A program made the translations under genes and the position numbers. A stretch of DNA of 64,000 nt, from contig JADLDB010000169.1 of NCBI GenBank assembly GCA_020846875.1, positions 62,001 through 126,000 on the forward strand. Direction: 5' to 3'. This stretch comes from Myxococcales bacterium. GTDB lineage: Bacteria > Myxococcota > Myxococcia > Myxococcales > Myxococcaceae. The notes below the pieces were generated by a model that saw nothing but the letters and a program-made list of their open reading frames with translations, was not told the origin of the DNA and did not search any database. This document shows, piece after piece, positions 1 through 64,000 of the stretch. Within the stretch, counting starts at the first letter, position 1; every line of letters begins with the position of its first letter.

Positions 1-2391
1 GAGCACGACCAGGGGCTTCAGGACGAAGTGCAGGGCGTAGCGGTGGCGGGCGGTGCCCTCCATCAGCCGCGCGTCGATGTAGTCGGCGATGCGGACGATG
101 ACCCGCTCGTGATCGCGGTGCTTCTTGATGAACGCCTCGCGGTTTACGGTCTGCGTCGCCCGGCCCTGCGAGTAGCGGTACACACCCACCGGGTAGTAGC
201 GCAGCGTCTCTACCTCGTGCAGCGCGAGGACGTTGTACTCCATGTCGACGTAGGCGCACCGCTCGTCGAGGCGCAGCCCCGCGCGGCGCAGCACGTCGGT
301 CCGGTAGGTGGACGTGGAGAGGAGCGGGCCCCAGCGCCGGAACCCGTAGTTGATGTCGACCATGTCGTCGATGTTGAGGCTCTGCCAGGGCGGTAGATTC
401 CCATACAGATCCTGAGGGTCCAGCCAGTCATAGCTGGGCCAGTCCTCGGTGTAGTCGGTGAGGACCACGTCGCTCGTCTCAGCTTCGAGGCGTTCCAGTT
501 GCACGTCGAGCCCGACCCAGTCGACGTAGTCGTCCGAGTCGATCACCCGGAAGTACCTGCCGCGCGCCTCGGCGAGGCCGGTGTTGACCGCCGATCCATG
601 GCCCCCGTTCTCCTTGCTCACCACCCGGACGATCCCGGCGTACCGAGCCTCGAGAGCGCGCGCGACTTCGGCCGAGCGATCGCGGCTGCCGTCATCGACG
701 ATCAAGACCTCCAGCCGATGCGCGCGCTCGCAGCGCACAATGGAGTGCACGCAGCGCTCCAACATCGTCTCCATGTTGTAGGTCGGGATCGCGATGCTGA
801 GCAGAGGGGGGCGACCGTCGGTCCTCAAGGCGCGCGGCACGGGTCGTCGCTCGATCAGCGCGAGCTCCCGGCCAATCGTCGCCTCCCAGGTCAAGAGCTT
901 CTGCGTGTGCTGTCTCGACTCGCCTGCCACCTGCAGGTACCACTCCGGCTCGCAGTGGAGCCGCTCAATGATGTCGGCAAGGGCCGCTGGCTCGCACGCG
1001 TCGGCGATCGTCCCCAGCGTAAGTGGGCGGAACTCCGTAACTGCGCCCACGTCGTTGCTGACCACCACCACCGCAGACATCGCCGCCTCCGACGACGCGA
1101 CCCCGGCGTTGTCGTAGTGGATCGGTGACAGCAGTACGCCATAGTCGGCGTAGAGCGCCGACAGATCCTCCTGAGAAAGGAAACTGCGCCGAAGCGTGAC
1201 GTTCTGGAACGGCTTGAGCGGCGCGGCCAGCGCGTCCCACGTGTCGCCATCGCCCAGGACGAGGATCTCGAGGTCGCCGAAGAAGGGCCGCCTGCTCAGC
1301 TCGAGGATCGTCCGCACCGAGACGTCCAGCGCGTAGTTCCGCTCGTTGTCCCACCTCCGCGAGATCAGGATGCGGTGCCGGTGCTCCGGGCGCCGCTCTC
1401 GATCGACGAAGACGCCCGGGTCAACGTAGTTGTGGATGATCTCATGCCGCTCGAAGGTGAAGCCCAGCAGCTCCTCGCTGCGGAGTTTCTGCCACTGCGA
1501 CACGAAGACCCACGTGGCATTGGGGTGCCGGGCGTACTTCGCCAGCGTCGCGTGCCGCCGCCGGGAGCGCTCCAGGTCGTTCCCGTCCGGGCGCCGGGGC
1601 GGCGCGAAGTACGGCCCCGACTCGCGCACCAGATCGTCGAACAACGTCTCGGCACCGTGGCAGATGAAGATGAGATGACTCTCGTCGAGCTGCAGCGCGC
1701 GGTCGAAGGCGATGGCCAGGTGCTCGTCGAAGAAGTGAACGACCACGCTCGAGAACTTCCAGCGCGACAGCAGCTCCGTCAGGCCCTGGTAGTTCGTACG
1801 GAAGACGGTAACGCCGTCGATTTCGTAGGTCGTCGGGCGCCGGTGACGGTAGGAGACGACCACCACCGGGAAGCGGTGCCCCGAACTCTGGTACCCGCGC
1901 GAGCGGGCATGCGCAAAGGTCGCCGCGTATTGGGATTGCGTCGACGGGTACAGCGGCGAGACGATGATCGAAGTCGGCGGCTGCCTCTGGAAGTGCTCGG
2001 AGAAGAGATCGTAGTCAGCTGCGACCGGTTCCAACGTTACCTGGGTCAGCAGCACCGTGCTGTGCGGGCCGATCTCCAGCTTGACCACCAACGCCTCGTT
2101 GGCTCCCTTGGGTACGACGGTTCGGGAGTTGAAGGGCACGGACGCGGACTCCTCGGGGCCGCAATCCAGCAGCAGTGCCCCAGATCCCCCGGCCGTGACG
2201 GCCCCTTTCACCGTGACGAGCAGGTTTCCGCCCCACGTTCGACACGCCGACGGCACGCTGAGCGGCACCCAATGGCGCGCGGAGGTGGCGTTCGTGAACT
2301 CGGTACCCGCTGCGCCCTTCTTCCATCGAACCGAGTTCTGTTCGTCGTCCGGAGAAAGAGAAAGCTGCACCCGCGGGGGTCGTGACGCCAT
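1..2391 (-). CDS. Bifunctional GT4-GT2 glycosyltransferase, 3' end outside window
   Basis: Open from an ATG at 2391 (protein begins MASRPPRVQLSLSP) through base 1 with no stop, giving at least 797 residues. The first ~110 residues look like an extra beta-rich domain. Residues ~120-490 resemble a GT4/GT-B glycosyltransferase. The C-terminal third is a GT2/GT-A domain with IAIPTYN, LIVDDGS, ENGGHGSAVNTGL and a DxD-like IDSDD. It aligns along its length with the next gene upstream, including the STSTYRT and YVDMEY stretches, so the two are tandem paralogues. The likely role is building a cell-surface polysaccharide from nucleotide sugars at the cytoplasmic membrane. Donor and acceptor cannot be told from sequence. 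Start is 89 bases after the stop of the upstream paralogue, consistent with one transcript. Confidence 0.88.
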   Translation of the reverse strand, partial: MASRPPRVQLSLSPDDEQNSVRWKKGAAGTEFTNATSARHWVPLSVPSACRTWGGNLLVTVKGAVTAGGSGALLLDCGPEESASVPFNSRTVVPKGANEALVVKLEIGPHSTVLLTQVTLEPVAADYDLFSEHFQRQPPTSIIVSPLYPSTQSQYAATFAHARSRGYQSSGHRFPVVVVSYRHRRPTTYEIDGVTVFRTNYQGLTELLSRWKFSSVVVHFFDEHLAIAFDRALQLDESHLIFICHGAETLFDDLVRESGPYFAPPRRPDGNDLERSRRRHATLAKYARHPNATWVFVSQWQKLRSEELLGFTFERHEIIHNYVDPGVFVDRERRPEHRHRILISRRWDNERNYALDVSVRTILELSRRPFFGDLEILVLGDGDTWDALAAPLKPFQNVTLRRSFLSQEDLSALYADYGVLLSPIHYDNAGVASSEAAMSAVVVVSNDVGAVTEFRPLTLGTIADACEPAALADIIERLHCEPEWYLQVAGESRQHTQKLLTWEATIGRELALIERRPVPRALRTDGRPPLLSIAIPTYNMETMLERCVHSIVRCERAHRLEVLIVDDGSRDRSAEVARALEARYAGIVRVVSKENGGHGSAVNTGLAEARGRYFRVIDSDDYVDWVGLDVQLERLEAETSDVVLTDYTEDWPSYDWLDPQDLYGNLPPWQSLNIDDMVDINYGFRRWGPLLSTSTYRTDVLRRAGLRLDERCAYVDMEYNVLALHEVETLRYYPVGVYRYSQGRATQTVNREAFIKKHRDHERVIVRIADYIDARLMEGTARHRYALHFVLKPLVVL

Positions 2392-2480
2392 TGCGCCTAT
2401 TCGATTACCCCGTCGGCCCCGGCGTGTCACGCGTTGTGGGCTGGTGTGCCCGTTGGAGCGCGGACCTCGAGGCGGAGTGG

Positions 2481-4703
2481 CTAACGCCCGCGCTGGTAGA
2501 AGCGCAGTACCCCGGCCGGCAGGACATAGCGGACGAGCTCCCGGGCGATCGCGCGAGGGCTTCTGTGTGGCTCGCCGCGGAGCCGCTCGACCAGCGTCGT
2601 GGGCAGCACCGCCTTCAGCGTCCCGGTGGCGGCGGCGCGAAGCCCCTGCCGGGGTCGTCCCAGGGGCCTGCCCTGAAAGAAGGCATAGCCGGCGAGCGCA
2701 GCCTCAAAGGCCTTGAGCTCGGCCGGCCGCCGCACGAGCTCGCGCAGAACGTCGACGTGCGCCTCGATGAGCGCGAGGAGGACTCGATCGATGACATACC
2801 GGCGCTTCGCTTCGGAAAGCGGGGCGTCACGCACGAAGTCGCAGAGCCGGAAGATCACCGCCTCGTGCTGCTTGTAGCGGCGCGAGAAGCTCTGGGCGCT
2901 GACGCTCTGGGCTGTCGAGCCCAGGCTGTAGCGGTACACGTCGAGGCCGAGGTACTTGAGCGTCTCGACGTGCTCCAGGCCCAGGGTGCAGTACTCCATG
3001 TCGACGTACGCGGACCGTTCGCTCAGGGACAGGCGTGCCTTCCGGAGCAGCTCGGTACGGAAGGTGGACGTCGAAAGGATTGGGCCCCAGCTGGTGAGGC
3101 CGTAGACCGGGTCGGTGAGGGTGTCGAACCAACAGGTCCCGCCGACGGTGAGGCGGCCGAAGAGCTCCACGGGCCGGGGCGTGGCCGAGTCGTCCGTCAC
3201 CTCGGCGTAGTCGGTGAGCAGCAGATCGGTCGCTTCCCGCGGCAATTGGGCGAGCTGGCCAGCAAAGGCGTGCGAGTCGACCCAGTCGTCGGCGTCCACC
3301 ACCCGGAAGTAGCGCCCCCGAGCGTCCCTCAGCCCGGTGTTGACCGCGCCGCCGTGCCCCCTGTTTTCCTGAGTGATGACTCGCACCACCTGGGGCCACC
3401 GGTTCCCGAGGGACGACGCGACGGCCCCTGTATGATCGGTCGATCCGTCGTCGACGATCAGCACCTCGAGGCTGTTCGGAGGCGCCAGTCGAACGAGGGA
3501 CTCCACGCAGCGCGCGAGCTGGTGACCGGCGTTGTACGCGGGGACGGTCACCGTCAGCAGCGGGGCCGTGCTCCTGAGGGTCTGCGCTTGCGCCGGGGTC
3601 GCCGAAAGAAGACCCAGCTCCCGCTCGGTGACGATCTCGGGAGCACAGGCGCCGAGGACGTGCTTCGCGAGCCCCCTGGTCGCCGCCGCGAAGCGTTCGG
3701 GTGATCTCACCAGGGACTCGATGGCGTTCGCCCAGGCGAGCGGATCCTCACTCTCGGCGATGAGGCCCGGGTTGGCGGGAAAGAACTGCGTCGTACCGCC
3801 ACTCGCCGGAGTGAGTACGGCGAGACCCGCGGCGGCGGCCTGACAGGCGCGAAGGCCCTGAAGGGGTGCACGCCCCGGGAGCACGGCGATGCCCCGGTCG
3901 CCCAGGAGGCCGGCCAGCTCTGAAGGGCCGGCGTTCTTGCGCTCGGCCCGCACGTTCTTGAGGTGCGAGAGCGGGCTGAGCAACTCGGTGTGCTTCAGCC
4001 CGTCACCCACCAACAGCACGTCGAGGCGCTCAAAGTCAGAACGCCTCGAGAGCGCGAGGAGGGTCTGCACGAAGACGTCCACGCCGTGGCGGCGCTCGTC
4101 GGCGAAGCGCCCGAAGAAGACCAGCCGAGTCCGCGCCAGGGGAGATTTCTCTACAGCGCGGAACACCCGGTCGACGGCCACGGGGATCACCGTGGCCCGC
4201 TCAAACCGAAGGCTGAGGAGCTGCTCCGCGCGCGACTGGTGCCAGTGCGAGCGAAAGACCCAGTCGACCCGGGGATCGGCTGCGAAGCGGCCCCACGAGA
4301 GACCGCGGGCGTCGTCGCGTGGGGCGACCGTCGGGCGAGTGAAGTAGGGGCGGGCGAAGTCGAACGTCTCGGCGAAGAGCGCGTCGTGTCCGCAGTAGAC
4401 CGTGACGGGCGTCGCCTGACAGCGCCAACCACGGTCGATCACGTGCGCGACTCGTTCGTCGAAGCCGAACACGACGATGCGATCGAACGCCTGCTCGCTG
4501 AGCAGCCCAGCGAGCTCTGCTGCGCGCTCGCGCGACACACCATCCCAGGCGAAGAGGTGCACGGAGTGCCCCCGAGCGCGCCAAGCCATGATGGACGAGT
4601 GCACCGCGGCGCCCCGCACCGGATCGGCGGCCGTAGGGTACGCCCGGGTGATGACCAGCACGTCCATGGGAGTCCCCGTAGGCATCAGACCCAGCGAAGT
4701 CAA
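2481..4703 (-). CDS. Bifunctional GT4-GT2 glycosyltransferase
   Basis: 740 residues as drawn. The native start may be Met7 or Met13 (MDVLVITRAYP), where the Rossmann-like first strand begins. Residues ~13-365 form a GT4/GT-B-like half (FFGRFADERRHGVDVF, LLVGDG). Residues ~381-600 are a GT2/GT-A half with VTVPAYN, VDDGS at 417-421, ENRGHGGAVNTGL, and a DADDW metal-binding motif at 470-474. The last ~140 residues are Arg/Leu-rich and may be a membrane-associated tail. The fusion suggests two successive sugar transfers by one polypeptide, an inference. It is divergent from the plus-strand glycosyltransferase at 4736, only 32 bases away, so both promoters must overlap the 5' ends of the genes. 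Confidence 0.9.
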   Translation of the reverse strand: MTSLGLMPTGTPMDVLVITRAYPTAADPVRGAAVHSSIMAWRARGHSVHLFAWDGVSRERAAELAGLLSEQAFDRIVVFGFDERVAHVIDRGWRCQATPVTVYCGHDALFAETFDFARPYFTRPTVAPRDDARGLSWGRFAADPRVDWVFRSHWHQSRAEQLLSLRFERATVIPVAVDRVFRAVEKSPLARTRLVFFGRFADERRHGVDVFVQTLLALSRRSDFERLDVLLVGDGLKHTELLSPLSHLKNVRAERKNAGPSELAGLLGDRGIAVLPGRAPLQGLRACQAAAAGLAVLTPASGGTTQFFPANPGLIAESEDPLAWANAIESLVRSPERFAAATRGLAKHVLGACAPEIVTERELGLLSATPAQAQTLRSTAPLLTVTVPAYNAGHQLARCVESLVRLAPPNSLEVLIVDDGSTDHTGAVASSLGNRWPQVVRVITQENRGHGGAVNTGLRDARGRYFRVVDADDWVDSHAFAGQLAQLPREATDLLLTDYAEVTDDSATPRPVELFGRLTVGGTCWFDTLTDPVYGLTSWGPILSTSTFRTELLRKARLSLSERSAYVDMEYCTLGLEHVETLKYLGLDVYRYSLGSTAQSVSAQSFSRRYKQHEAVIFRLCDFVRDAPLSEAKRRYVIDRVLLALIEAHVDVLRELVRRPAELKAFEAALAGYAFFQGRPLGRPRQGLRAAATGTLKAVLPTTLVERLRGEPHRSPRAIARELVRYVLPAGVLRFYQRGR

Positions 4704-4735
4704 CGCGTCGCCGCCGGACGTGCTACGCAGCGCGC

Positions 4736-5638
4736 GTGGGCACGCCGCTGGTCGCGATCATCACCCGCACGAAGGGCCGCCCGCGCTTCCTGGCGCGCGC
4801 GATCGAGAGTGTGCTGAGTCAGGGCATGCGTGATTGGGTGCACGTGATCGTCAACGACGGGGGCGATCCGGAGCCGGTGGATCGAGAGGTCGATGTTGCG
4901 GCCTCCCGGTACGGCGGCCGGGCGCAGGTGGTGCACCTGGAGCAGGCGCTGGGGCGCGGCGGGGCGGCCAATGCTGGCGTCGCTGCGAGCAAGTCACGGC
5001 TGCTCGTCTTCCACGACGATGACGACACCTGGGCTCCGAGGTTTCTCGAGCGCGCGGTGTCGGCGTGGAGGGACTCGGGCGAGAAGGGCGTGGTGACCCG
5101 CAGCGAGCGCGTGATCGAGCGCCTCGAGGGTGAGCGCCTCGTGGAGGTCCGGCGTGAGCCGTTCTTCCCGGAGCTCGAGGCCGTCGCCCTGGAGCGTTTG
5201 GCGCGTGACAATTGCTTCGTGAACCTCGCCTTCCTTCTGGAGCGGCAGGCGTTCGAGGCTGTGGGCCCATTCGACAGCGAACTCGCGCTCTATGAAGACT
5301 GGGACTTCAACCTGCGATTCCTGCTCCGGTACGACGTCGTCGTCGTACCGGAGGTGCTGGCGCACTATCACCTCCGGGAGACGGCGAGTGGGGCGGCGAG
5401 CAACTCCTTCGCCCAGGAGCGGAAGCGGGTCGCGGCGGTGCGCGCGCGCCTGGTGAACCGCTGGTTGCGCAACCCTGACGGCCAGGCCGTGGGACTGCTC
5501 ATGGCGCTGGGACCTACGCTCGACGCGGTAGACGTCGTGCGCACGAGGGTAGACAAGTTGTTCAATCTGCTCCATGGCGCGCGGCGGCGCTTCCCCCTGC
5601 GGCAACTCGAGTCGTGGCTGGGGGCAGGAGATGATTGA
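4736..5638 (+). CDS. Family 2 glycosyltransferase
   Basis: 300 residues from a GTG start, a single GT-A domain. It has the N-terminal VAIITRTKGRPRFLARAIES strand-helix, NDGG in place of the usual DDGS, a GGAANAGV segment, and the FHDDDD acidic metal/nucleotide-binding motif near residue 95. ALYEDWDFNLR near residue 185 is the usual GT2 acceptor-side ED motif. No membrane segment is evident. It probably adds one sugar in the same polysaccharide pathway as its divergent GT4-GT2 neighbours. It ends 21 bases before the stop of the convergent flavoprotein gene. No clear Shine-Dalgarno precedes the GTG, so the start is moderately certain. Confidence 0.88.
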   Translation: MGTPLVAIITRTKGRPRFLARAIESVLSQGMRDWVHVIVNDGGDPEPVDREVDVAASRYGGRAQVVHLEQALGRGGAANAGVAASKSRLLVFHDDDDTWAPRFLERAVSAWRDSGEKGVVTRSERVIERLEGERLVEVRREPFFPELEAVALERLARDNCFVNLAFLLERQAFEAVGPFDSELALYEDWDFNLRFLLRYDVVVVPEVLAHYHLRETASGAASNSFAQERKRVAAVRARLVNRWLRNPDGQAVGLLMALGPTLDAVDVVRTRVDKLFNLLHGARRRFPLRQLESWLGAGDD

Positions 5639-5659
5639 GGGCTTGCGTCCTGACCCGCC

Positions 5660-6946
5660 TCAGCGCTCCAGGGGCCAGGCCTTCGCGAGGCCCAGCTTCG
5701 TCGCGAGCGCCCGCGCCTCGATGATGTTGTCCTCGATGCTGCAGTACGTCCACGAGCCGTACCGGCCGATGGAGTGGACACCGTTTGACGCGAGCTCCGC
5801 CTTTGCGCGCGCCAACTCGGAGTTGGAGCGCTGCGTGATGTGCACGTACGCCGGGTTCATCACCACCGAGTGTTCGGCGACGAGCTGCTGCGTGGTGATG
5901 ACGCCGTCCCGCCTGAGGCCGTCCAGCACGAGGTCGCGCGTCTTCGCCACGTCGATGGTCGCGTCGCGGGGAAAGCCGACCTCGACGTACAGGCTCATGC
6001 GGGGGCCGTCGAAGATGTTGTCGTAGAAGCCGATCCGGTAGAAGGGCAGCGATCGATCCGGGAAGTAGACCCAGTGCACGTCCTTCGGGCCCTTCCCGTC
6101 GAAGCCTAAGTTGAACACCAGCACCTGGTTCCAGGTCCACGTGTCGTCGACAGGCTTGCCACACAGCTTCAAGAGCGCAGGGAAGGGCGCCGAGGTGACC
6201 AGCCGCTCGAAGCGGTACTCGTCCTTCGCGGTGCGGACGATCTTCTTCTCGAGGTCGATGGACTGGGCGCCTTCGCCCAGGTGAATGGCCGACGGCTCCA
6301 CCTCGCTGGCCAGCGCCTTCACGTACTCGATGGCGCCGCCCGCCGGGTAGGTGAACGTCGCGTTGTACGACGCGTTGTCCGCCTGCTTCATGTTGCGGAC
6401 GATGTCGGTGAGATCCGCGTACGGGAAGAACCGCCCCATCGCGTCGCGGTCGAGCTGCGCTAGGTCCGTCGCGTACAGCTTCTCGTTGTACGGAATGAGG
6501 AACTTCTCGGCGATGGAGCGCCCGAAGCGCGCGTACAGCATCTCCTTGAAGTTACCTTCCGGCTGCTGCGGCATGCCCGGCGCGCGCGCGAAGTAGAGAT
6601 CGTGCAGGCAGTCGATGAACTCCGCTTGCGGCAGTTGGTGGATGTTCTTCTGGAACGGGAAGTCGATCTGCCGGCCCGCGTAGGAGATGAACGACTTCTT
6701 CAGCACCGTGCGGATCTCCTGCCCCGGCATGCGCGCGCGCAGCCACGCCTCGATCTCCGGCCGCTTGAAGTGGAAGAAGTGCCCCGAGTAGTCCCACACG
6801 AAGCCGGCCTGCTTCACCGTCTTGCAGTAGCCGCCGATCTCGCTGTCGCGCTCGAGGATGACGACGTCGCCGCCCTTGCCGAGCGCGGCGGCGGTGGTGA
6901 GCCCCGAGATGCCCGCGCCGAGGATGATGGTGTCCACCTGCTTCAT
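5660..6946 (-). CDS. FAD-dependent UDP-galactopyranose mutase/amine-oxidase-like protein
   Basis: 428 residues from ATG 6946 (MKQVDTIILGAGISG). I chose this over an upstream ATG because the dinucleotide-binding fold starts immediately. The N-terminus carries the FAD Rossmann motif GAGISG and ILERDSEIGGYC. FPFQKNI and EKFLIPYNEKLYATDL resemble UDP-galactopyranose mutase and protoporphyrinogen-oxidase-like enzymes found in polysaccharide clusters. A sugar-nucleotide isomerase or oxidoreductase role in the adjacent glycan locus is likely, but the substrate is not fixed by sequence. It lies 31 bases downstream of the fic gene on the same strand and may be read through from it. Confidence 0.82.
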   Translation of the reverse strand: MKQVDTIILGAGISGLTTAAALGKGGDVVILERDSEIGGYCKTVKQAGFVWDYSGHFFHFKRPEIEAWLRARMPGQEIRTVLKKSFISYAGRQIDFPFQKNIHQLPQAEFIDCLHDLYFARAPGMPQQPEGNFKEMLYARFGRSIAEKFLIPYNEKLYATDLAQLDRDAMGRFFPYADLTDIVRNMKQADNASYNATFTYPAGGAIEYVKALASEVEPSAIHLGEGAQSIDLEKKIVRTAKDEYRFERLVTSAPFPALLKLCGKPVDDTWTWNQVLVFNLGFDGKGPKDVHWVYFPDRSLPFYRIGFYDNIFDGPRMSLYVEVGFPRDATIDVAKTRDLVLDGLRRDGVITTQQLVAEHSVVMNPAYVHITQRSNSELARAKAELASNGVHSIGRYGSWTYCSIEDNIIEARALATKLGLAKAWPLER

Positions 6947-6977
6947 GGGGGCTGTCTCGCTGGCTGGAAGCCCGGGG

Positions 6978-8327
6978 TCAAGTCTGCTTCCATGCCTCGA
7001 ACTCGGAGGGCCGCAGCCCATATCGCGCGAAGTTGCCGTCGTGCAGGCCGTGCACCTCCGCGCGGGCGGCGTTGATGAAGGCGCGCTGGTCCTCCACAGC
7101 GATGTGCTCCCGGGCGAAGCCTTCGAGCTTCGAGCCGAGGCGCCCCGCCGGCACCTGGCTTCGGACCACGTCGGCGATGAGTGCCCGGAGCTGGGCGCGG
7201 TACCGCAGTCGGAGCGGATCGGGTTCCCCCAGCGATGAGCGCACCAGGCCGAGCCGTGCAGCAGATCGCTCGTAGGCCCAGGAGAGCAGGTCCCGCAGCG
7301 GCTCGATGCGCCGGTGCTCGTACAGCACCAGGTAGCTCTTCATCAGCAGGTCCCCTGGCACGTCGGCGAACGACAGCGGCACCAGGTTCTCGATGATGAA
7401 GGGTAGGTTCGCGGCCAGGCGCGCCGTGCGCTTGTTCCCGTCGATGAACGGCTGCAAATAGGGCAGGTGCGCCAGCAGGAACAGCGACGTCTCGAACGGG
7501 TCCGCGATGGCGACCGCGGTCCGAACGAGCTGCCGGAAGCAGTCGTCGATGACCTGTGGGTTGGCGAGCGGAACGTAGGTGCTGCTGCTGATCTGCACCG
7601 GGGTGCTCCGCAGCCGTCCCTCGTCCAGGGGATCGGCCACGAGGTTCTCCAGCAGCAGCGCGTGGATGGCCTTCAGCGTGCGCTCGTCGATCGCCGCCAC
7701 CATCGGCTCGGCGACGAGAAACTCGATCGCCGCTTTGTGGTTGAGCAGCATCTGCGTCTCGACCAGCGGCTTTCCTTCGGCTTCCGCGCCGCTCTTCAGC
7801 AGGCGCTCCGTATCGAGCAGCGAATAGGTATTCCCTTCGAGGCGTGACGAGTTCCAGCTCAGATCCAGCAGGAAGCGCTCGAGGACGTGGCGGACGTATG
7901 TGCCCGCGGGCTGGTGCTCCTCAGGCGTCTTTCCCAGCGCCGCCAGGCGGGCACGCGTCTCAGCCGGCAGGTACCACGTCGCGCCGGGCTCGTACTCGTC
8001 CAGAAACGCGCGCACGTAGCCCACGGGCGGCCTTCCCGCGACGGGACCCGCGACCAGGCCCAGGGCTGCGATGCTCTCGGGCGACAGAGGGACCGGGCTC
8101 GACGGCTCCTCGGCCCGCTGGGCGCGCGCGAAGTAGCGCCGATTCCTCGTGGCCCCCTCAAACCGGATGAGCCCCTCCTTCTCCATCGCTCGCAGGATGC
8201 GAAGGAATGGCTGCCCAGCGACCGCCCCCACCCCCCTCTCCAGGTCCAAGCGACTCAACCCAGATGCTTGAATTTCCAGGACTCGCAAGATGCGTGAGCG
8301 AACGCTCTCATTCATTCGCTTATTCAT
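6978..8327 (-). CDS. Fic family protein with N-terminal winged helix and degenerate active-site motif
   Basis: 449 residues. Residues ~5-66 form a winged-helix-like DNA-binding segment (LRILRAMEKEGLIRF). Residues 160-166, SSRLEGN, match the inhibitory (S/T)xxxE(G/N) helix, here N-terminal to the Fic core (class II arrangement). The Fic motif at residues 292-303 reads QPFIDGNKRTAR, so the catalytic His of HPFxxGN is Gln. Canonical Fic enzymes transfer AMP to a target hydroxyl, so classical activity is doubtful here. Related Fic proteins with Gln at this place are, to my knowledge, not unique. The start lies inside a TTCA tetranucleotide repeat. The next in-frame ATG is at 8315. The gene is divergent from the vapC-like gene, so autoregulation through the winged helix is plausible. 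Confidence 0.9.
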   Translation of the reverse strand: MNKRMNESVRSRILRVLEIQASGLSRLDLERGVGAVAGQPFLRILRAMEKEGLIRFEGATRNRRYFARAQRAEEPSSPVPLSPESIAALGLVAGPVAGRPPVGYVRAFLDEYEPGATWYLPAETRARLAALGKTPEEHQPAGTYVRHVLERFLLDLSWNSSRLEGNTYSLLDTERLLKSGAEAEGKPLVETQMLLNHKAAIEFLVAEPMVAAIDERTLKAIHALLLENLVADPLDEGRLRSTPVQISSSTYVPLANPQVIDDCFRQLVRTAVAIADPFETSLFLLAHLPYLQPFIDGNKRTARLAANLPFIIENLVPLSFADVPGDLLMKSYLVLYEHRRIEPLRDLLSWAYERSAARLGLVRSSLGEPDPLRLRYRAQLRALIADVVRSQVPAGRLGSKLEGFAREHIAVEDQRAFINAARAEVHGLHDGNFARYGLRPSEFEAWKQT

Positions 8328-8503
8328 TCATTCATTCATATCGGGGAAGGAGTCCCCTGGGAAGTGCCGCCCGGGGCGAGGGTGGGTGGACCCCCGGCTT
8401 CTTCGCCGAGCTGCGCCGCAGCGATCCAGAGCTCGAGGCGGCCGTCGAGGAGCTGACCGCCACGCTCGAGCGGAAGAGCCGCAAGGGACCGCCGCCCCTG
8501 TGA
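8264..8503 (+). CDS. Possible VapB-like antitoxin, 5' end uncertain
   Basis: A reading frame that ends in a TGA overlapping the GTG of the PIN-domain gene (GTGA). Only the last ~40 residues (from GWTPGFFAELRR) look like a protein, an acidic/helical tail of the kind seen at antitoxin C-termini. Drawn from ATG 8264 it would be 79 residues and overlap the divergent fic gene by 64 bases. Between the TTCA repeat and the convincing part there is no ATG, GTG or TTG, only a CTG at 8357. Either an unusual start is used or the antitoxin has lost its 5' end. The overlap with the downstream toxin is the main reason for listing it. Confidence 0.35.
   Translation: MLEFPGLARCVSERSHSFAYSFIHSYRGRSPLGSAARGEGGWTPGFFAELRRSDPELEAAVEELTATLERKSRKGPPPL
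8323..8338. repeat. TTCA tetranucleotide repeat (4 units) covering the fic start
   Basis: Four perfect TTCA units, preceded by two looser TTCATTC copies at 8308-8317. On the minus strand this gives four ATG codons at 8339, 8335, 8331 and 8327. The first three each open a three-codon frame (Met-Asn-Glu) that stops at once at TGA or TAA. Only 8327 reads into Fic. Confidence 0.9.
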
Positions 8504-8907
8504 GCTGGGTGCTGGATACCAACGTGGTGGCCGCGGTGATGCGCGGCGACGAGGCCGTCCTCTCCGCCCTGGAGCGCGTCCGGAGAGATCGCGTGCGGAT
8601 CCCCGAGCCCGTGTTCGCCGAGCTGGCCTACTGGATCGCCCGGCTGGCGCCCTCGCGTCGGCGCGCGCTCCTCGAGTCGCGGCTGGCGCTGGTGCGATCG
8701 GAGCTGGCGAGCGCGGCGTGGACCGAGGAAGTGAGTGACACCTTCGGCGCCATCAAGGCCGAGCTGGAGCGGAGAGGTCTGCGGCTCGAGGACTTCGACG
8801 TGGCGATCGCGGCACACGCCGTCGCATCAGGCGCGACCCTGGTGACGTCGAACGTGAAGCACCTGCGCCGAGTCGAAGGGCTGCGCTGCGAGACGTGGGG
8901 GAAGTGA
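8500..8907 (+). CDS. VapC-type PIN-domain ribonuclease toxin
   Basis: 135 residues from a GTG at 8500 that overlaps the upstream stop codon. The PIN fold's acidic residues are visible: Asp in WVLDTNVVAAVM near the N-terminus, Glu in IPEPVFAELAYW, Asp in LEDFDVAIAAHA, and the late LVTSNVKHLRRVEGL segment that normally holds the fourth acidic or Ser/Asn residue. Length and motif order match VapC toxins, which cut tRNA or rRNA in a Mg2+-dependent way until neutralised by VapB. The partner upstream is doubtful. The gene is convergent with the helicase at 8965, with a likely shared terminator between them. Confidence 0.85.
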   Translation: MSWVLDTNVVAAVMRGDEAVLSALERVRRDRVRIPEPVFAELAYWIARLAPSRRRALLESRLALVRSELASAAWTEEVSDTFGAIKAELERRGLRLEDFDVAIAAHAVASGATLVTSNVKHLRRVEGLRCETWGK

Positions 8908-8921
8908 AGTTCCGGGTCTGC

Positions 8922-8948
8922 CCCCTCACCCCCGATGCGGGAGAGGGG
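8922..8948. terminator. Bidirectional hairpin between convergent vapC-like and helicase genes
   Basis: CCCCTC at 8922-8927 pairs with GAGGGG at 8943-8948, with an inner stem CCCG/CGGG (8931-8934 and 8938-8941) around an ATG loop. It lies in the 57-base gap between two converging stop codons, where a two-way terminator is expected. There is no T-tract. Confidence 0.6.
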
Positions 8949-8964
8949 ATACGTCACGTCGGCG

Positions 8965-11502
8965 TCATTTCCCGATGGAACGGAGCGCCACCAGCGCGCC
9001 GTCCACGTCCTCCCGGCCGCGCAAATCGACCACGCCTTCCACGTACCAGTCCTGCTCGCCCTTCGAGTCGATCAGCGCGTGCCGCACCGTCCATAGGCGT
9101 GGCTCCGCGAGGGTGAGCTGGGTCAACACCGGCTGTCTCGCGCGCGGCGTGACGTCGAGCGACGGGTGCTCCGCCCAGTACGGCGCGAGCGCGGCCTCCA
9201 GCGCCTTCGCGTCGAGCAGCTCCGACTCCGGCGGCAGCTGCTCCATCACGTCCTCGTAGTTCTTCTTCGCCAGCAGGCGCACGAGCTGGTGCATTTCCGC
9301 CCGCACGCGCGCCTTCAGCGCCTTTTCGTCCTTCGCGAGATCCCTGCGTGGCCGCGGAGCCTCCTCGCCAGGCTTCACCACCAGGCCCAGCTGCCGGCCG
9401 TACCGCAGCGCCTCCCACTCCTCGAGGAGTGACGAGTCCGTGTGCTTGAGCGTGGTGAGCAGGTACGCGGCGATGTCCTCCAGCGCCTCGGTGCGCGCGC
9501 TCTCGGGCACGTTCTGCACCACCGTCTTGTAGACGTCCGACAGGTAGCGCAGCAGCACGCCTTCGCTGCGCTGCACCCCGTAGTCCTTCACGAACTCGTT
9601 GAACGTCTGGCACTTCTCGAACAGCTCGCGCGCCACCGCCTTGGGCCGGATGTTCTCGTGCCCCACCCACGGGTGCTTCGCGGCGAACTCGTCGAAGGTG
9701 CCGTAGATGAACTCGGCGTTCGGCTTCGGGTAGTCCACCTTCTCCAGCTCGATCATCCGCTGGTCGTACTCGACGCCCTGCGCCTTGAGCTCCCGGATCT
9801 TCTCGTCCTTCGCGCGATCGCGCTGCGCGTACAGCACCGCGTCCGGGCTCTCGAGGATCGACTCCACCAGCGTCAGCACGTCGACCGCGTACGCCTCCAG
9901 CGTCGGATCCAGCTTCGGCAGCACCTCGAGCAGGAACAAGGACAGCGTGTGGTTGAGCGAGAACTCCTTCTGCAGCCCCTCCGCCACCTTCACGTGCGCC
10001 GGCATCGTGGGCGTCTTCTTCTCCACCTGCACCACGCCCGCGCCCACCAGCGATCGAAACAGCGACGCGGCGTGCTTGAGCAGCCGGCCTTTGATCACCG
10101 GCGAGGTGTGCGACAGCGCGACCAGCTCCACCAGCCGGCGGTAGCCGCTCGTCGACGCGTCCTGGTACGCCTGCAGCAGGTTGACCAGCAGTGCGTGGGT
10201 GACGGTGAAGCGGCTCTCGAGCTTCTCGGGCTGGCTCATCGTCAGCCGCTCGAACGTCGCCTTGTCCCAGTGCACGTAGCCCTTCTGCGGCGGCTTCTGC
10301 AGGGTGACGTTCCGTTTCCCTTCGGCCTTCTTCTGCGCGAGCCGCGCGTTCTCGATGACATGCGCCGGCGCCTGCGCCACCACGTAGCCTTGCTCGTCGA
10401 AGCCCTTGCGCCCCGCGCGCCCGGCGATCTGCTGGAAGTCGCGCACCGGCAGGGTGATCGACTTCTCCCCGTCGAACTTGCACAGCTGCGTGAAGAGCAC
10501 CGTGCGAATGGGGATGTTCACGCCCACCCCCAGCGTGTCGGTGCCCGAGATCACCTTGAGCATCCCCTGCTGGGAGAGCCGCTCCACCGTGCGCCGGTAC
10601 TTCGGCAACAACCCCGCGTGGTGCAGCCCCAGCCCGTGCAGGAGCAGCCGCTTCAAGTCCTTCCCGAACGGCGTGTCGAAGCGCACGCCCTGGAGCGCCT
10701 CCTTCAGCCTCTGCTTCTCCTCCTTCGTGCAGACGTCCACCGACAGCAGGTTCTGCGCCTGCTCGGCCGCGCCGCGCTGCGTGAAGTTGACCAGATAGAT
10801 GGGCGCCTTGTTCTCGTGCAGCAGGTCCTGCACCGTCTCGTGCAGCGGCGACTCGGCGTAGCGGAAGTCCAGCGGCACAGGGCGCTGGGCAGAGCGCACC
10901 TCCACCACTTCGCGCTTCGTGATGTCGAAGACGCTCTGGGCGATGGCGCTCGTGTCACCCAGCGTCGCGGACATGAGCAGGAACTGCGTGTCGGGCAGCG
11001 ACAACAGCGGCACCTGCCACGCCACGCCGCGGTCCTTGTCGCCGTAGTAGTGGAACTCGTCCATCACCACCACGTCGGCGAAGTGCCGCTGCTGGCGGAT
11101 GGACAGGTTGGAGAGGATCTCCGCGGTGCAACAGAGGATCGGCGCGTCCCGGTTGATCGCCGCGTCGCCGGTCATCATCCCCACGGCTTCCGCGCCGAAG
11201 GCGTCGCACAGCGCGAAGAACTTCTCGTTCACCAGCGCCTTGATCGGGCAGGTGTAGAAGCTCGTCTTCCCTTCGGCCATGGCCAGGAAGTGCAGCGCCA
11301 GAGCCACCAGCGACTTGCCGCTCCCGGTGGGCGTGGCCAGCACCACGTGCTTGCCGCCGAGCAGCTCGAGGATCGCCTCCTCCTGGGCCGGGTACAGCGT
11401 CAGCCCCGTCCCGGACACGTACGTCACGAAGCGATCGAGCACCTCGTCGGCGGACAGGCGCGAACCCTTCGCGGGGAGCAGCGCGGCGAGCGGAGCAGCC
11501 AT
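8965..11502 (-). CDS. Ski2-like DEAD/DEAH-box helicase with DUF3516 C-terminal region
   Basis: 845 residues from ATG 11502. Helicase motifs in order: ATPTGSGKS (Walker A, 56-64), CPIKAL (Ia), DEFH (Walker B, 148-151), SAT (178-180), SGTDTLGVGVNIP (~319-331), QIAGRAGRKG (358-367). Pairing of DEFH with LHHAGLLPKY and GRAGR is typical of Ski2/HelY-type RNA helicases. The remaining ~450 residues match my memory of the DUF3516 family. It probably unwinds or remodels RNA; substrate unknown. The ATG shares its A with the TGA of the upstream patatin gene, so translation is coupled. A longer frame extends upstream to 12429 but lies antiparallel-frame inside the patatin gene and was rejected. Confidence 0.9.
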   Translation of the reverse strand: MAAPLAALLPAKGSRLSADEVLDRFVTYVSGTGLTLYPAQEEAILELLGGKHVVLATPTGSGKSLVALALHFLAMAEGKTSFYTCPIKALVNEKFFALCDAFGAEAVGMMTGDAAINRDAPILCCTAEILSNLSIRQQRHFADVVVMDEFHYYGDKDRGVAWQVPLLSLPDTQFLLMSATLGDTSAIAQSVFDITKREVVEVRSAQRPVPLDFRYAESPLHETVQDLLHENKAPIYLVNFTQRGAAEQAQNLLSVDVCTKEEKQRLKEALQGVRFDTPFGKDLKRLLLHGLGLHHAGLLPKYRRTVERLSQQGMLKVISGTDTLGVGVNIPIRTVLFTQLCKFDGEKSITLPVRDFQQIAGRAGRKGFDEQGYVVAQAPAHVIENARLAQKKAEGKRNVTLQKPPQKGYVHWDKATFERLTMSQPEKLESRFTVTHALLVNLLQAYQDASTSGYRRLVELVALSHTSPVIKGRLLKHAASLFRSLVGAGVVQVEKKTPTMPAHVKVAEGLQKEFSLNHTLSLFLLEVLPKLDPTLEAYAVDVLTLVESILESPDAVLYAQRDRAKDEKIRELKAQGVEYDQRMIELEKVDYPKPNAEFIYGTFDEFAAKHPWVGHENIRPKAVARELFEKCQTFNEFVKDYGVQRSEGVLLRYLSDVYKTVVQNVPESARTEALEDIAAYLLTTLKHTDSSLLEEWEALRYGRQLGLVVKPGEEAPRPRRDLAKDEKALKARVRAEMHQLVRLLAKKNYEDVMEQLPPESELLDAKALEAALAPYWAEHPSLDVTPRARQPVLTQLTLAEPRLWTVRHALIDSKGEQDWYVEGVVDLRGREDVDGALVALRSIGK

Positions 11503-13802
11503 CAGGGCCGGTCGAACTCCACGCCCAGCTGGGGGGTGATCGCGAAGGCCCATGGCAGCTCTCGCATCGCCGGGGCCACCTGCAGCCCGAGTTGCAGGCG
11601 GATGAGCTGGTAGAAGGTCGCCGAGAGGTACGTCTCGCCGAACGCCCGGGTGCAAGGACCGCTCAGATCGCAGCCGACAGTGGCGAAGCGGTCGACGGTG
11701 GAGAAGGCGAAGCCGGCGCGCAGCCCCAGCCGCGTCTGGACCGAGTAGCCGCTCAGCGGGCCCAGCTCGGCCTCGCCGCCCAGCAGCGGCGCCAGCGCGA
11801 AATACCGCCCGTGCGAGGGCCCCACGAGGCTGAGCACCCCGTCCACCAGCACGCCCATCGTGCCGCGCAGCCAGCCCAGCGCCGGATCCGACGAGGCGAT
11901 CGAATACTGGAACTCGGCGAACCGCCCGAAGGTGAAGTGCATGGTGGTCGCCGGCGGGCTGTAGTCCAGCGCCTGCGCCCCGAGCCGCCCCGCCAGCGGA
12001 ATGATGGTGCTGCCCACGTCGGCCTGGTGCTCCGAGATCGCGCTCACCATCTCCCGCACCTTCACCGCCACCTGGCGCTTGGCGGAGTAGGAGCGGTTGG
12101 GGGGCACGCCCAGATCGTCGAAGACGAAGCCGTTGGCCGCCAGCCGGCGCAGTTGGTGATCCATCACCGACTCGTGCTCCTTGAACTGCCACTCGCGGTC
12201 CGGCCCCAGGCCCGCCAGCACCGGCGGCGCGTGCTGCTGGAAGGCGGCGCGGCAGTGCTGGTGCGTCGTCGGCGGGATGGGCTTGCCCACCTTCGACAGC
12301 TCCTTCGCCATGCGATCGCAGCGGGCGTAGATCCGATCGAGCGAGGTCTGGATCCCCGCGCGGAGGTTGGGTGGCAGGCCTTCGCACACCTTGCCGTCCC
12401 CCTCGCCGTCGAAGGCGAAGTGCATGCACATGAGCGCCTGCCAGCTCTTTGCCAGCTCGGACGACTGCGCGGCGTACACGTCCTCGGGGAACTTCACCTC
12501 GCCGCCGCCGGCCCAGGGCCGCACCGACTCCTCGAAGTACCGGTGGGCCGAGTGCATGCCCAGGTAGAAGTCGTGGATCCGCACGTCCTTCTCGAAGAAG
12601 CCGAAGAAGTTCCGCAGGGGCTGCGACAGGGGCATGAAGTACGAGCGCGTCGAGCCGATGTGCTGGCGCACGCTGGACTGATCTTCCAGCAGCGCCTGCA
12701 GCTCCTTGGTCCGTCCGCTGGACACGAGCTGCCCGAGGATGTGCGAGATGTACGGGATCGTCGCGTCGTCGGGCGCCGACTCAGTGGACTCGAGGTTGGG
12801 CAGCACCTCCACGTCCGGATCGAAGTAGATGAACATGGACGACTGCGGCGGCCGGTCGTTGTCCAGGCTGGGCACCGGGCTCCAGCGATTCCCGCCGAGG
12901 TCCTGGATGATCCCGCGCTGGGCCAACTGCACCGCGAGCCGCAGCGGCTGGTTGTCGAACACGCCGCCGTCGATGAAGAGCAGCGTCTGCGCCTTGTCCG
13001 GCGTGCAGGGAGGGGGTGTGTCCGCGTCCGGGCCGACCCCGGGGATGCCGGGCGCGGTGCAGTGGAGGATCGGCATGGGGGGGAAGGCCACCGGGAAGGT
13101 TGCCGACGCCATCAACACCTCCGCCAGCGAGTCGAAGGCGATGTTCCCGTCGGGCTGCGTGGGCAGCAGCGGGCGCTGGAGCGGGTTGTCGCGGGTGACG
13201 TAGTTGGACAGGAGCGGGGGCTTGCCCTTCCCCTGGCCGCGGATGCGGAAGACGAACTTCGCCTCGGTGCGGGGCAGGGTGACGCGATCCTTCACCAGCT
13301 CGACCCGCGCCGCGGTGAGCCGCGTGGTGGCCACCCCCAGCGTCGCGTCGCACGACTCCGGCAACCCCTTCGCCCAGTCCACCTTCATCCGCTCGACCGT
13401 CTCCAGCAGGGGCTTGCGCGTGAAGAGGCCGGTGGGCGTCGTCTGCTTCGGGTCGAACAGCTCGTTGAGTCCGACCGGGATCCACGAGCGGAAGAAGAGG
13501 CTCTGGTCCGGCTGCTTCTCCGGCGGCGCGCACGACGCCATCAGCGACACCAGCGCGTTGACGCTGCCCGCGGAGGCGCCGGTGAAGATGCGCGGCTCTG
13601 CGAGCTGCCGGTTCAGCTTCATCGTCTCGAACAGGTAGTAGAGGTAACCCGCCTCGAAGGATCCAAGCGACACGCCGCCCGACACGGTGAGCCCCATCAC
13701 CGGCCGTTGCTCGAACTCGGAGCGCTGCAGCGACTGCGCTTGCGCCCACCCCAGCGAAGGAATCGCCACCGCCGCCGCCGCGAGGAGTCCCCGAATTCTC
13801 AT
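11502..13802 (-). CDS. Patatin-like phospholipase, exported, with beta-rich C-terminus
   Basis: 766 residues from ATG 13802 (MRIRGLLAAAAVAIPSLGWA), a classic signal peptide with a probable cut after AQA. The patatin domain spans ~35-300. The glycine-rich oxyanion loop is SGGVSLGSF (41-49), the nucleophile is Ser77 in GASAG (75-79), and the partner Asp is in DGG (278-280). Together they form the Ser-Asp dyad that hydrolyses acyl esters of phospholipids. The last ~200 residues alternate in a way that suggests beta strands, possibly an outer-membrane barrel as in FplA/PlpD-type proteins, but no POTRA is obvious. The start was chosen for the signal peptide; the frame continues upstream without coding character. 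The stop overlaps the helicase start. Confidence 0.88.
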   Translation of the reverse strand: MRIRGLLAAAAVAIPSLGWAQAQSLQRSEFEQRPVMGLTVSGGVSLGSFEAGYLYYLFETMKLNRQLAEPRIFTGASAGSVNALVSLMASCAPPEKQPDQSLFFRSWIPVGLNELFDPKQTTPTGLFTRKPLLETVERMKVDWAKGLPESCDATLGVATTRLTAARVELVKDRVTLPRTEAKFVFRIRGQGKGKPPLLSNYVTRDNPLQRPLLPTQPDGNIAFDSLAEVLMASATFPVAFPPMPILHCTAPGIPGVGPDADTPPPCTPDKAQTLLFIDGGVFDNQPLRLAVQLAQRGIIQDLGGNRWSPVPSLDNDRPPQSSMFIYFDPDVEVLPNLESTESAPDDATIPYISHILGQLVSSGRTKELQALLEDQSSVRQHIGSTRSYFMPLSQPLRNFFGFFEKDVRIHDFYLGMHSAHRYFEESVRPWAGGGEVKFPEDVYAAQSSELAKSWQALMCMHFAFDGEGDGKVCEGLPPNLRAGIQTSLDRIYARCDRMAKELSKVGKPIPPTTHQHCRAAFQQHAPPVLAGLGPDREWQFKEHESVMDHQLRRLAANGFVFDDLGVPPNRSYSAKRQVAVKVREMVSAISEHQADVGSTIIPLAGRLGAQALDYSPPATTMHFTFGRFAEFQYSIASSDPALGWLRGTMGVLVDGVLSLVGPSHGRYFALAPLLGGEAELGPLSGYSVQTRLGLRAGFAFSTVDRFATVGCDLSGPCTRAFGETYLSATFYQLIRLQLGLQVAPAMRELPWAFAITPQLGVEFDRP

Positions 13803-13954
13803 GGGGCCGCTCTCTACGCCCACCCTCCGCGCCCGCCACCAAACTTTGTCACGCCAGGGCCCTCGCAGATTTGCTGAGAAGGCGGACGAAGACTCAGCAA
13901 TCAGAAAATCTGTCAAAGCTCGCGGATCGACTCGGCTCAGCCCTGCCTTTTCTC

Positions 13955-13998
13955 GATTTACAGGAAATCTACGAATTGACAATTGACGCGACTTGTCA
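13955..13998 (+). promoter_or_regulatory. AT-rich promoter/operator region ahead of malate synthase
   Basis: The 280-base gap between the divergent patatin and aceB genes is the most AT-rich stretch nearby. It holds GATTT-5-AAATC (13955-13969), a TTGACA box (13976-13981) and an inverted repeat TGACAA-10-TTGTCA (13977-13998). The TTGACA resembles a sigma-70 -35 element, but I see no good -10 at 16-18 bases. The inverted repeats could be binding sites for a glyoxylate-shunt regulator. The rest of the gap shows nothing definite. Confidence 0.35.
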
Positions 13999-14082
13999 TG
14001 GCCGCGAAGGCTGGTTACTGTCCCGTCGAACCTACGGGAATGGCAAGGGAGTTTATCGCTTTTCCAATTTACGGAACCGCCC

Positions 14083-15600
<1,518 letters not shown>

Positions 15601-15650
15601 GCGCCGCTGTTCACCCTTCACCCCTTCACCCGATGTCCCGAGAGCCCGCC

Positions 15651-16928
<1,278 letters not shown>

Positions 16929-16933
16929 AAGCA

Positions 16934-16979
16934 GCCGGCAGGAGGCCCCTCCCGGGCGGGTTCCGGGCCTCCCACCGGC
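16934..16979 (+). terminator. Hairpin terminator after aceA
   Basis: An 8-base perfect stem, GGAGGCCC (16941-16948) with GGGCCTCC (16965-16972), extended outward by GCCGG (16934-16938) with CCGGC (16975-16979). It begins 6 bases after the aceA stop. There is no T-run, common in high-GC genomes. Confidence 0.6.
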
Positions 16980-17102
16980 GCACGACGCCGCGCACCCTTC
17001 CTCCCTTCCGGGGTCGCGCGGCGTTCGTGTGTGCAAAAGGGGGGCCTGCTGAAGCGAAAAACGGCTTCGGACCACCCGGACGCCGGGCTAGCGTCCCGCG
17101 CC

Positions 17103-17729
17103 ATGGCCCGCTCCAAGAAGAAGACCCCGGCGAAGAAGCGTCCTGCGAAGGCTGCCCGCCGCAAGGTGGTGGCGAAGAAGGCCAGCGCGAGGAAGGCTGC
17201 GAAGCGGCCCGCGGCGAACAAGCCCGCGAAAAAGTCGGCGAAGAAGTCGGCGAAGAAGTCCGTCGCCAGGAAACCGGCGAAGAAGCCGGCGGCGAAGAGG
17301 CCAGCGGCTGGAACGCTGAGGGGGAAGAACGCGGCGGCCTTCAACAAGGCCACGGCGCGGGCCGAGGTAGAAGGGCTGCTGTCACGGCTGCCTCCGCCGG
17401 TGGCGCCCATCGTCAAGACGCTGCGCAAGCTGGTGCTGGAGGCGGCCCCGGAGGCGGTGGAGCGGGTGGAAGGCGGCGGCCCCTCGTATTTCGCCGGCGG
17501 GATGTTCGCCCGCATCGAGCCCCACGAGCGCGACGTGCTGGTGAAGTTCATCCGCGGCAGCGAGCTGCCGTCCGCCGCGGTCCTCCTGGCCGAGGGCGGC
17601 GCGGGCACCGTCACCTTGAGCTCGCTGGACTCGGTGCGCGAGTCGGTGCTGCGCACGCTCGTGCGCGAGGCCGTGCTGCTGAACCTGGCCCGGTCGCCCG
17701 TACAGCCCAACGGCCAGGCCTCCGCCTGA
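17103..17729 (+). CDS. DUF1801 protein with Lys/Ala-rich histone-like N-terminal tail
   Basis: 208 residues from ATG 17103. Residues ~1-85 are almost only Lys, Ala, Pro, Arg and Ser, with repeated PAKK and SAKK units, resembling eukaryotic histone H1 tails and bacterial histone-like proteins, so nucleic-acid binding is likely. Residues ~100-205 match the DUF1801 fold (LPPPVAPIVKTLRKLVLEA, GGGPSYFAGGMFARI), a small frataxin/YdhG-like domain of unsettled function. The tail-DUF1801 pairing is the unusual part. The stop is 7 bases before the HAD phosphatase ATG, so the two are probably cotranscribed. A GTG/ATG-free lead and a strong upstream hairpin suggest its own promoter in 16980-17102. Confidence 0.8.
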   Translation: MARSKKKTPAKKRPAKAARRKVVAKKASARKAAKRPAANKPAKKSAKKSAKKSVARKPAKKPAAKRPAAGTLRGKNAAAFNKATARAEVEGLLSRLPPPVAPIVKTLRKLVLEAAPEAVERVEGGGPSYFAGGMFARIEPHERDVLVKFIRGSELPSAAVLLAEGGAGTVTLSSLDSVRESVLRTLVREAVLLNLARSPVQPNGQASA

Positions 17730-17736
17730 CAGCGCA

Positions 17737-18426
17737 ATGGCAGTCCGGCTTGACGCGCTGATCTTCGACCTCGACGGCACGCTGGCCGACTCCCTGGCCG
17801 ATATCGGCGGGGCGATGGACGCGCTGCTGGCGACGTACGGGCTGTCGCCCCGGCCGCTGGACGACTACCGCCAATTCGTAGGCGAGGGCGCGCAGAGCCT
17901 GGTGAAGCGCGCCTTTCTGGCCGCCACCGGGCGGGACTGGAAGAGCGCTGACGCCACGGGCCTCCCCGCGCCGCTGCCCGCGCTCACCGACGGCTACCGG
18001 GTCGAGTACGCGAGGCTGGAGCACCAGGCCTCGAAGCCGTACCCCGGGGTGGAGGCGATGCTGGACGGCGTGGTGGCGCGGCGCCGGAAGATGGCGGTGC
18101 TGTCGAACAAGCGGGACGACTTCACGAAGCACCTGGTGCAGCACCGCTTCGCCCGGTGGCCCTTCGTGGCGGTGCGGGGGGAGCAGGAAGGCGTGCCGCG
18201 CAAGCCGGATCCGACGGCGGCGCTGGAGCTGGCGCTGGCGCTCGACGTGCTGCCGGAGCGGATCGGCTTCGTGGGGGACACGCCCGTCGACGTCGCCACG
18301 GCGTTGAACGCGGGCATGGTGCCGCTGGCCGTCCTGTGGGGCTTCCGCGGCCGCGAGGAGCTGGAGGCGGCGGGGGCGAAGCGCTTCCTCGCGCGCCCCG
18401 AGGAGCTGCTGGCGCTGCTCGGCTGA
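17737..18426 (+). CDS. HAD-family phosphoglycolate phosphatase-like hydrolase
   Basis: 229 residues. Motif I is FDLDGTLADS (nucleophile Asp and acid/base Asp) at ~10-19, motif II is LSNK (~124), motif III is the Lys of RKPDP, and motif IV is GFVGDTPVDVATA. The cap insertion between motifs I and II has the helical C1 type of Gph/PGP enzymes, which dephosphorylate 2-phosphoglycolate from DNA repair or oxygenase side reactions. Members of this family also act on other small phosphoesters, so specificity is open. It follows the DUF1801 gene by 7 bases. Confidence 0.87.
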   Translation: MAVRLDALIFDLDGTLADSLADIGGAMDALLATYGLSPRPLDDYRQFVGEGAQSLVKRAFLAATGRDWKSADATGLPAPLPALTDGYRVEYARLEHQASKPYPGVEAMLDGVVARRRKMAVLSNKRDDFTKHLVQHRFARWPFVAVRGEQEGVPRKPDPTAALELALALDVLPERIGFVGDTPVDVATALNAGMVPLAVLWGFRGREELEAAGAKRFLARPEELLALLG

Positions 18427-18605
18427 CTTGCGCGGACTTTCAGGGCGAAGGCAGGCCCTGCCACGCCTGCACGTCGGCAAGGCAGCCCAGCAGCACCAGG
18501 GCGGGGTGGAGGCGTCTGATGGGCGCGAGTCGTCCCGCGGGGAGCGGCCCAAGTCAATCGCGCTCGGCTTGCGGGATCGCCGGTTCCCCCGCTACGAGAG
18601 GGCCC

Positions 18606-19214
18606 GTGGAGCCGCCCCCGCCGGTGATCGCTGTGGAGTTCGAGCACCGCCGCTTCGTGGTGCCGGAAGGTCCGGGGCCGGCGATCCAGGTGTTGGGGCC
18701 GGGCGGGGTGCCGGGGCTGACGAAGCGGATCAAGGTGGTCCGCGCGGCGATCGTCGCGCTGGGGGCGCTGGGGATCGCCTTCGCCACCCAGCGCGCGGGC
18801 GTGTCGCTGGGCTCGGCGCTCTGCGTCTTCCTGGGCGTGCTGCCGGTGCTGTGGATCGCCGGCTGGCTGGCGGGGGTGGTTTTCACCACGCGGCGGCTGG
18901 CGGTGAAGACCTCGAAGGCGCTGCAGGGGATGGATCTGCAGGCGGAGCTGTCGAAGCACCAGCGGGTGGAGCGGGTGCGGCTGGAGCTCCGGGAAGACGC
19001 CCTGTGGCTGGAGCGCCGTGGGGTGGAAGACGAGTCGCGCAGCGTGGCCTGGGGCCAGGTGGGCTTCACCCGCCGCGGCCCCCAGTCGGCCGTCGTCTTC
19101 GTGGGGCCCCAGGACTTCCTGGAGATCCCCAGCGCGGCCTTCCCGGACGCGGCGGCCTTCGACGCCTTCTGTCTGGCGCTCCAGGCGCGGGTGTGGCGAG
19201 CCGGGAGCGCATGA
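18606..19214 (+). CDS. YcxB-like two-helix membrane protein
   Basis: 202 residues from a GTG at 18606. Two adjacent hydrophobic segments lie at ~40-60 (AAIVALGALGIAFATQ) and ~65-90 (ALCVFLGVLPVLWIAGWLAGVV). A C-terminal soluble domain at ~110-195 (LWLERRGVEDESRSVAWGQV, VFVGPQDFLEIPSAAF) matches the YcxB-like pattern, a small PH-like domain of unknown function. No catalytic residues are seen. The frame extends upstream into the HAD gene, but the sequence before 18606 lacks coding character. The 179-base gap before it holds only a small GGCAG/CTGCC hairpin (18450-18462). Confidence 0.72.
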   Translation: MEPPPPVIAVEFEHRRFVVPEGPGPAIQVLGPGGVPGLTKRIKVVRAAIVALGALGIAFATQRAGVSLGSALCVFLGVLPVLWIAGWLAGVVFTTRRLAVKTSKALQGMDLQAELSKHQRVERVRLELREDALWLERRGVEDESRSVAWGQVGFTRRGPQSAVVFVGPQDFLEIPSAAFPDAAAFDAFCLALQARVWRAGSA

Positions 19215-19301
19215 GGGAATAATTTCGGTGGCTTACGGCCGCGCAACGGAGGCTGAAGGCCTGTGTCCTCTGGGGGCACCCGCCGTCCCTGGAGAAACGC
19301 C

Positions 19302-19757
19302 ATGAAGCCTGCCCTCGTTGCGCTGACGTCCCTGGTCCTCACCGCCGCGCCCTCGCCGGAGCCGCGGCCCGCCGCTCCCCTCGCCGTCCAGCCGAAGGCG
19401 CGCGCCTACACCGTCGACACCGCGTCCGTCACGGGCGCGGCGGTGCTTCGGCCCGGCGACCACGTCGACCTCGTCGCCGTCCTGCAGGACGACAAGCGCC
19501 TCGTGGGGGTGACGTTGCTGCAGAACGTCATCGTGGTGGCCAACGCGTCTCCGGCGCCCGGCGAGCCGCGGCAGCTCAGCCTGCTCGTCATCCCCGAAGA
19601 GGCCGAGCTCCTGGCGGTCGCGAAGGCCGCGGGGCACCTGACGGCCACGCTGCGCAACGAGCAGGATCCTGATCTGCTCGCGGAACGCGCGGCCGTCACG
19701 GTGGCGTCCGTCCTCGCCGGCCAGCGCCTGCCCCCTCCAAAGCAACCGAAGAAGTAG
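19302..19757 (+). CDS. Secreted CpaB/RcpC-domain protein
   Basis: 151 residues from ATG 19302, with a GGAGAA ribosome site 5 bases upstream. A signal peptide (MKPALVALTSLVLTAAP) is followed by a single domain. RPGDHVDLVAVLQ, VTLLQNVIVVA and LSLLVIPEEAELLAVAKAAG match the RcpC/CpaB domain of Flp-pilus assembly proteins, which sits in the periplasm beside the secretin. Full CpaB proteins are longer (~250) and carry an SAF domain, which is missing here. No pilin, ATPase or secretin gene is in the window. Its neighbour two genes down is a kinase whose ectodomain resembles CpaC N-domains, which suggests a shared periplasmic task. Confidence 0.75.
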   Translation: MKPALVALTSLVLTAAPSPEPRPAAPLAVQPKARAYTVDTASVTGAAVLRPGDHVDLVAVLQDDKRLVGVTLLQNVIVVANASPAPGEPRQLSLLVIPEEAELLAVAKAAGHLTATLRNEQDPDLLAERAAVTVASVLAGQRLPPPKQPKK

Positions 19758-19841
19758 CGAGGCGTCCCGCGGCCCGCGCCGCCCGGCCGGAGGCGCCGAA
19801 GAAGCAGCACCGGCGCGCGGGGTGGCGGTACCATCGCCCGC

Positions 19842-20690
19842 GTGTTGGTCGAGAACTTCCTCGCGCACGCGCCCGCCGGCCGGCCGCCTGAGCCGCAGCT
19901 CGCCCAGGCGCTCGACGCGCTGCTGGCCCGCGCCCGCGCCGCGTGGCCTCAGCTGCACCTGGACGAGATCGCCTTCGTCGAGTGGCTCGCGCCGCGGGCC
20001 AAAGGAGCGCTCGCGACGCTCCCGGTGGACGAGCTGTTCCTCGCGTGGGCGTGCGCGCGGAGCGACGGCAACGCGGCGCAGGTGCTCGACGCCCGGTACC
20101 TCACGCGCCTGGGCTCCGCGATCGGCCGCGTCGACCCGTCCCCCGACTTCCTCGAGGAGGTGCTGCAGCAGTTGCGCGCGAAGCTGCTCGCCGGCGCGTC
20201 GCCGCGCATCGCCACGTACGACGGCGCCGGCCCGCTGATGAGCTGGCTGAGGGCGGCCGCCGTGCGCACGGCGCTCAACGCGAGGCGGCCGGGAGCGCGA
20301 GAGGTGGCGGCCGACGACGCGGCGCTCGAGGCCCTGCCGCTGTCCGGGCCGGATCCCGAGCTGGCGGCGGTGCGAGGTCAGCACCGCGCCGTCTTCAGCG
20401 AGGCCTTCCAGGCTGCGCTGGCCACCCTCACGCCGCGTGAGCGCAACCTGCTGCGGCTGCAGGCGATCGACGCTCTTCCGCTGGGCGCCATCGGCCGGAT
20501 GTATGGGGTGAACAAGTCGACGGTGTCGCGCTGGCTGGCGCGGGTGCACGAGGCGGTGCTGTCGGCCACCCGCGAGGCGCTGGCGCGCCGCCTCTCGCTG
20601 GACGAGCCGGCGCTCGAGAGCCTCTTGCGCGCGATGCGCTCCAGCCTGGAGCTGTCCGTCGCTCGCCTGCTGGGTCCGGCGGAGCCATGA
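19842..20690 (+). CDS. Sigma-70 family RNA polymerase sigma factor (myxobacterial type)
   Basis: 282 residues from GTG 19842; TTG 19845 is an alternative. The first ~90 residues are poorly conserved. Region ~95-165 (IGRVDPSPDFLEEVLQQLRAKLL, YDGAGPLMSWLRAAAVR) looks like a sigma region-2 helix bundle. ~195-250 is sigma region 4: LTPRERNLLRLQ followed by the helix-turn-helix LGAIGRMYGVNKSTVSRWL that contacts the -35 box. It ends 46 bases before a zinc-finger Ser/Thr kinase, an arrangement common in myxobacteria where the kinase is thought to govern the sigma factor. No separate anti-sigma gene is present. Confidence 0.85.
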   Translation: MLVENFLAHAPAGRPPEPQLAQALDALLARARAAWPQLHLDEIAFVEWLAPRAKGALATLPVDELFLAWACARSDGNAAQVLDARYLTRLGSAIGRVDPSPDFLEEVLQQLRAKLLAGASPRIATYDGAGPLMSWLRAAAVRTALNARRPGAREVAADDAALEALPLSGPDPELAAVRGQHRAVFSEAFQAALATLTPRERNLLRLQAIDALPLGAIGRMYGVNKSTVSRWLARVHEAVLSATREALARRLSLDEPALESLLRAMRSSLELSVARLLGPAEP

Positions 20691-20739
20691 GCGCGCAACG
20701 GCGCCGGCCGCGCGGTGTCCATGGGGCGAGGAGCCCTTG

Positions 20740-22659
<1,920 letters not shown>

Positions 22660-22753
22660 GGCAGTCGCGGCAGACTCTTCAGAGGTTTCGGTCGGTTCCG
22701 TCTGATTGGCGCTGGGGGTGTCAGACCGGCGTGCTATCCCCACGGGCGTGATC

Positions 22754-24562
22754 ATGGAGCCACAGTGGATTCTCCCGGGGGAGCGAGCCGGAGTGGGCGA
22801 CGTGGAGGAGACGGCGCGGCTCGTCGCGTCAGAGCTGGGCCTGCACCCGGTGGCGGCGCGGGTGCTGGTGGCCCGGGGGCACGGGAGCCCCGAGGCGGCC
22901 CGGAAGTTCCTGTCGGACGCGCTGACGGAGCTGCCGGATCCCTTCCTGATGAAGGGGCTGCCCCAGGCGGTGGCGCGGCTGGCGCGCGCGGTGAGAGATC
23001 AGGACGCGGTGACGCTGTACGGGGACTACGACGTGGACGGCGTCACCTCTACGGCGCTGTTGTCCACGGTGCTGGGACAGTTGGGCCTCAACGTGCGCAC
23101 GTACATCCCCCACCGGCTGGAGGAGGGCTACGGGCTCAACCTCCCCGCCATCGAGAAGCTGGCCGCCGAGGGCACGAAGCTGCTCGTCACCCTGGACTGT
23201 GGGATCACCTCGCACGCGGAAGTTGCCAAGGCGAACGCGCTGGGCCTGGAGGTGATCGTCGTCGATCACCACGCGGTGCCGGAGACGATGCCGCCGGCGC
23301 TGGCGGTGTTGAACCCGCTGCAGCCGGGCTGCGACTACCCGACGCGGTGGCTGTGCGCGGGGGGCGTCACCTTCAACCTGTGCATGGGCCTGCGGAAGAC
23401 GCTGCGCGAGGCGGGCTTCTTTGCGACGCACCCCGAGCCCAACCTGAAGCAGCACCTCGATCTGGTGGCGCTGGCGACGGTGGCGGACGTGGTGCCGCTG
23501 ACCGGGGCCAACCGGATCCTGGTGACGCACGGCCTGGAGCAGCTCACGGCGGGGCGGCGGCTGGGGGTGCGGGCGCTCAAGGAGGTCGCGGGCCTCGGCG
23601 GGGCGGAGGTGACGGCCGGGCAGGTGGGCTTCCGGCTGGGGCCGCGGATCAACGCGGCGGGGCGGCTGGATGACGCGTCGGTGGGGCTGCAGTGCCTGTT
23701 GGCGAAGGACTACCAGGCGGCGCTCAGGCTGGCCCGCGCGCTGGACTCGGCCAACGCCGAGCGGCAGCAGATCGAGAAGGCCATGTTGCACGAGGCCCTG
23801 GAGCAGGCGGGCGACGCGGTGGAGCGCGGGGCGAAGGGGCTGGTGCTGTCTTCACCGGGCTGGCACCCCGGGGTGGTGGGGATCGTCGCCTCGCGGGTGG
23901 TGGAGCGCTTCCACCGGCCGGCCATTCTCATCGGCGTGCACGACGGGATGGGGAAGGGGAGCGCCCGGAGCATCGAGGGCTTCCACCTGTACGACGCGAT
24001 CAAGTCGGTGGCGGGGCACCTGGCGCGCTTCGGCGGGCACAAGGCGGCGGCGGGCCTGTCCATCGACCCGGGGAAGCTGCCGGGCTTCCGGGCCGACTTC
24101 GAGTCCGTCGCCGGGCAGCGCCTCACCGACGGCGACCTGGTGCCGAAGCAGCGGATCGACGCGGTGGTGACGCCGAAGGAGCTGGACGAGGCCGCGGTGG
24201 AGGCGCTGGCCGCCCTGGCGCCCTTCGGCATGGGCAACCCCGAGCCGGTGCTGGCGCTCGAGCACCTCGTCACCAGCCCGCGGGTGCTGGAGAACAAGAC
24301 GCCCGGGGAGCCGGGGCACCTCAAGCTGACGGTGGAGGGCGCGCCGGCGCTGGATGTGATCGGCTTCCGCCTGGCGGAGAAGGCGCACCTCACGGAGGGG
24401 CCGGTGGATCTGGCCTTCAAGGTGGGGATGGACGAGTTCCGCGGAGTGAAGCGGGTGGCGCTCAAGCTGGCCGGGCTGCGGGCCAGCAAGGAGCGGCGGC
24501 CCTCCCCCACGGAGGGCTTCCACGGCGCCGGCGGCTACGGAGGATCCAGGCGGAACCGGTAG
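22754..24562 (+). CDS. recJ: Single-stranded-DNA-specific exonuclease RecJ
   Basis: 602 residues from ATG 22754 (MEPQWILPG); GTG 22748 is an alternative. RecJ degrades single-stranded DNA 5' to 3' in recombination and mismatch repair. DHH-family motifs are GDYDVDG (90-96), LDCGI (147-151) and VDHH (170-173). The DHHA1 part has GGHKAAAGLSI. The C-terminal OB-like domain (LKLTVEGAPALDVIGF) is present, so the protein is complete and of usual length (~570). Its last 28 bases overlap the 3' end of the convergent lipoprotein gene. Confidence 0.96.
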   Translation: MEPQWILPGERAGVGDVEETARLVASELGLHPVAARVLVARGHGSPEAARKFLSDALTELPDPFLMKGLPQAVARLARAVRDQDAVTLYGDYDVDGVTSTALLSTVLGQLGLNVRTYIPHRLEEGYGLNLPAIEKLAAEGTKLLVTLDCGITSHAEVAKANALGLEVIVVDHHAVPETMPPALAVLNPLQPGCDYPTRWLCAGGVTFNLCMGLRKTLREAGFFATHPEPNLKQHLDLVALATVADVVPLTGANRILVTHGLEQLTAGRRLGVRALKEVAGLGGAEVTAGQVGFRLGPRINAAGRLDDASVGLQCLLAKDYQAALRLARALDSANAERQQIEKAMLHEALEQAGDAVERGAKGLVLSSPGWHPGVVGIVASRVVERFHRPAILIGVHDGMGKGSARSIEGFHLYDAIKSVAGHLARFGGHKAAAGLSIDPGKLPGFRADFESVAGQRLTDGDLVPKQRIDAVVTPKELDEAAVEALAALAPFGMGNPEPVLALEHLVTSPRVLENKTPGEPGHLKLTVEGAPALDVIGFRLAEKAHLTEGPVDLAFKVGMDEFRGVKRVALKLAGLRASKERRPSPTEGFHGAGGYGGSRRNR

Positions 24563-27500
24563 GACAGGTTGACGCCGGGGCGCAGCCAGGTGGTGTTGAT
24601 GCCGAGGGCGATCGCCGCCGTCGCGCCGGGGTTCTCCAGCCACGCGGTGGCGCCCACGCCCGCCCCGTAGTTGGACGAGCTGCCCGACTCCATCGAGGCG
24701 TAGTGGAACTCGATGGTGCCGTCGTCGAAGATCTTCACCTCGAAGTTGAGGCGATCGAGCGTCGACAGCGCCACGTATTGGTACCACTGGATCACGGTGT
24801 GGGCGGCTGGCGTCACCGGATCGTCTCCCGCGTCGAAGCGCTGGGTGTACACCGCTGCGCCCGGCTCGGTGGCGGGGGCGAGCGAGTCCCAGAAGGGCGC
24901 GATGGTGCCGCCGGTGGGCGCGGTGGTGGACGGGCGCGTCTTGTTGGTCGACGTCTCGGCGCCCGTGTAGGAGCCGGGGATCATCCAGCCGTGCTGCGAG
25001 ATGGTGACGGCCGCGGTGGGCGTGCCCCACAGCGGGACAGGGCTGGCGAAGGTCAGCGACGCGAGGCCCGCCATGAAGGCCAGCGGCGTACCCGTGCGGG
25101 AGATGTCCTTGAAGGTGGGATCGACGCGCGTCAGCCGGTAGCCGAGGCAGGTGCGATCGACACCGGGGCTCCCCTGCTGTTGGGGCGCCAGGGCGCCATA
25201 CGGCTGGGTGGCGTTGCAGGTCTTCGGTCCCAGGGTGCCGGTGCCCGCGGGGATGACGGGGTTCGGGTCGAAGACGGTCGCCACGCCGGCGATCGCCGTG
25301 GTCCAGGACGCGGACAGCGTGAGAGTGTCCCGGCGCAAGGCCACCGCGCCGCTGGTCCTGGCCAGCTCCTGAGCGGTGCCCCAGGCGTAGTCCACCGGCA
25401 CGCCGTCGTTGGCCGCGGTGTCCGCCGTCTGGCCCAGCACCTTCACGCCGAAGGGCGGCACCACCAGGCTGCTGCCGATGGTGTGCACGTTGCCCGCGTC
25501 GGGCGGCCCGAACTCGATCGTCCAGCCCTGGAGCTCGACGGGGCGGGGCGAGCGGTTGATCACCTCGAACCACTGGCCGGCGTCGGCGGCCCCTGCCGCG
25601 GGGGCGTACATCACCTCGCTGATCGAGAGCTCACTGGTGCGCGCGTAGTCCTCGAACTCCACGGCCATCAGGCCCATGGGCATCTTCACGAAGCCCACGT
25701 TGCGCAACAGCTCCGCCTGCGCGGCGGGGAAGTCGGCGATGACGCCGGCCTTCGGGCCGAAGAGCACGCGCCTGAGGCCGGTGGTGGGCAGCACGGTGCT
25801 GCGCAGCCCGATGCCCCGGGGGCCGTTCATCCCGCTGATGAAGGTGGGCGCCGAGGCCCCCAGCTCGACCTTCGCGTAGTCGTACTCCACCAGGCCGCTC
25901 TGGTGCAGCCGGGCCTGGAAGGTGGCCTCGGTGTTGGCCGCGCCCCAGCGCGCCAGCTTGTCCCACTGGACGATCAACACCTGGTTGGGCGGGGCGCCCT
26001 TCACCTGCCAGTAGACGTGGCCCGTCGTCTCGAGATCGAGATCGACCCACAGCGGCGCGAAGTAGTTGGCTTCGTAGGTGGCGCTGGGCCAGATCGTGGT
26101 CACCGAGTCGCCCGCCGTGACGGTGGTGCCGAAGGCCAGCGCCCCGTTGGCGGCCGCAGACACGGGACCGGACACCAGGCGGCCAGCCACGTGCATCGAG
26201 AAGCCTTCGGGCAGGAAGGTGGCCACGCCGTTGTCGGTGTTCGGCAGGACGAGCTCGGTCCCGGTGGCGGAGATGTCGTCGAAGGTGCCGGCGTCGGGTG
26301 TGTCGTCCACGCCGAAGGGGAAGCCGACCAGCTCGGCCCCGCCGTCCACGACGAACTGCAGGTCGACGTTCCCCTGGCCGGTGATCAGCGTCGCGCCGCC
26401 GTCCGCGCTGGTGAAGCGAGCGGGGGCGGTGACGGTCACCACGGCCTCGGCGAACACCGAAGGGTCGACGGTGTTGTCGGCGACCAGCCTGTAGGTGGTG
26501 CGGGCCTTGTTCGGGTAAGCGGTGGCGGTGCCGGCTTCGGCGGCGGCACCGTCGAAGCCGGCGACGGCGAGCAGCTCGTCTTCCACGATGCGCACCCGGC
26601 GGGCTCCCGGCGCGCTCCAGGTCAACGTGACCGGCTCTCCACCCGCGGCGATGGTGCCGGGGGTAACGGTGAAGGAGGCCAGGGTGACCGTCTGGGTGGG
26701 CTCGACGGTGACGGACTTCGTCTCCCGGCCCCCGCGGCTGTTGGTGGCCACCACGGTGACGGTGATGGGTGCGGTCCCGATGCCCAGCTGCGTGGCGCCC
26801 TGGGCGACCTCGGCGGCGGAGGACGCGGTGAAGCGGGGGGCGCCGTCCACTTCCACCGAGAGGCCTTCAGCGCCCTGCGTCTTCCACTGCACGCTCACCT
26901 GCGTCCGCGGCGCGACGTAGGGCGGGGCCGTCACGCTGAGGATCTTCAGGCTGCCCGCCGTGCGCACCGTCAGGCCGCGGCTCACGGTGACGGCTCCGGC
27001 GGTGGCCTCCAGGGTGTACTCGACGACGCCGTCCGCCGGCAGATCGGCCGGCAGGGTGTCGGTGAAGTCGCCGGCTGCCACGCGCGCGGCGTCCGTCTCG
27101 TTGAGGAGCGCGTTGGTGGCGCCGACCCGGGTGAGCGTCAGGGAGGTGGCGCCGCGGGTGGTCCACTTCAGCTTCGCCATCGCGCCGGCGGCAGGGGGCG
27201 CCCCGTCGAGCGAGAAGTCGGCGATCACCGGCTTCACGTCCACGGTGACGGTCGAGGCGTCGCCGTCGACGGTCAGCCGGTAGGAGGTGGAGTGGGAGGG
27301 AGTGACCGACACCGTCCCGTTCTCCTTCTGGCTGCCAATGTCGATCGCCACGCCGCCCACCTCCTCCAGCGTCACCGTCTGGGCCCCGGGGGCAAACCAG
27401 ACGAGGGTGGAGGACTGGCCGGCCTCGACCTTCGCGGGGAGCGCGGAGAACAGCACCGTGCTCGTGCCGCCGGCCACCGTCACGCCCACCGAGCGCGCGT

Positions 27501-27813
27501 CCGTCCCGCCTTCGCCCCGAGCGGTGAGGACGAAGATGGTGTTCACCTGCACCGCGACGGTGGCGCTCCCGCTGGCTCCGGTGGCGGAGACCGGCCCTAC
27601 GCCCACCTGCTCGACGGACACGCTGGTCGCGTCGGTGGTGGACCAGCTCAAGGTCACCATGTCACCCGGCGTGGGGACCGAGGCCGGCGTGACGGTGAAG
27701 GAGGAGATCTTCGCCGCGGGCGGCGGCGGCAGCGGATCAGCCGGCTTGGGAGGGCAGCCTGTCGCGAGGACCACGGAGGCGGCGATGAGGAGGCTTCGAG
27801 TCGTCGTCGTCAT
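24535..27813 (-). CDS. Ig/lamin-tail surface lipoprotein A (subtype I)
   Basis: 1,092 residues from ATG 27813, with GAGGA 6 bases upstream. Signal II: LATGC with lipidated Cys20, then a Pro-rich linker. Five Ig-like beta domains lie at ~36-114, 117-193, 195-285, 288-370 and 377-463, each with a TLxW core strand. A nidogen-like beta domain follows (~495-690; IVQWDKL). The lamin-tail domain (~728-845) starts ISEVMYAPAA and has WFEVINRS. A second nidogen-like domain (~890-1092; IAPFWDSL) ends near SYRF. No enzymatic motif. It is probably anchored in the outer membrane with the stalk outward, perhaps for adhesion or matrix binding (inference). Its closest relative here is lipoprotein D. It is the last gene of the C-B-A set, 8 bases after B. 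Confidence 0.85.
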   Translation of the reverse strand: MTTTTRSLLIAASVVLATGCPPKPADPLPPPPAAKISSFTVTPASVPTPGDMVTLSWSTTDATSVSVEQVGVGPVSATGASGSATVAVQVNTIFVLTARGEGGTDARSVGVTVAGGTSTVLFSALPAKVEAGQSSTLVWFAPGAQTVTLEEVGGVAIDIGSQKENGTVSVTPSHSTSYRLTVDGDASTVTVDVKPVIADFSLDGAPPAAGAMAKLKWTTRGATSLTLTRVGATNALLNETDAARVAAGDFTDTLPADLPADGVVEYTLEATAGAVTVSRGLTVRTAGSLKILSVTAPPYVAPRTQVSVQWKTQGAEGLSVEVDGAPRFTASSAAEVAQGATQLGIGTAPITVTVVATNSRGGRETKSVTVEPTQTVTLASFTVTPGTIAAGGEPVTLTWSAPGARRVRIVEDELLAVAGFDGAAAEAGTATAYPNKARTTYRLVADNTVDPSVFAEAVVTVTAPARFTSADGGATLITGQGNVDLQFVVDGGAELVGFPFGVDDTPDAGTFDDISATGTELVLPNTDNGVATFLPEGFSMHVAGRLVSGPVSAAANGALAFGTTVTAGDSVTTIWPSATYEANYFAPLWVDLDLETTGHVYWQVKGAPPNQVLIVQWDKLARWGAANTEATFQARLHQSGLVEYDYAKVELGASAPTFISGMNGPRGIGLRSTVLPTTGLRRVLFGPKAGVIADFPAAQAELLRNVGFVKMPMGLMAVEFEDYARTSELSISEVMYAPAAGAADAGQWFEVINRSPRPVELQGWTIEFGPPDAGNVHTIGSSLVVPPFGVKVLGQTADTAANDGVPVDYAWGTAQELARTSGAVALRRDTLTLSASWTTAIAGVATVFDPNPVIPAGTGTLGPKTCNATQPYGALAPQQQGSPGVDRTCLGYRLTRVDPTFKDISRTGTPLAFMAGLASLTFASPVPLWGTPTAAVTISQHGWMIPGSYTGAETSTNKTRPSTTAPTGGTIAPFWDSLAPATEPGAAVYTQRFDAGDDPVTPAAHTVIQWYQYVALSTLDRLNFEVKIFDDGTIEFHYASMESGSSSNYGAGVGATAWLENPGATAAIALGINTTWLRPGVNLSYRFRLDPP

Positions 27814-27821
27814 GGCGGTCC

Positions 27822-30800
27822 TCAGTTGGTGGGTGTGTAGCGGTACGCCGTGTTGGACTGGATGACGGGCTCGTTGCGACCGATGGGCAGCGCCGCCGCC
27901 CCGGTCGGTTGCTCGATCCACACGGTGGCGCTGTTGCCGTCGCCATAGTTGCTGGCGTCGCCACTGATCATCGCGCCGTAGTGGAGCTCGATGCGGCCGT
28001 TGTCGAAGAGCTTCACCTGGAAGTTGAGGTCGTCGTCCCCGAGCCAGTGCGTGAAGTGCGACCACTGGATGACGGTGTGATCGGCGCGCCGCGTCCAGAA
28101 GACGTTCGAGGCGCTCTGCGCCGGGAAGTTCTCCAGGTCGTCCCAGAAGAGGGCGATGGCGCCCACCGGCTGGAGGGTGGCCGAGGTCGAGGTGCGGTTG
28201 GAGTAGATGGCGCTCGCTTGCGTCTGGAAGTCCAGCCACCCGCTGGGGCTCGTCCACACCTGCGTCTGCGGGGCCCCGAAGTAGGGGAAGGCGACGGGCA
28301 GGGTGATGGAGGCCGGTGCCTCCAGCCAGTCGATGGGCGTGCTCAACGGGAAGGCAGGCGTGCCCGTCAGAGAGATGTCGTCGAACGCGGCGGGGATGGA
28401 GGTGAGGACGTAGCCGAAGCAGGACACGAGGGTGCCGGGGGTCCCCGTCTGCGGAGGCACCTGGCTGCCGAAGGTCTGCGTGGTGGTGCACTGCTGGGTG
28501 CCCAACGCGCTGCCCACCAGGACGGGGGTGCCGTCGAGGTTCAGCGCGTTCCCGTTGCCGCCCACGGATCCTGTCCACGTGATCGACGCGACGGAGGTGG
28601 CGCCGGCGCGAAGCGTCAGAGTGCCGTTGGTGTCGGGCATCGTCAGCGCCGTGCCGTAGGCGTAGTTCACGGTCACGCCGTCGTTGGTCAAGGTGTCGGT
28701 GGTCTGGCCGAGCACGAGGATCGCCCCTGGCAGCAAGGGGAGGCTGCCGGCGATCGTGTGCGTCGTCCCCCCACCGAAGTCGATCTCATAGCCGCTCAGA
28801 TCCAGCGTCGCCGTGCCGTTGTTGACCAGCTCGAACCACTCACCCGAGGGGACGGTCGCGGCTGGAGCGAACATCACCTCGGTGACGCGGACGTCGCCGG
28901 CCCGGACGAAGCGGCTCAGCGCCATGCGGGTGAAGCCCGAACCTACCTTCACGAAGCCGCTCACCGGCAGGACCGCGGCCGACACGCTCGCCGGCGCCGT
29001 CTTCGGGCCGAAGAAGCGCAGGCTGCCGCCCGCGGTGGGAGTTCCGGTCAGTCCGCGCCCGCCGCTCGCCTGGAGCCCCGAGACGGAGGTGTAGGTCGAC
29101 GGAAGGTTGTCCAGCGTCTCGTACTCGAAGGTGATCACCCCGGTCTGGGAGATCTGCGCCTGGAAGGTGAGCGACGACATGGGCGTGCCAACCATGCGCA
29201 CCTGGTCCCACTGGACGATCAGCAGCCGGTTGGGGGCCTCCCCCTGGATCTCCCAGTACACGGCGCCGTTGGGGCCCAACTCCAGGTCGGTCCAGAAGGG
29301 CGCGAGGAACTGATCATACGTGGTGCTCGTGCCGGGGAAGGTGGAAGGCGGGGAGGCGGTGGTGGTGGTGGTGGCGCGCAGGGCCATGAAGCCGTTGGTG
29401 CACACCGAGATGTTCCCGGACGCGGCGTAGCGCGTGCCGTAGAGGTACGTCTCGAAGCCCGGCACGGGGAACTGCACGTAGCCGTTGTCGGTGCTGGAGA
29501 AGGTCAGCTTGGTGCCCGTCATCGCGATGTCCACGAAGCCGGTGGAGGTCGGGTTGGACTCCGTCGTGTCGCTCGGCAGGCCGTAGATCTCGGTGCCGAC
29601 CGGGAAGCCCAGGTCGATGTTGCCGCCGCCCTCGAAGACGACGCCGCCGTCGAAGCTGGAGAGCTCAGCGACGGTGGTGACCGTGACGTCTGCGTTGGCG
29701 GTGATCGCCGGATCAAGCGTGTTGGTGGCGGTGAGGACGAAGCGGCTGGCCGCCTTGTTTGGATAGACGGTGGCGGTGCCCGACTCGGCGGCGGCGCCCG
29801 TCTTCCACACCACGGTCAGCTCGCTGTCCTGGACGATCTGCACGCGCCGTGCGTTGGGGGCGTTCCAGGTGAGGGTGACCGCATCGCCGCCGTTGGGGAC
29901 GGTGGTGGGGGTGGCGGTGAAGGTCATCACGCTCGCGACGCCGACCGGCTTCACGGTGGCGTCCTTGGTCGCGGCCAGGCCCGAGGGCAGGGCGACCGCG
30001 GCCACGGTGTACACCGTGTCCGTCGCGGGCGCGGGCAGCTCCACCGAGCCCGTCGCGACCTGGGAGAAGCTGGTCGTCTCGTAGATGGTGCGGGTGCCGA
30101 CGCGCACCTGCACCACGTCGGCGTTGGCGGCCTTCCAGGCGAGCGTGAAGGCCTCGCCGGTCCTGGCGTACTCGGGCGCGGTGACCTCGGTGATCACCGG
30201 GTCCTTGCCGATCACCTGAGTCACCACCTTCCGCGTGGTGCCGCCGGGTCCTTCGGCGTCGAGCACGTAGTTGATCACCGAGCCGGAGGGCAGGGTGGGC
30301 ACGGTGTAGACGTGCGAGCCCATCGCTACCTCCGCCGCGGTGGTGCTCTCGAAGAGCGTGCCGACGCCCGGCGAGGAGAGGGTGATCTTCGTGGCGTGGC
30401 TGGTCTTCCAGCTCACCGTGGTCATCTCGCCCACCTCGATCACGGGCGCCGAGAGGGTGAGCTCGCTGATGGCCACCCCGCGGGTGACGGTGATCGTCCG
30501 CGTCTGGCCGTCGGCGCTGAGGGTATAGGTGGTCTCCGTGGCCGCCGGATCGACGCTGACGGAGCCAGACTCCACCTGCCCCATCAAATCGAGCGCGGCG
30601 CTGCCCATCGGCGTGATGGTGACCGTCTTGGCGTTCGGGGCGGCCCAGATCAGCGTGCCCGTCTCGCCGACAGGGACGACCTGCGGGTAGGCGGCGAACA
30701 GCAACTTGTCGGGGTCGGCGCCGGAGACGGTCACCGAGACGAAGGCCGTGGCCTTGGCGCCGCGATCGTTGAGCGCGGTCAGCACATACAGCGTATTGGC

Positions 30801-31064
30801 GGTGGGCAGTTGTGTGAGCGTTCCGGTGAGCTTGTCGTCGACGCCCGAGACGTCGCCTCTCTCGACGTCGGCGATGGTCACCTTGGTGGCGTCAGTGACG
30901 GTCCAGGCCAGGGTGACTTCCCTGCCGGGCGTGACCGACCCCGGAGTGGCGGTGAAGCTGACCACCTTGGGCGAGGGAGGGATGGGATCGGGCTTGGGGG
31001 CCGTGGGGCACCCGCTGAGGGCGAGGCCGAGGAGGAGAGCCGGGAGGATGCGCAGGGTCTTCAT
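27822..31064 (-). CDS. Ig/lamin-tail surface lipoprotein B (subtype II)
   Basis: 1,080 residues from ATG 31064 (MKTLRILPALLLGLALSGC). GGAG 9 bases upstream favours this over ATG 31079. The lipid anchor is Cys19, followed by the linker PTAPKPDPIPPSP. The N-terminal half has about five Ig-like domains (VTLAWTVTDATKVTI and repeats). Then come a nidogen-like domain (FLAPFWTDLELG, LLIVQWDQVR), a lamin-tail domain (VTEVMFAPAATVPSGEWFEL) and a second nidogen-like domain (IALFWDDLENFP) ending at AYRYTP. It has the same layout as its neighbours but is clearly closest to lipoprotein E, sharing DPIPPSPKV and the Ig order. The gene begins 18 bases after the stop of C and ends 8 bases before A. Function unknown; surface structural or adhesive role inferred. 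Confidence 0.85.
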   Translation of the reverse strand: MKTLRILPALLLGLALSGCPTAPKPDPIPPSPKVVSFTATPGSVTPGREVTLAWTVTDATKVTIADVERGDVSGVDDKLTGTLTQLPTANTLYVLTALNDRGAKATAFVSVTVSGADPDKLLFAAYPQVVPVGETGTLIWAAPNAKTVTITPMGSAALDLMGQVESGSVSVDPAATETTYTLSADGQTRTITVTRGVAISELTLSAPVIEVGEMTTVSWKTSHATKITLSSPGVGTLFESTTAAEVAMGSHVYTVPTLPSGSVINYVLDAEGPGGTTRKVVTQVIGKDPVITEVTAPEYARTGEAFTLAWKAANADVVQVRVGTRTIYETTSFSQVATGSVELPAPATDTVYTVAAVALPSGLAATKDATVKPVGVASVMTFTATPTTVPNGGDAVTLTWNAPNARRVQIVQDSELTVVWKTGAAAESGTATVYPNKAASRFVLTATNTLDPAITANADVTVTTVAELSSFDGGVVFEGGGNIDLGFPVGTEIYGLPSDTTESNPTSTGFVDIAMTGTKLTFSSTDNGYVQFPVPGFETYLYGTRYAASGNISVCTNGFMALRATTTTTASPPSTFPGTSTTYDQFLAPFWTDLELGPNGAVYWEIQGEAPNRLLIVQWDQVRMVGTPMSSLTFQAQISQTGVITFEYETLDNLPSTYTSVSGLQASGGRGLTGTPTAGGSLRFFGPKTAPASVSAAVLPVSGFVKVGSGFTRMALSRFVRAGDVRVTEVMFAPAATVPSGEWFELVNNGTATLDLSGYEIDFGGGTTHTIAGSLPLLPGAILVLGQTTDTLTNDGVTVNYAYGTALTMPDTNGTLTLRAGATSVASITWTGSVGGNGNALNLDGTPVLVGSALGTQQCTTTQTFGSQVPPQTGTPGTLVSCFGYVLTSIPAAFDDISLTGTPAFPLSTPIDWLEAPASITLPVAFPYFGAPQTQVWTSPSGWLDFQTQASAIYSNRTSTSATLQPVGAIALFWDDLENFPAQSASNVFWTRRADHTVIQWSHFTHWLGDDDLNFQVKLFDNGRIELHYGAMISGDASNYGDGNSATVWIEQPTGAAALPIGRNEPVIQSNTAYRYTPTN

Positions 31065-31082
31065 GGTGGTGGGCTCCATGGC

Positions 31083-34000
31083 TCAGGGCTTGGGGGTGAA
31101 GCGCCAGGCGGTGTTGGGCGCGAGCACGGCCTGGTTGCGGCCGATGGCCAGCGCGGCGGGGGTTCCGCTCGGCCGCTCGATCCACACCGTGGCGCTGTTG
31201 CCGTTGGCGTAGTTCGACGTCGTGCCGCTGGTCATCGTGCCGTAATGGAACTCGATCACCCCGTCGTCGAAGAGCTTCACTTCGAAGTTCAGATCATCCG
31301 GCGGGCTGGTGGCGAAGTGGCGCCAACGGTGGAAGTGGACGATGGTGCAGGCGCCTCGTCGCGCCCAGTAGATGTTGGAGTCGGCGTTGGCGGGCGAGGC
31401 GGTGCCGGTGTTCTGCGAGTCGTCCCAGTAGGGGGCGATCGCGCCCACCGGGTTGGTGCTCGACGACGGCGTGGTGCGGTTGCTCAGCGCTGCGGACGTC
31501 TGCGACGTGAAGGCGAGCCACCCGTTGGGGCTCACCCACGCCTGAGAACGTGGCATGCCGAAGTAGGGGAAGGGCGCGGGCAGCTCGAAGGACGCAGGCG
31601 CCGTCTCGTCGATGGACACCCCGAAGGCGAACAGCGGGGTGCCGGAGGAGGAGACGTCCTCGAAGGCCACGGGGATCGGCTGGAGCTTGTACTCGAAGCA
31701 CGTCTCATTCTCGCCTCCAGGCGTGCCCACCTGGTTGGCGAGGCCGAACAGCATCGTCCGCGCGCAGCTCAACGTGCCGCTGGCGGTGATCGCAGGCTCG
31801 GGCGCCTGCACCGACTCGCCTGGCGCGGAGCCGACGCCACCGTCCGCGGCGCCTGCCGTCCAGGTCAGCCCGGAGATGAGGTAGGGGGTGCTGCCGGGGA
31901 TCCGCAGCTCCACCCGATCCGCGTCCAGCATCGGCACCTCGGTCGCGCCCCAGGCCGCCGACACGTTCGCCTCGCCGTTCTGCACCGGATCCGTCGACTG
32001 GCCCAGCACCAGGTAGGCGCCCGCGTCCAGCGCCAGGCCCTGCAGCGCGAAGGGCGCCGTGCTCCCTGACGCGCTCACCAGCTCGAGGCCCGTCAGGTCG
32101 ATGGTGTCGCCGGTGGTGTTGAGCAGCTCCACCCACTGGCCCGCCGGCACCGAGCCGTTGGGCACCGGCATCACCTCGTTCACCAGCACCGAGTTGGCCG
32201 CGAACACCCGCGGCACCGCGTTGACGGAGACGAGCTGGCTGCTCGAGTTCTCCACGAAGAAGCCGAACGGCTTCGCGCTGGCCAGCGTGAGCGGCTGGGT
32301 GCCGATCACCCGCGACAGATCATTGGCGAACCACAGCGTCTCCTGGCCCGCGGTCAACAGCCCGGCGGTGTTGTAGCCGACCTGGTGCACGAAGGTCTTC
32401 GACGACTCCACCACGCCGACGGTGGCCGAGTCGGTGTCGACGGCGGTGAGCGTCTTGTAGACGAAGAGGAACTCGCCCGTCTCGTAGAGCTGCACCTGGA
32501 AGGTGAGCTCGCTGCCGCCGGCGGCCGGCTTCTGCAGCTTCGACCACTGGACGATCAGCTTGCGGGGGAAGGTGACCCCGTCGAGGAAGTACCGCACGGC
32601 GCCTTCCGCGCCGAGATCGAGATCGTCCCAGAAGGGGGCGAGCATGGCCGGTCCCGCGTAGCTGGTGGCGCCGAGGTCGGCGTTGGTGTCACCGGCGGCT
32701 CCGCTGCCCAGCACCAGCGCGCCGTTGGTGGACGCGGTGAAGGTGCTGACCCGGCTGGTGACGAACGGAAAGACGAAGCCCAGCGGCGCCTGGATGGTCG
32801 CCGAGCCGTTGTCGGTGTCGGAGAAGGTCAGCTCCTTCGCCGCCGGCACCGTGTCCAGGTCGATGAAGTTGGTCGACGCCGGGGTCACCTGCGGTGCGGT
32901 GTTGGGGAGGCCGGGCAGATCCAGCGCGCCCAGAGAAGAGACGTCCCACGCGGCGGTGATCAGCGTGTTCTCCGCCGCCGGGTTGGGGCTGAAGGTGATC
33001 TCCACCGGCGTGGCGACGGTGGTGGTCCGCTCGGCGCTCACCTTGTCACCGGCGGCGTTGTACGCGTCGAGGACGAAGGTGGTGGTGGCGGCGGGGCGTA
33101 AGGTGGTCATGCCCATGCCCACCTCGTTGGGAACGTCGCTGAAGAAGAGGTTGGCGCCTCCCTTCACACGGATCACCACGCTGCTGGCGTTGGAGGTCTG
33201 CCACTGGGCGGCGGCGCTCGAGCCCCCCGAGGTGATCGAGGCCGGCACGGTGAAGGTGGTGATGGCCGGGGGCTGCACGGGCGTCGTCGTCCTCGTCTCG
33301 CGCACCGACAGGCCGGTGTAGTCATAGGCCACCAGGGTGAACTCGGTGGCGGCGGTGATGGGGGGGACGGTGAGGGCGCCGTCGAGCGACTGCCCGGCGC
33401 GCGGCGCCGCGACCAGCAGGCCGTCGGCGTACAGCTCGACCCGGTTCGCGTTGGTGGTGCTCCAGGAGATCGTCTGCGGGCGGTTGTTGGTCGCGCTGGC
33501 CGGCACCTCGAAGGCGTCGATCGCCGGGCCCGTGCCCACCCGCCCGTCCAGCGCGCGGCTGACCGACTGGGCGGGCGTGGCGGTGCTGAGCGTCAAGGTG
33601 AAGCGCAGCGGGTAGCCGTCGCGCACGGGAGGAGCGGCGCTCGTCCCTGCGTCGCTCACGCCCGCGTCGGGGTCCACGCCTGCGTCTGGATCGATGCCAG
33701 CGTCACCCACGTAGTACGGCACCTGGAAGGTGTAGCTGCCGTTGGCCACGTTGGTGGTGTCGTTGACCAACTCTCCGAAGGTGGCCTCGGTGATGACGAC
33801 GCGCTCGCCGCCGGCCGTCTTCCAGGCGAGGGTGAGCTGCTCGCCGCGGGTGGCCACCGGGGGCGACGCGGTGAAGGACTCGATCACCGGCACCACCTGC
33901 ACCTCCACGGTGGCGCTCAAGGTGGAGCCGTCCAGCTTCTTCGCGGACAGGGTGTAGGTGGTGGAGGTGGTGGGCGTGTGGCTCACCGTGCCCGACTCGG

Positions 34001-34481
34001 CCATCGACAGGCTCTGCTGTCCGGCGCTCACCGAGATGTCCTGCCCGCCCGCGGCGCTCCACACCACGTCGACGGACTGGCCCGCCTTCACCACCTGCGG
34101 CACCACCACCAGGAAGACGGACTGGAGGCCCTGGTCCACCGCTACCTGCACGAAGGCGGTGTCGCGGCCGGTGTCGCCGTCGGCGTGGAGGATGAAGAAG
34201 GACGAGGTGGTGGGCATGGCGGTGGCCGTGCCCGTGCCCGCGGCCGCGTCATAGGTGACGGCGGTCTCTACCCCGTTCTGGTCGATGATCGTCGCTGACT
34301 TCGCGCGCTGCGCCGCCACGGTGAAGGTGACAGTCTCGCCGCGGGAAATCTGCGCCTTGTCGACGCTGAAGGCGGTGATCACCGGCGGAGGCTCGGGCGG
34401 GGGCGGCTTCTCGGGCGTGGTGCACCCGGCGAAGACGACGGCGAGAGCGGTGAGGCCAAAGGCTCCCTGGCGAAGCGTCAT
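31083..34481 (-). CDS. Ig/lamin-tail surface lipoprotein C (subtype III)
   Basis: 1,132 residues from ATG 34481, with GAGGAAG just upstream. Lipobox VFAGC, Cys20; Pro/Glu-rich linker EKPPPPEPPP. Five Ig-like domains, the nidogen-like domain (MLAPFWDDLDLG, LIVQWSKLQ), the lamin-tail domain (LVNEVMPVPNGSVPAGQWVEL) and the second nidogen-like domain (IAPYWDDSQNT), ending WRFTPKP. Near residues 258-280 it carries an insertion of repeated Asp-Ala-Gly/Asp-Pro units that is absent from its closest relative F. It is the first gene of the C-B-A set. The 240 bases before it separate it from D and probably hold a promoter. Confidence 0.85.
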   Translation of the reverse strand: MTLRQGAFGLTALAVVFAGCTTPEKPPPPEPPPVITAFSVDKAQISRGETVTFTVAAQRAKSATIIDQNGVETAVTYDAAAGTGTATAMPTTSSFFILHADGDTGRDTAFVQVAVDQGLQSVFLVVVPQVVKAGQSVDVVWSAAGGQDISVSAGQQSLSMAESGTVSHTPTTSTTYTLSAKKLDGSTLSATVEVQVVPVIESFTASPPVATRGEQLTLAWKTAGGERVVITEATFGELVNDTTNVANGSYTFQVPYYVGDAGIDPDAGVDPDAGVSDAGTSAAPPVRDGYPLRFTLTLSTATPAQSVSRALDGRVGTGPAIDAFEVPASATNNRPQTISWSTTNANRVELYADGLLVAAPRAGQSLDGALTVPPITAATEFTLVAYDYTGLSVRETRTTTPVQPPAITTFTVPASITSGGSSAAAQWQTSNASSVVIRVKGGANLFFSDVPNEVGMGMTTLRPAATTTFVLDAYNAAGDKVSAERTTTVATPVEITFSPNPAAENTLITAAWDVSSLGALDLPGLPNTAPQVTPASTNFIDLDTVPAAKELTFSDTDNGSATIQAPLGFVFPFVTSRVSTFTASTNGALVLGSGAAGDTNADLGATSYAGPAMLAPFWDDLDLGAEGAVRYFLDGVTFPRKLIVQWSKLQKPAAGGSELTFQVQLYETGEFLFVYKTLTAVDTDSATVGVVESSKTFVHQVGYNTAGLLTAGQETLWFANDLSRVIGTQPLTLASAKPFGFFVENSSSQLVSVNAVPRVFAANSVLVNEVMPVPNGSVPAGQWVELLNTTGDTIDLTGLELVSASGSTAPFALQGLALDAGAYLVLGQSTDPVQNGEANVSAAWGATEVPMLDADRVELRIPGSTPYLISGLTWTAGAADGGVGSAPGESVQAPEPAITASGTLSCARTMLFGLANQVGTPGGENETCFEYKLQPIPVAFEDVSSSGTPLFAFGVSIDETAPASFELPAPFPYFGMPRSQAWVSPNGWLAFTSQTSAALSNRTTPSSSTNPVGAIAPYWDDSQNTGTASPANADSNIYWARRGACTIVHFHRWRHFATSPPDDLNFEVKLFDDGVIEFHYGTMTSGTTSNYANGNSATVWIERPSGTPAALAIGRNQAVLAPNTAWRFTPKP

Positions 34482-34569
34482 GGGCTTCCTCGACTGTGAA
34501 GGGCTGCGCGAAGGTTGCGCCGGGGATCGTGAGACTCACCGGCGACCTGGTGTTTCAGCCCGGGGTGAA

Positions 34570-34590
34570 AGGGGAGAACCGGCCTCCCCT
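34570..34590 (-). terminator. Hairpin between lipoprotein genes D and C
   Basis: Perfect 7-base stem AGGGGAG (34570-34576) and CTCCCCT (34584-34590) with a 7-base loop, in the 240-base gap downstream of D and 89 bases upstream of C. It may end the F-E-D transcript or sit in the C leader. The rest of the gap shows no convincing promoter. Confidence 0.4.
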
Positions 34591-34721
34591 GAACGCGGTA
34601 CTACGCGGGCAGGGGAATAGCGGCGTCGATCCGCCGGGTCAACGCCGATTCAGGATTCCGTCGCGACACTGTGACAACCGGGCCGCGGCGCTCGCTTCGC
34701 CACCTACGGGTGTTTCCGCCT

Positions 34722-37700
34722 CTACGGGAGGTGACGGAACAGGAAGCTGGTCCCGCCGCGGATCCCCGGCGCCGTGGCTGAATTGACGTTGAGGGCCAGG
34801 GCCGCGTCACCCGCGGGGCTCTCCAGCCAGCTCGTCGCGCTGCTGCCCTGGATCAGCGGATCGCTGCCCACCTGCCGGCCGTAGTGGAACTCGATGTCGC
34901 CGTTCCCGCGGAACTTCACCTGGAAGTCGAGGTACTGGTTCACCACTGACGCCATGTTGGGGCGCCAGCCTTCCCACGAGACGATCGTCACTTCATCGCC
35001 GCTGTCGGGCGTCCCGTCGGGATCGCGCTGGAGCCAGTACATGCCGTGGCCGCTCTGGCTGCTGTCGGCTGCCAGCGAGTCCCAGAAGGGCGCGATCTCC
35101 CCCACCGGCTGGGCGGTGCTGGGCGTCGCCTGGTTGCTCACCGACGTATTCAACGTGCCGGTGGTGCTCAGCCACCCCGCGCTGCACACCGACACCGCCG
35201 CGCTGGCGTTTCCGAAGTAGCGGACCGGCTGCGGCAGGGTGAGCTGGAAGGTCTGCACGCTGGTCAGGTTGGCGGCGGCGACGATCTGCGTGCCCGTGGC
35301 CATCAGCGACTCGAAGCCGCCGGCCGGCAGGGACTCCAGCACGTAGGGGAAGCACCGCCCCTGCGCCGCTCCGGGGGTGCCCTGCTGCGCCGGCGTGCCG
35401 TAGGTGGTGGTGGTCGCCACGGGGCAGGTGGGCGCCGTGAAAGGCGACGCGGTGCGGAGGCTCGTCGACGGTCGATCCGCCTGCACGGCGCGCCCGTTGG
35501 CTACCGCGGTCGTCGCGGTCCAGTCGAGGCGGGCGAAGGCCAGCGTCGATCCCGGCGGCCGCAGCGCCAACTGTCCCGAGGCGTCGGGCAGGAGGAAGCT
35601 GGACGGGTACAGGTGCCCCACCGTCACTGCGGCGCCGTTCCCCAGATCCGCCGCCTGCGCCAGCAGCAACCGCCCGCCGGCCGGCACCGACACGCCCGCC
35701 GGGAAGGTGTACGACGACGCCCCCGCCACCATGGACCAGCTCGAGAGATCGATGGGCGCGGGCGTGAAGTTGGCGAGCTCGATCCACTCCGCGTTGGCGA
35801 GGCCGAGGGCGGGGCGCGGGTTCACCTCGGTGACCGCCAGATCTCCCAGGATCAGCACGTCGTCCAGCAGGGCCTCCACTCGCGCGCCGCCGCCCACCGC
35901 TACCGACACGTATGCCGGCGCGGGCATCACCACGTAGCTGACCGGGAGCGCGCTGACCGGCACCGCGCCGAAGAAGCGCAGGGTGTCGCCGGTGGCCGGC
36001 AGCGTCGGGGCGGAGAGGTAGGCCGTCTCGTCACCGTTCACCACGCCCGCCGAGAACGTCGTGGGCACGTTCTGGATCGCCTGGTACGCGAAGACGAGCT
36101 CCCCCGTGGCGTAGACCTGCGCCTGGAAGGTGAGGTCGCTGTTGTCGATGCCCTTGGCCTGGACGTGCGTCCACTGGAGGATGAGGCGCTCGACGCCGCT
36201 CACGGTGTCCTGGCGCCAGTGCACGCGGCTCTGGGGGCCGAGCTGCAGGTCGCGCCCGAAGGGGACGATCGACAGCGGCTGCAGGTTGGTCGTCACCGGT
36301 ACCGCGGGGATCGCCACCGCGTCGTTGCCGCGCGAGAAGACGAACCACCCGTTGGTGCTCACGGAGACGGCCGTCGCGTCCACCGCCCGGCCGAAGATGC
36401 GCAGGTCCATGCCGGGCAGGGAGAGGAGCGCGGTGCCGTCGTCGGTGTTGGCGACGCCCGCGGTGGTGGCGAAGCCGACGACCTCGGTGCCGCTCGAGGA
36501 GATGTCCACGAAGGCCGTGCCCTGGGCGTTGGTCTCCACCCGCGGCAGGCCGGAGATCGCCGTCGCGCCAGCCAGCGTGGTGCCGGTGGCCTGGACCTGG
36601 TTGCCCGCAGGCAGCCGGCGAGAAGCGCTCACCACCGCGGGGGTCGTCACCGTCACCGTCGCCGTTTGCGGGGTGATGCTCTCGCCCGCCTGGTTGTCGG
36701 CCTCCAGCCGGTACGTCACCGACGGCCGGTTGGGCCGCACCGTCACCGTGCCCGTGTCCAGCAGGCCTTCCCTCTCCAGCGCCACGCCGCCGCCCACCTG
36801 CACCAGCCGCACGCGCCGCGCGTTGGGCACGTCCCACGCCAGCGTCACCTCGCTGCCGCTGGTGGCCACCGTGGAGGGGGACGCCGTGAAGGAGTTGAAG
36901 CTGAGCCCGCCCACCGCCTCCACCACGCCCTGCACCTCGGCGCGCTCGCCGCCCTGGTTGGTGGCGACCAGCGTCACCGTCACCGGCGACGGGCCGATGT
37001 CGACGACCGCGTTTCCGGTCAGCACCTCCGCCGCGCTGGAGGTGACGAAGACGCTCTGGCCGTCCACCTCCACGCGGACCTGATCGGCGCCGGCCGTCTG
37101 CCAGCTCACCGGCACCACCGCGCCGCTGCGCCCGTACGCGGGGATGTTGGTGAGCGTGAAGCGCAACGTGCCGCCGGTGCGGATCACCAGCGGCTGGGTC
37201 ACCCGGTCCGTGCCGACGGAAGCCGTCAGCGTGTAGCTCAGCACTCCGCCCGCCGGCAGGGAGGCCGGCACCGTGTCCGTAAAGTCACCGGAGGCGACCT
37301 CTGCCGGCTCCGTCTCGTCCAGCAGGGGCGTGGAGAGGTCGGCGCGCGTCAGCGACACGGCGGTGGCGCCGCGGGTGATCCACGCCACCGTCACCGGGCC
37401 ACCTGCCAGCGGGGGAGCGCCGTCGAGGACGAAGGCCTCGATCACCGGCGTCACCGTCACCGTCACCTCGTGGGACTCTCCGTCGACGGTGAGGCGGTAG
37501 CGGCTGGTGAGCTCGGGCGCCACCACCACCGCGCCGCTGCTCCCCTGGCCGCGGAGATCGATGGGACTGCCGTTCACCTCTTCCAGGGCGATCGTCTGCG
37601 CGCCCGGCGCGTGCCAGGTGAGGGTCGCGGAGCCGCCCGCCTCGATCCGCTCCGGCAGGGCCGCGAAGAGCACCCCCTGCGCCGTCGACTGCACGGTGAC

Positions 37701-38024
37701 GCCGATCGACCTGGCGTCGGTGCCGCCTTCGCCCCGCGCGGTCAGCACGAAGGCCGTGTTGGCCGCGACGGTGGCGCTCGCCTCGCCGCTGGTGGACGTC
37801 CCGCCCGTCACCGGCCCCACACCCACCTGCTCGAGCGAGACGCTGGTGGCGTCCTGGGTCGTCCACGAGATGGTCACCGGGTCGCCGGGTGTCGCCACCG
37901 TGGTGGGCGTCACGGTGAAAGCGGAGATCTTCGCGGGCGGCGGAGGCGGCAGGGGATCGGCCTGCTTCGGAGAGCAGGCGGCGAGGGCGACCAGGGCCAG
38001 GAGCAGGAAGGGGCGCATCGACAT
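34722..38024 (-). CDS. Ig/lamin-tail surface lipoprotein D (subtype I)
   Basis: 1,100 residues from ATG 38024 (MSMRPFLLLALVALAAC). The GGAG 7 bases upstream suits this ATG; 38030 and 38018 are in-frame alternatives. The lipid anchor is Cys17, then KQADPLPPPPPAK. Five Ig-like domains, a nidogen-like domain (IVPFGRDLQLG, LILQWTHVQ), a lamin-tail domain (VTEVNPRPALGLANAEWIEL) and a second nidogen-like domain (IAPFWDSLAADS), ending SFLFRHLP. Its first ~290 residues follow lipoprotein A nearly residue for residue (for example EQVGVGPV, TARGEGGTDARS), so D and A are duplicates. It is last in the F-E-D set, 26 bases after E. No enzyme motif. Confidence 0.85.
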   Translation of the reverse strand: MSMRPFLLLALVALAACSPKQADPLPPPPPAKISAFTVTPTTVATPGDPVTISWTTQDATSVSLEQVGVGPVTGGTSTSGEASATVAANTAFVLTARGEGGTDARSIGVTVQSTAQGVLFAALPERIEAGGSATLTWHAPGAQTIALEEVNGSPIDLRGQGSSGAVVVAPELTSRYRLTVDGESHEVTVTVTPVIEAFVLDGAPPLAGGPVTVAWITRGATAVSLTRADLSTPLLDETEPAEVASGDFTDTVPASLPAGGVLSYTLTASVGTDRVTQPLVIRTGGTLRFTLTNIPAYGRSGAVVPVSWQTAGADQVRVEVDGQSVFVTSSAAEVLTGNAVVDIGPSPVTVTLVATNQGGERAEVQGVVEAVGGLSFNSFTASPSTVATSGSEVTLAWDVPNARRVRLVQVGGGVALEREGLLDTGTVTVRPNRPSVTYRLEADNQAGESITPQTATVTVTTPAVVSASRRLPAGNQVQATGTTLAGATAISGLPRVETNAQGTAFVDISSSGTEVVGFATTAGVANTDDGTALLSLPGMDLRIFGRAVDATAVSVSTNGWFVFSRGNDAVAIPAVPVTTNLQPLSIVPFGRDLQLGPQSRVHWRQDTVSGVERLILQWTHVQAKGIDNSDLTFQAQVYATGELVFAYQAIQNVPTTFSAGVVNGDETAYLSAPTLPATGDTLRFFGAVPVSALPVSYVVMPAPAYVSVAVGGGARVEALLDDVLILGDLAVTEVNPRPALGLANAEWIELANFTPAPIDLSSWSMVAGASSYTFPAGVSVPAGGRLLLAQAADLGNGAAVTVGHLYPSSFLLPDASGQLALRPPGSTLAFARLDWTATTAVANGRAVQADRPSTSLRTASPFTAPTCPVATTTTYGTPAQQGTPGAAQGRCFPYVLESLPAGGFESLMATGTQIVAAANLTSVQTFQLTLPQPVRYFGNASAAVSVCSAGWLSTTGTLNTSVSNQATPSTAQPVGEIAPFWDSLAADSSQSGHGMYWLQRDPDGTPDSGDEVTIVSWEGWRPNMASVVNQYLDFQVKFRGNGDIEFHYGRQVGSDPLIQGSSATSWLESPAGDAALALNVNSATAPGIRGGTSFLFRHLP

Positions 38025-38050
38025 GGGCATTCTCCGAAGGCGGCGCGTGA

Positions 38051-41000
38051 TCAGGGCGTGCGCAGGAAGCGCAGGCCCATGCCGGGGGTGGCGGTGGAGG
38101 TGTTGACGGTGGCGGTGTTGACGCTGTGGGCAAGCGCCTCGGTGCCGGCCGGGTTCTCCAGCCAGATGGTGGCGCTCAGGCCGCTCGCGTAGTCCTGATC
38201 CGAGCCGCTCTGCATCACTCCGTAGTGGTACTCCACCACGCCCGAGTCGAAGAACTTCACCTCGAAGTCCAACGAGTCGTTGTGCGTGCGGGCCGGGTAG
38301 TGGCTTACGCCCTTCCACTCGACGATCCAGTGGGGCCGCGGCTCCACCGCCGACGCCCCCGCCGCGAAGCGCTTCACGTACACCCCAGAGGCGCTGCGCC
38401 CGGTGAAGTCCAGGTCGTCCCAGAAGGGCGCGATGATCAACCCGCTCGTGGGCAGGGTGGAGCTGTCGGGGCGCACCTTGTTGCTCGGACCGGCGTTGGT
38501 CGTCGAGGTGAAGGCGCGGGGCAGGATCCACCCGTTGCTCGACACGGTGAGGGTGTTGGTGGGCGTGCCGAACAGCACGATCGGCGCGGCGGAGACGTCG
38601 ATGGAGGCCAGGCCTTCGTCCGTCGGCAGGGCGATCACGTTGACCGGCTGCAGGGCGACGAAGGTGGTGGGGGACGCCACGTCCTCGAAGGCCCCGTCGA
38701 TGGGCAACAGGAGGTAGCCGCGGCAACTGGTGTTGACTCCCGGCGTGCCGCGCTGCTGCGGCGTCTGCGTTCCATACGGCTGGGTCCCGGCGCATGGCCG
38801 CTCGGTCAGGGTGGAGCCGGTGGCGCTGGTGACCACCTTCGTCGGATCGAATACGCCCGCCACGCCGTTCGCCCCGGGGCCCGCCGGCGTCCACGACGCC
38901 TGGGTGGCGAAGCTGCCGGAGCGCAAGGTGACGGAGCCAGTGAAGTCGTTGAGGAGGAAGGACGTGCCGTAGGCGTAGCCCACCGCGACGCCGTCGTTCT
39001 GCGCGGTGTCGGTGGTCTGCCCCAGCACCAGCGTCCCTTCCGCGGGCACCACCGCGTTGCCGGCGATGGTGTGGACGTTGCCGCCCCCGAAGTCGAGTTC
39101 GAAGCCGGCGAGATCGAGCGGCCGCTTCGAGGCGTTGCGCACCTCGATCCACTCCCCGGCGGGCACCAACGGCCCCGTCGCGTACATCACCTCGGCGATC
39201 GCCAGCTCACCGGCCTTCACGAAGCGGGTCAGCGGCACGTTGGTGAAGCCCGTCCCCAGCTTGACGAAGCCGCTCATCGGCAGCCGCGCGGCCGATACCG
39301 TCACGGGCGCCGCCCTCGGTCCGAAGAAGCGCAGGCCTGTCCCCGCCGCCGGAGTGCCCGTGAAGCCGACGCCGCGGCCCGAGGTCGTCTGCAGTCCGAT
39401 CGTCTGGGCGTACACCATCGGGAAGTTGCTCAGCGTCCGGTATTCGAAGGTCACCACCCCGGCCTGGCTCAGCTGCGCCTGGAAGGTCAGCTCCGAGTAG
39501 GGCGCGCCGACGATCCGCACCCGATCCCACTGGACGATCAGCACCCGGTTGGGGGCCTCGCCACGCACCTCCCAGAAGACGTTGCCCTGGGGGCCCAGCT
39601 CCAGGTTGGACCAGAAGGGCGCGATCGTCAGGTTGTAGGTGGTGTTGATGCCCGGGTAGGCGGAGGACGGCGACGTCGGGAACAGCGTGTTGCGCCGCAG
39701 GGACAGGAACCCATTGGTGCAGGCCGAGATGATCCCCGTCCCCAGGCGACTGCCGTACAGCGTCGTCTCGAAGCCCTCGGCGGTGAACTCGGCGTAGCCC
39801 TGATCCTGGCTGCCGGTGAAGCTGAGCGCGGTCCCCGTGGTGGAGATGTCGACGAAGCCCGAGGTGCTCAGCAGATCGACGTTGGAGTGCGGCAGGCCGT
39901 GGATCTCGCTGCCCACAGGCAGGGCGAGGTCGACGTTGCCCTGGCTCTGGTAGACGAGCCCGCCGTCCACCTGCGAAAGCTGCACCGGCGTCGTCACCGT
40001 GACGTCGGCGGTGGCGGTGAGCGGCGCGTCCAACATGTTGTCGGCGGTCAGCTTGAAGCGGGTGCCGGCGCGGTTGGCGTACGCGGTGGCGGTGCCCGAC
40101 GCCGCGGCAGGGCCGGTCAGCCACACCACCGTGAGTTGATCGTCCTGCTCGATGCGCAGCCGGCGCGCGTTGGGCACGTTCCACTGCAGGGTGACCGCGC
40201 TACCGCCGGTGGCCACGGTGCCGGGCGTGGCGGTGAAGAGGTCGAGCTGGGTGTCGCCCACCGCGTCCACCGTCACGTCCTTCGAGGCGGACTTGCCGGA
40301 CTGCAGCGCGATCGCCGTCACCGTGTAGGTGGTGGCGCTGGCGGGCGTGGGCAGGCGCACCTGGCCCTGGGCCACCTGCGGAGCGGTGGTCGTCTCGTAG
40401 AGGACGGTGCCGCCGGCGATCACCCGCACCACGTCAGCGTTGGCCGCCTTCCACGAGAGCGCGAAGTCCTGGCCCACCTTGGCGTAGGGCGGCGCGTTCA
40501 CCTCCAGCACGGAGGGATCGACCCCCACCAGGACGGGCACCGTCTGGCGCGCGGTGCCTCCCGGGCCTTCCGCGTCGAGCCGGTAGTTGAGGATGGTGCC
40601 GTCCGCCAGCGCCGGCACCACGTGGGCGAAGCTGCCCTGGGCCAGCTCCGCCGGGGCGGTGGTCTCGTGCAGCACCCCGATGCCGGGGACGGAGATCGTC
40701 ACCTTCGCCGTGAAGCGCGTCTTCCACGACACCGTCACCGTCTCGCCCGGGCGCGCCGCGGTCTTCGAGGCGGTCAGTTGGTCGATCGACGGCAGGCGCG
40801 TCACCGTCACCGTCCGGGTCAGCCCGTCCGCGTCCAGCGTGTAGCTGGTCTCCGCGGAGGCGGGATCGATCGACACCGAGCCCGACTGCACCTGGCCCAT
40901 CAGGTCCAGCGGGGCGCCGTTGGAGGGGGTGATCGTCACCGTGCGCGCGCCGGGCGCAGTCCACAACAGCGTGCCCGTCTCTGCGGGGGCCAGCACGGGC

Positions 41001-41383
41001 GGCCAGGCGGAGAGGATCAGATCGTTCGCGTTCGGCGCGGCCGCCACTTTCACCGAGACGAAGGCGGTGGCCCGTGCGCCGCGCTCGTTGGCGGCGGTGA
41101 GCACGTACAGGGTGCTGTCGGCGGGGCTCACCTCCAGCGTGCCGGACAGGCGGTTGTCCACGCCTGACGCCGCGCCCTGGTTCACGTCGGAGATGGTGAC
41201 GCTGGTGGCGTCCTGCACTTCCCAGGTGAGCGTCACCGGCGTGCCGGGCTCGATGGCCGTCGGCGAGGCGGTGAAGGAGATCACCTTCGGGGAAGGCGGG
41301 ATCGGATCCGGCGGCGGCGCGGTAGGGCAGCCGGCGAGGGCGCCGAGGAGGGCGAACAGCGGAGCGGTGCGCAGGGCGGTCAT
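38051..41383 (-). CDS. Ig/lamin-tail surface lipoprotein E (subtype II)
   Basis: 1,110 residues from ATG 41383, preceded by AGGACCGCC, the same ribosome-site string that precedes gene A. An in-frame ATG at 41395 is the alternative. Lipobox GALAGC, Cys19; linker PTAPPPDPIPPSP. Five Ig-like domains, a nidogen-like domain (IAPFWSNLELG, VLIVQWDRVR), a lamin-tail domain (IAEVMYATGPLVPAGEWIEV) and a second nidogen-like domain (IAPFWDDLDFTG, DFEVKFFDSGVVEYHY), ending GLRFLRTP. Closest relative B. The middle gene of the F-E-D set: 15 bases after F and 26 before D, so probably cotranscribed. Function unknown. Confidence 0.85.
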   Translation of the reverse strand: MTALRTAPLFALLGALAGCPTAPPPDPIPPSPKVISFTASPTAIEPGTPVTLTWEVQDATSVTISDVNQGAASGVDNRLSGTLEVSPADSTLYVLTAANERGARATAFVSVKVAAAPNANDLILSAWPPVLAPAETGTLLWTAPGARTVTITPSNGAPLDLMGQVQSGSVSIDPASAETSYTLDADGLTRTVTVTRLPSIDQLTASKTAARPGETVTVSWKTRFTAKVTISVPGIGVLHETTAPAELAQGSFAHVVPALADGTILNYRLDAEGPGGTARQTVPVLVGVDPSVLEVNAPPYAKVGQDFALSWKAANADVVRVIAGGTVLYETTTAPQVAQGQVRLPTPASATTYTVTAIALQSGKSASKDVTVDAVGDTQLDLFTATPGTVATGGSAVTLQWNVPNARRLRIEQDDQLTVVWLTGPAAASGTATAYANRAGTRFKLTADNMLDAPLTATADVTVTTPVQLSQVDGGLVYQSQGNVDLALPVGSEIHGLPHSNVDLLSTSGFVDISTTGTALSFTGSQDQGYAEFTAEGFETTLYGSRLGTGIISACTNGFLSLRRNTLFPTSPSSAYPGINTTYNLTIAPFWSNLELGPQGNVFWEVRGEAPNRVLIVQWDRVRIVGAPYSELTFQAQLSQAGVVTFEYRTLSNFPMVYAQTIGLQTTSGRGVGFTGTPAAGTGLRFFGPRAAPVTVSAARLPMSGFVKLGTGFTNVPLTRFVKAGELAIAEVMYATGPLVPAGEWIEVRNASKRPLDLAGFELDFGGGNVHTIAGNAVVPAEGTLVLGQTTDTAQNDGVAVGYAYGTSFLLNDFTGSVTLRSGSFATQASWTPAGPGANGVAGVFDPTKVVTSATGSTLTERPCAGTQPYGTQTPQQRGTPGVNTSCRGYLLLPIDGAFEDVASPTTFVALQPVNVIALPTDEGLASIDVSAAPIVLFGTPTNTLTVSSNGWILPRAFTSTTNAGPSNKVRPDSSTLPTSGLIIAPFWDDLDFTGRSASGVYVKRFAAGASAVEPRPHWIVEWKGVSHYPARTHNDSLDFEVKFFDSGVVEYHYGVMQSGSDQDYASGLSATIWLENPAGTEALAHSVNTATVNTSTATPGMGLRFLRTP

Positions 41384-41398
41384 GGCGGTCCTCATGGC

Positions 41399-44300
41399 TC
41401 AGGGCACCGGGGTGAAGCGGTAAGCGGAGTGGGGCGCGACGGTCGGGTTGTTCAGGTTCTGGGTTGCGTTGCGCAGGATCGGCAGCGCGTCGGAGTACCA
41501 GGGGCGCTCCAGCCACACCGTGGCGCCGTAGCCGGTGGCGAACGGCTGGGCCGCGTTGGCGCTGATCATGTTCCCGTAGTGGATCTCGATCACCCCGTCG
41601 TCGAAGAGCTTCGCCTGGAAGTTCATGTCGTCGTCCTGGCCGGCGATGGTCTCGGACATGCGGTGCCACTGCACGATGGTGGCGCTGCCCACCCGCGCCA
41701 CGTACACGTTGGCTTCGGGCTCGTTGCCGCGGGCACGCAGGCTGTCCCAGAAAGGAGCGATCACCCCCTGGGGGCTGCGCGTGGTGTCGGTGAGCCACGG
41801 GTTGCCGGATCCCGAGGTGGGCTGCGGGCGCACGGAGATCCACCCGTTGGAAGAGATCCACACCGTGGAGTACACGGTGCCGAAGTAGGTGAGCGGCGCG
41901 GGCAGCTCGTACCCGTTGGCGGTCACCACGCCGCTCATCGACGTGCCCGGCGCGAAGACCGGCGCCCCGAAGGACGAGATGTCCACGTACGACGCGGGGA
42001 TCGGCTGGAGCCGGTAGAAGTAGCACGTCTCGTTGATCGCCCCGGGCGTCCCCACCTGCAGGGCGGCGCCGAAGGTCTGCGTGCGGGTGCACGGCCAGGG
42101 ATCCTGCCCGTTGCGGATCGCGCGCTCGGCCGGTTGCACCGACTGGCCGGGAGAGGAGTTGACGCCTCCGTCCGCCGTGCCACCGGTCCAGGTCAGGCTG
42201 GAGATCACGAAGGGCGTCGCGTCGGGGATCCGCAGCTCCACGCTGTCCGCCGGCTGCAGCGGCAACTGCCCCTGCGCCCAGGCCACCTGCACGTTGGCCT
42301 CGCCATTGTCCGCCGGGTTGGTCGATTCACCCAGCACCAGGTGCGCGCCGCCGTCGAGCGTCAGGTCCTGAAAGAAAAAGGAGGTCGCGGCCCCGCCGGA
42401 GCCGCTGGCGAGCTCCAGGCCGGTCAGGTCCAGCGCCTCGTCGGTGTTGTTCTTGAGCTCGATCCAGTGCCCCTGGCTCACCAGCTGCGAGGGCAGCGGC
42501 AAGGCCTCGCTCACCACCACCATGTCGGTGGAAAACGTCCTGGCCGTCCCGGACACGTTCATCAGCTGACCCGAAGGAAGCTCGACGAAGAAGCCGAAGG
42601 GCCGGTGCCCGCGCAGGCGAAGATCCTGCGTGCCGGTGGCGCGGGCGATGTCGTTGGCGAACCAGCGCAGCTCCTCGCCGGCGCCCACCGTCCCTGTCAC
42701 GTTGTAGCCGACCGACGCCGCGAAGGAGCCGGGGGACTCCACCGCGCCCACCGTGGCGGACGAGGTGTCCGCGCCCAGGAGCGTGCGGTAGACGAAGCGG
42801 AACTCGCCGGTCTCGAAGAGCTGCACCTGGAAGGTGAGCTCGGTCGACGACGTGCCCGCCTTCTGCAGCCGGGACCACTGCACCAACAGCTTGCGGGGGA
42901 AGGTGGCGCCCTCCAGGAAGTACTTCACCGAGCCGTTGGCGCCGAGATCGAGATCGTCCCAGAAGGGGGCCAGCAGCGCCGGGCCGGGGTAGTTCGGCGA
43001 GGCCACGTCGGCGTTGGTGTCGCCCACCGAGCTCGGGCCCAGCACCAGCACGCCGTTGACCGACGCGGTGAGGGTCGTCACCCGGCTGGTGACGAAGGGG
43101 AAGACGAAGCCCTGGGGCGCGGAGAAGGCGGCCACCGAGCGATCCGGGTTGGCGAAGTACAGCGTCGTCGCCTCGGGGATCGTCTCCAGGTCGATGAAGG
43201 GGCCCGTGGAGGTGCTGGACTCCGGGGTCGGATCCGGCAGGCCCGGCAGATCGTTCGGGGTCAGCGAGGTGAGATCCCACGACGCGGTGATGGTGGCGCC
43301 GGCGGGCGCGGGCTGCGGCGAGAAGGCGATCGTCCTCGGTGTGCCGACCACCGTCCGCGCCTCGGCGGTGACGGTGTCGCCCGCCGCGTTGGCCGCCTCC
43401 AGCACGAAGGTGGTGGTGGCGCCCACGAACATCGCCTGGTTTCCCGAGGCGACCTGCGTGGCGGCGTCGGTGACGAAGAGGTTGGCGCCGCCCTTCGCGC
43501 GGATCACCACGCGCGTGGCGTTGGCGGTCTGCCAGGTGGCGGTGATCGGCATGCCCGCCTGGGCAACGGACGAGGTGACGGTGAAGGAGGTGACGGTCGG
43601 GCGATCGACCACCGCCGTGTGCTTCGTCACGCGGGTCGACAGCCCATTGAAGTCGTACGCCACCAGCGTGAAGTCGGTGGGCGCGGTGAGTGGAGGGACG
43701 TCGAAGCTCGCGTCCAGCCGGGTGCCGGCCAGCGGGGCGTGCAGCAAGAGGCCGTCGGCGTAGAGCTCGACGCGCCAGGCGTTGGTGGTGGCCCAGGAGA
43801 TCGTCAGCGGCGCGCCGCGCGTCCCGGCGGAGGCCACGTCGAAGGCGTCGATCTGCGGGCCCGCGCCCACCCGGCTGTCCAGCGCGCGCGACACGGCCTG
43901 GGCGGGCGAAGTGGCGGACAGCGTCAAGGTGAAGCGCAGCGGGAAGCCGTCGCGCACCGCCACGCCGCCGTCCGGCAGCGCGGAGGGGACGGTGAAGGTG
44001 TGGCTGCCCTGGGCCACGCCGGTGGTGGTGTCCACCAGCGGGCCGAAGGTGGCCTCGCTCACCACCACGCGCTCGCCGCCGGCCGTCCTCCACTGGAGCT
44101 CGAGGTCGGCGCCTTGCGTGGCCGCGGGCGGGGTGAGGGTGAAGGACTCCACCACGGGGATCACCTGCACCGTGACGCTGGTGGTGAGCGCCGTGCCGTC
44201 CGCCTTCTCGGAGCGCAGGGTGTAGGTGGTTGACAGGGCCGGCGTGTCGGTGAGGCTGCCCGAGGAGTCGGTGCTCAGGCTGCGCGTGCCCGCGGTGAGG

Positions 44301-44740
44301 GACGCGTTCTTCCCGTCGGCGGCGGACCACACCACGTCCACCGACTCGCCCGCGTGGATCACCGGCGGGGCCACCACCAGGAAGACGGACTGGAGCCCCT
44401 CGTCCACCGCCACCTGCACGAAGGCCGTGTCCCGCCCGCCGTCGCCGTCGGCGTGGAGGATGAAGAAGGCAGACGCGCCTGGCGTCGCCGTGGCCGTGCC
44501 GCTGCCCTGGCTGGCGTCGAAACTGACGGACGTGGCCACGCCGTCCTGGTCGATCAACTCGACCGACTTCGCGCGCTGGGTGGTGAGGGTGAAGGTGACG
44601 GCCTCGCCCGGGGCGATCCGCGCCTTGTCCACGGAGAAGGAGGTGATCGCCGGCGGCGCCTCGGGAGGCGGCGGCTTCTCGGGCGACGAACACCCGGTGA
44701 GGGCGAGCAGTGCAGCGAGGCTCAGGGCGCGAGGCGTCAT
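41399..44740 (-). CDS. Ig/lamin-tail surface lipoprotein F (subtype III)
   Basis: 1,113 residues from ATG 44740 (MTPRALSLAALLALTGC), with GAGAAAG upstream. The frame is open further up to 44896, but that part holds the leader hairpin and lacks a signal peptide. The lipid anchor is Cys17; linker EKPPPPEAPPA. Five Ig-like domains, a nidogen-like domain (LLAPFWDDLDLG, LLVQWSRLQ), a lamin-tail domain (VVSEALPLPSQLVSQGHWIEL) and a second nidogen-like domain (IAPFWDSLRARG, MNFQAKLFDDGVIEIHY), ending YRFTPVP. Closest relative C, without the Asp-Ala-Gly insertion. First gene of the F-E-D set, and the one with the best promoter candidate. Confidence 0.85.
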   Translation of the reverse strand: MTPRALSLAALLALTGCSSPEKPPPPEAPPAITSFSVDKARIAPGEAVTFTLTTQRAKSVELIDQDGVATSVSFDASQGSGTATATPGASAFFILHADGDGGRDTAFVQVAVDEGLQSVFLVVAPPVIHAGESVDVVWSAADGKNASLTAGTRSLSTDSSGSLTDTPALSTTYTLRSEKADGTALTTSVTVQVIPVVESFTLTPPAATQGADLELQWRTAGGERVVVSEATFGPLVDTTTGVAQGSHTFTVPSALPDGGVAVRDGFPLRFTLTLSATSPAQAVSRALDSRVGAGPQIDAFDVASAGTRGAPLTISWATTNAWRVELYADGLLLHAPLAGTRLDASFDVPPLTAPTDFTLVAYDFNGLSTRVTKHTAVVDRPTVTSFTVTSSVAQAGMPITATWQTANATRVVIRAKGGANLFVTDAATQVASGNQAMFVGATTTFVLEAANAAGDTVTAEARTVVGTPRTIAFSPQPAPAGATITASWDLTSLTPNDLPGLPDPTPESSTSTGPFIDLETIPEATTLYFANPDRSVAAFSAPQGFVFPFVTSRVTTLTASVNGVLVLGPSSVGDTNADVASPNYPGPALLAPFWDDLDLGANGSVKYFLEGATFPRKLLVQWSRLQKAGTSSTELTFQVQLFETGEFRFVYRTLLGADTSSATVGAVESPGSFAASVGYNVTGTVGAGEELRWFANDIARATGTQDLRLRGHRPFGFFVELPSGQLMNVSGTARTFSTDMVVVSEALPLPSQLVSQGHWIELKNNTDEALDLTGLELASGSGGAATSFFFQDLTLDGGAHLVLGESTNPADNGEANVQVAWAQGQLPLQPADSVELRIPDATPFVISSLTWTGGTADGGVNSSPGQSVQPAERAIRNGQDPWPCTRTQTFGAALQVGTPGAINETCYFYRLQPIPASYVDISSFGAPVFAPGTSMSGVVTANGYELPAPLTYFGTVYSTVWISSNGWISVRPQPTSGSGNPWLTDTTRSPQGVIAPFWDSLRARGNEPEANVYVARVGSATIVQWHRMSETIAGQDDDMNFQAKLFDDGVIEIHYGNMISANAAQPFATGYGATVWLERPWYSDALPILRNATQNLNNPTVAPHSAYRFTPVP

Positions 44741-44760
44741 GGGCTTTCTCGGCGAAGGGC

Positions 44761-44797
44761 GGAGCACTGCCGTCGGGCCCGAAGGGCCCGCTGCTCC
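44761..44797 (-). promoter_or_regulatory. Leader hairpin upstream of lipoprotein F
   Basis: CGGGCCC (44774-44780) and GGGCCCG (44784-44790) close a GAA loop, and GGAGCA (44761-44766) pairs with TGCTCC (44792-44797) outside a 7/1-base internal bulge. On the minus strand it lies 20 bases before the F start codon. It could be an attenuator, an mRNA stabiliser or a terminator of upstream read-through. Confidence 0.5.
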
Positions 44798-44896
44798 GCC
44801 ACGGTTTGTCTGGGGCGACCGGCCCCCCACAGGAGATGGATGAACCGCGAAGGGCCGCTGGCCACCGCGGCTACCAATAACGACGCGGCCCCACAA

Positions 44897-44912
44897 AGCA
44901 CTAAGGATGCCA
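44897..44912 (-). promoter_or_regulatory. Sigma-54-like -24/-12 promoter upstream of lipoprotein F
   Basis: The minus strand reads TGGCATCCTTAGTGCT, against the consensus TGGCAC-N5-TTGCW. The essential GG and GC doublets have the exact 10-base spacing. It lies 157 bases upstream of the F start, so a transcript would include the leader hairpin. No enhancer-binding site was identified. Confidence 0.45.
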
Positions 44913-45024
44913 GCGCCAACACGTCGGATTTGGGGCGACTTGTCGCGCTCCCGGCTCTTTCACTCCCGCAGGTGAAATTGCAGGCGTGAAAGGTGGGAGC
45001 CGCTGCGCAACTGGCTTCGAGGAC

Positions 45025-45750
45025 TTAGAAGATCATCCCCACGCCGACGCCGAGGAAGGTGTCGTGCATGTACCCGCGGATGAAGCGGGTGAGCTCCACC
45101 CGGAAGGAGACGCGAACGCTCCCGTCCGCGAGGATCGCTGGCCGCCCGCGCAGCCCGATGCCGTACTGGAAGAGGAACTTGGTGCCCGAGAGGTTGGTCT
45201 GCGTGGTGTCGACGTACTGGCTCATGGTGCTGTAGTTGAAGCCGATGCCCAACTGCGCGTACGCGGACATGAAGGACTTGCCGAAGGGGATGGCGAAGGC
45301 CGGCGCCAGCGTGAAGTAGTGGTAGTTGGTGTCGGTGTGTACCTGCGGCGTCCCGTCGCTGTACGCGGTGTACTGCCAGGCCACGTCGGCGAAGAACATC
45401 TCCCTCAAGTACTCGTCGGGGATGAGGCGCCCCCACTCCCAGGTGAAGCGGAAGCCGTACATGAAGCGCGGCTCGGTGCCGGCGCCCCTGGAGGACTCGA
45501 GCAGCATCAGCCCGGGCAGGAACTCGGCGCCGACGCCGATGTTGGGATCGTCGAGGTGGGTCAGCGTCTCTTCCGCCTCGACTTCCTCCTCTTCCTCTTC
45601 GCGCAAGGTCTCGCGCGAGCGCTTCATCTTGGTGGGGGCGGCCTTGTTGTCCTCGCCGTCGTCGTCGTAGGGGATGGGGGCGTCGTCGTCGCTCTGCGCG
45701 AGCGCGGGCACCGAGAGGCACAGGAGCGCGGCCAGGAAGAGTCGGGTCAT
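45025..45750 (-). CDS. Small outer-membrane beta-barrel protein
   Basis: 241 residues from ATG 45750. Signal peptide MTRLFLAALLCLSVPALAQ. Then an acidic, flexible stretch (~20-65) with seven Glu in a row interrupted once (EEEEEEVEAEE). From ~70 to the end there are alternating amphipathic strands rich in aromatic residues (MYGFRFTWEWG, YHYFTLAPAFAIPFG, FLFQYGIGLRG), ending in Phe as outer-membrane barrels usually do. There would be about 8 strands. The start overlaps the stop of the metallopeptidase lipoprotein (ATGA), so the two are translated together. Function unknown; co-oriented with the lipoprotein modules 284 bases downstream. Confidence 0.8.
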   Translation of the reverse strand: MTRLFLAALLCLSVPALAQSDDDAPIPYDDDGEDNKAAPTKMKRSRETLREEEEEEVEAEETLTHLDDPNIGVGAEFLPGLMLLESSRGAGTEPRFMYGFRFTWEWGRLIPDEYLREMFFADVAWQYTAYSDGTPQVHTDTNYHYFTLAPAFAIPFGKSFMSAYAQLGIGFNYSTMSQYVDTTQTNLSGTKFLFQYGIGLRGRPAILADGSVRVSFRVELTRFIRGYMHDTFLGVGVGMIF

Positions 45751-47024
45751 GGCAGGGGGGGCAGCAGCGGGCAGGAGTTCTCGCGGCCGCCGACCGGGCA
45801 CGCGGGCATGTCGGGGCAGGGGAAGGCGCCGCACTTGAGCTGCAGGCGGGTGGAGAACTCGGTGCAGAGCAGCTTCTTGAGCTCGGGATCGGTGACGTGG
45901 GCGACGATCACGTTGGTCACCGACTCCAGGTTCCAGTACTGCTGGGTGTTCAGGTTGCTGTTGAGCAACTGGCGCAGGCCCGGCGTCTGGGGCGACTCGT
46001 CGTCGTAGGCCTTGATGAGCGCCTTCTGCAGTTGCTGCACGCCCTGGTCGCCGCTGCGCCGGTTGCCCGCCTGGTACAGCGACGCGGCGATCAGGTTGCC
46101 CACCTTGTACATGTCGGTGCCGCGCACCCACTGATCCGGAGTGCTGTTGAAGAAGGAGCTGCGCAGGTTCTCATCCATGCAGGCGTCGGTGCGGGCCACG
46201 TCGCGCATGCGGACCAGGGTGTCGTCGGACAGGGACGCGGCGAGGAAGTTGGACCGGCACCCGGCGGGCTCCAGGCACGTCACGCCGAAGCCGTGGAAGT
46301 CCGCCAGCCCCTCGTCGAGCGACTTGAGCAGGTTGAAGGACGACGTGGACCAGGTGGTGAGCACCGGGTGAATGCCCTGGTCCGCCATCACCTTGAAGTT
46401 GAAGCTCTTGTGCGCCACCTCGTGGCCGATCACCCCGATGTTCATCGCCAGCGGCACCAGCTTCTGCTGCGCGAAGGGGACGATCACGAAGGACTTGATG
46501 AAGGAGAGATACAGCGCGTTGTCCGTCGACGGCTCCGACGTGCCGATCCGCGCGTACGCCCAGTACATCACCCGCATCTTCTGCAACTCGGTGGGCTCGA
46601 CGCCGTCGTAGACGCCCAGGAAGTAGTCGTAGCTGCGCTCGAAGTTGTAATACGCCGACACCATGTTCCAGGTGTGGAAGTCGGCGGGCCACATGACGCC
46701 GCCCTGCTCGATGAAGTTGCCGCGCACGTCCGCGCCCTTGTCCTTGACGATCACCTCGTAGCGCTGCTCGTCCGTCATGTTGGCGATCCCGCCGTTGAGG
46801 TTCTGCAGCGGATCGTTGGCGTCGACCACCACCCGGTTGCCGCCCATCAGCTCGGCCACCGAGCCCTTGAGGTTGGCGAAGTTCGCCACCGTCTTCAGCT
46901 CGACCTGCACCGTGGCGTAGGCGCCCGACTCGTTGGGGGCCAGCGCCATCACCTTCACCGGGGCCGGAGGGTTGGGCGCGCACGCGAGGAGCGCCGCGAA
47001 GGGCGCGAGCAGCAACCGTTTCAT
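45747..47024 (-). CDS. Zinc-metallopeptidase-like lipoprotein
   Basis: 425 residues from ATG 47024. Lipobox LLAC with Cys15. HEVAH at 201-205 is an HExxH zinc site, and DEGLADFHG at 237-245 supplies the likely third ligand Glu238, the gluzincin pattern. I do not recognise the family more closely. Cys-rich C-terminus (FPCPDMPACPVGG). It is probably an outer-membrane-anchored peptidase that processes envelope or secreted proteins. The ATGA overlap with the barrel gene suggests a functional pair. It diverges from aspS with only 55 bases between start codons, so promoters must overlap there. Confidence 0.75.
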   Translation of the reverse strand: MKRLLLAPFAALLACAPNPPAPVKVMALAPNESGAYATVQVELKTVANFANLKGSVAELMGGNRVVVDANDPLQNLNGGIANMTDEQRYEVIVKDKGADVRGNFIEQGGVMWPADFHTWNMVSAYYNFERSYDYFLGVYDGVEPTELQKMRVMYWAYARIGTSEPSTDNALYLSFIKSFVIVPFAQQKLVPLAMNIGVIGHEVAHKSFNFKVMADQGIHPVLTTWSTSSFNLLKSLDEGLADFHGFGVTCLEPAGCRSNFLAASLSDDTLVRMRDVARTDACMDENLRSSFFNSTPDQWVRGTDMYKVGNLIAASLYQAGNRRSGDQGVQQLQKALIKAYDDESPQTPGLRQLLNSNLNTQQYWNLESVTNVIVAHVTDPELKKLLCTEFSTRLQLKCGAFPCPDMPACPVGGRENSCPLLPPLP

Positions 47025-47079
47025 GGCGGCCACGCTACTACGGCACCGCCGGAAAAACCGTGCTAACTCGCGCCGCGCC

Positions 47080-49035
47080 ATGGCCAGTGACTTCATCTCG
47101 AAGACGAAGCGGTCCCACTCCTGCGGGGCCCTGCGCGCGTCCCACATCGGTGAGCAGGTGGTGCTGTTCGGCTGGGTGCACAACCGGCGCGATCACGGCG
47201 GGCTCATCTTCATCGACCTGCGCGACCGCGAGGGGTTGACGCAGATCGTCTTCGATCCGGCGGTGTCCAGGGAAGCGCACGCCACCGCCGAGGCGCTGCG
47301 GGCCGAGTGGGTGTTCGGCATTCGCGGCAAGGTGCGCTCGCGCGGCCTGCAGTTCTCCAAGAAGGAGAACAAGGAAGTCCCGGCCACCAACCCCAACCTG
47401 GCCACCGGTGAGATCGAGGTGGAGGTCACCGAGATCCAGGTCTTCAACAAGGCCGAGACGCCGCCCTTCGAGGTGAGCGATCACATCGACGTGTCAGAGG
47501 AGCGCCGCCTGGCCTTTCGCTACCTCGATCTGCGCCGGCCGGCCCTTCAGAAGGTGATCATGACGCGCTCGAAGATGAACGCGGCGACGCGCTCGTACTT
47601 CGTGGACAACGGCTTCCTCGAGCTGGAGACGCCCTTCATGGGCCGCTACACGCCCGGCGGGGCGCGTAACTTCCTGGTGCCGTCGCGCCTCAACCCGGGG
47701 AAGTTCTACGCGCTGGCCGAGTCGCCGCAGCTCTACAAGCAGCTCTTCATGGTGGCGGGCTTCGATCGCTACTTCCAGATCGTGAAGTGCTTCCGCGACG
47801 AGGATCTGCGCCTCGATCGCCAGCCGGAGTTCACGCAGATCGACGTAGAGATGTCCTTCGTCGCGCAGGAGGACGTGTTCGGGATCATCGAGGGGCTCTT
47901 GAAGCGCCTGTGGAAGGAGGTGCACGGCCTCGACGTCCCCACGCCCTTCAAGCGGCTGGACTTCGACGAGTCGATGCGGCGCTACGGCAACGACAAGCCG
48001 GACACGCGCTTCGGCATGGAGCACACCGTCCTCAACGGCCTCATCGAGAAGTTCGGGGTGGAGGGCGGCGTGGCGCCGATGTGGGAGACGGTGCAGCAGA
48101 AGGGGCTGATCAAGGCGCTGGTGGTGTCCCCGGTGGCCGACGGGCAGCACGATCCGGGCGTGGTGAAGGCGAAGGAAGAGGCGTTCCGCCGGGCCAACCC
48201 CAACCCGACCGCCAAGGTGCCGCCCCCGCCGAAGGAGCTCTCGCGCAAGGAGATCGAGGAGCTCGAGCAGTACGTGATGGGCATGGGCGCGAAGGGCCTG
48301 GCGCGCGCGAAGCTCGCCGAGAACGGGGACTGGACGCAGGCGCCGCTGTTCAAGAACGCGAAGCCCGAGCTCAAGGCGGCGATCCTGGAGGCCACGGGCG
48401 CGAAGCCGGGCGATCTGATCCTCTTCCAGTTCGGGCCCGAGCCGAAGGTGCACACCATCATGGCCAACCTGCGGGTGCACCTGGCCAAGAAGCTGTGGCT
48501 GATCCCCGAGTTCGGCGCCGGCGGGAAGTGGAACTTCCTGTGGGTCGTCAACCCGCCGCTCTTCGAGTACGACGAGGAGTCGAAGACCTGGGCCGCGGCG
48601 CACCACGCCTTCACCCGGCCGATGGACGAGTGCCTCAAGTACCTCGACGGGCCGGAGCAGGATCTGTCGAAGGTGTACTGCTACCGCTACGACGTGGTGC
48701 TCAACGGCTTCGAGATCGGCGGCGGATCGATCCGCCTCCACGATCCGGCGGTGCAAGCGAAGGTCTTCAAGGCCATGGGCATCACCGAGGAGGACGCGCG
48801 CTCCAAGTTCGGCTTCCTGCTGGACGCGCTCAAGTTCGGGGCGCCTCCGCACGGCGGCATCGCGCTGGGCATGGACCGGCTGTCCTTCCTGATCACCGAG
48901 ACCGAGAGCCTGCGCGACGTGATCCCCTTCCCCAAGACGCAGAAGGGCACGGATCTGATGACCGGCGCGCCGGGCGACGTGGACGAGAAGCAGCTCCGAG
49001 AGCTGTACGTGAAGTCAGCACCCCCGGCGAAGTAG
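47080..49035 (+). CDS. aspS: Aspartyl-tRNA synthetase
   Basis: 651 residues from ATG 47080 (MASDFISKTKRSHSCGAL). It charges tRNA-Asp with aspartate in the cytoplasm. Order: OB-fold anticodon-binding domain (~15-115; LFGWVHNRRDHGGLIFIDLRDREG), class II catalytic core with motif 1 (LETPFMGRYTPGGARNFLVPSR), motif 2 (FRDEDLRLDRQPEFTQIDVEMSF, shown here in part), the bacterial GAD insertion, and motif 3 (GGIALGMDRL). It is ~60 residues longer than the usual ~590, mostly from an insertion around residues 345-400 rich in Lys and Pro. The Cys of SHSCGAL is normal for the family. Upstream reading frame was rejected because conservation starts at MASDF. Confidence 0.96.
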   Translation: MASDFISKTKRSHSCGALRASHIGEQVVLFGWVHNRRDHGGLIFIDLRDREGLTQIVFDPAVSREAHATAEALRAEWVFGIRGKVRSRGLQFSKKENKEVPATNPNLATGEIEVEVTEIQVFNKAETPPFEVSDHIDVSEERRLAFRYLDLRRPALQKVIMTRSKMNAATRSYFVDNGFLELETPFMGRYTPGGARNFLVPSRLNPGKFYALAESPQLYKQLFMVAGFDRYFQIVKCFRDEDLRLDRQPEFTQIDVEMSFVAQEDVFGIIEGLLKRLWKEVHGLDVPTPFKRLDFDESMRRYGNDKPDTRFGMEHTVLNGLIEKFGVEGGVAPMWETVQQKGLIKALVVSPVADGQHDPGVVKAKEEAFRRANPNPTAKVPPPPKELSRKEIEELEQYVMGMGAKGLARAKLAENGDWTQAPLFKNAKPELKAAILEATGAKPGDLILFQFGPEPKVHTIMANLRVHLAKKLWLIPEFGAGGKWNFLWVVNPPLFEYDEESKTWAAAHHAFTRPMDECLKYLDGPEQDLSKVYCYRYDVVLNGFEIGGGSIRLHDPAVQAKVFKAMGITEEDARSKFGFLLDALKFGAPPHGGIALGMDRLSFLITETESLRDVIPFPKTQKGTDLMTGAPGDVDEKQLRELYVKSAPPAK

Positions 49036-49044
49036 TCGAGAAAC

Positions 49045-49153
49045 CACTCCCCCGCGATCCTCGCCAGCCAGCGGGTGCTGCCGAAGCGCCTCGGGCTTCC
49101 GCTTCCTCCACGCCGACCTCGACGCCGCGCTGCGCTTCACGCCGGGCCGCTGA
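49045..49153 (+). pseudogene. Relic of a TIGR01777/SDR39U1-type epimerase C-terminus
   Basis: Only the C-terminal end of the family survives. Frame one reads ILASQRVLPKRL (49057-49092) and, one base shifted, frame two reads GFRFLHADLDAALRFTPGR then stop (49094-49153). These match the typical ending of TIGR01777 epimerases (ASQRVLPxRL...GFxFxHPDLxxAL). A deletion removed the residues between. It sits right after aspS with no start codon, so it is not translated as such. Confidence 0.65.
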
Positions 49154-49154
49154 C

Positions 49155-49451
49155 TCAGCGGCTCTGCCCGTCGTGCTTCTGCACGTAGATCCGCTTGCTC
49201 AACTGGTTCTCATGGTGCTGGATCTTCACCCGCTCCTTCGCGGTGAGGCCGCCGCCGTCGACGCGATCGCGGGCGATCTCCCGCTCCAGGCGGTTGTGCT
49301 GGCGCTGCATCCGCGCGGCCTCGGGGCGGGTCAGCTCCCCGCTGGCAACGCCCTGATTGATGCGGCCCTGCTGGTGGGCGGCGCGGGCGCCCACGGGGGC
49401 GGCGAGGGCGGGGGTGGCGAGCAACAGGGCGGCGGCGAACAGGGTCTTCAT
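49155..49451 (-). CDS. Small secreted helical protein
   Basis: 98 residues from ATG 49451, preceded by GGAGACACC. Signal peptide MKTLFAAALLLATPALA. The mature part is Arg/Gln/His-rich and helical, with two similar segments: RINQGVASGELTRPEA and a second beginning RDRVDGGGLTAKERVK. The SGELT and GGLT turns resemble EF-hand-like spacing but lack full calcium ligands. Similar small proteins occur in proteobacteria without a known role, from memory. Stop is 1 base after the epimerase relic. Confidence 0.7.
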   Translation of the reverse strand: MKTLFAAALLLATPALAAPVGARAAHQQGRINQGVASGELTRPEAARMQRQHNRLEREIARDRVDGGGLTAKERVKIQHHENQLSKRIYVQKHDGQSR

Positions 49452-49647
49452 CGGGTGTCTCCTTCGGAAGTGCAGCGGGTGTGCAGCCTTCAACCCGGGT
49501 CGCCCCGGTTGGTTGCGGTGACGCGCAAAGCCGCGGGAATGGGCCTGTTTTCCTGGGTGATCGCCCTCGCGCTCCTCCCCCGCGCCGCTGGTTCGAGCCG
49601 AGGATGTGGATGCGGGACGAGCTGCTGGACCCCGGACTCCGCTGAAG

Positions 49648-51663
49648 TCACGGACAGCCGGCGTCCGGCTTGTTGCTCGTCGCCGGAGGACTCACCACCG
49701 TCTGCGGACCCAGGCTGCAGCCCAGCGCCACGTTGATCCGCACGCGCCCCGCGCCGCCGCCGCCGCCACCGCCCGCCGCCACCACGCCCGCGCCGCCGTT
49801 GGTCGCCCCGGTCGTCCCCGCGGCCCCATTCCCGCCGGCTCCACCGGTGAGGTTTCCACCCGTGGCGCCTGGCGCTGGCGAATCCGTCGTCTCCTCGCCT
49901 GGAGGCCCGTCGTCTCCGCTGAGCAGGGTGCCTCCCTTTCCGCCGCCGCCGCCGTTCGCCGTCACCGCGCCGACGCCCACCAGCACCACTTGCAGGCCTT
50001 CCAGCAGCACCGCGCCGCCGCTGCCGGCGCCGTTGCCCCCCGCGTAGAGGCTGCCACCGCTGCCGCCCCTGCCCGGCGCCGCGATGGATCCGCTGACGAT
50101 CACGTCGCCCGTGGCGCTCACCTGCAGCGCGCCGCCGCCCGCGGCCTCCCGGTTGCCGGAGTCTCCGCCCACGCCTCCGGGGCAGCCCCCGCGCAGGGGC
50201 CGAAGCTCCAGGTCGCCGGCGGTGCCACCCCCCGGCGCGCCCGCAGCGGCCCCCGCTCCTCCGGCTCCACCCGTCGTCCCGAAGCCGCCGCCGCCCGCGC
50301 CGCCGTTCCCCGACGCCGGAGTCCCGCCGTGGCCGTCCCCGGTGCACGGCTGCGCGCCCGCCGCCACCGTGACGCCGCCCAGCACCCGCACCCGGCCAGC
50401 CGCCGCGATGATCGCCGGCCGCGACCCGCGCAAGGTGAGCGCACCACCGGCCAGCACGTCGAGATCGCGGAAGGACAGGAGCAGCGCGTCCACGCCGCCG
50501 TCCTGGGGAATGATCCCCCACCCGAACATCGGCTGGCCCGCGCACCAGTTGGTGACGGTGGGCGCCGCGCCGCCGGTGTCGATGATCGTCTCGCCGCAGT
50601 CCAGCACCACGCCCGCGTCGGGCAGCGTGGGCACCTGGGTCAGCTTGAAGTTGGAGGGCGTGTACGGCCACATCGGCACGCAGCCCCCGCTGGCGTTGCA
50701 CACCCCTCCGGCCGCGCACGACGTGCCCGCGTCGAGCGCGGCGTACTGGCACCCGCCGTCTCGATCGCACGTCCCGGTGTGCACCTGGCACTCCCGCACG
50801 TCGCACGCCACCGGCACGCCTGCGCAGCCGCCGTCGGCGTCGCAGCGATCGACCACCGTGCAGGCGTCGCCGTCGTCGCAGCTCGCCGCCGGCGTCACCG
50901 CGTACTGGCAGCCCGCGTCCGGCACGCACTGGCCCATCGCGGCGCGGCACTGCCCCGGCGGCGTGGTGCACGCCGTGCTCATCCCCATGCAGGCGCCGTC
51001 CAACTGGCAGGTGTCCATGGTGGTGCACTCGTTGCCGTCGTCGCACTCGACGCCGGCGTTGGGCGGGTAGCGGCACCCTGCATCCACCACGCACACTCCG
51101 GCGCCCTGGAAGCAGATCGACGGGGGGCGATCGCAGATCACCTGCGTGCCGCCCAGGCACTGGCCGCCCTGGCAGGTGAGCCCCGTCACGCACAGGTTGC
51201 CGTTGGTGCACGTCCGCGCGTTGCAGTCGAAGTCGAGGCAGTCGGCGTCGCCGTCGCCGTCGTCGTCGAGCGCGTTGTCGCAGCGCGTCTCCTGAGCCGG
51301 CAGGTTCTTCCGCAACAGCAGCGAGGCCTCGAGGATCACCCCCGCCCGGAAGCGCGCCTCTTTGGGGGCGGCCGTCTCCGGTGGTTGGGTCAGCGTGGTG
51401 CAGCTCTCGTCGGAGTACCCCGAGGCCTCCAGGGTGATGGTGGCGGGCAGATCCGCCTGCACCAGGCCCACCTTGAGGCGGCTCTTCCCGCGGGTCAGCA
51501 TGCAGTTGCTGGGCTTGGTGATCGCCTCGCCCCTGGCCAGCAGTCGCACGGCCTTCGAGGTGACGCCCTGCTCCAGCTCGATGGTGACGTACAGGCCGGG
51601 CTCGATCCCCTTCGAGCCGCAGGCCGTCAGCGCCAGGGCGAAGAGCCACCCGCACCGCTTCAC
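49648..51663 (-). CDS. Lipoprotein with Asp/Cys-rich modules and glycine-rich C-terminus
   Basis: 671 residues from GTG 51663. Lipobox LTAC, Cys15. Residues ~125-150 hold DNALDDDGDGDADCLDFDC, the Asp-rich MopE-like metal-binding pattern. ~150-330 carry repeated Cys-rich modules of the type CDDGxxCTxxDxC, separated by DAGC(Q/R)Y. The last ~250 residues are glycine-rich (GGAGGGGF, GGGGGGGAGRVRI), a beta-helix-like tail. No enzymatic motif. A surface metal-binding or matrix protein is likely. Its GTGA start overlaps the stop of the MBL hydrolase, so the two are coupled. The 154-base gap downstream shows nothing definite. Confidence 0.75.
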   Translation of the reverse strand: MKRCGWLFALALTACGSKGIEPGLYVTIELEQGVTSKAVRLLARGEAITKPSNCMLTRGKSRLKVGLVQADLPATITLEASGYSDESCTTLTQPPETAAPKEARFRAGVILEASLLLRKNLPAQETRCDNALDDDGDGDADCLDFDCNARTCTNGNLCVTGLTCQGGQCLGGTQVICDRPPSICFQGAGVCVVDAGCRYPPNAGVECDDGNECTTMDTCQLDGACMGMSTACTTPPGQCRAAMGQCVPDAGCQYAVTPAASCDDGDACTVVDRCDADGGCAGVPVACDVRECQVHTGTCDRDGGCQYAALDAGTSCAAGGVCNASGGCVPMWPYTPSNFKLTQVPTLPDAGVVLDCGETIIDTGGAAPTVTNWCAGQPMFGWGIIPQDGGVDALLLSFRDLDVLAGGALTLRGSRPAIIAAAGRVRVLGGVTVAAGAQPCTGDGHGGTPASGNGGAGGGGFGTTGGAGGAGAAAGAPGGGTAGDLELRPLRGGCPGGVGGDSGNREAAGGGALQVSATGDVIVSGSIAAPGRGGSGGSLYAGGNGAGSGGAVLLEGLQVVLVGVGAVTANGGGGGKGGTLLSGDDGPPGEETTDSPAPGATGGNLTGGAGGNGAAGTTGATNGGAGVVAAGGGGGGGAGRVRINVALGCSLGPQTVVSPPATSNKPDAGCP

Positions 51664-52754
51664 TTCGCTTCCTCCCCGACGTCACGTCCTTCGCCGAAGC
51701 CCAGCACCGCAAAGGGGGCCGGCGTCTCCGCGAGCGCCGCCTCGAGCGCCTCCACCGCCTCCGTCTCCCCGTCGTCCGCCAGCGGGAAGGTGCCGTAGTG
51801 CATCGGCACCGCCAGCGTGGCCTTGAGGTCCACCGCCGCCTGCACCGCCTCCTTCGGTGACATGTGGATCGCGCTCATGAACCACTCCGGCTTGTAGGCG
51901 CCGATGGGTAGCACGGCCAGGCGCATCGGTCCCAGCCGCTTCTGCACCTCGGCGAAGTGCGCTCCGTAGCCGGTGTCCCCGCCGAAGTACGCCTTGCCCG
52001 CCGAGCCTTCCAGCACCCAGGCAGTCCACAGCGTGCCGTCGGCGTCGAAGAGGCCCCGGTTGGAGAAGTGTTGGTTGGGCACGCTGCGCACGGTGATCCC
52101 CTTGAGCTCCTGTGCGTCCCACCAGTCCAGCTCGGCCACGTCGGCCAGGCCCTGGGCCTCGAGGAAGGCCTTGTTCCCCAGCCCCACGAAGATGCGCACC
52201 TTCGGCCAGGTCGCGGCGATGCGCTTGAGCGTCGGCACGTCGAGGTGATCGTAGTGGTTGTGGCTCACCACCACCGCGTCGATCCGCGGCAGCTCCTCGA
52301 AGCGGATCCCCGGCGGGCGCACCCGCTTCGGGCCGGCGAAGGACACCGGGCTGGCGCGCTCCGAGTAGATCGGATCGGTCAGCACGTTCACTCCGTCCAA
52401 CTGGATGAGGGTGGTGGCGTGGTTGATGAAGGTCACCCGCATCGCGCCCCGCGCCACCTCGTACGGGGGGCGGCTCCCGTACGGCTCTTCCCGGTAGCTC
52501 TTCCACGGGCCCTGCTGCCGCTCCCGCTGCCACTTGAAGAAGGAGGACAGGCCGCCCAGCGTGCCGAAGGACCCCACCTTCTTCGGCGCCTCGGGGGTGA
52601 TGAATCGCTCGCCGTCGAAGTGAGGCCCCTTCTCGCCGCGCCAGGTGGGAGCGGACAGCGCGCAGCCCACCACCGGGATGCCCGCGCTCGCGGACAACAC
52701 CACCGCGAACAAGAGCAGGCCCAGCTTGCGCGCGATGCGACTCACCGGGGACAT
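51660..52754 (-). CDS. MBL-fold metallohydrolase, NAPE-PLD-like
   Basis: 364 residues from ATG 52754 (MSPVSRIARKLG); an upstream Met at 52799 gives a longer, less likely N-terminus. An N-terminal hydrophobic segment (LGLLLFAVVLSASAGIPVVGCAL) may be a signal or anchor. The zinc site is SHNHYDHLD, with YFGGDTGYG and the late HMSP and MHYGTF histidines. INHATTLIQLDG and LTDPIYSERASP match NAPE-PLD/UlaG-like proteins. Such enzymes cleave phosphodiesters or lactones, for example the head group of N-acyl phosphatidylethanolamine. Substrate is undetermined. The stop overlaps the glycine-rich lipoprotein start. It diverges from the AGPS-like gene with 80 bases between. Confidence 0.85.
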   Translation of the reverse strand: MSPVSRIARKLGLLLFAVVLSASAGIPVVGCALSAPTWRGEKGPHFDGERFITPEAPKKVGSFGTLGGLSSFFKWQRERQQGPWKSYREEPYGSRPPYEVARGAMRVTFINHATTLIQLDGVNVLTDPIYSERASPVSFAGPKRVRPPGIRFEELPRIDAVVVSHNHYDHLDVPTLKRIAATWPKVRIFVGLGNKAFLEAQGLADVAELDWWDAQELKGITVRSVPNQHFSNRGLFDADGTLWTAWVLEGSAGKAYFGGDTGYGAHFAEVQKRLGPMRLAVLPIGAYKPEWFMSAIHMSPKEAVQAAVDLKATLAVPMHYGTFPLADDGETEAVEALEAALAETPAPFAVLGFGEGRDVGEEAK

Positions 52755-52834
52755 GAACGCAGCAGCAATTAGCACGGGGGCGGCCCAGATCGCAGGCACC
52801 CTTCACCCCCGGCTTTGCTACAACCCGCCGTCGC

Positions 52835-54448
52835 GTGACGGAGGCGAAGGTGTCCACAGACGCACGGCTTTCCGGGTTGGGCAGCCGTTGGGGGGCCGTC
52901 CCCGCGGGCGCGCTGCCTCCTCCCCGCGCGAAGGTGCTGGCCGCGAAGGGCGCCCTGGCCGAAGCGGTGGGCGGGCGCGTCTCCTTCTCCGACTTCGATC
53001 GCCTCTCCTACGCGCGCGATCTCTGGCCGCTGGCGCTGTTGTGGATCCGCCAGGGCAAGGTGCCGCCCCCGCCGGACGCGATCGTCTGGCCAGGGACGGA
53101 GGACGAGGTGGCCCGGGTGGTCCGCGTGGCCAGGGACAAGCGCCTGGCGCTGATCCCCTACGGCGCGGGCTCCGGCGTGTGCGGCGGCGCCTGGGCCATC
53201 CACGGCGGCGTGACGCTGGACTTGAAGCGCTTCGACTCGATCGGCCCCGTAGACGAGGCGCGGCGCTGCGTGGACGTGGGCGCCGGGGTGATGGGCGAGA
53301 CGCTGGAGCGCAAGCTGAACTTCTCCGGGTGGACCCTCGGGCACTTCCCGTCGTCCATCTACTGCTCGAGCGTCGGCGGGTGGATCGCCGCCCGCAGCGC
53401 CGGCCAACTGTCCAGCCGCTACGGGAAGATCGAGGACATGGTGCTGTCCTTGCGCGCCGTGCTGGGCACCGGCGAGCAGCTCATCACCCCCGAGCGCCCC
53501 TTCAGCGGGCCGGATCTCGCGCCGCTGCTGATCGGCAGCGAAGGCACGCTGTGCGCCTTCACCGGGGCCCGCCTGCGCGTCTTCCCGCTGCCCGAGGGCC
53601 GAGTCTTCCACGGCTTCGAGTTCGCCTCGGTGGAGGAGGGCCTCGAGGCGATCCGCCTCGTCTTCCGCGAAGGCCTGCGCCCCGCCGTGGTGCGCCTGTA
53701 CGATCCCTTCGACACCGCCTTCGTGGGCAAGGGCGGGAAGGCCAGGCACGCGCCCGTCACCCCTCCCTCGCTGCGAAGCGCCATGGAGCGCAGCTTCCTG
53801 CCGATGATGCTGCGACAGGTGACGAAGCAGACGCTCGGCCGCCCGAAGGTGATGAACCAGCTCCAGCGCGTGTTCCGCAAGAGCCGGCTCATCCTCATGT
53901 TCGAAGGGGAAGCCAAGCGCGCCGAGGCGGACGATCGCGCCGCCACCATGCTGTGCCGGAAGCTGGGCGGGGACGATCTGGGTGAGGCCCCGGGCCGCGC
54001 CTGGCTGGCCAGGCGCTACGACGTCTCCTACCGCATGTCGCGACTCATCGACGCCGGCACCTTCGCCGACACCATGGAGATCGCCGCGCCCTGGGAGCGC
54101 GTCCACGAGGTGTACGAGCGCGTGCACGCCGCCGCCTCGCCGTACGCCTTCGTGCTCTGCCACTTCAGCCACGCCTACGCGGACGGCTGCTCGCTGTACT
54201 TCTCTTTCGTGGGCTCGGGCGGGGACGAGCAGGAGATCGAGCAGCGCTACCACCAGCTCTGGCGCGCGGCGCTGGCCGCCGCGGTGTCGGCCGGAGGCAA
54301 CGTCAGCCACCACCACGGCGTGGGGCTGCTCAAGGCCCAGGCGCTGCAGGACGCGCTGGGGGACGGCCGCCACGCCCTGGCCGCCCTCAAGGCGCTGTTC
54401 GATCCGGACGGGGTGATGAACCCTGGGAAGCTGGGGCTCTCGTCATGA
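52835..54448 (+). CDS. FAD-binding oxidase, alkyl-DHAP-synthase-like
   Basis: 537 residues from the GTG-type start at 52835. The FAD PP-loop is LIPYGAGSGVCGG (~107-119), and SSIYCSSVGGWIAARSAGQ with RYGKIEDMV are typical of the VAO/PCMH family. HHHGVG at 492-497 is the histidine cluster of alkyldihydroxyacetonephosphate synthase, which makes the ether bond of ether lipids from acyl-DHAP and a fatty alcohol. That fits the ether lipids known in myxobacteria, but the next two genes resemble GlcE and GlcF, so a glycolate/lactate-type oxidase subunit is the alternative. ATGA overlap with the next gene. Confidence 0.8.
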   Translation: MTEAKVSTDARLSGLGSRWGAVPAGALPPPRAKVLAAKGALAEAVGGRVSFSDFDRLSYARDLWPLALLWIRQGKVPPPPDAIVWPGTEDEVARVVRVARDKRLALIPYGAGSGVCGGAWAIHGGVTLDLKRFDSIGPVDEARRCVDVGAGVMGETLERKLNFSGWTLGHFPSSIYCSSVGGWIAARSAGQLSSRYGKIEDMVLSLRAVLGTGEQLITPERPFSGPDLAPLLIGSEGTLCAFTGARLRVFPLPEGRVFHGFEFASVEEGLEAIRLVFREGLRPAVVRLYDPFDTAFVGKGGKARHAPVTPPSLRSAMERSFLPMMLRQVTKQTLGRPKVMNQLQRVFRKSRLILMFEGEAKRAEADDRAATMLCRKLGGDDLGEAPGRAWLARRYDVSYRMSRLIDAGTFADTMEIAAPWERVHEVYERVHAAASPYAFVLCHFSHAYADGCSLYFSFVGSGGDEQEIEQRYHQLWRAALAAAVSAGGNVSHHHGVGLLKAQALQDALGDGRHALAALKALFDPDGVMNPGKLGLSS

Positions 54449-55431
54449 GCTCGCTGGCGGACGCCCTGGGCCCGGTGGCCCGCGATACGGCCGACGGCGG
54501 CGTCTTGTTGGCGCCTGGCGACGAGCGCGCGCTGGCCAACGCGCTCCACGTGCTGGCGGATCAAGGCGCGCGGCTCAACCGCGACGCCACCCTGTCCCGC
54601 GAGCGTCTCACTGAGGTGGGCCCCGTCGAGCCGCGCTCGATGACGCTGGAGGTGGGCGCCGGCGTGGTGCTGCAGCGGCTCGACGATCGCCTGCGCACCT
54701 TCGGCCTCACCGTGGGGCCCCTCTCTCCTTCGGCGATGCAGCTCACCCTGGGCGACTTCCTCGAGGGCCCCTTCGCGGGCCTGCGCGCGATCCCCGGCGG
54801 GCGGCTGGAGCCCCTCTGCACCCGGCTCGTCGCCGTCCTCGCCGACGGCCGGCGGCTGGAGACGAGCGAGGCCCCGCGCAGCGCCGCCGGTCCAGATCTC
54901 TCTGCCCTGGTGCTGGGCGGGCACGGCCGCCTCGGCGTCGTCACCCGCGCGAGGGTGCGGTGCTTCCCACTGCCCGAGGCCGACGTGCGCGCCACCTACA
55001 GCCTCCCGTCGCCCGCCGCCTTCGTCACCGCCTTCACCCGCGCGGTGGCCGAGGGCGCCTGGCCGTGGCGCGTGCACGTCGATCCCCGCTCCGGCCGGGT
55101 GGTGGCGGAGGTGCGCCTGGCGGGCAGCGCCGGGGCGGTGGAGCGCGACCGCGACCTCTTCGGCCGCTGCGTGGACGAAGCAGGGGGGCGGCCCTCGGGC
55201 GACGCCGAGCGCGAGGGCCCGGTGGCGGTGTCGCACGAGTCCACCTGGCCCGCGGTGCAGGCCAGCCTCGAGGCCGGGCGCGCCCTGCAGCTCTTTCGCC
55301 TCTCGCTGGGCACGGTGGTGGCCCGCGGCGACGTGGACGGCCTGCGCCTCGACGAGCCAACCGCCTGGAGCTCTCTGGGCGGCCGCCTGCTGGCCCTCGA
55401 TCCCCGCGGAGTGCTGGGAGGTGCCCCGTGA
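54445..55431 (+). CDS. FAD-binding oxidoreductase, GlcE-like
   Basis: 328 residues from ATG 54445, overlapping the previous stop (ATGA). A short VAO-type FAD-binding protein. LEVGAGVVLQRLDDRLRTFGLTVGP (~67-91, given in part) corresponds to the P-loop strand of GlcE. FAGLRAIPGGRLEPL and LGGHGRLGVVTRARVRCFPLP follow. It lacks the full C-terminal substrate domain of larger relatives, as GlcE does. It is probably a flavin subunit of a membrane complex with the AGPS-like and iron-sulfur partners. Its GTGA end overlaps the iron-sulfur gene. Confidence 0.78.
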   Translation: MSSLADALGPVARDTADGGVLLAPGDERALANALHVLADQGARLNRDATLSRERLTEVGPVEPRSMTLEVGAGVVLQRLDDRLRTFGLTVGPLSPSAMQLTLGDFLEGPFAGLRAIPGGRLEPLCTRLVAVLADGRRLETSEAPRSAAGPDLSALVLGGHGRLGVVTRARVRCFPLPEADVRATYSLPSPAAFVTAFTRAVAEGAWPWRVHVDPRSGRVVAEVRLAGSAGAVERDRDLFGRCVDEAGGRPSGDAEREGPVAVSHESTWPAVQASLEAGRALQLFRLSLGTVVARGDVDGLRLDEPTAWSSLGGRLLALDPRGVLGGAP

Positions 55432-56522
55432 GTGACGCGCTCCTCCGGCACGCGCCGGCCTACACCACCTGCGCCTACTGCCCGAAGATGTGCCGCTTCG
55501 CCTGCCCGGTGGCCGAGGCCGCGCCGTCCGAGTCGCTGTCCACCTGGGGAAAGATGGTGGCCGGCCACCTGGTGCAGACGCAGCAGCGCCCCCTGGACGA
55601 AGACGCCGCCCGGGCCCTGCACGCCTGCACCGGCTGCATGCGTTGCAGCACTTTCTGCAAGCACGAGAACCAGGTGGGCCCCGCGCTCTTCGCGGCCCGA
55701 GGCGCCACCGTGGAGGCCGGGCTCCAGCCCCGGGGCGCCGCCACCACCCTGGCCACCTTCACCCAGTCGCAGAACCCCTTCGGGCGTGAGCTGGCCACGC
55801 TGGTCGCCGCGCGCCGCGCCCTGGGGCCGGTGAAGTTCCAGCTCTTCCCCGGGTGCAGCGCGCTGGTGAAGGCCCCTGCGCTCGTCGACGACGTGCTGGA
55901 GGTGGCGCGCCGCTTCGGCGCCCCGATGGGCGTGGCGCGGGTCTCCTCCCGCTGCTGCGGCTACCCGCTGTACGCCGCCGGCGCCCACGACGCCTTCCGC
56001 GAGCACGCCGCCGCCATGGCCGACGCGATGAGCCACGTGCCCGAGCTGACGGTGCTCGATCCCGGGTGTGCCCTCACCTTCCTCAAGGTGTACCCGGCGT
56101 TCGGCGTGAAGCTGCAGACGCGCGTGCACACCCTGGTGGAGGTGCTGGCCGACCACCTGCCCCACGCGCCCGCAACTCCGCCGCTGGACGAGGTCGTCGG
56201 CTACCATGACGCCTGCCACCTCGGGCGCGGGCTGGGCCAGTACGATCAGCCGCGGGCGCTGCTCCACCGCGCCGTGCGGCAGGTGACCGAAGGCGCCTCG
56301 GTCCGGCGTGAGGGTGGCTGCGCGGGCGGAGGCGGCCTGTTGCCCCGCACCATGCCGGACGTGGCCGTGGAGGTGGCCCGCCGACAGGCCGCGGAGGTGA
56401 CGCCGTCGCCGGACGTCGCGGTGGTGACGGCGTGCCCCACCTCGCGGCGGATGTTCGAGCGCGCGGGGAAGAAGTCATACGACCTGGTGACGCTGCTGCG
56501 CCGCTGGACGGAGGGGACATGA
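55428..56522 (+). CDS. Iron-sulfur electron-transfer protein, GlcF/HdrD-like
   Basis: 364 residues from GTG 55428. Two [4Fe-4S] sites: the first, CAYCPKMCRFACP (Cys15, 18, 22, 26), has an extra residue between the second and third Cys compared with a usual ferredoxin. The second, CTGCMRCSTFC, is canonical. Two CCG domains follow: CCGYPLYAAG and CAGGGGLLP, with HDACHLGRG. It passes electrons from the flavoproteins to a quinone, by family analogy with GlcF. It overlaps its upstream (GTGA) and downstream (ATGA) neighbours, so this is one coupled operon. A longer upstream frame runs inside the GlcE-like gene and was rejected. Confidence 0.85.
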   Translation: MSDALLRHAPAYTTCAYCPKMCRFACPVAEAAPSESLSTWGKMVAGHLVQTQQRPLDEDAARALHACTGCMRCSTFCKHENQVGPALFAARGATVEAGLQPRGAATTLATFTQSQNPFGRELATLVAARRALGPVKFQLFPGCSALVKAPALVDDVLEVARRFGAPMGVARVSSRCCGYPLYAAGAHDAFREHAAAMADAMSHVPELTVLDPGCALTFLKVYPAFGVKLQTRVHTLVEVLADHLPHAPATPPLDEVVGYHDACHLGRGLGQYDQPRALLHRAVRQVTEGASVRREGGCAGGGGLLPRTMPDVAVEVARRQAAEVTPSPDVAVVTACPTSRRMFERAGKKSYDLVTLLRRWTEGT

Positions 56523-57436
56523 AGACCTTCTTCGTGGTGAACCCGAAGAGCGCCAACGGCGCCACCGGCAAGCGCTGGGGCGAGCTGGCCGCGCGGATCG
56601 CCCGCACCCTCTCGGACTTCGGCGTGGAGTTCACCAAAGGCCCGCTGGACGCGGTGGGGCTGGCGCGGCAGGCGGTGAAGAGCGGCTACGAGTGCGTGGT
56701 GGCGGTGGGCGGCGACGGCACCATCAACGAGGTGCTCAACGGCTTCTTCGAGGACGGGCGCGCGCTGAACCCCAACGCGGCCCTGGGCGTCTTGCCCCGC
56801 GGCACCGGCGGCGACTTCCGCAAGACCTTCGGGTGGGATCTCGACTTCGACGCGGCGGTGCGGCGCCTCAAGACGCCCGACACCCGCCCCTTCGACGTGG
56901 GCCGGCTGGAGTACATGGGGCACGACGGCTCCAGCCAGGTCCGCTACTTCGCCAACATCTGCAGCTTCGGCGTCTCCGGCCTGGTGGACGAGGAGGTCAA
57001 CCGCACCTCCAAGGCGCTGGGCGGCAAGCTGTCCTTCATGTGGGGCTCGCTCAAGGCGCTCACCAAGTACAAGGATCAGGTGGTGAACGTGTCCTTCGAC
57101 GGCAAGCCCACCGAGGCGCTGTCCGTCACCACCCTGGCAGTGGCCAACGGGAAGTACTTCGGCGGGGGGATGAAGGTTGCCCCGGAAGCCGACGTGAGCG
57201 ACGGGCAGTTCGACGTCACGATCTGGAGCGGCTACGGCCTCACCGACTTCGTGCTCAAGAGCGCGAGCGTGTACTCGGGCGAACACCTGAAGTGGAAGGG
57301 CACCCGCACCCTGCGCTGCCACGAGGTGGTCGCTGACAGCCAGGAACGCGTGTTGATCGACTGCGACGGCGAGCAGCCCGGGCGCCTGCCCTGCAAGCTG
57401 ACCATCCTCCCCGCGGCGATCCGCCTGAAGGTGTGA
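56519..57436 (+). CDS. Diacylglycerol/lipid kinase, DagK/YegS family
   Basis: 305 residues from ATG 56519, overlapping the previous stop (ATGA). DAGK signature: VVNPKSANG at the start, VAVGGDGTINEVLNGF (~64-79), GVLPRGTGGDFRKTFG (~95-110), and NGKYFGGGMKVAPEADVSDG near residue 220. These match ATP-binding and metal-binding segments of bacterial lipid kinases, which phosphorylate diacylglycerol or related lipids. Following the AGPS-like gene, it supports a glycerolipid role for the operon. It ends 1 base before the thioesterase gene. Confidence 0.88.
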   Translation: MKTFFVVNPKSANGATGKRWGELAARIARTLSDFGVEFTKGPLDAVGLARQAVKSGYECVVAVGGDGTINEVLNGFFEDGRALNPNAALGVLPRGTGGDFRKTFGWDLDFDAAVRRLKTPDTRPFDVGRLEYMGHDGSSQVRYFANICSFGVSGLVDEEVNRTSKALGGKLSFMWGSLKALTKYKDQVVNVSFDGKPTEALSVTTLAVANGKYFGGGMKVAPEADVSDGQFDVTIWSGYGLTDFVLKSASVYSGEHLKWKGTRTLRCHEVVADSQERVLIDCDGEQPGRLPCKLTILPAAIRLKV

Positions 57437-57437
57437 C

Positions 57438-57905
57438 ATGGGCGAAGGCTTCCCGGTGCGCATCGAGCTCAAGGTGCAGTGGGGCGAGATGGACGCCTTC
57501 CACCACGTCAACAACGCCACCTACCTGCGCTGGTTCGAGTCGGCGCGCATCGCCTACTTCGAGCAGGTGGCGGCCAACGCGCACGACGTGAGCCCCTGGG
57601 TGCCGATCCTCGCCCGCGCCACCGTCGACTTCCGCAGGCCCGTCACCTACCCGGACACCGTCACCGTCGAGGCCTCGGTGCGGAAGTTCGGCACCACCAG
57701 CTTCACCATGCAGTACCGCCTCACCAGCCAGGCGCAGGGGGCCGTCGCCGCGGAAGGGGAGGCGGTGGTGGTGCTGCTCGATCCCTCCACCAGCCGGAAG
57801 ATGCCGCTGCCCGAGGCGCTCAAGGCGCTCATCGCGAAGCTCGAGGGCCACGCCCGAAGCGCCCAAAGGGTCCACCCTGGGGAGGCTCGTCCCACCCGCG
57901 GGTGA
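57438..57905 (+). CDS. Acyl-CoA thioesterase, 4HBT hotdog family
   Basis: 155 residues. Hotdog motif WGEMDAFHHVNNATYLRWFE (~14-33) contains the catalytic Asp and the HVNN turn of YbgC/FcbC-type thioesterases, which hydrolyse acyl-CoA or acyl-ACP thioesters. One domain, cytoplasmic. The last ~25 residues are Arg/Pro-rich and non-conserved. It is the last gene of the lipid operon; the histidine kinase starts 44 bases later. Substrate chain length unknown. Confidence 0.88.
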   Translation: MGEGFPVRIELKVQWGEMDAFHHVNNATYLRWFESARIAYFEQVAANAHDVSPWVPILARATVDFRRPVTYPDTVTVEASVRKFGTTSFTMQYRLTSQAQGAVAAEGEAVVVLLDPSTSRKMPLPEALKALIAKLEGHARSAQRVHPGEARPTRG

Positions 57906-57949
57906 CGCGGGGCCCTTCGCGGGCCTATGGTGAGCCCGCCGTTCCCCGC

Positions 57950-59896
57950 ATGCAGGTCCCTCAGCACAGCGTCTTCACCCGACAGGATCTCGAGGCGGCG
58001 CTCGACGCGTCGCGGGTGGGGATCTGGGTGTGGGAAGTGGCGTCAAACCGGGTGACGTGGACCCCGCAGCTCGAGCGCCTCTTCGGCTTCGAACCCGGCA
58101 CCTACGACGGGACGTTCGACACCTACCGGGAGTGCATCTTCCCGGACGATCGCGGCCTGGTGCTGGGCGCCATCCAGTCCACGCTCCAGACGGGCGACGA
58201 CTACCTGGTCGAGCACCGCGTCGTCCGGCGGGGCGACGCGAGCCCCATCTTCGTGGAGTGCCGGGGCCGGGTGGAGCGCGCGCCCGACGGAAAGCCGACG
58301 CGCATGACCGGTACGGTGATGGACGTCACCGCCCGCCACCTGGCGGAGCAGCAGCTCGCCGAGCGCGATCAGATCGACCGGCTGCTCAACGAGCTGGGCA
58401 GCGACTACGTCTACGCGGCCGACCTGCGCGCCCCGGTGCTCGTCCCGACGATCGTCGCAGGCAGCTTCGAGCGCGTCACCTCCTACACCCCGGAAGAGGT
58501 GGGCCAGCGCGGCGGGTGGTTCCAGCTCGTCCACCCGGACGATCGGAAGGCGCTCGTCGAGCGCGCCGCGCAGGGCATGGGCCTTCGCCCGTTCATCAGC
58601 GAGTACCGGATCGTCACCCGGGACGGCGACGTGCGCTGGCTGCGCGATCACGTCCGGCCCCAGGCCGACGCCACCGGCAGGACGGTGCGGATCATCGGCG
58701 GCGTGAAGGACATCACCGATCGAAAGCACCTGGAGGAGCAGGCCCAGCAGAGCCAGAAGATGGAGGCGCTGGCCCGCCTGGCCGGCGGCGTGGCGCACGA
58801 CTTCAACAACCTGCTCACGGTGATCTTCGGCGGCGTGGGCGTGCTGCAGCTCACCCCGCGCGCGGACCGCGACGCCGAGGCCGTGGAGGCGATCATCACC
58901 TCTGCCGAGCGCGCCGCGGAGCTCACCCGCGCGCTGTTGGCCCTCGGGCGCAGGCAGCTCACCGTCGCCCGGCCGATGAAGCTGTCCGAGGCGCTCGCGG
59001 CGGCGCGCCCGCTGCTGGAGAAGTCGCTCAACGACGCGGTCCGCCTCGAGGTCGTGGACGAGGCGGCCGACACCACGGTGCGCATCGACGCGGGGCAGCT
59101 GCAGTTGGTGCTGCTCAACCTGGTGATGAACGCGCGGGACGCGTCGCCTCCCGGCGGCACGGTGAAGCTGGTCGCCCGGGCGGTGGAGCTCACCCCAAGA
59201 GGCTCGGTGCGCCCCCCCGAGCTGCCTGCCGGCCGCTACGGCGCGGTGGAGATCATCGATCAGGGCGAAGGCATTCCACCGCAGGTGCTCCCGCGCATCT
59301 TCGAGCCGTTCTTCACCACCAAGCCGCAGGGCCAGGGCACGGGGCTGGGGCTGGCGATCAGCCACGGCATCGTGAGCCAGTTGGGCGGGGCGCTGGCCGT
59401 GAAGAGCCGCGTGGGCCACGGCACCACCTTCACCGTGTACCTGCCGCAGAGCGCCGCGTCCTCCAGCCTCCCGGCGCCGGCCGAGCCGATGCGCATGCAC
59501 CCCGGCGGGAGCGAGGCGATCCTCGTGGTGGAGGACGAGCCGCGGCTGCGCCGCCTGGTGGCGCGCGTGCTGAAGGACTTCGGCTACTCGGTGACGGAGG
59601 CGGGCTCGGCGGAGGAGGCGCTGGCCCTGGGTGAAGAGCTGCACGCGCGGCTGGCGCTGCTCCTCACCGACGTGCGCATGCCCGGTATGGATGGCCACAC
59701 CCTGGGCCGCGCCTTGCGTGAGCGGCACCCGGGGCTCAAGGTGCTGCTCATGTCCGGCTACGCGCCGGACGAGAGCGTCACCCACGACGTCACCAGCGGC
59801 GCGGTGCCCTTCTTGAGCAAGCCCTTCACCCCCGACGGCCTGGCGCGGCGGGTGCGCGAGCTGCTGGACACGCCGGCTCAGTCCACCCAGAAGTAG
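57950..59896 (+). CDS. Hybrid sensor histidine kinase, PAS-PAS-HisKA-HATPase-REC
   Basis: 648 residues from ATG 57950. No membrane segment, so cytoplasmic. PAS1 ~13-135, PAS2 ~150-262 (HPDDR, VKDITDRKH PAC tail). Dimerisation helix with His283 in LAGGVAHDFNNLLT. ATPase: N-box NLVMNARDASPPGG (~390-403), G1 DQGEGIPP (437-444), G2 GQGTGLGLAISHG (461-473). Receiver domain ~522-640 with phosphoacceptor Asp574 in LLTDVRMPGMDG and Lys624 in FLSKPF. It can autophosphorylate and pass phosphate to its own receiver; the output partner is not encoded beside it. Its last 19 bases overlap the SNF2-like gene on the other strand. Stimulus unknown. Confidence 0.92.
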   Translation: MQVPQHSVFTRQDLEAALDASRVGIWVWEVASNRVTWTPQLERLFGFEPGTYDGTFDTYRECIFPDDRGLVLGAIQSTLQTGDDYLVEHRVVRRGDASPIFVECRGRVERAPDGKPTRMTGTVMDVTARHLAEQQLAERDQIDRLLNELGSDYVYAADLRAPVLVPTIVAGSFERVTSYTPEEVGQRGGWFQLVHPDDRKALVERAAQGMGLRPFISEYRIVTRDGDVRWLRDHVRPQADATGRTVRIIGGVKDITDRKHLEEQAQQSQKMEALARLAGGVAHDFNNLLTVIFGGVGVLQLTPRADRDAEAVEAIITSAERAAELTRALLALGRRQLTVARPMKLSEALAAARPLLEKSLNDAVRLEVVDEAADTTVRIDAGQLQLVLLNLVMNARDASPPGGTVKLVARAVELTPRGSVRPPELPAGRYGAVEIIDQGEGIPPQVLPRIFEPFFTTKPQGQGTGLGLAISHGIVSQLGGALAVKSRVGHGTTFTVYLPQSAASSSLPAPAEPMRMHPGGSEAILVVEDEPRLRRLVARVLKDFGYSVTEAGSAEEALALGEELHARLALLLTDVRMPGMDGHTLGRALRERHPGLKVLLMSGYAPDESVTHDVTSGAVPFLSKPFTPDGLARRVRELLDTPAQSTQK

Positions 59897-62601
59897 GCCG
59901 AGGCGATCAACGTCCGGCCGGCCACCACCTTCGCCTTCTGGGCGAGCGCGGCGATGGTGCGATCCTTCTCTGCGTAGCGCTGCTCCTCGGCCGTGCGCAG
60001 GTGCTGCAGCTTCCGGCGGTACTCGCGCTCCAGCCGCTCGGACTTCGCGCGGGCCTTCATCCGCTCCGCCGGCTCGTCGATGGCCAGCACGTCCTTGCGG
60101 CTCGACTCCCACTCCTCGCGGGCGCGCTCCACTTGCTGCCGGGGGGTGTACAGGCAGTCCTCGGCGAAGCGGTCGGCGCGATCGCGCGCCGCGTCCAGCT
60201 CGAGGGCGCTGAGCCGCTCGGCGGCGCGGGTGAGCTCGTCCTTCACCTGCAGCAGCGCCTGCTCGTGCTGCAGGGTGGCCGAGACGGCGGGCGGCTTGCG
60301 GGACTCCTCGTCGCGCGCGCCGGCCTGCGGGAGCTGCGCCACGTCCTGCCAGGGCACCACCCGGAAGCCCTCGCCGTGGCGGACGAGCGCCACGTGCACC
60401 ACCCGCTCCTGGGGCTTCAACCCCGACAGCTCGAAGCGGTACGCGTGCCACCAGCCCTCCTTGCCCGCCAGGTGCGCCAGCTTCGGGGGCAGGGTGCCGC
60501 CGTCCAGCGCGAGCGTGCTGACCGCGTCGTTCTGCCGAGCGCGCACCTCCTTCGCCGCGAGCTGAAGCTGCCGCCGCCCGCTGCCCGACGAGCCCAGCAC
60601 CGCCCCGGTGAAGTCCTTCTGCGTAGCTTTGCGCCGGCTGACGGCTTCCTTCGCCGCGTCGCCCGCCACCTTGAGCCGCTTGCGCACCTCGCCGTCGAAG
60701 CGCTCGAGCAGCGTGGAGCGGGTGGCCGTCATCCGCTCGTCGATGTGCGACTCGAGATCTTTCCGCAGCGCGTCGAAGGCGGTGTTGATCTCCTCCGGCA
60801 GGCGGCACGACTGGTAGATCTCCAGCACCCGGCGCTCGAAGTCGACGCCCGACTCCAGCGCCCCGAGGATCTCGTCGGACGCGCCGAAGACGCCGTCGAA
60901 GAGGTTGAGCTTCTTCTCCAGCAGCTCGAAGAGGCGCGCGTCGGCCGCGTTGCTGCGATTGAGAAAGTTCAGCACCAGCACGTCGCGCTGCTGGCCGTAG
61001 CGGTGGCAGCGGCCGATCCGCTGCTCCACGCGCTGCGGGTTCCACGGCAGATCGAAGTTCACCACCAGGTTGCAGAACTGCAGGTTCAAGCCTTCGGCCC
61101 CCGCCTCGGTGGAGAGGAGGATCTGCGTGGAGGTGCGGAACTCTTCCACCAGCGCGCGGCGGGCCTCGGGGGTGCCCGCGTCGCCGGTGAGCTTGCTGAT
61201 CTTCCCTTCCCAGCCGTGGGCGGCGAGCAGCCCCGCGAGGTACTCCAGCGTGCGCTTCGACTCGGTGAAGATGACGGCCTTCTCTGGCCACTGGTGGGCG
61301 CGGGCCACGGTGAAGACGCGATCCAGCGCGCGCTTCAAGGCCTCGCCCTTGGCGTTGACCTTGAGCTGGTCGGCGCGGGTCGCGAACTGCTCGAGCTCCC
61401 ACACCTCCCGCTCCATCGCCTTCAAGGTGGACGCCAGTGGCCTTTCGTCGTCCTGCCAGGCCTCGGCCTCTTCGGAGTACTGCCTCGCCTCCTCGGGCTC
61501 GAAGAGGAGCGCCTGGGCCGCCTGGCCCTTCTTCGCCGCCTCCAACCGCTTGGCCAGCGTCTCGGACAGCTTCCGCAAGGTCGGGGCGATGGCGTACGTC
61601 GAGGAGGCGAGCAGCTTCCGGTACACCAGCGTGAGCAGGGTGCGCTTGCCGGGCTCGATCGCCGCGCACTCGTTGCGGCGCAGGTACTCGGACACGTCGT
61701 CGTACAGCGACTGCTCCTCGGGCAGCGGGGTGAAGTCCTCCACCACGCTGCGCCGGTTGGTGTACTTCACGTACTCGCGCACCTGGCGGCGGAGCGTGCG
61801 CTGCACCACCGGCGCCAGCCGCGTCTTGAGCTCGCGGCTCGACGACTCCGCCAGGCCCCCGTGCTCTGGATCGACGGGGAAGTGGGCGCGGAAGGCGTCC
61901 TCCGGCCCGAGGATCTGCTCGTCCAAGAGCGAGAGGAGGCCGAAGAGCTCGGAGAGATCGTTCTGCAGCGGCGTGGCGGTGAGCAGCAGCTTGGGCGAGC
62001 TCTTGAGGCCCGCCTTGAGCGCCTTGCCCGTCTTGTTCCCGGCCTTGTGGGCGTTGCGCAGCCGGTGCGCCTCGTCGATCACCACCAGATCCCACGAGAG
62101 CTGCGCGAGCAGCTCACTGCGTCCCGCCGCGAAGGGCTGGGAGGCGATCACCACCGGGCAGGCTTGATCAAAGCAGTTGCCCGTCGCGCGCAGCGTGCGG
62201 CCGTCCACCACCGCCGCGTCGAGATCGAACTTCTCCTTGAGCTCGGCCTGCCACTGGGCCCGCAGCGTGGCCGGCGTCAGCACCAGCATCCGCTGCTTCC
62301 CCTCGCTGGCCAGCTGCGCCATCACGATGCCCGCTTCGATCGTCTTCCCCAGGCCCACCTCGTCGGCCAGCATGCAGCCGCCGCGCGAGAGGCTGTCGAG
62401 CGCGAAGACCGCCGCCTCCAGTTGGTGCGGATTCAGATCCACCCGCGCCTCGGACAGCGCCCGCATCACCCGCGCCTGGGGATCCGAGCCGCTGGCCGTC
62501 AGCTCCTCTGCCAACAGCCGCTGGTGGAAGCGCGTCAACGGGCGGATGGAGGGAGGCGTCGGCAGCACGGCCTCAGCTGGAATGCGGGCGATCTCCGACA
62601 T
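59878..62601 (-). CDS. SNF2/RapA-like DEAD-box helicase
   Basis: 907 residues from ATG 62601 (MSEIARIPAEAVLPTPPS); 62613 is an alternative. Motifs: DEVGLGKTIEAG (Walker A, ~84-95), LVLTPATL, VVIDEAHRLRN (Walker B DEAH), LLLTATPLQNDLSELFGLL, LLSTEAGAEGLNLQ, and QRIGRCHRYGQQRDV (motif VI). The last ~300 residues are charged and coiled-coil-like (EREYRRKLQHLRTAEEQRY). It resembles RapA-type and DISARM DrmD-type translocases, but no DrmA, DrmB, DrmC or methylase is nearby. A role in remodelling protein-DNA complexes is likely; partner unknown. Confidence 0.88.
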   Translation of the reverse strand: MSEIARIPAEAVLPTPPSIRPLTRFHQRLLAEELTASGSDPQARVMRALSEARVDLNPHQLEAAVFALDSLSRGGCMLADEVGLGKTIEAGIVMAQLASEGKQRMLVLTPATLRAQWQAELKEKFDLDAAVVDGRTLRATGNCFDQACPVVIASQPFAAGRSELLAQLSWDLVVIDEAHRLRNAHKAGNKTGKALKAGLKSSPKLLLTATPLQNDLSELFGLLSLLDEQILGPEDAFRAHFPVDPEHGGLAESSSRELKTRLAPVVQRTLRRQVREYVKYTNRRSVVEDFTPLPEEQSLYDDVSEYLRRNECAAIEPGKRTLLTLVYRKLLASSTYAIAPTLRKLSETLAKRLEAAKKGQAAQALLFEPEEARQYSEEAEAWQDDERPLASTLKAMEREVWELEQFATRADQLKVNAKGEALKRALDRVFTVARAHQWPEKAVIFTESKRTLEYLAGLLAAHGWEGKISKLTGDAGTPEARRALVEEFRTSTQILLSTEAGAEGLNLQFCNLVVNFDLPWNPQRVEQRIGRCHRYGQQRDVLVLNFLNRSNAADARLFELLEKKLNLFDGVFGASDEILGALESGVDFERRVLEIYQSCRLPEEINTAFDALRKDLESHIDERMTATRSTLLERFDGEVRKRLKVAGDAAKEAVSRRKATQKDFTGAVLGSSGSGRRQLQLAAKEVRARQNDAVSTLALDGGTLPPKLAHLAGKEGWWHAYRFELSGLKPQERVVHVALVRHGEGFRVVPWQDVAQLPQAGARDEESRKPPAVSATLQHEQALLQVKDELTRAAERLSALELDAARDRADRFAEDCLYTPRQQVERAREEWESSRKDVLAIDEPAERMKARAKSERLEREYRRKLQHLRTAEEQRYAEKDRTIAALAQKAKVVAGRTLIASAYFWVD

Positions 62602-62725
62602 GGCGCCGCGCATTCTGATCAGGTGGAACCGCCTGTAAAGTTTGAGTTTTATGAGGCCGATTTACCGGCCCTGGCGCGATCGGCGGATCAGGTGGTCGAG
62701 CCGCGCGCAAGGTGGGCGCGTGTAG

Positions 62726-63175
62726 TCAGGGGTCGGCGTAGTCGGGGTTGAGGTACTTCTTGAGCTTCTTGTTGACGTAAGACTCCGCGCGGCCTCGCCA
62801 GAACCAGCCTGGATCCGCTGCCTGTCCGGTGACGGCGGTGTCGGAGACCTCAAAGCGCGCCTTGATGTCCATGCCGAAGACGCGGCCGGTGAGGAAGACG
62901 CGATCGCCGCGCCACTCGGACTGCAGGCCGAAGCGCCGGTGCCAGTAGTCGAGCAGGAAGCCCACCCGCTCGCGGGCGTTCGTCCGCGAGAAACCATGGG
63001 GCACCTCGACCGAGATGGTGTCGCCCGACAGGGTGAAGGGATCCTCGCTCGCGGGCGGCGGGGCAGGGGTGGGTTGAGGCGCAGCCGCCGGCTCCGCCGC
63101 CGGGACGGCCTCGCTCGGGTTGTCGGCCCAGGCCGCGGTGGCGGCGAGGAGCGCGAGGTATGCGATCCGCTGCAC
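62726..63175 (-). CDS. Secreted PHA_gran_rgn-family protein
   Basis: 149 residues. Signal peptide MQRIAYLALLAATAAWA. Ala/Pro-rich linker to ~45, then a compact domain (~50-145). ISVEVPHGFSRTNARERVGFL, WRGDRVFLTG and YVNKKLKKYLNP match the polyhydroxyalkanoic acid system protein family (PF09650). Members are usually cytoplasmic; the signal peptide is the odd part. Function of the family is unsettled. It lies 124 bases upstream of the SNF2-like gene on the same strand. That gap includes a 43-codon frame at 62623-62754 of doubtful value. Confidence 0.72.
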   Translation of the reverse strand: MQRIAYLALLAATAAWADNPSEAVPAAEPAAAPQPTPAPPPASEDPFTLSGDTISVEVPHGFSRTNARERVGFLLDYWHRRFGLQSEWRGDRVFLTGRVFGMDIKARFEVSDTAVTGQAADPGWFWRGRAESYVNKKLKKYLNPDYADP

Positions 63176-63331
63176 GAGTCCTTCATAGCGTGGCCTGGTC
63201 CGGGCGGGAAAGGCGTTGCCTGCCCGGCAACAGGGGCGCGCTCAGGCACCACCCGGCCGGCGGTGGCGCGAGAATTTGCCGAGGGAGTGCAGAGGTTTTG
63301 ACAGGGCACCGGGGTTGCAATGCCACCGGGC

Positions 63332-64000
63332 ATGGATCGCAAGGCCTTGAAGCTGTGGACGCTGGCAACCCTCCTCGCCGGTTGTGGAGTGTCGACGCTC
63401 GAACTGGAGGCGCAGCCGGGCTCCACTACGGGCACGCACGCCTTCGCCACCGAGGGGGAGATCATCATCCTCGATGGCGGCAAGGGCGGTGGGGGCGGCC
63501 AGGGCGGCGGCGGCAGCGACGAGATCATCGACGAGGGCGCGGGCGGAGGTGCCGGTGGAGGCGCAGGTGGCGCGGGCGGCGGCGGCGGTCTGGTGTGCAC
63601 GCCCAACGAGGTGCGGAGCTGCACCTCGTCCTGCGGCAGCAACGGCGATCAGCTGTGCACCAACAACACCTGGGGGCCGTGCGTGCCCCCGCCCGAGCGC
63701 TGCAGCAACGGCGTGGACGACGACTGCGACCGCCGCGTGGACGGCGACGACTTCGACTGCCCGCCTCCGGTCATCACCTGCGAGTCCCAGGAGGGAGGCG
63801 GCTGCAACGGCGACCTGGGCTACGGCGATCACTGCGCGCCCTCGGACAACACCGGCGGCTGCAGCCCCGGGCGCTTCTTCGCCTGGTGCAACCGGCGCAA
63901 CCCGGAGTACCCGGACATCTGGGAGGACTGGATCATCAACTGGGTCGACTCGCGCTGCGACGGCCAGGTGCTCGACGACGGGCAGAACTACACCAAGTAC
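63332..64000 (+). CDS. Glycine- and Cys-rich lipoprotein, 3' end outside window
   Basis: At least 223 residues from ATG 63332 (MDRKALKLWTLATLLAGC, lipidated Cys18), with no stop before the window ends. Residues ~50-90 are glycine-rich (GGGGGQGGGGSDEI). ~92-150 hold Cys modules, including CSNGVDDDCDRRVDGDDFDC, an Asp-rich MopE-like metal-binding pattern like that of the lipoprotein at 49648. The visible C-terminal part (SPGRFFAWCNRRNP, WIINWVD) is unfamiliar. A surface metal-binding or matrix protein is likely. The 156-base gap before it holds no obvious promoter. Confidence 0.75.
   Translation, partial: MDRKALKLWTLATLLAGCGVSTLELEAQPGSTTGTHAFATEGEIIILDGGKGGGGGQGGGGSDEIIDEGAGGGAGGGAGGAGGGGGLVCTPNEVRSCTSSCGSNGDQLCTNNTWGPCVPPPERCSNGVDDDCDRRVDGDDFDCPPPVITCESQEGGGCNGDLGYGDHCAPSDNTGGCSPGRFFAWCNRRNPEYPDIWEDWIINWVDSRCDGQVLDDGQNYTKY

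Follow-up and report, generated by a model that had tools for sequence, protein, structure and literature searches.

The window, a stretch of 64,000 nucleotides, contains six intact and adjacent reading frames on the minus strand (24535-44740), which follow one another in the transcription order III-II-I, III-II-I. The first-pass annotation had described six neighbouring genes of one architecture with this order given twice, and both the description and the subtype linkers that it named (EKPPPPE, DPIPPSP and ADPLPPPP), which we found in the window proteins, are borne out. With starts corrected to 44740 (F), 41395 (E), 38030 (D), 34481 (C), 31079 (B) and 27813 (A), the array reads as follows.

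41399-44740, minus strand: gene F, 1113 aa, subtype III of module 2, transcribed first; lipobox LTGC, linker SSPEKPPPPE
38051-41395, minus strand: gene E, 1114 aa, subtype II of module 2; lipobox LAGC, linker PPDPIPPSP
34722-38030, minus strand: gene D, 1102 aa, subtype I of module 2; lipobox LAAC, linker QADPLPPPPP
34482-34721, minus strand: intermodule gap between D and C, 240 bp
31083-34481, minus strand: gene C, 1132 aa, subtype III of module 1
27822-31079, minus strand: gene B, 1085 aa, subtype II of module 1, its last NIDO-like domain grouping with subtype III (gene C)
24535-27813, minus strand: gene A, 1092 aa, a I/II chimera, subtype I over Ig1-4 (residues ~20-375) and II from Ig5

The layout is operon-like, with 3-20 bp between the genes of a module (F-E 3 bp, E-D 20 bp, C-B 3 bp, B-A 8 bp) against 240 bp between the modules. 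A duplicated upstream region at the module junction was considered and rejected, as the D-C gap and the region upstream of F are similar only at the level of shuffled sequence. The whole locus runs aspS (plus strand), Y, Z, the two III-II-I modules and recJ (plus strand), the flanking genes being these.

46933-49035, plus strand: aspS, conserved outer boundary gene
45747-47030, minus strand: neighbour Y, putative lipoprotein metallopeptidase with a thermolysin-like fold
45025-45750, minus strand: neighbour Z, 241 aa, signal peptide; outer-membrane beta-barrel match (PF13505, 2.6e-5) below the cut-off
22706-24562, plus strand: recJ, conserved convergent boundary gene with a 28 bp overlap with the end of gene A

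The six proteins (1,085-1,132 aa) share one architecture of lipobox, Pro-rich linker, five Ig-like sandwiches, a NIDO-like domain, a lamin-tail domain (LTD) and a second NIDO-like domain. A signal peptide with lipobox and cysteine is followed by the Pro-rich linker in all six, and lipobox and linker are found in 63 of 74 rows when the relatives are included, the remaining rows including fragments. At position +2, counted from the cysteine, most rows have P, R, T or S and two have Lys; Lys at +2 is an inner-membrane retention signal proposed for Myxococcus. The LTD (PF00932) lies above the Pfam gathering score in every protein (35.3-44.5 bits against 34.3), the NIDO domain (PF06119) is above the Pfam cut-off in B and E, weak and below the cut-off in A and C, and unlisted in D and F, and no Ig model of Pfam exceeds its cut-off in the six window proteins. 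An AlphaFold model of C, built from an alignment of 37 relatives (mean pLDDT 86), is an all-beta string of modules, in which the strand groups 33-114, 122-196, 198-314, 319-401 and 405-490 were taken as Ig-like sandwiches. By our reading of these strand groups, C consists of five Ig-like domains (~33-490), a NIDO-like domain (~495-735), the LTD (~760-880) and a last NIDO-like domain (~930-1130). Foldseek searches with the whole model returned Ig-string adhesion molecules and the Aureispira grappling-hook protein, at TM-scores of ~0.1 that indicate a generic likeness only; a PDB sequence search with the six-protein profile gave no match, and the MYXO-CTERM model had none in the three window proteins scanned.

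To relate the six proteins, we compared pairwise identities, trees of the full length and of segments, and alternative groupings by AU tests. BLASTP identity is 55% for C/F, 52% for B/E and 39% for A/D, with 29-39% between subtypes; A/E and A/B also reach 39%, equal to A/D. The full-length tree recovers the pairs C/F (100) and B/E (99) and places A among subtype II, so that as sole guide it is misleading for gene A, which is chimeric. Restricted to Ig1-4, the tree resolves the sister pairs A/D (99), B/E (98) and C/F (99), and a grouping of A with B/E over these domains is rejected (p 2e-29). From Ig5 on, A joins subtype II in the segment trees, and A/D as sisters over Ig5-LTD (380-890) are rejected (p 5e-5). 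In the tree of the last domain (895-1092) B joins C and F (support 91-95), and B/E as sisters are rejected there (p 0.002). Thus C/F and B/E are sisters along nearly the whole length and A/D over Ig1-4 only; A/D is no full-length sister pair because A is overall equally near to B/E and its signal is split by domain. Module A-B-C is therefore a mosaic, being of type II from Ig5 in A and of type III in the last domain of B, and the donor subtype in each case is the one encoded immediately upstream in the operon.

Together, segment trees and AU tests indicate that one three-gene cassette was duplicated and that portions of A and B beyond Ig4 derive from another subtype, an exchange read from the trees. 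A three-gene cassette had been proposed as the unit of duplication, and the Ig1-4 sister pairs as well as whole triples duplicated in other genomes uphold this. Of the sister pairs expected by the first-pass annotation, F/C and E/B stand, whereas D/A holds over Ig1-4 and gives way to type II from Ig5. Trees in which the genes of one module are each other's closest relatives were looked for and did not occur.

In a scan of one genome per species (84,980 species), close relatives were found only in myxobacterial metagenome-assembled genomes (L028-L045), the next-best matches being partial (E 2e-23). The proteins are present in 18 of 145 genomes of the order, all within one family (18 of its 96 genomes), and no order genome searched outside the family gave a match at 1e-60. 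The host lineages are relatives of Myxococcus known mainly from metagenomes. The three genes are inherited together: III-II-I arrays lie on single contigs in 12 other genomes of several genera, the genes being spaced by about -4 to +43 bp. The triple is thus syntenic elsewhere, which the first-pass annotation had named as support for its proposal, and its second refuting outcome, no other genome with the three subtypes together, did not occur. When the genes are labelled I, II or III by their place in the array, each subtype forms one group in the Ig1-4 tree, which requires the minimum of 2 label changes; III is strongly supported (100), I (69) and II (62) weakly. In the C-terminal tree 5 label changes are required, and no exchange between subtypes within Ig1-4 was seen in the Ig1-4 tree.

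Independent duplications of the whole triple are seen in at least three genera, namely g1 (the window), g24 (L035/L045) and g17, and the groupings of III, II and I match one another; every tree joins the g24 copies of III and of I as sisters, and the full-length and Ig1-4 trees do so for II. That all three subtypes are kept, as had been stated for the window, proves a strong tendency with two exceptions. G001 (L033) has III and II only, recJ following directly after II, and G005 (L020, L021, L022) has an array III-II-I-I' in which subtype I was duplicated alone (I' and I are 68% identical over the first 377 residues). The G005 array was partly pieced together, since III begins, and I' probably ends, on other contigs. 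Two order relatives of family f6 (G040:C1:1015000-1037200 and G046:C26) also have giant open frames, 2,300-2,739 aa long, in which numerous stretches match the Ig, LTD and NIDO parts; they are relatives built from the same domain kit.

In genus g17 (L037, L040, L041, L115), a large gene on the same strand follows I. The secreted product combines a galactose-binding-like domain with several TIG repeats, of which L115 has eight, and has a MYXO-CTERM tag wherever the end was read (in L116 TIGR03382 scores 17.4 bits against 15.85; in L115, L117 and L120 the motif is visible).

L115:1605-5687, minus strand: TIG/MYXO-CTERM gene (gene IV)
L116:14982-18956, plus strand: TIG/MYXO-CTERM gene
L117:15836-19795, plus strand: TIG/MYXO-CTERM gene
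L120 ~1365-5231, minus strand: TIG/MYXO-CTERM gene

A homologue adjoins each complete g17 triple found (G064, G065, G066); in G016 and G067 it lies on other contigs or at the edge of a contig. The window genome holds only a TIG-type match, located elsewhere, and the partner is linked to the triple in this one genus. Proteins bearing the MYXO-CTERM tag are sorted to the cell surface in myxobacteria (PMC11980579).

The frame aspS-Y-Z-recJ occurs family-wide and, in many relatives, without the cassette. Y, present in 89 of the family's 96 genomes whether or not they have the cassette, carries HExxH and DEGxAD motifs that are invariant in 10 sequences; its Pfam match stays below the cut-off, and its top nine Foldseek matches in the PDB are M4 enzymes, weak at E 0.015 at best for a model of mean pLDDT 67. 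The pair of Y and Z is conserved between aspS and recJ throughout the family (window 45025-47030; loci L105-L114, L119, L121). In g17 the site lacks the cassette and the triples lie at other places; G016 and G066, for example, have a few bp between Z and recJ. Other relatives have other, unrelated genes in the Z-recJ gap, and in G022 it contains a transposase-like ORF (L105:12356-13732, minus strand), so the gap tolerates insertions. Because the frame exists without the cassette, Y and Z look positional rather than obligate partners, and the relocated triples and empty sites rule out the latter. Conserved ORFs ("X") overlapping aspS in other frames were dismissed as shadows of aspS. In a midpoint-rooted tree of the frame genes, genomes with the cassette at this site lie on both sides of the root. 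A cassette ancestral at the site with several subsequent losses or moves would fit; repeated insertion at one site may be an alternative.

Several features point to an outer-membrane contact apparatus: the lipobox with its Pro-rich tether, the arm of beta sandwiches, the domains NIDO and LTD and, in g17, a fourth protein sorted to the surface. We give an even chance to the reading that III-II-I forms such an apparatus, an outer-membrane-anchored hetero-oligomeric adhesin or receptor whose Ig1-4 arm sets subtype identity. The first-pass annotation's suggestion of three proteins acting jointly, as a fibre or receptor set, would fit this reading. The window would then hold two copies of one three-gene operon for outward-reaching outer-membrane lipoproteins, each tethered by its own lipid and Pro-rich linker, and the three paralogues would assemble into one hetero-oligomer. 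That Ig1-4 holds the set together is suggested by the fixed order, the duplication of whole sets and the lack of any exchange seen in Ig1-4; this arm would carry subtype identity and pairing, while the Ig5/NIDO/LTD/NIDO portion would serve as scaffold or for binding and be easier to interchange. After duplication, each cassette copy would provide its own version of the apparatus. We infer exposure at the surface, assembly into a complex, adhesion and a ligand from these features; operon co-inheritance is also to be expected of proteins that act in the same pathway without physical contact.

The exchange of C-terminal domains between subtypes implies that those parts are not locked to one partner, and G005 has duplicated only type I, which G001 lacks. 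Both observations favour separate adhesins or binding proteins for different ligands, co-regulated from one operon without forming a complex, with the cassette duplicated as a transcription unit. We regard this as possible though the weaker candidate, given that every array read has the same order, that all three genes were retained after at least three independent whole-triple duplications and that no subtype exchange was seen in Ig1-4. That a generic Ig/LTD lipoprotein family was amplified in tandem, neutrally and without joint function, would agree with the tandem arrangement and with the patchy, family-restricted distribution. It appears very unlikely, as three distinct subtypes are retained in order, frames are intact at 52-57% identity between copies, relatives' sites lack all three genes together, and decayed or random-order arrays were not seen. 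Most improbable is a single five-gene surface machine of metallopeptidase lipoprotein Y, beta-barrel Z and III-II-I, which could be read from their shared strand between aspS and recJ in several genera; Y far exceeds the cassette in occurrence (89 against 18 family genomes), and the g17 sites and relocated triples had already weakened this idea.

The stricter form of the hetero-oligomer reading, in our view rather doubtful, is that of an undescribed, obligate three-paralogue receptor or adhesin complex, ancestral to the family and lost by the lineage holding most of its sequenced genomes, in which Ig1-4 would be a pairing code and C-terminal swaps would diversify binding. G001 with III and II only and G005 with I alone duplicated speak against the hetero-oligomer reading in general. 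Were the complex obligate, duplication and domain exchange would generate new recognition types. The trio keeps its order and composition across the family, duplicates mostly as a unit, sits at more than one chromosomal place and exchanges one end only, and the hetero-oligomer reading predicts which part of the proteins holds the set together and which may vary. This putative surface system is missing from the best-sampled genera of the family and would have gone unnoticed there.

By its manner of working, the closest described protein would be TasL of Vibrio fischeri, a large lipoprotein, putatively of the outer membrane, which promotes cell-cell contact and has an N-terminal lipid anchor and a long arm of beta-sandwich (FN3-like) repeats proposed to reach outward (PMC9040878). 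Whereas the trio described here is an operon-like array of paralogues, each ~1,100 aa long and equipped with LTD and NIDO domains, TasL is a single ~10-kb gene in a T6SS island outside any operon (PMC9040878); T6SS genes were absent among the cassette neighbours examined. MYXO-CTERM proteins of the same phylum, such as TraA, serve in surface recognition and are, like the window proteins, attached by a lipid (PMC11980579), and a MYXO-CTERM protein accompanies the triple in g17; the window proteins themselves have an N-terminal lipobox. Aureispira GhpA (PDB 9flp, 9fly, 9flw; Foldseek) is also a beta-sandwich string on a bacterial surface, but a single giant protein with 13% identity, and bacterial LTD (PF00932) and NIDO (PF06119) proteins have these Pfam domains in common with ours. 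Within the open-access papers that were searched, we found no description of three co-inherited five-Ig-NIDO-LTD-NIDO paralogues and nothing on LTD or nidogen in myxobacteria, and the cassette system appears undescribed there.

Finally, the window also encodes a Fic-domain protein (6978-8327, minus strand), a patatin-like phospholipase (11502-14477, minus strand), a PAS hybrid histidine kinase (57479-59896, plus strand) and an SNF2-type helicase (59878-62613, minus strand).
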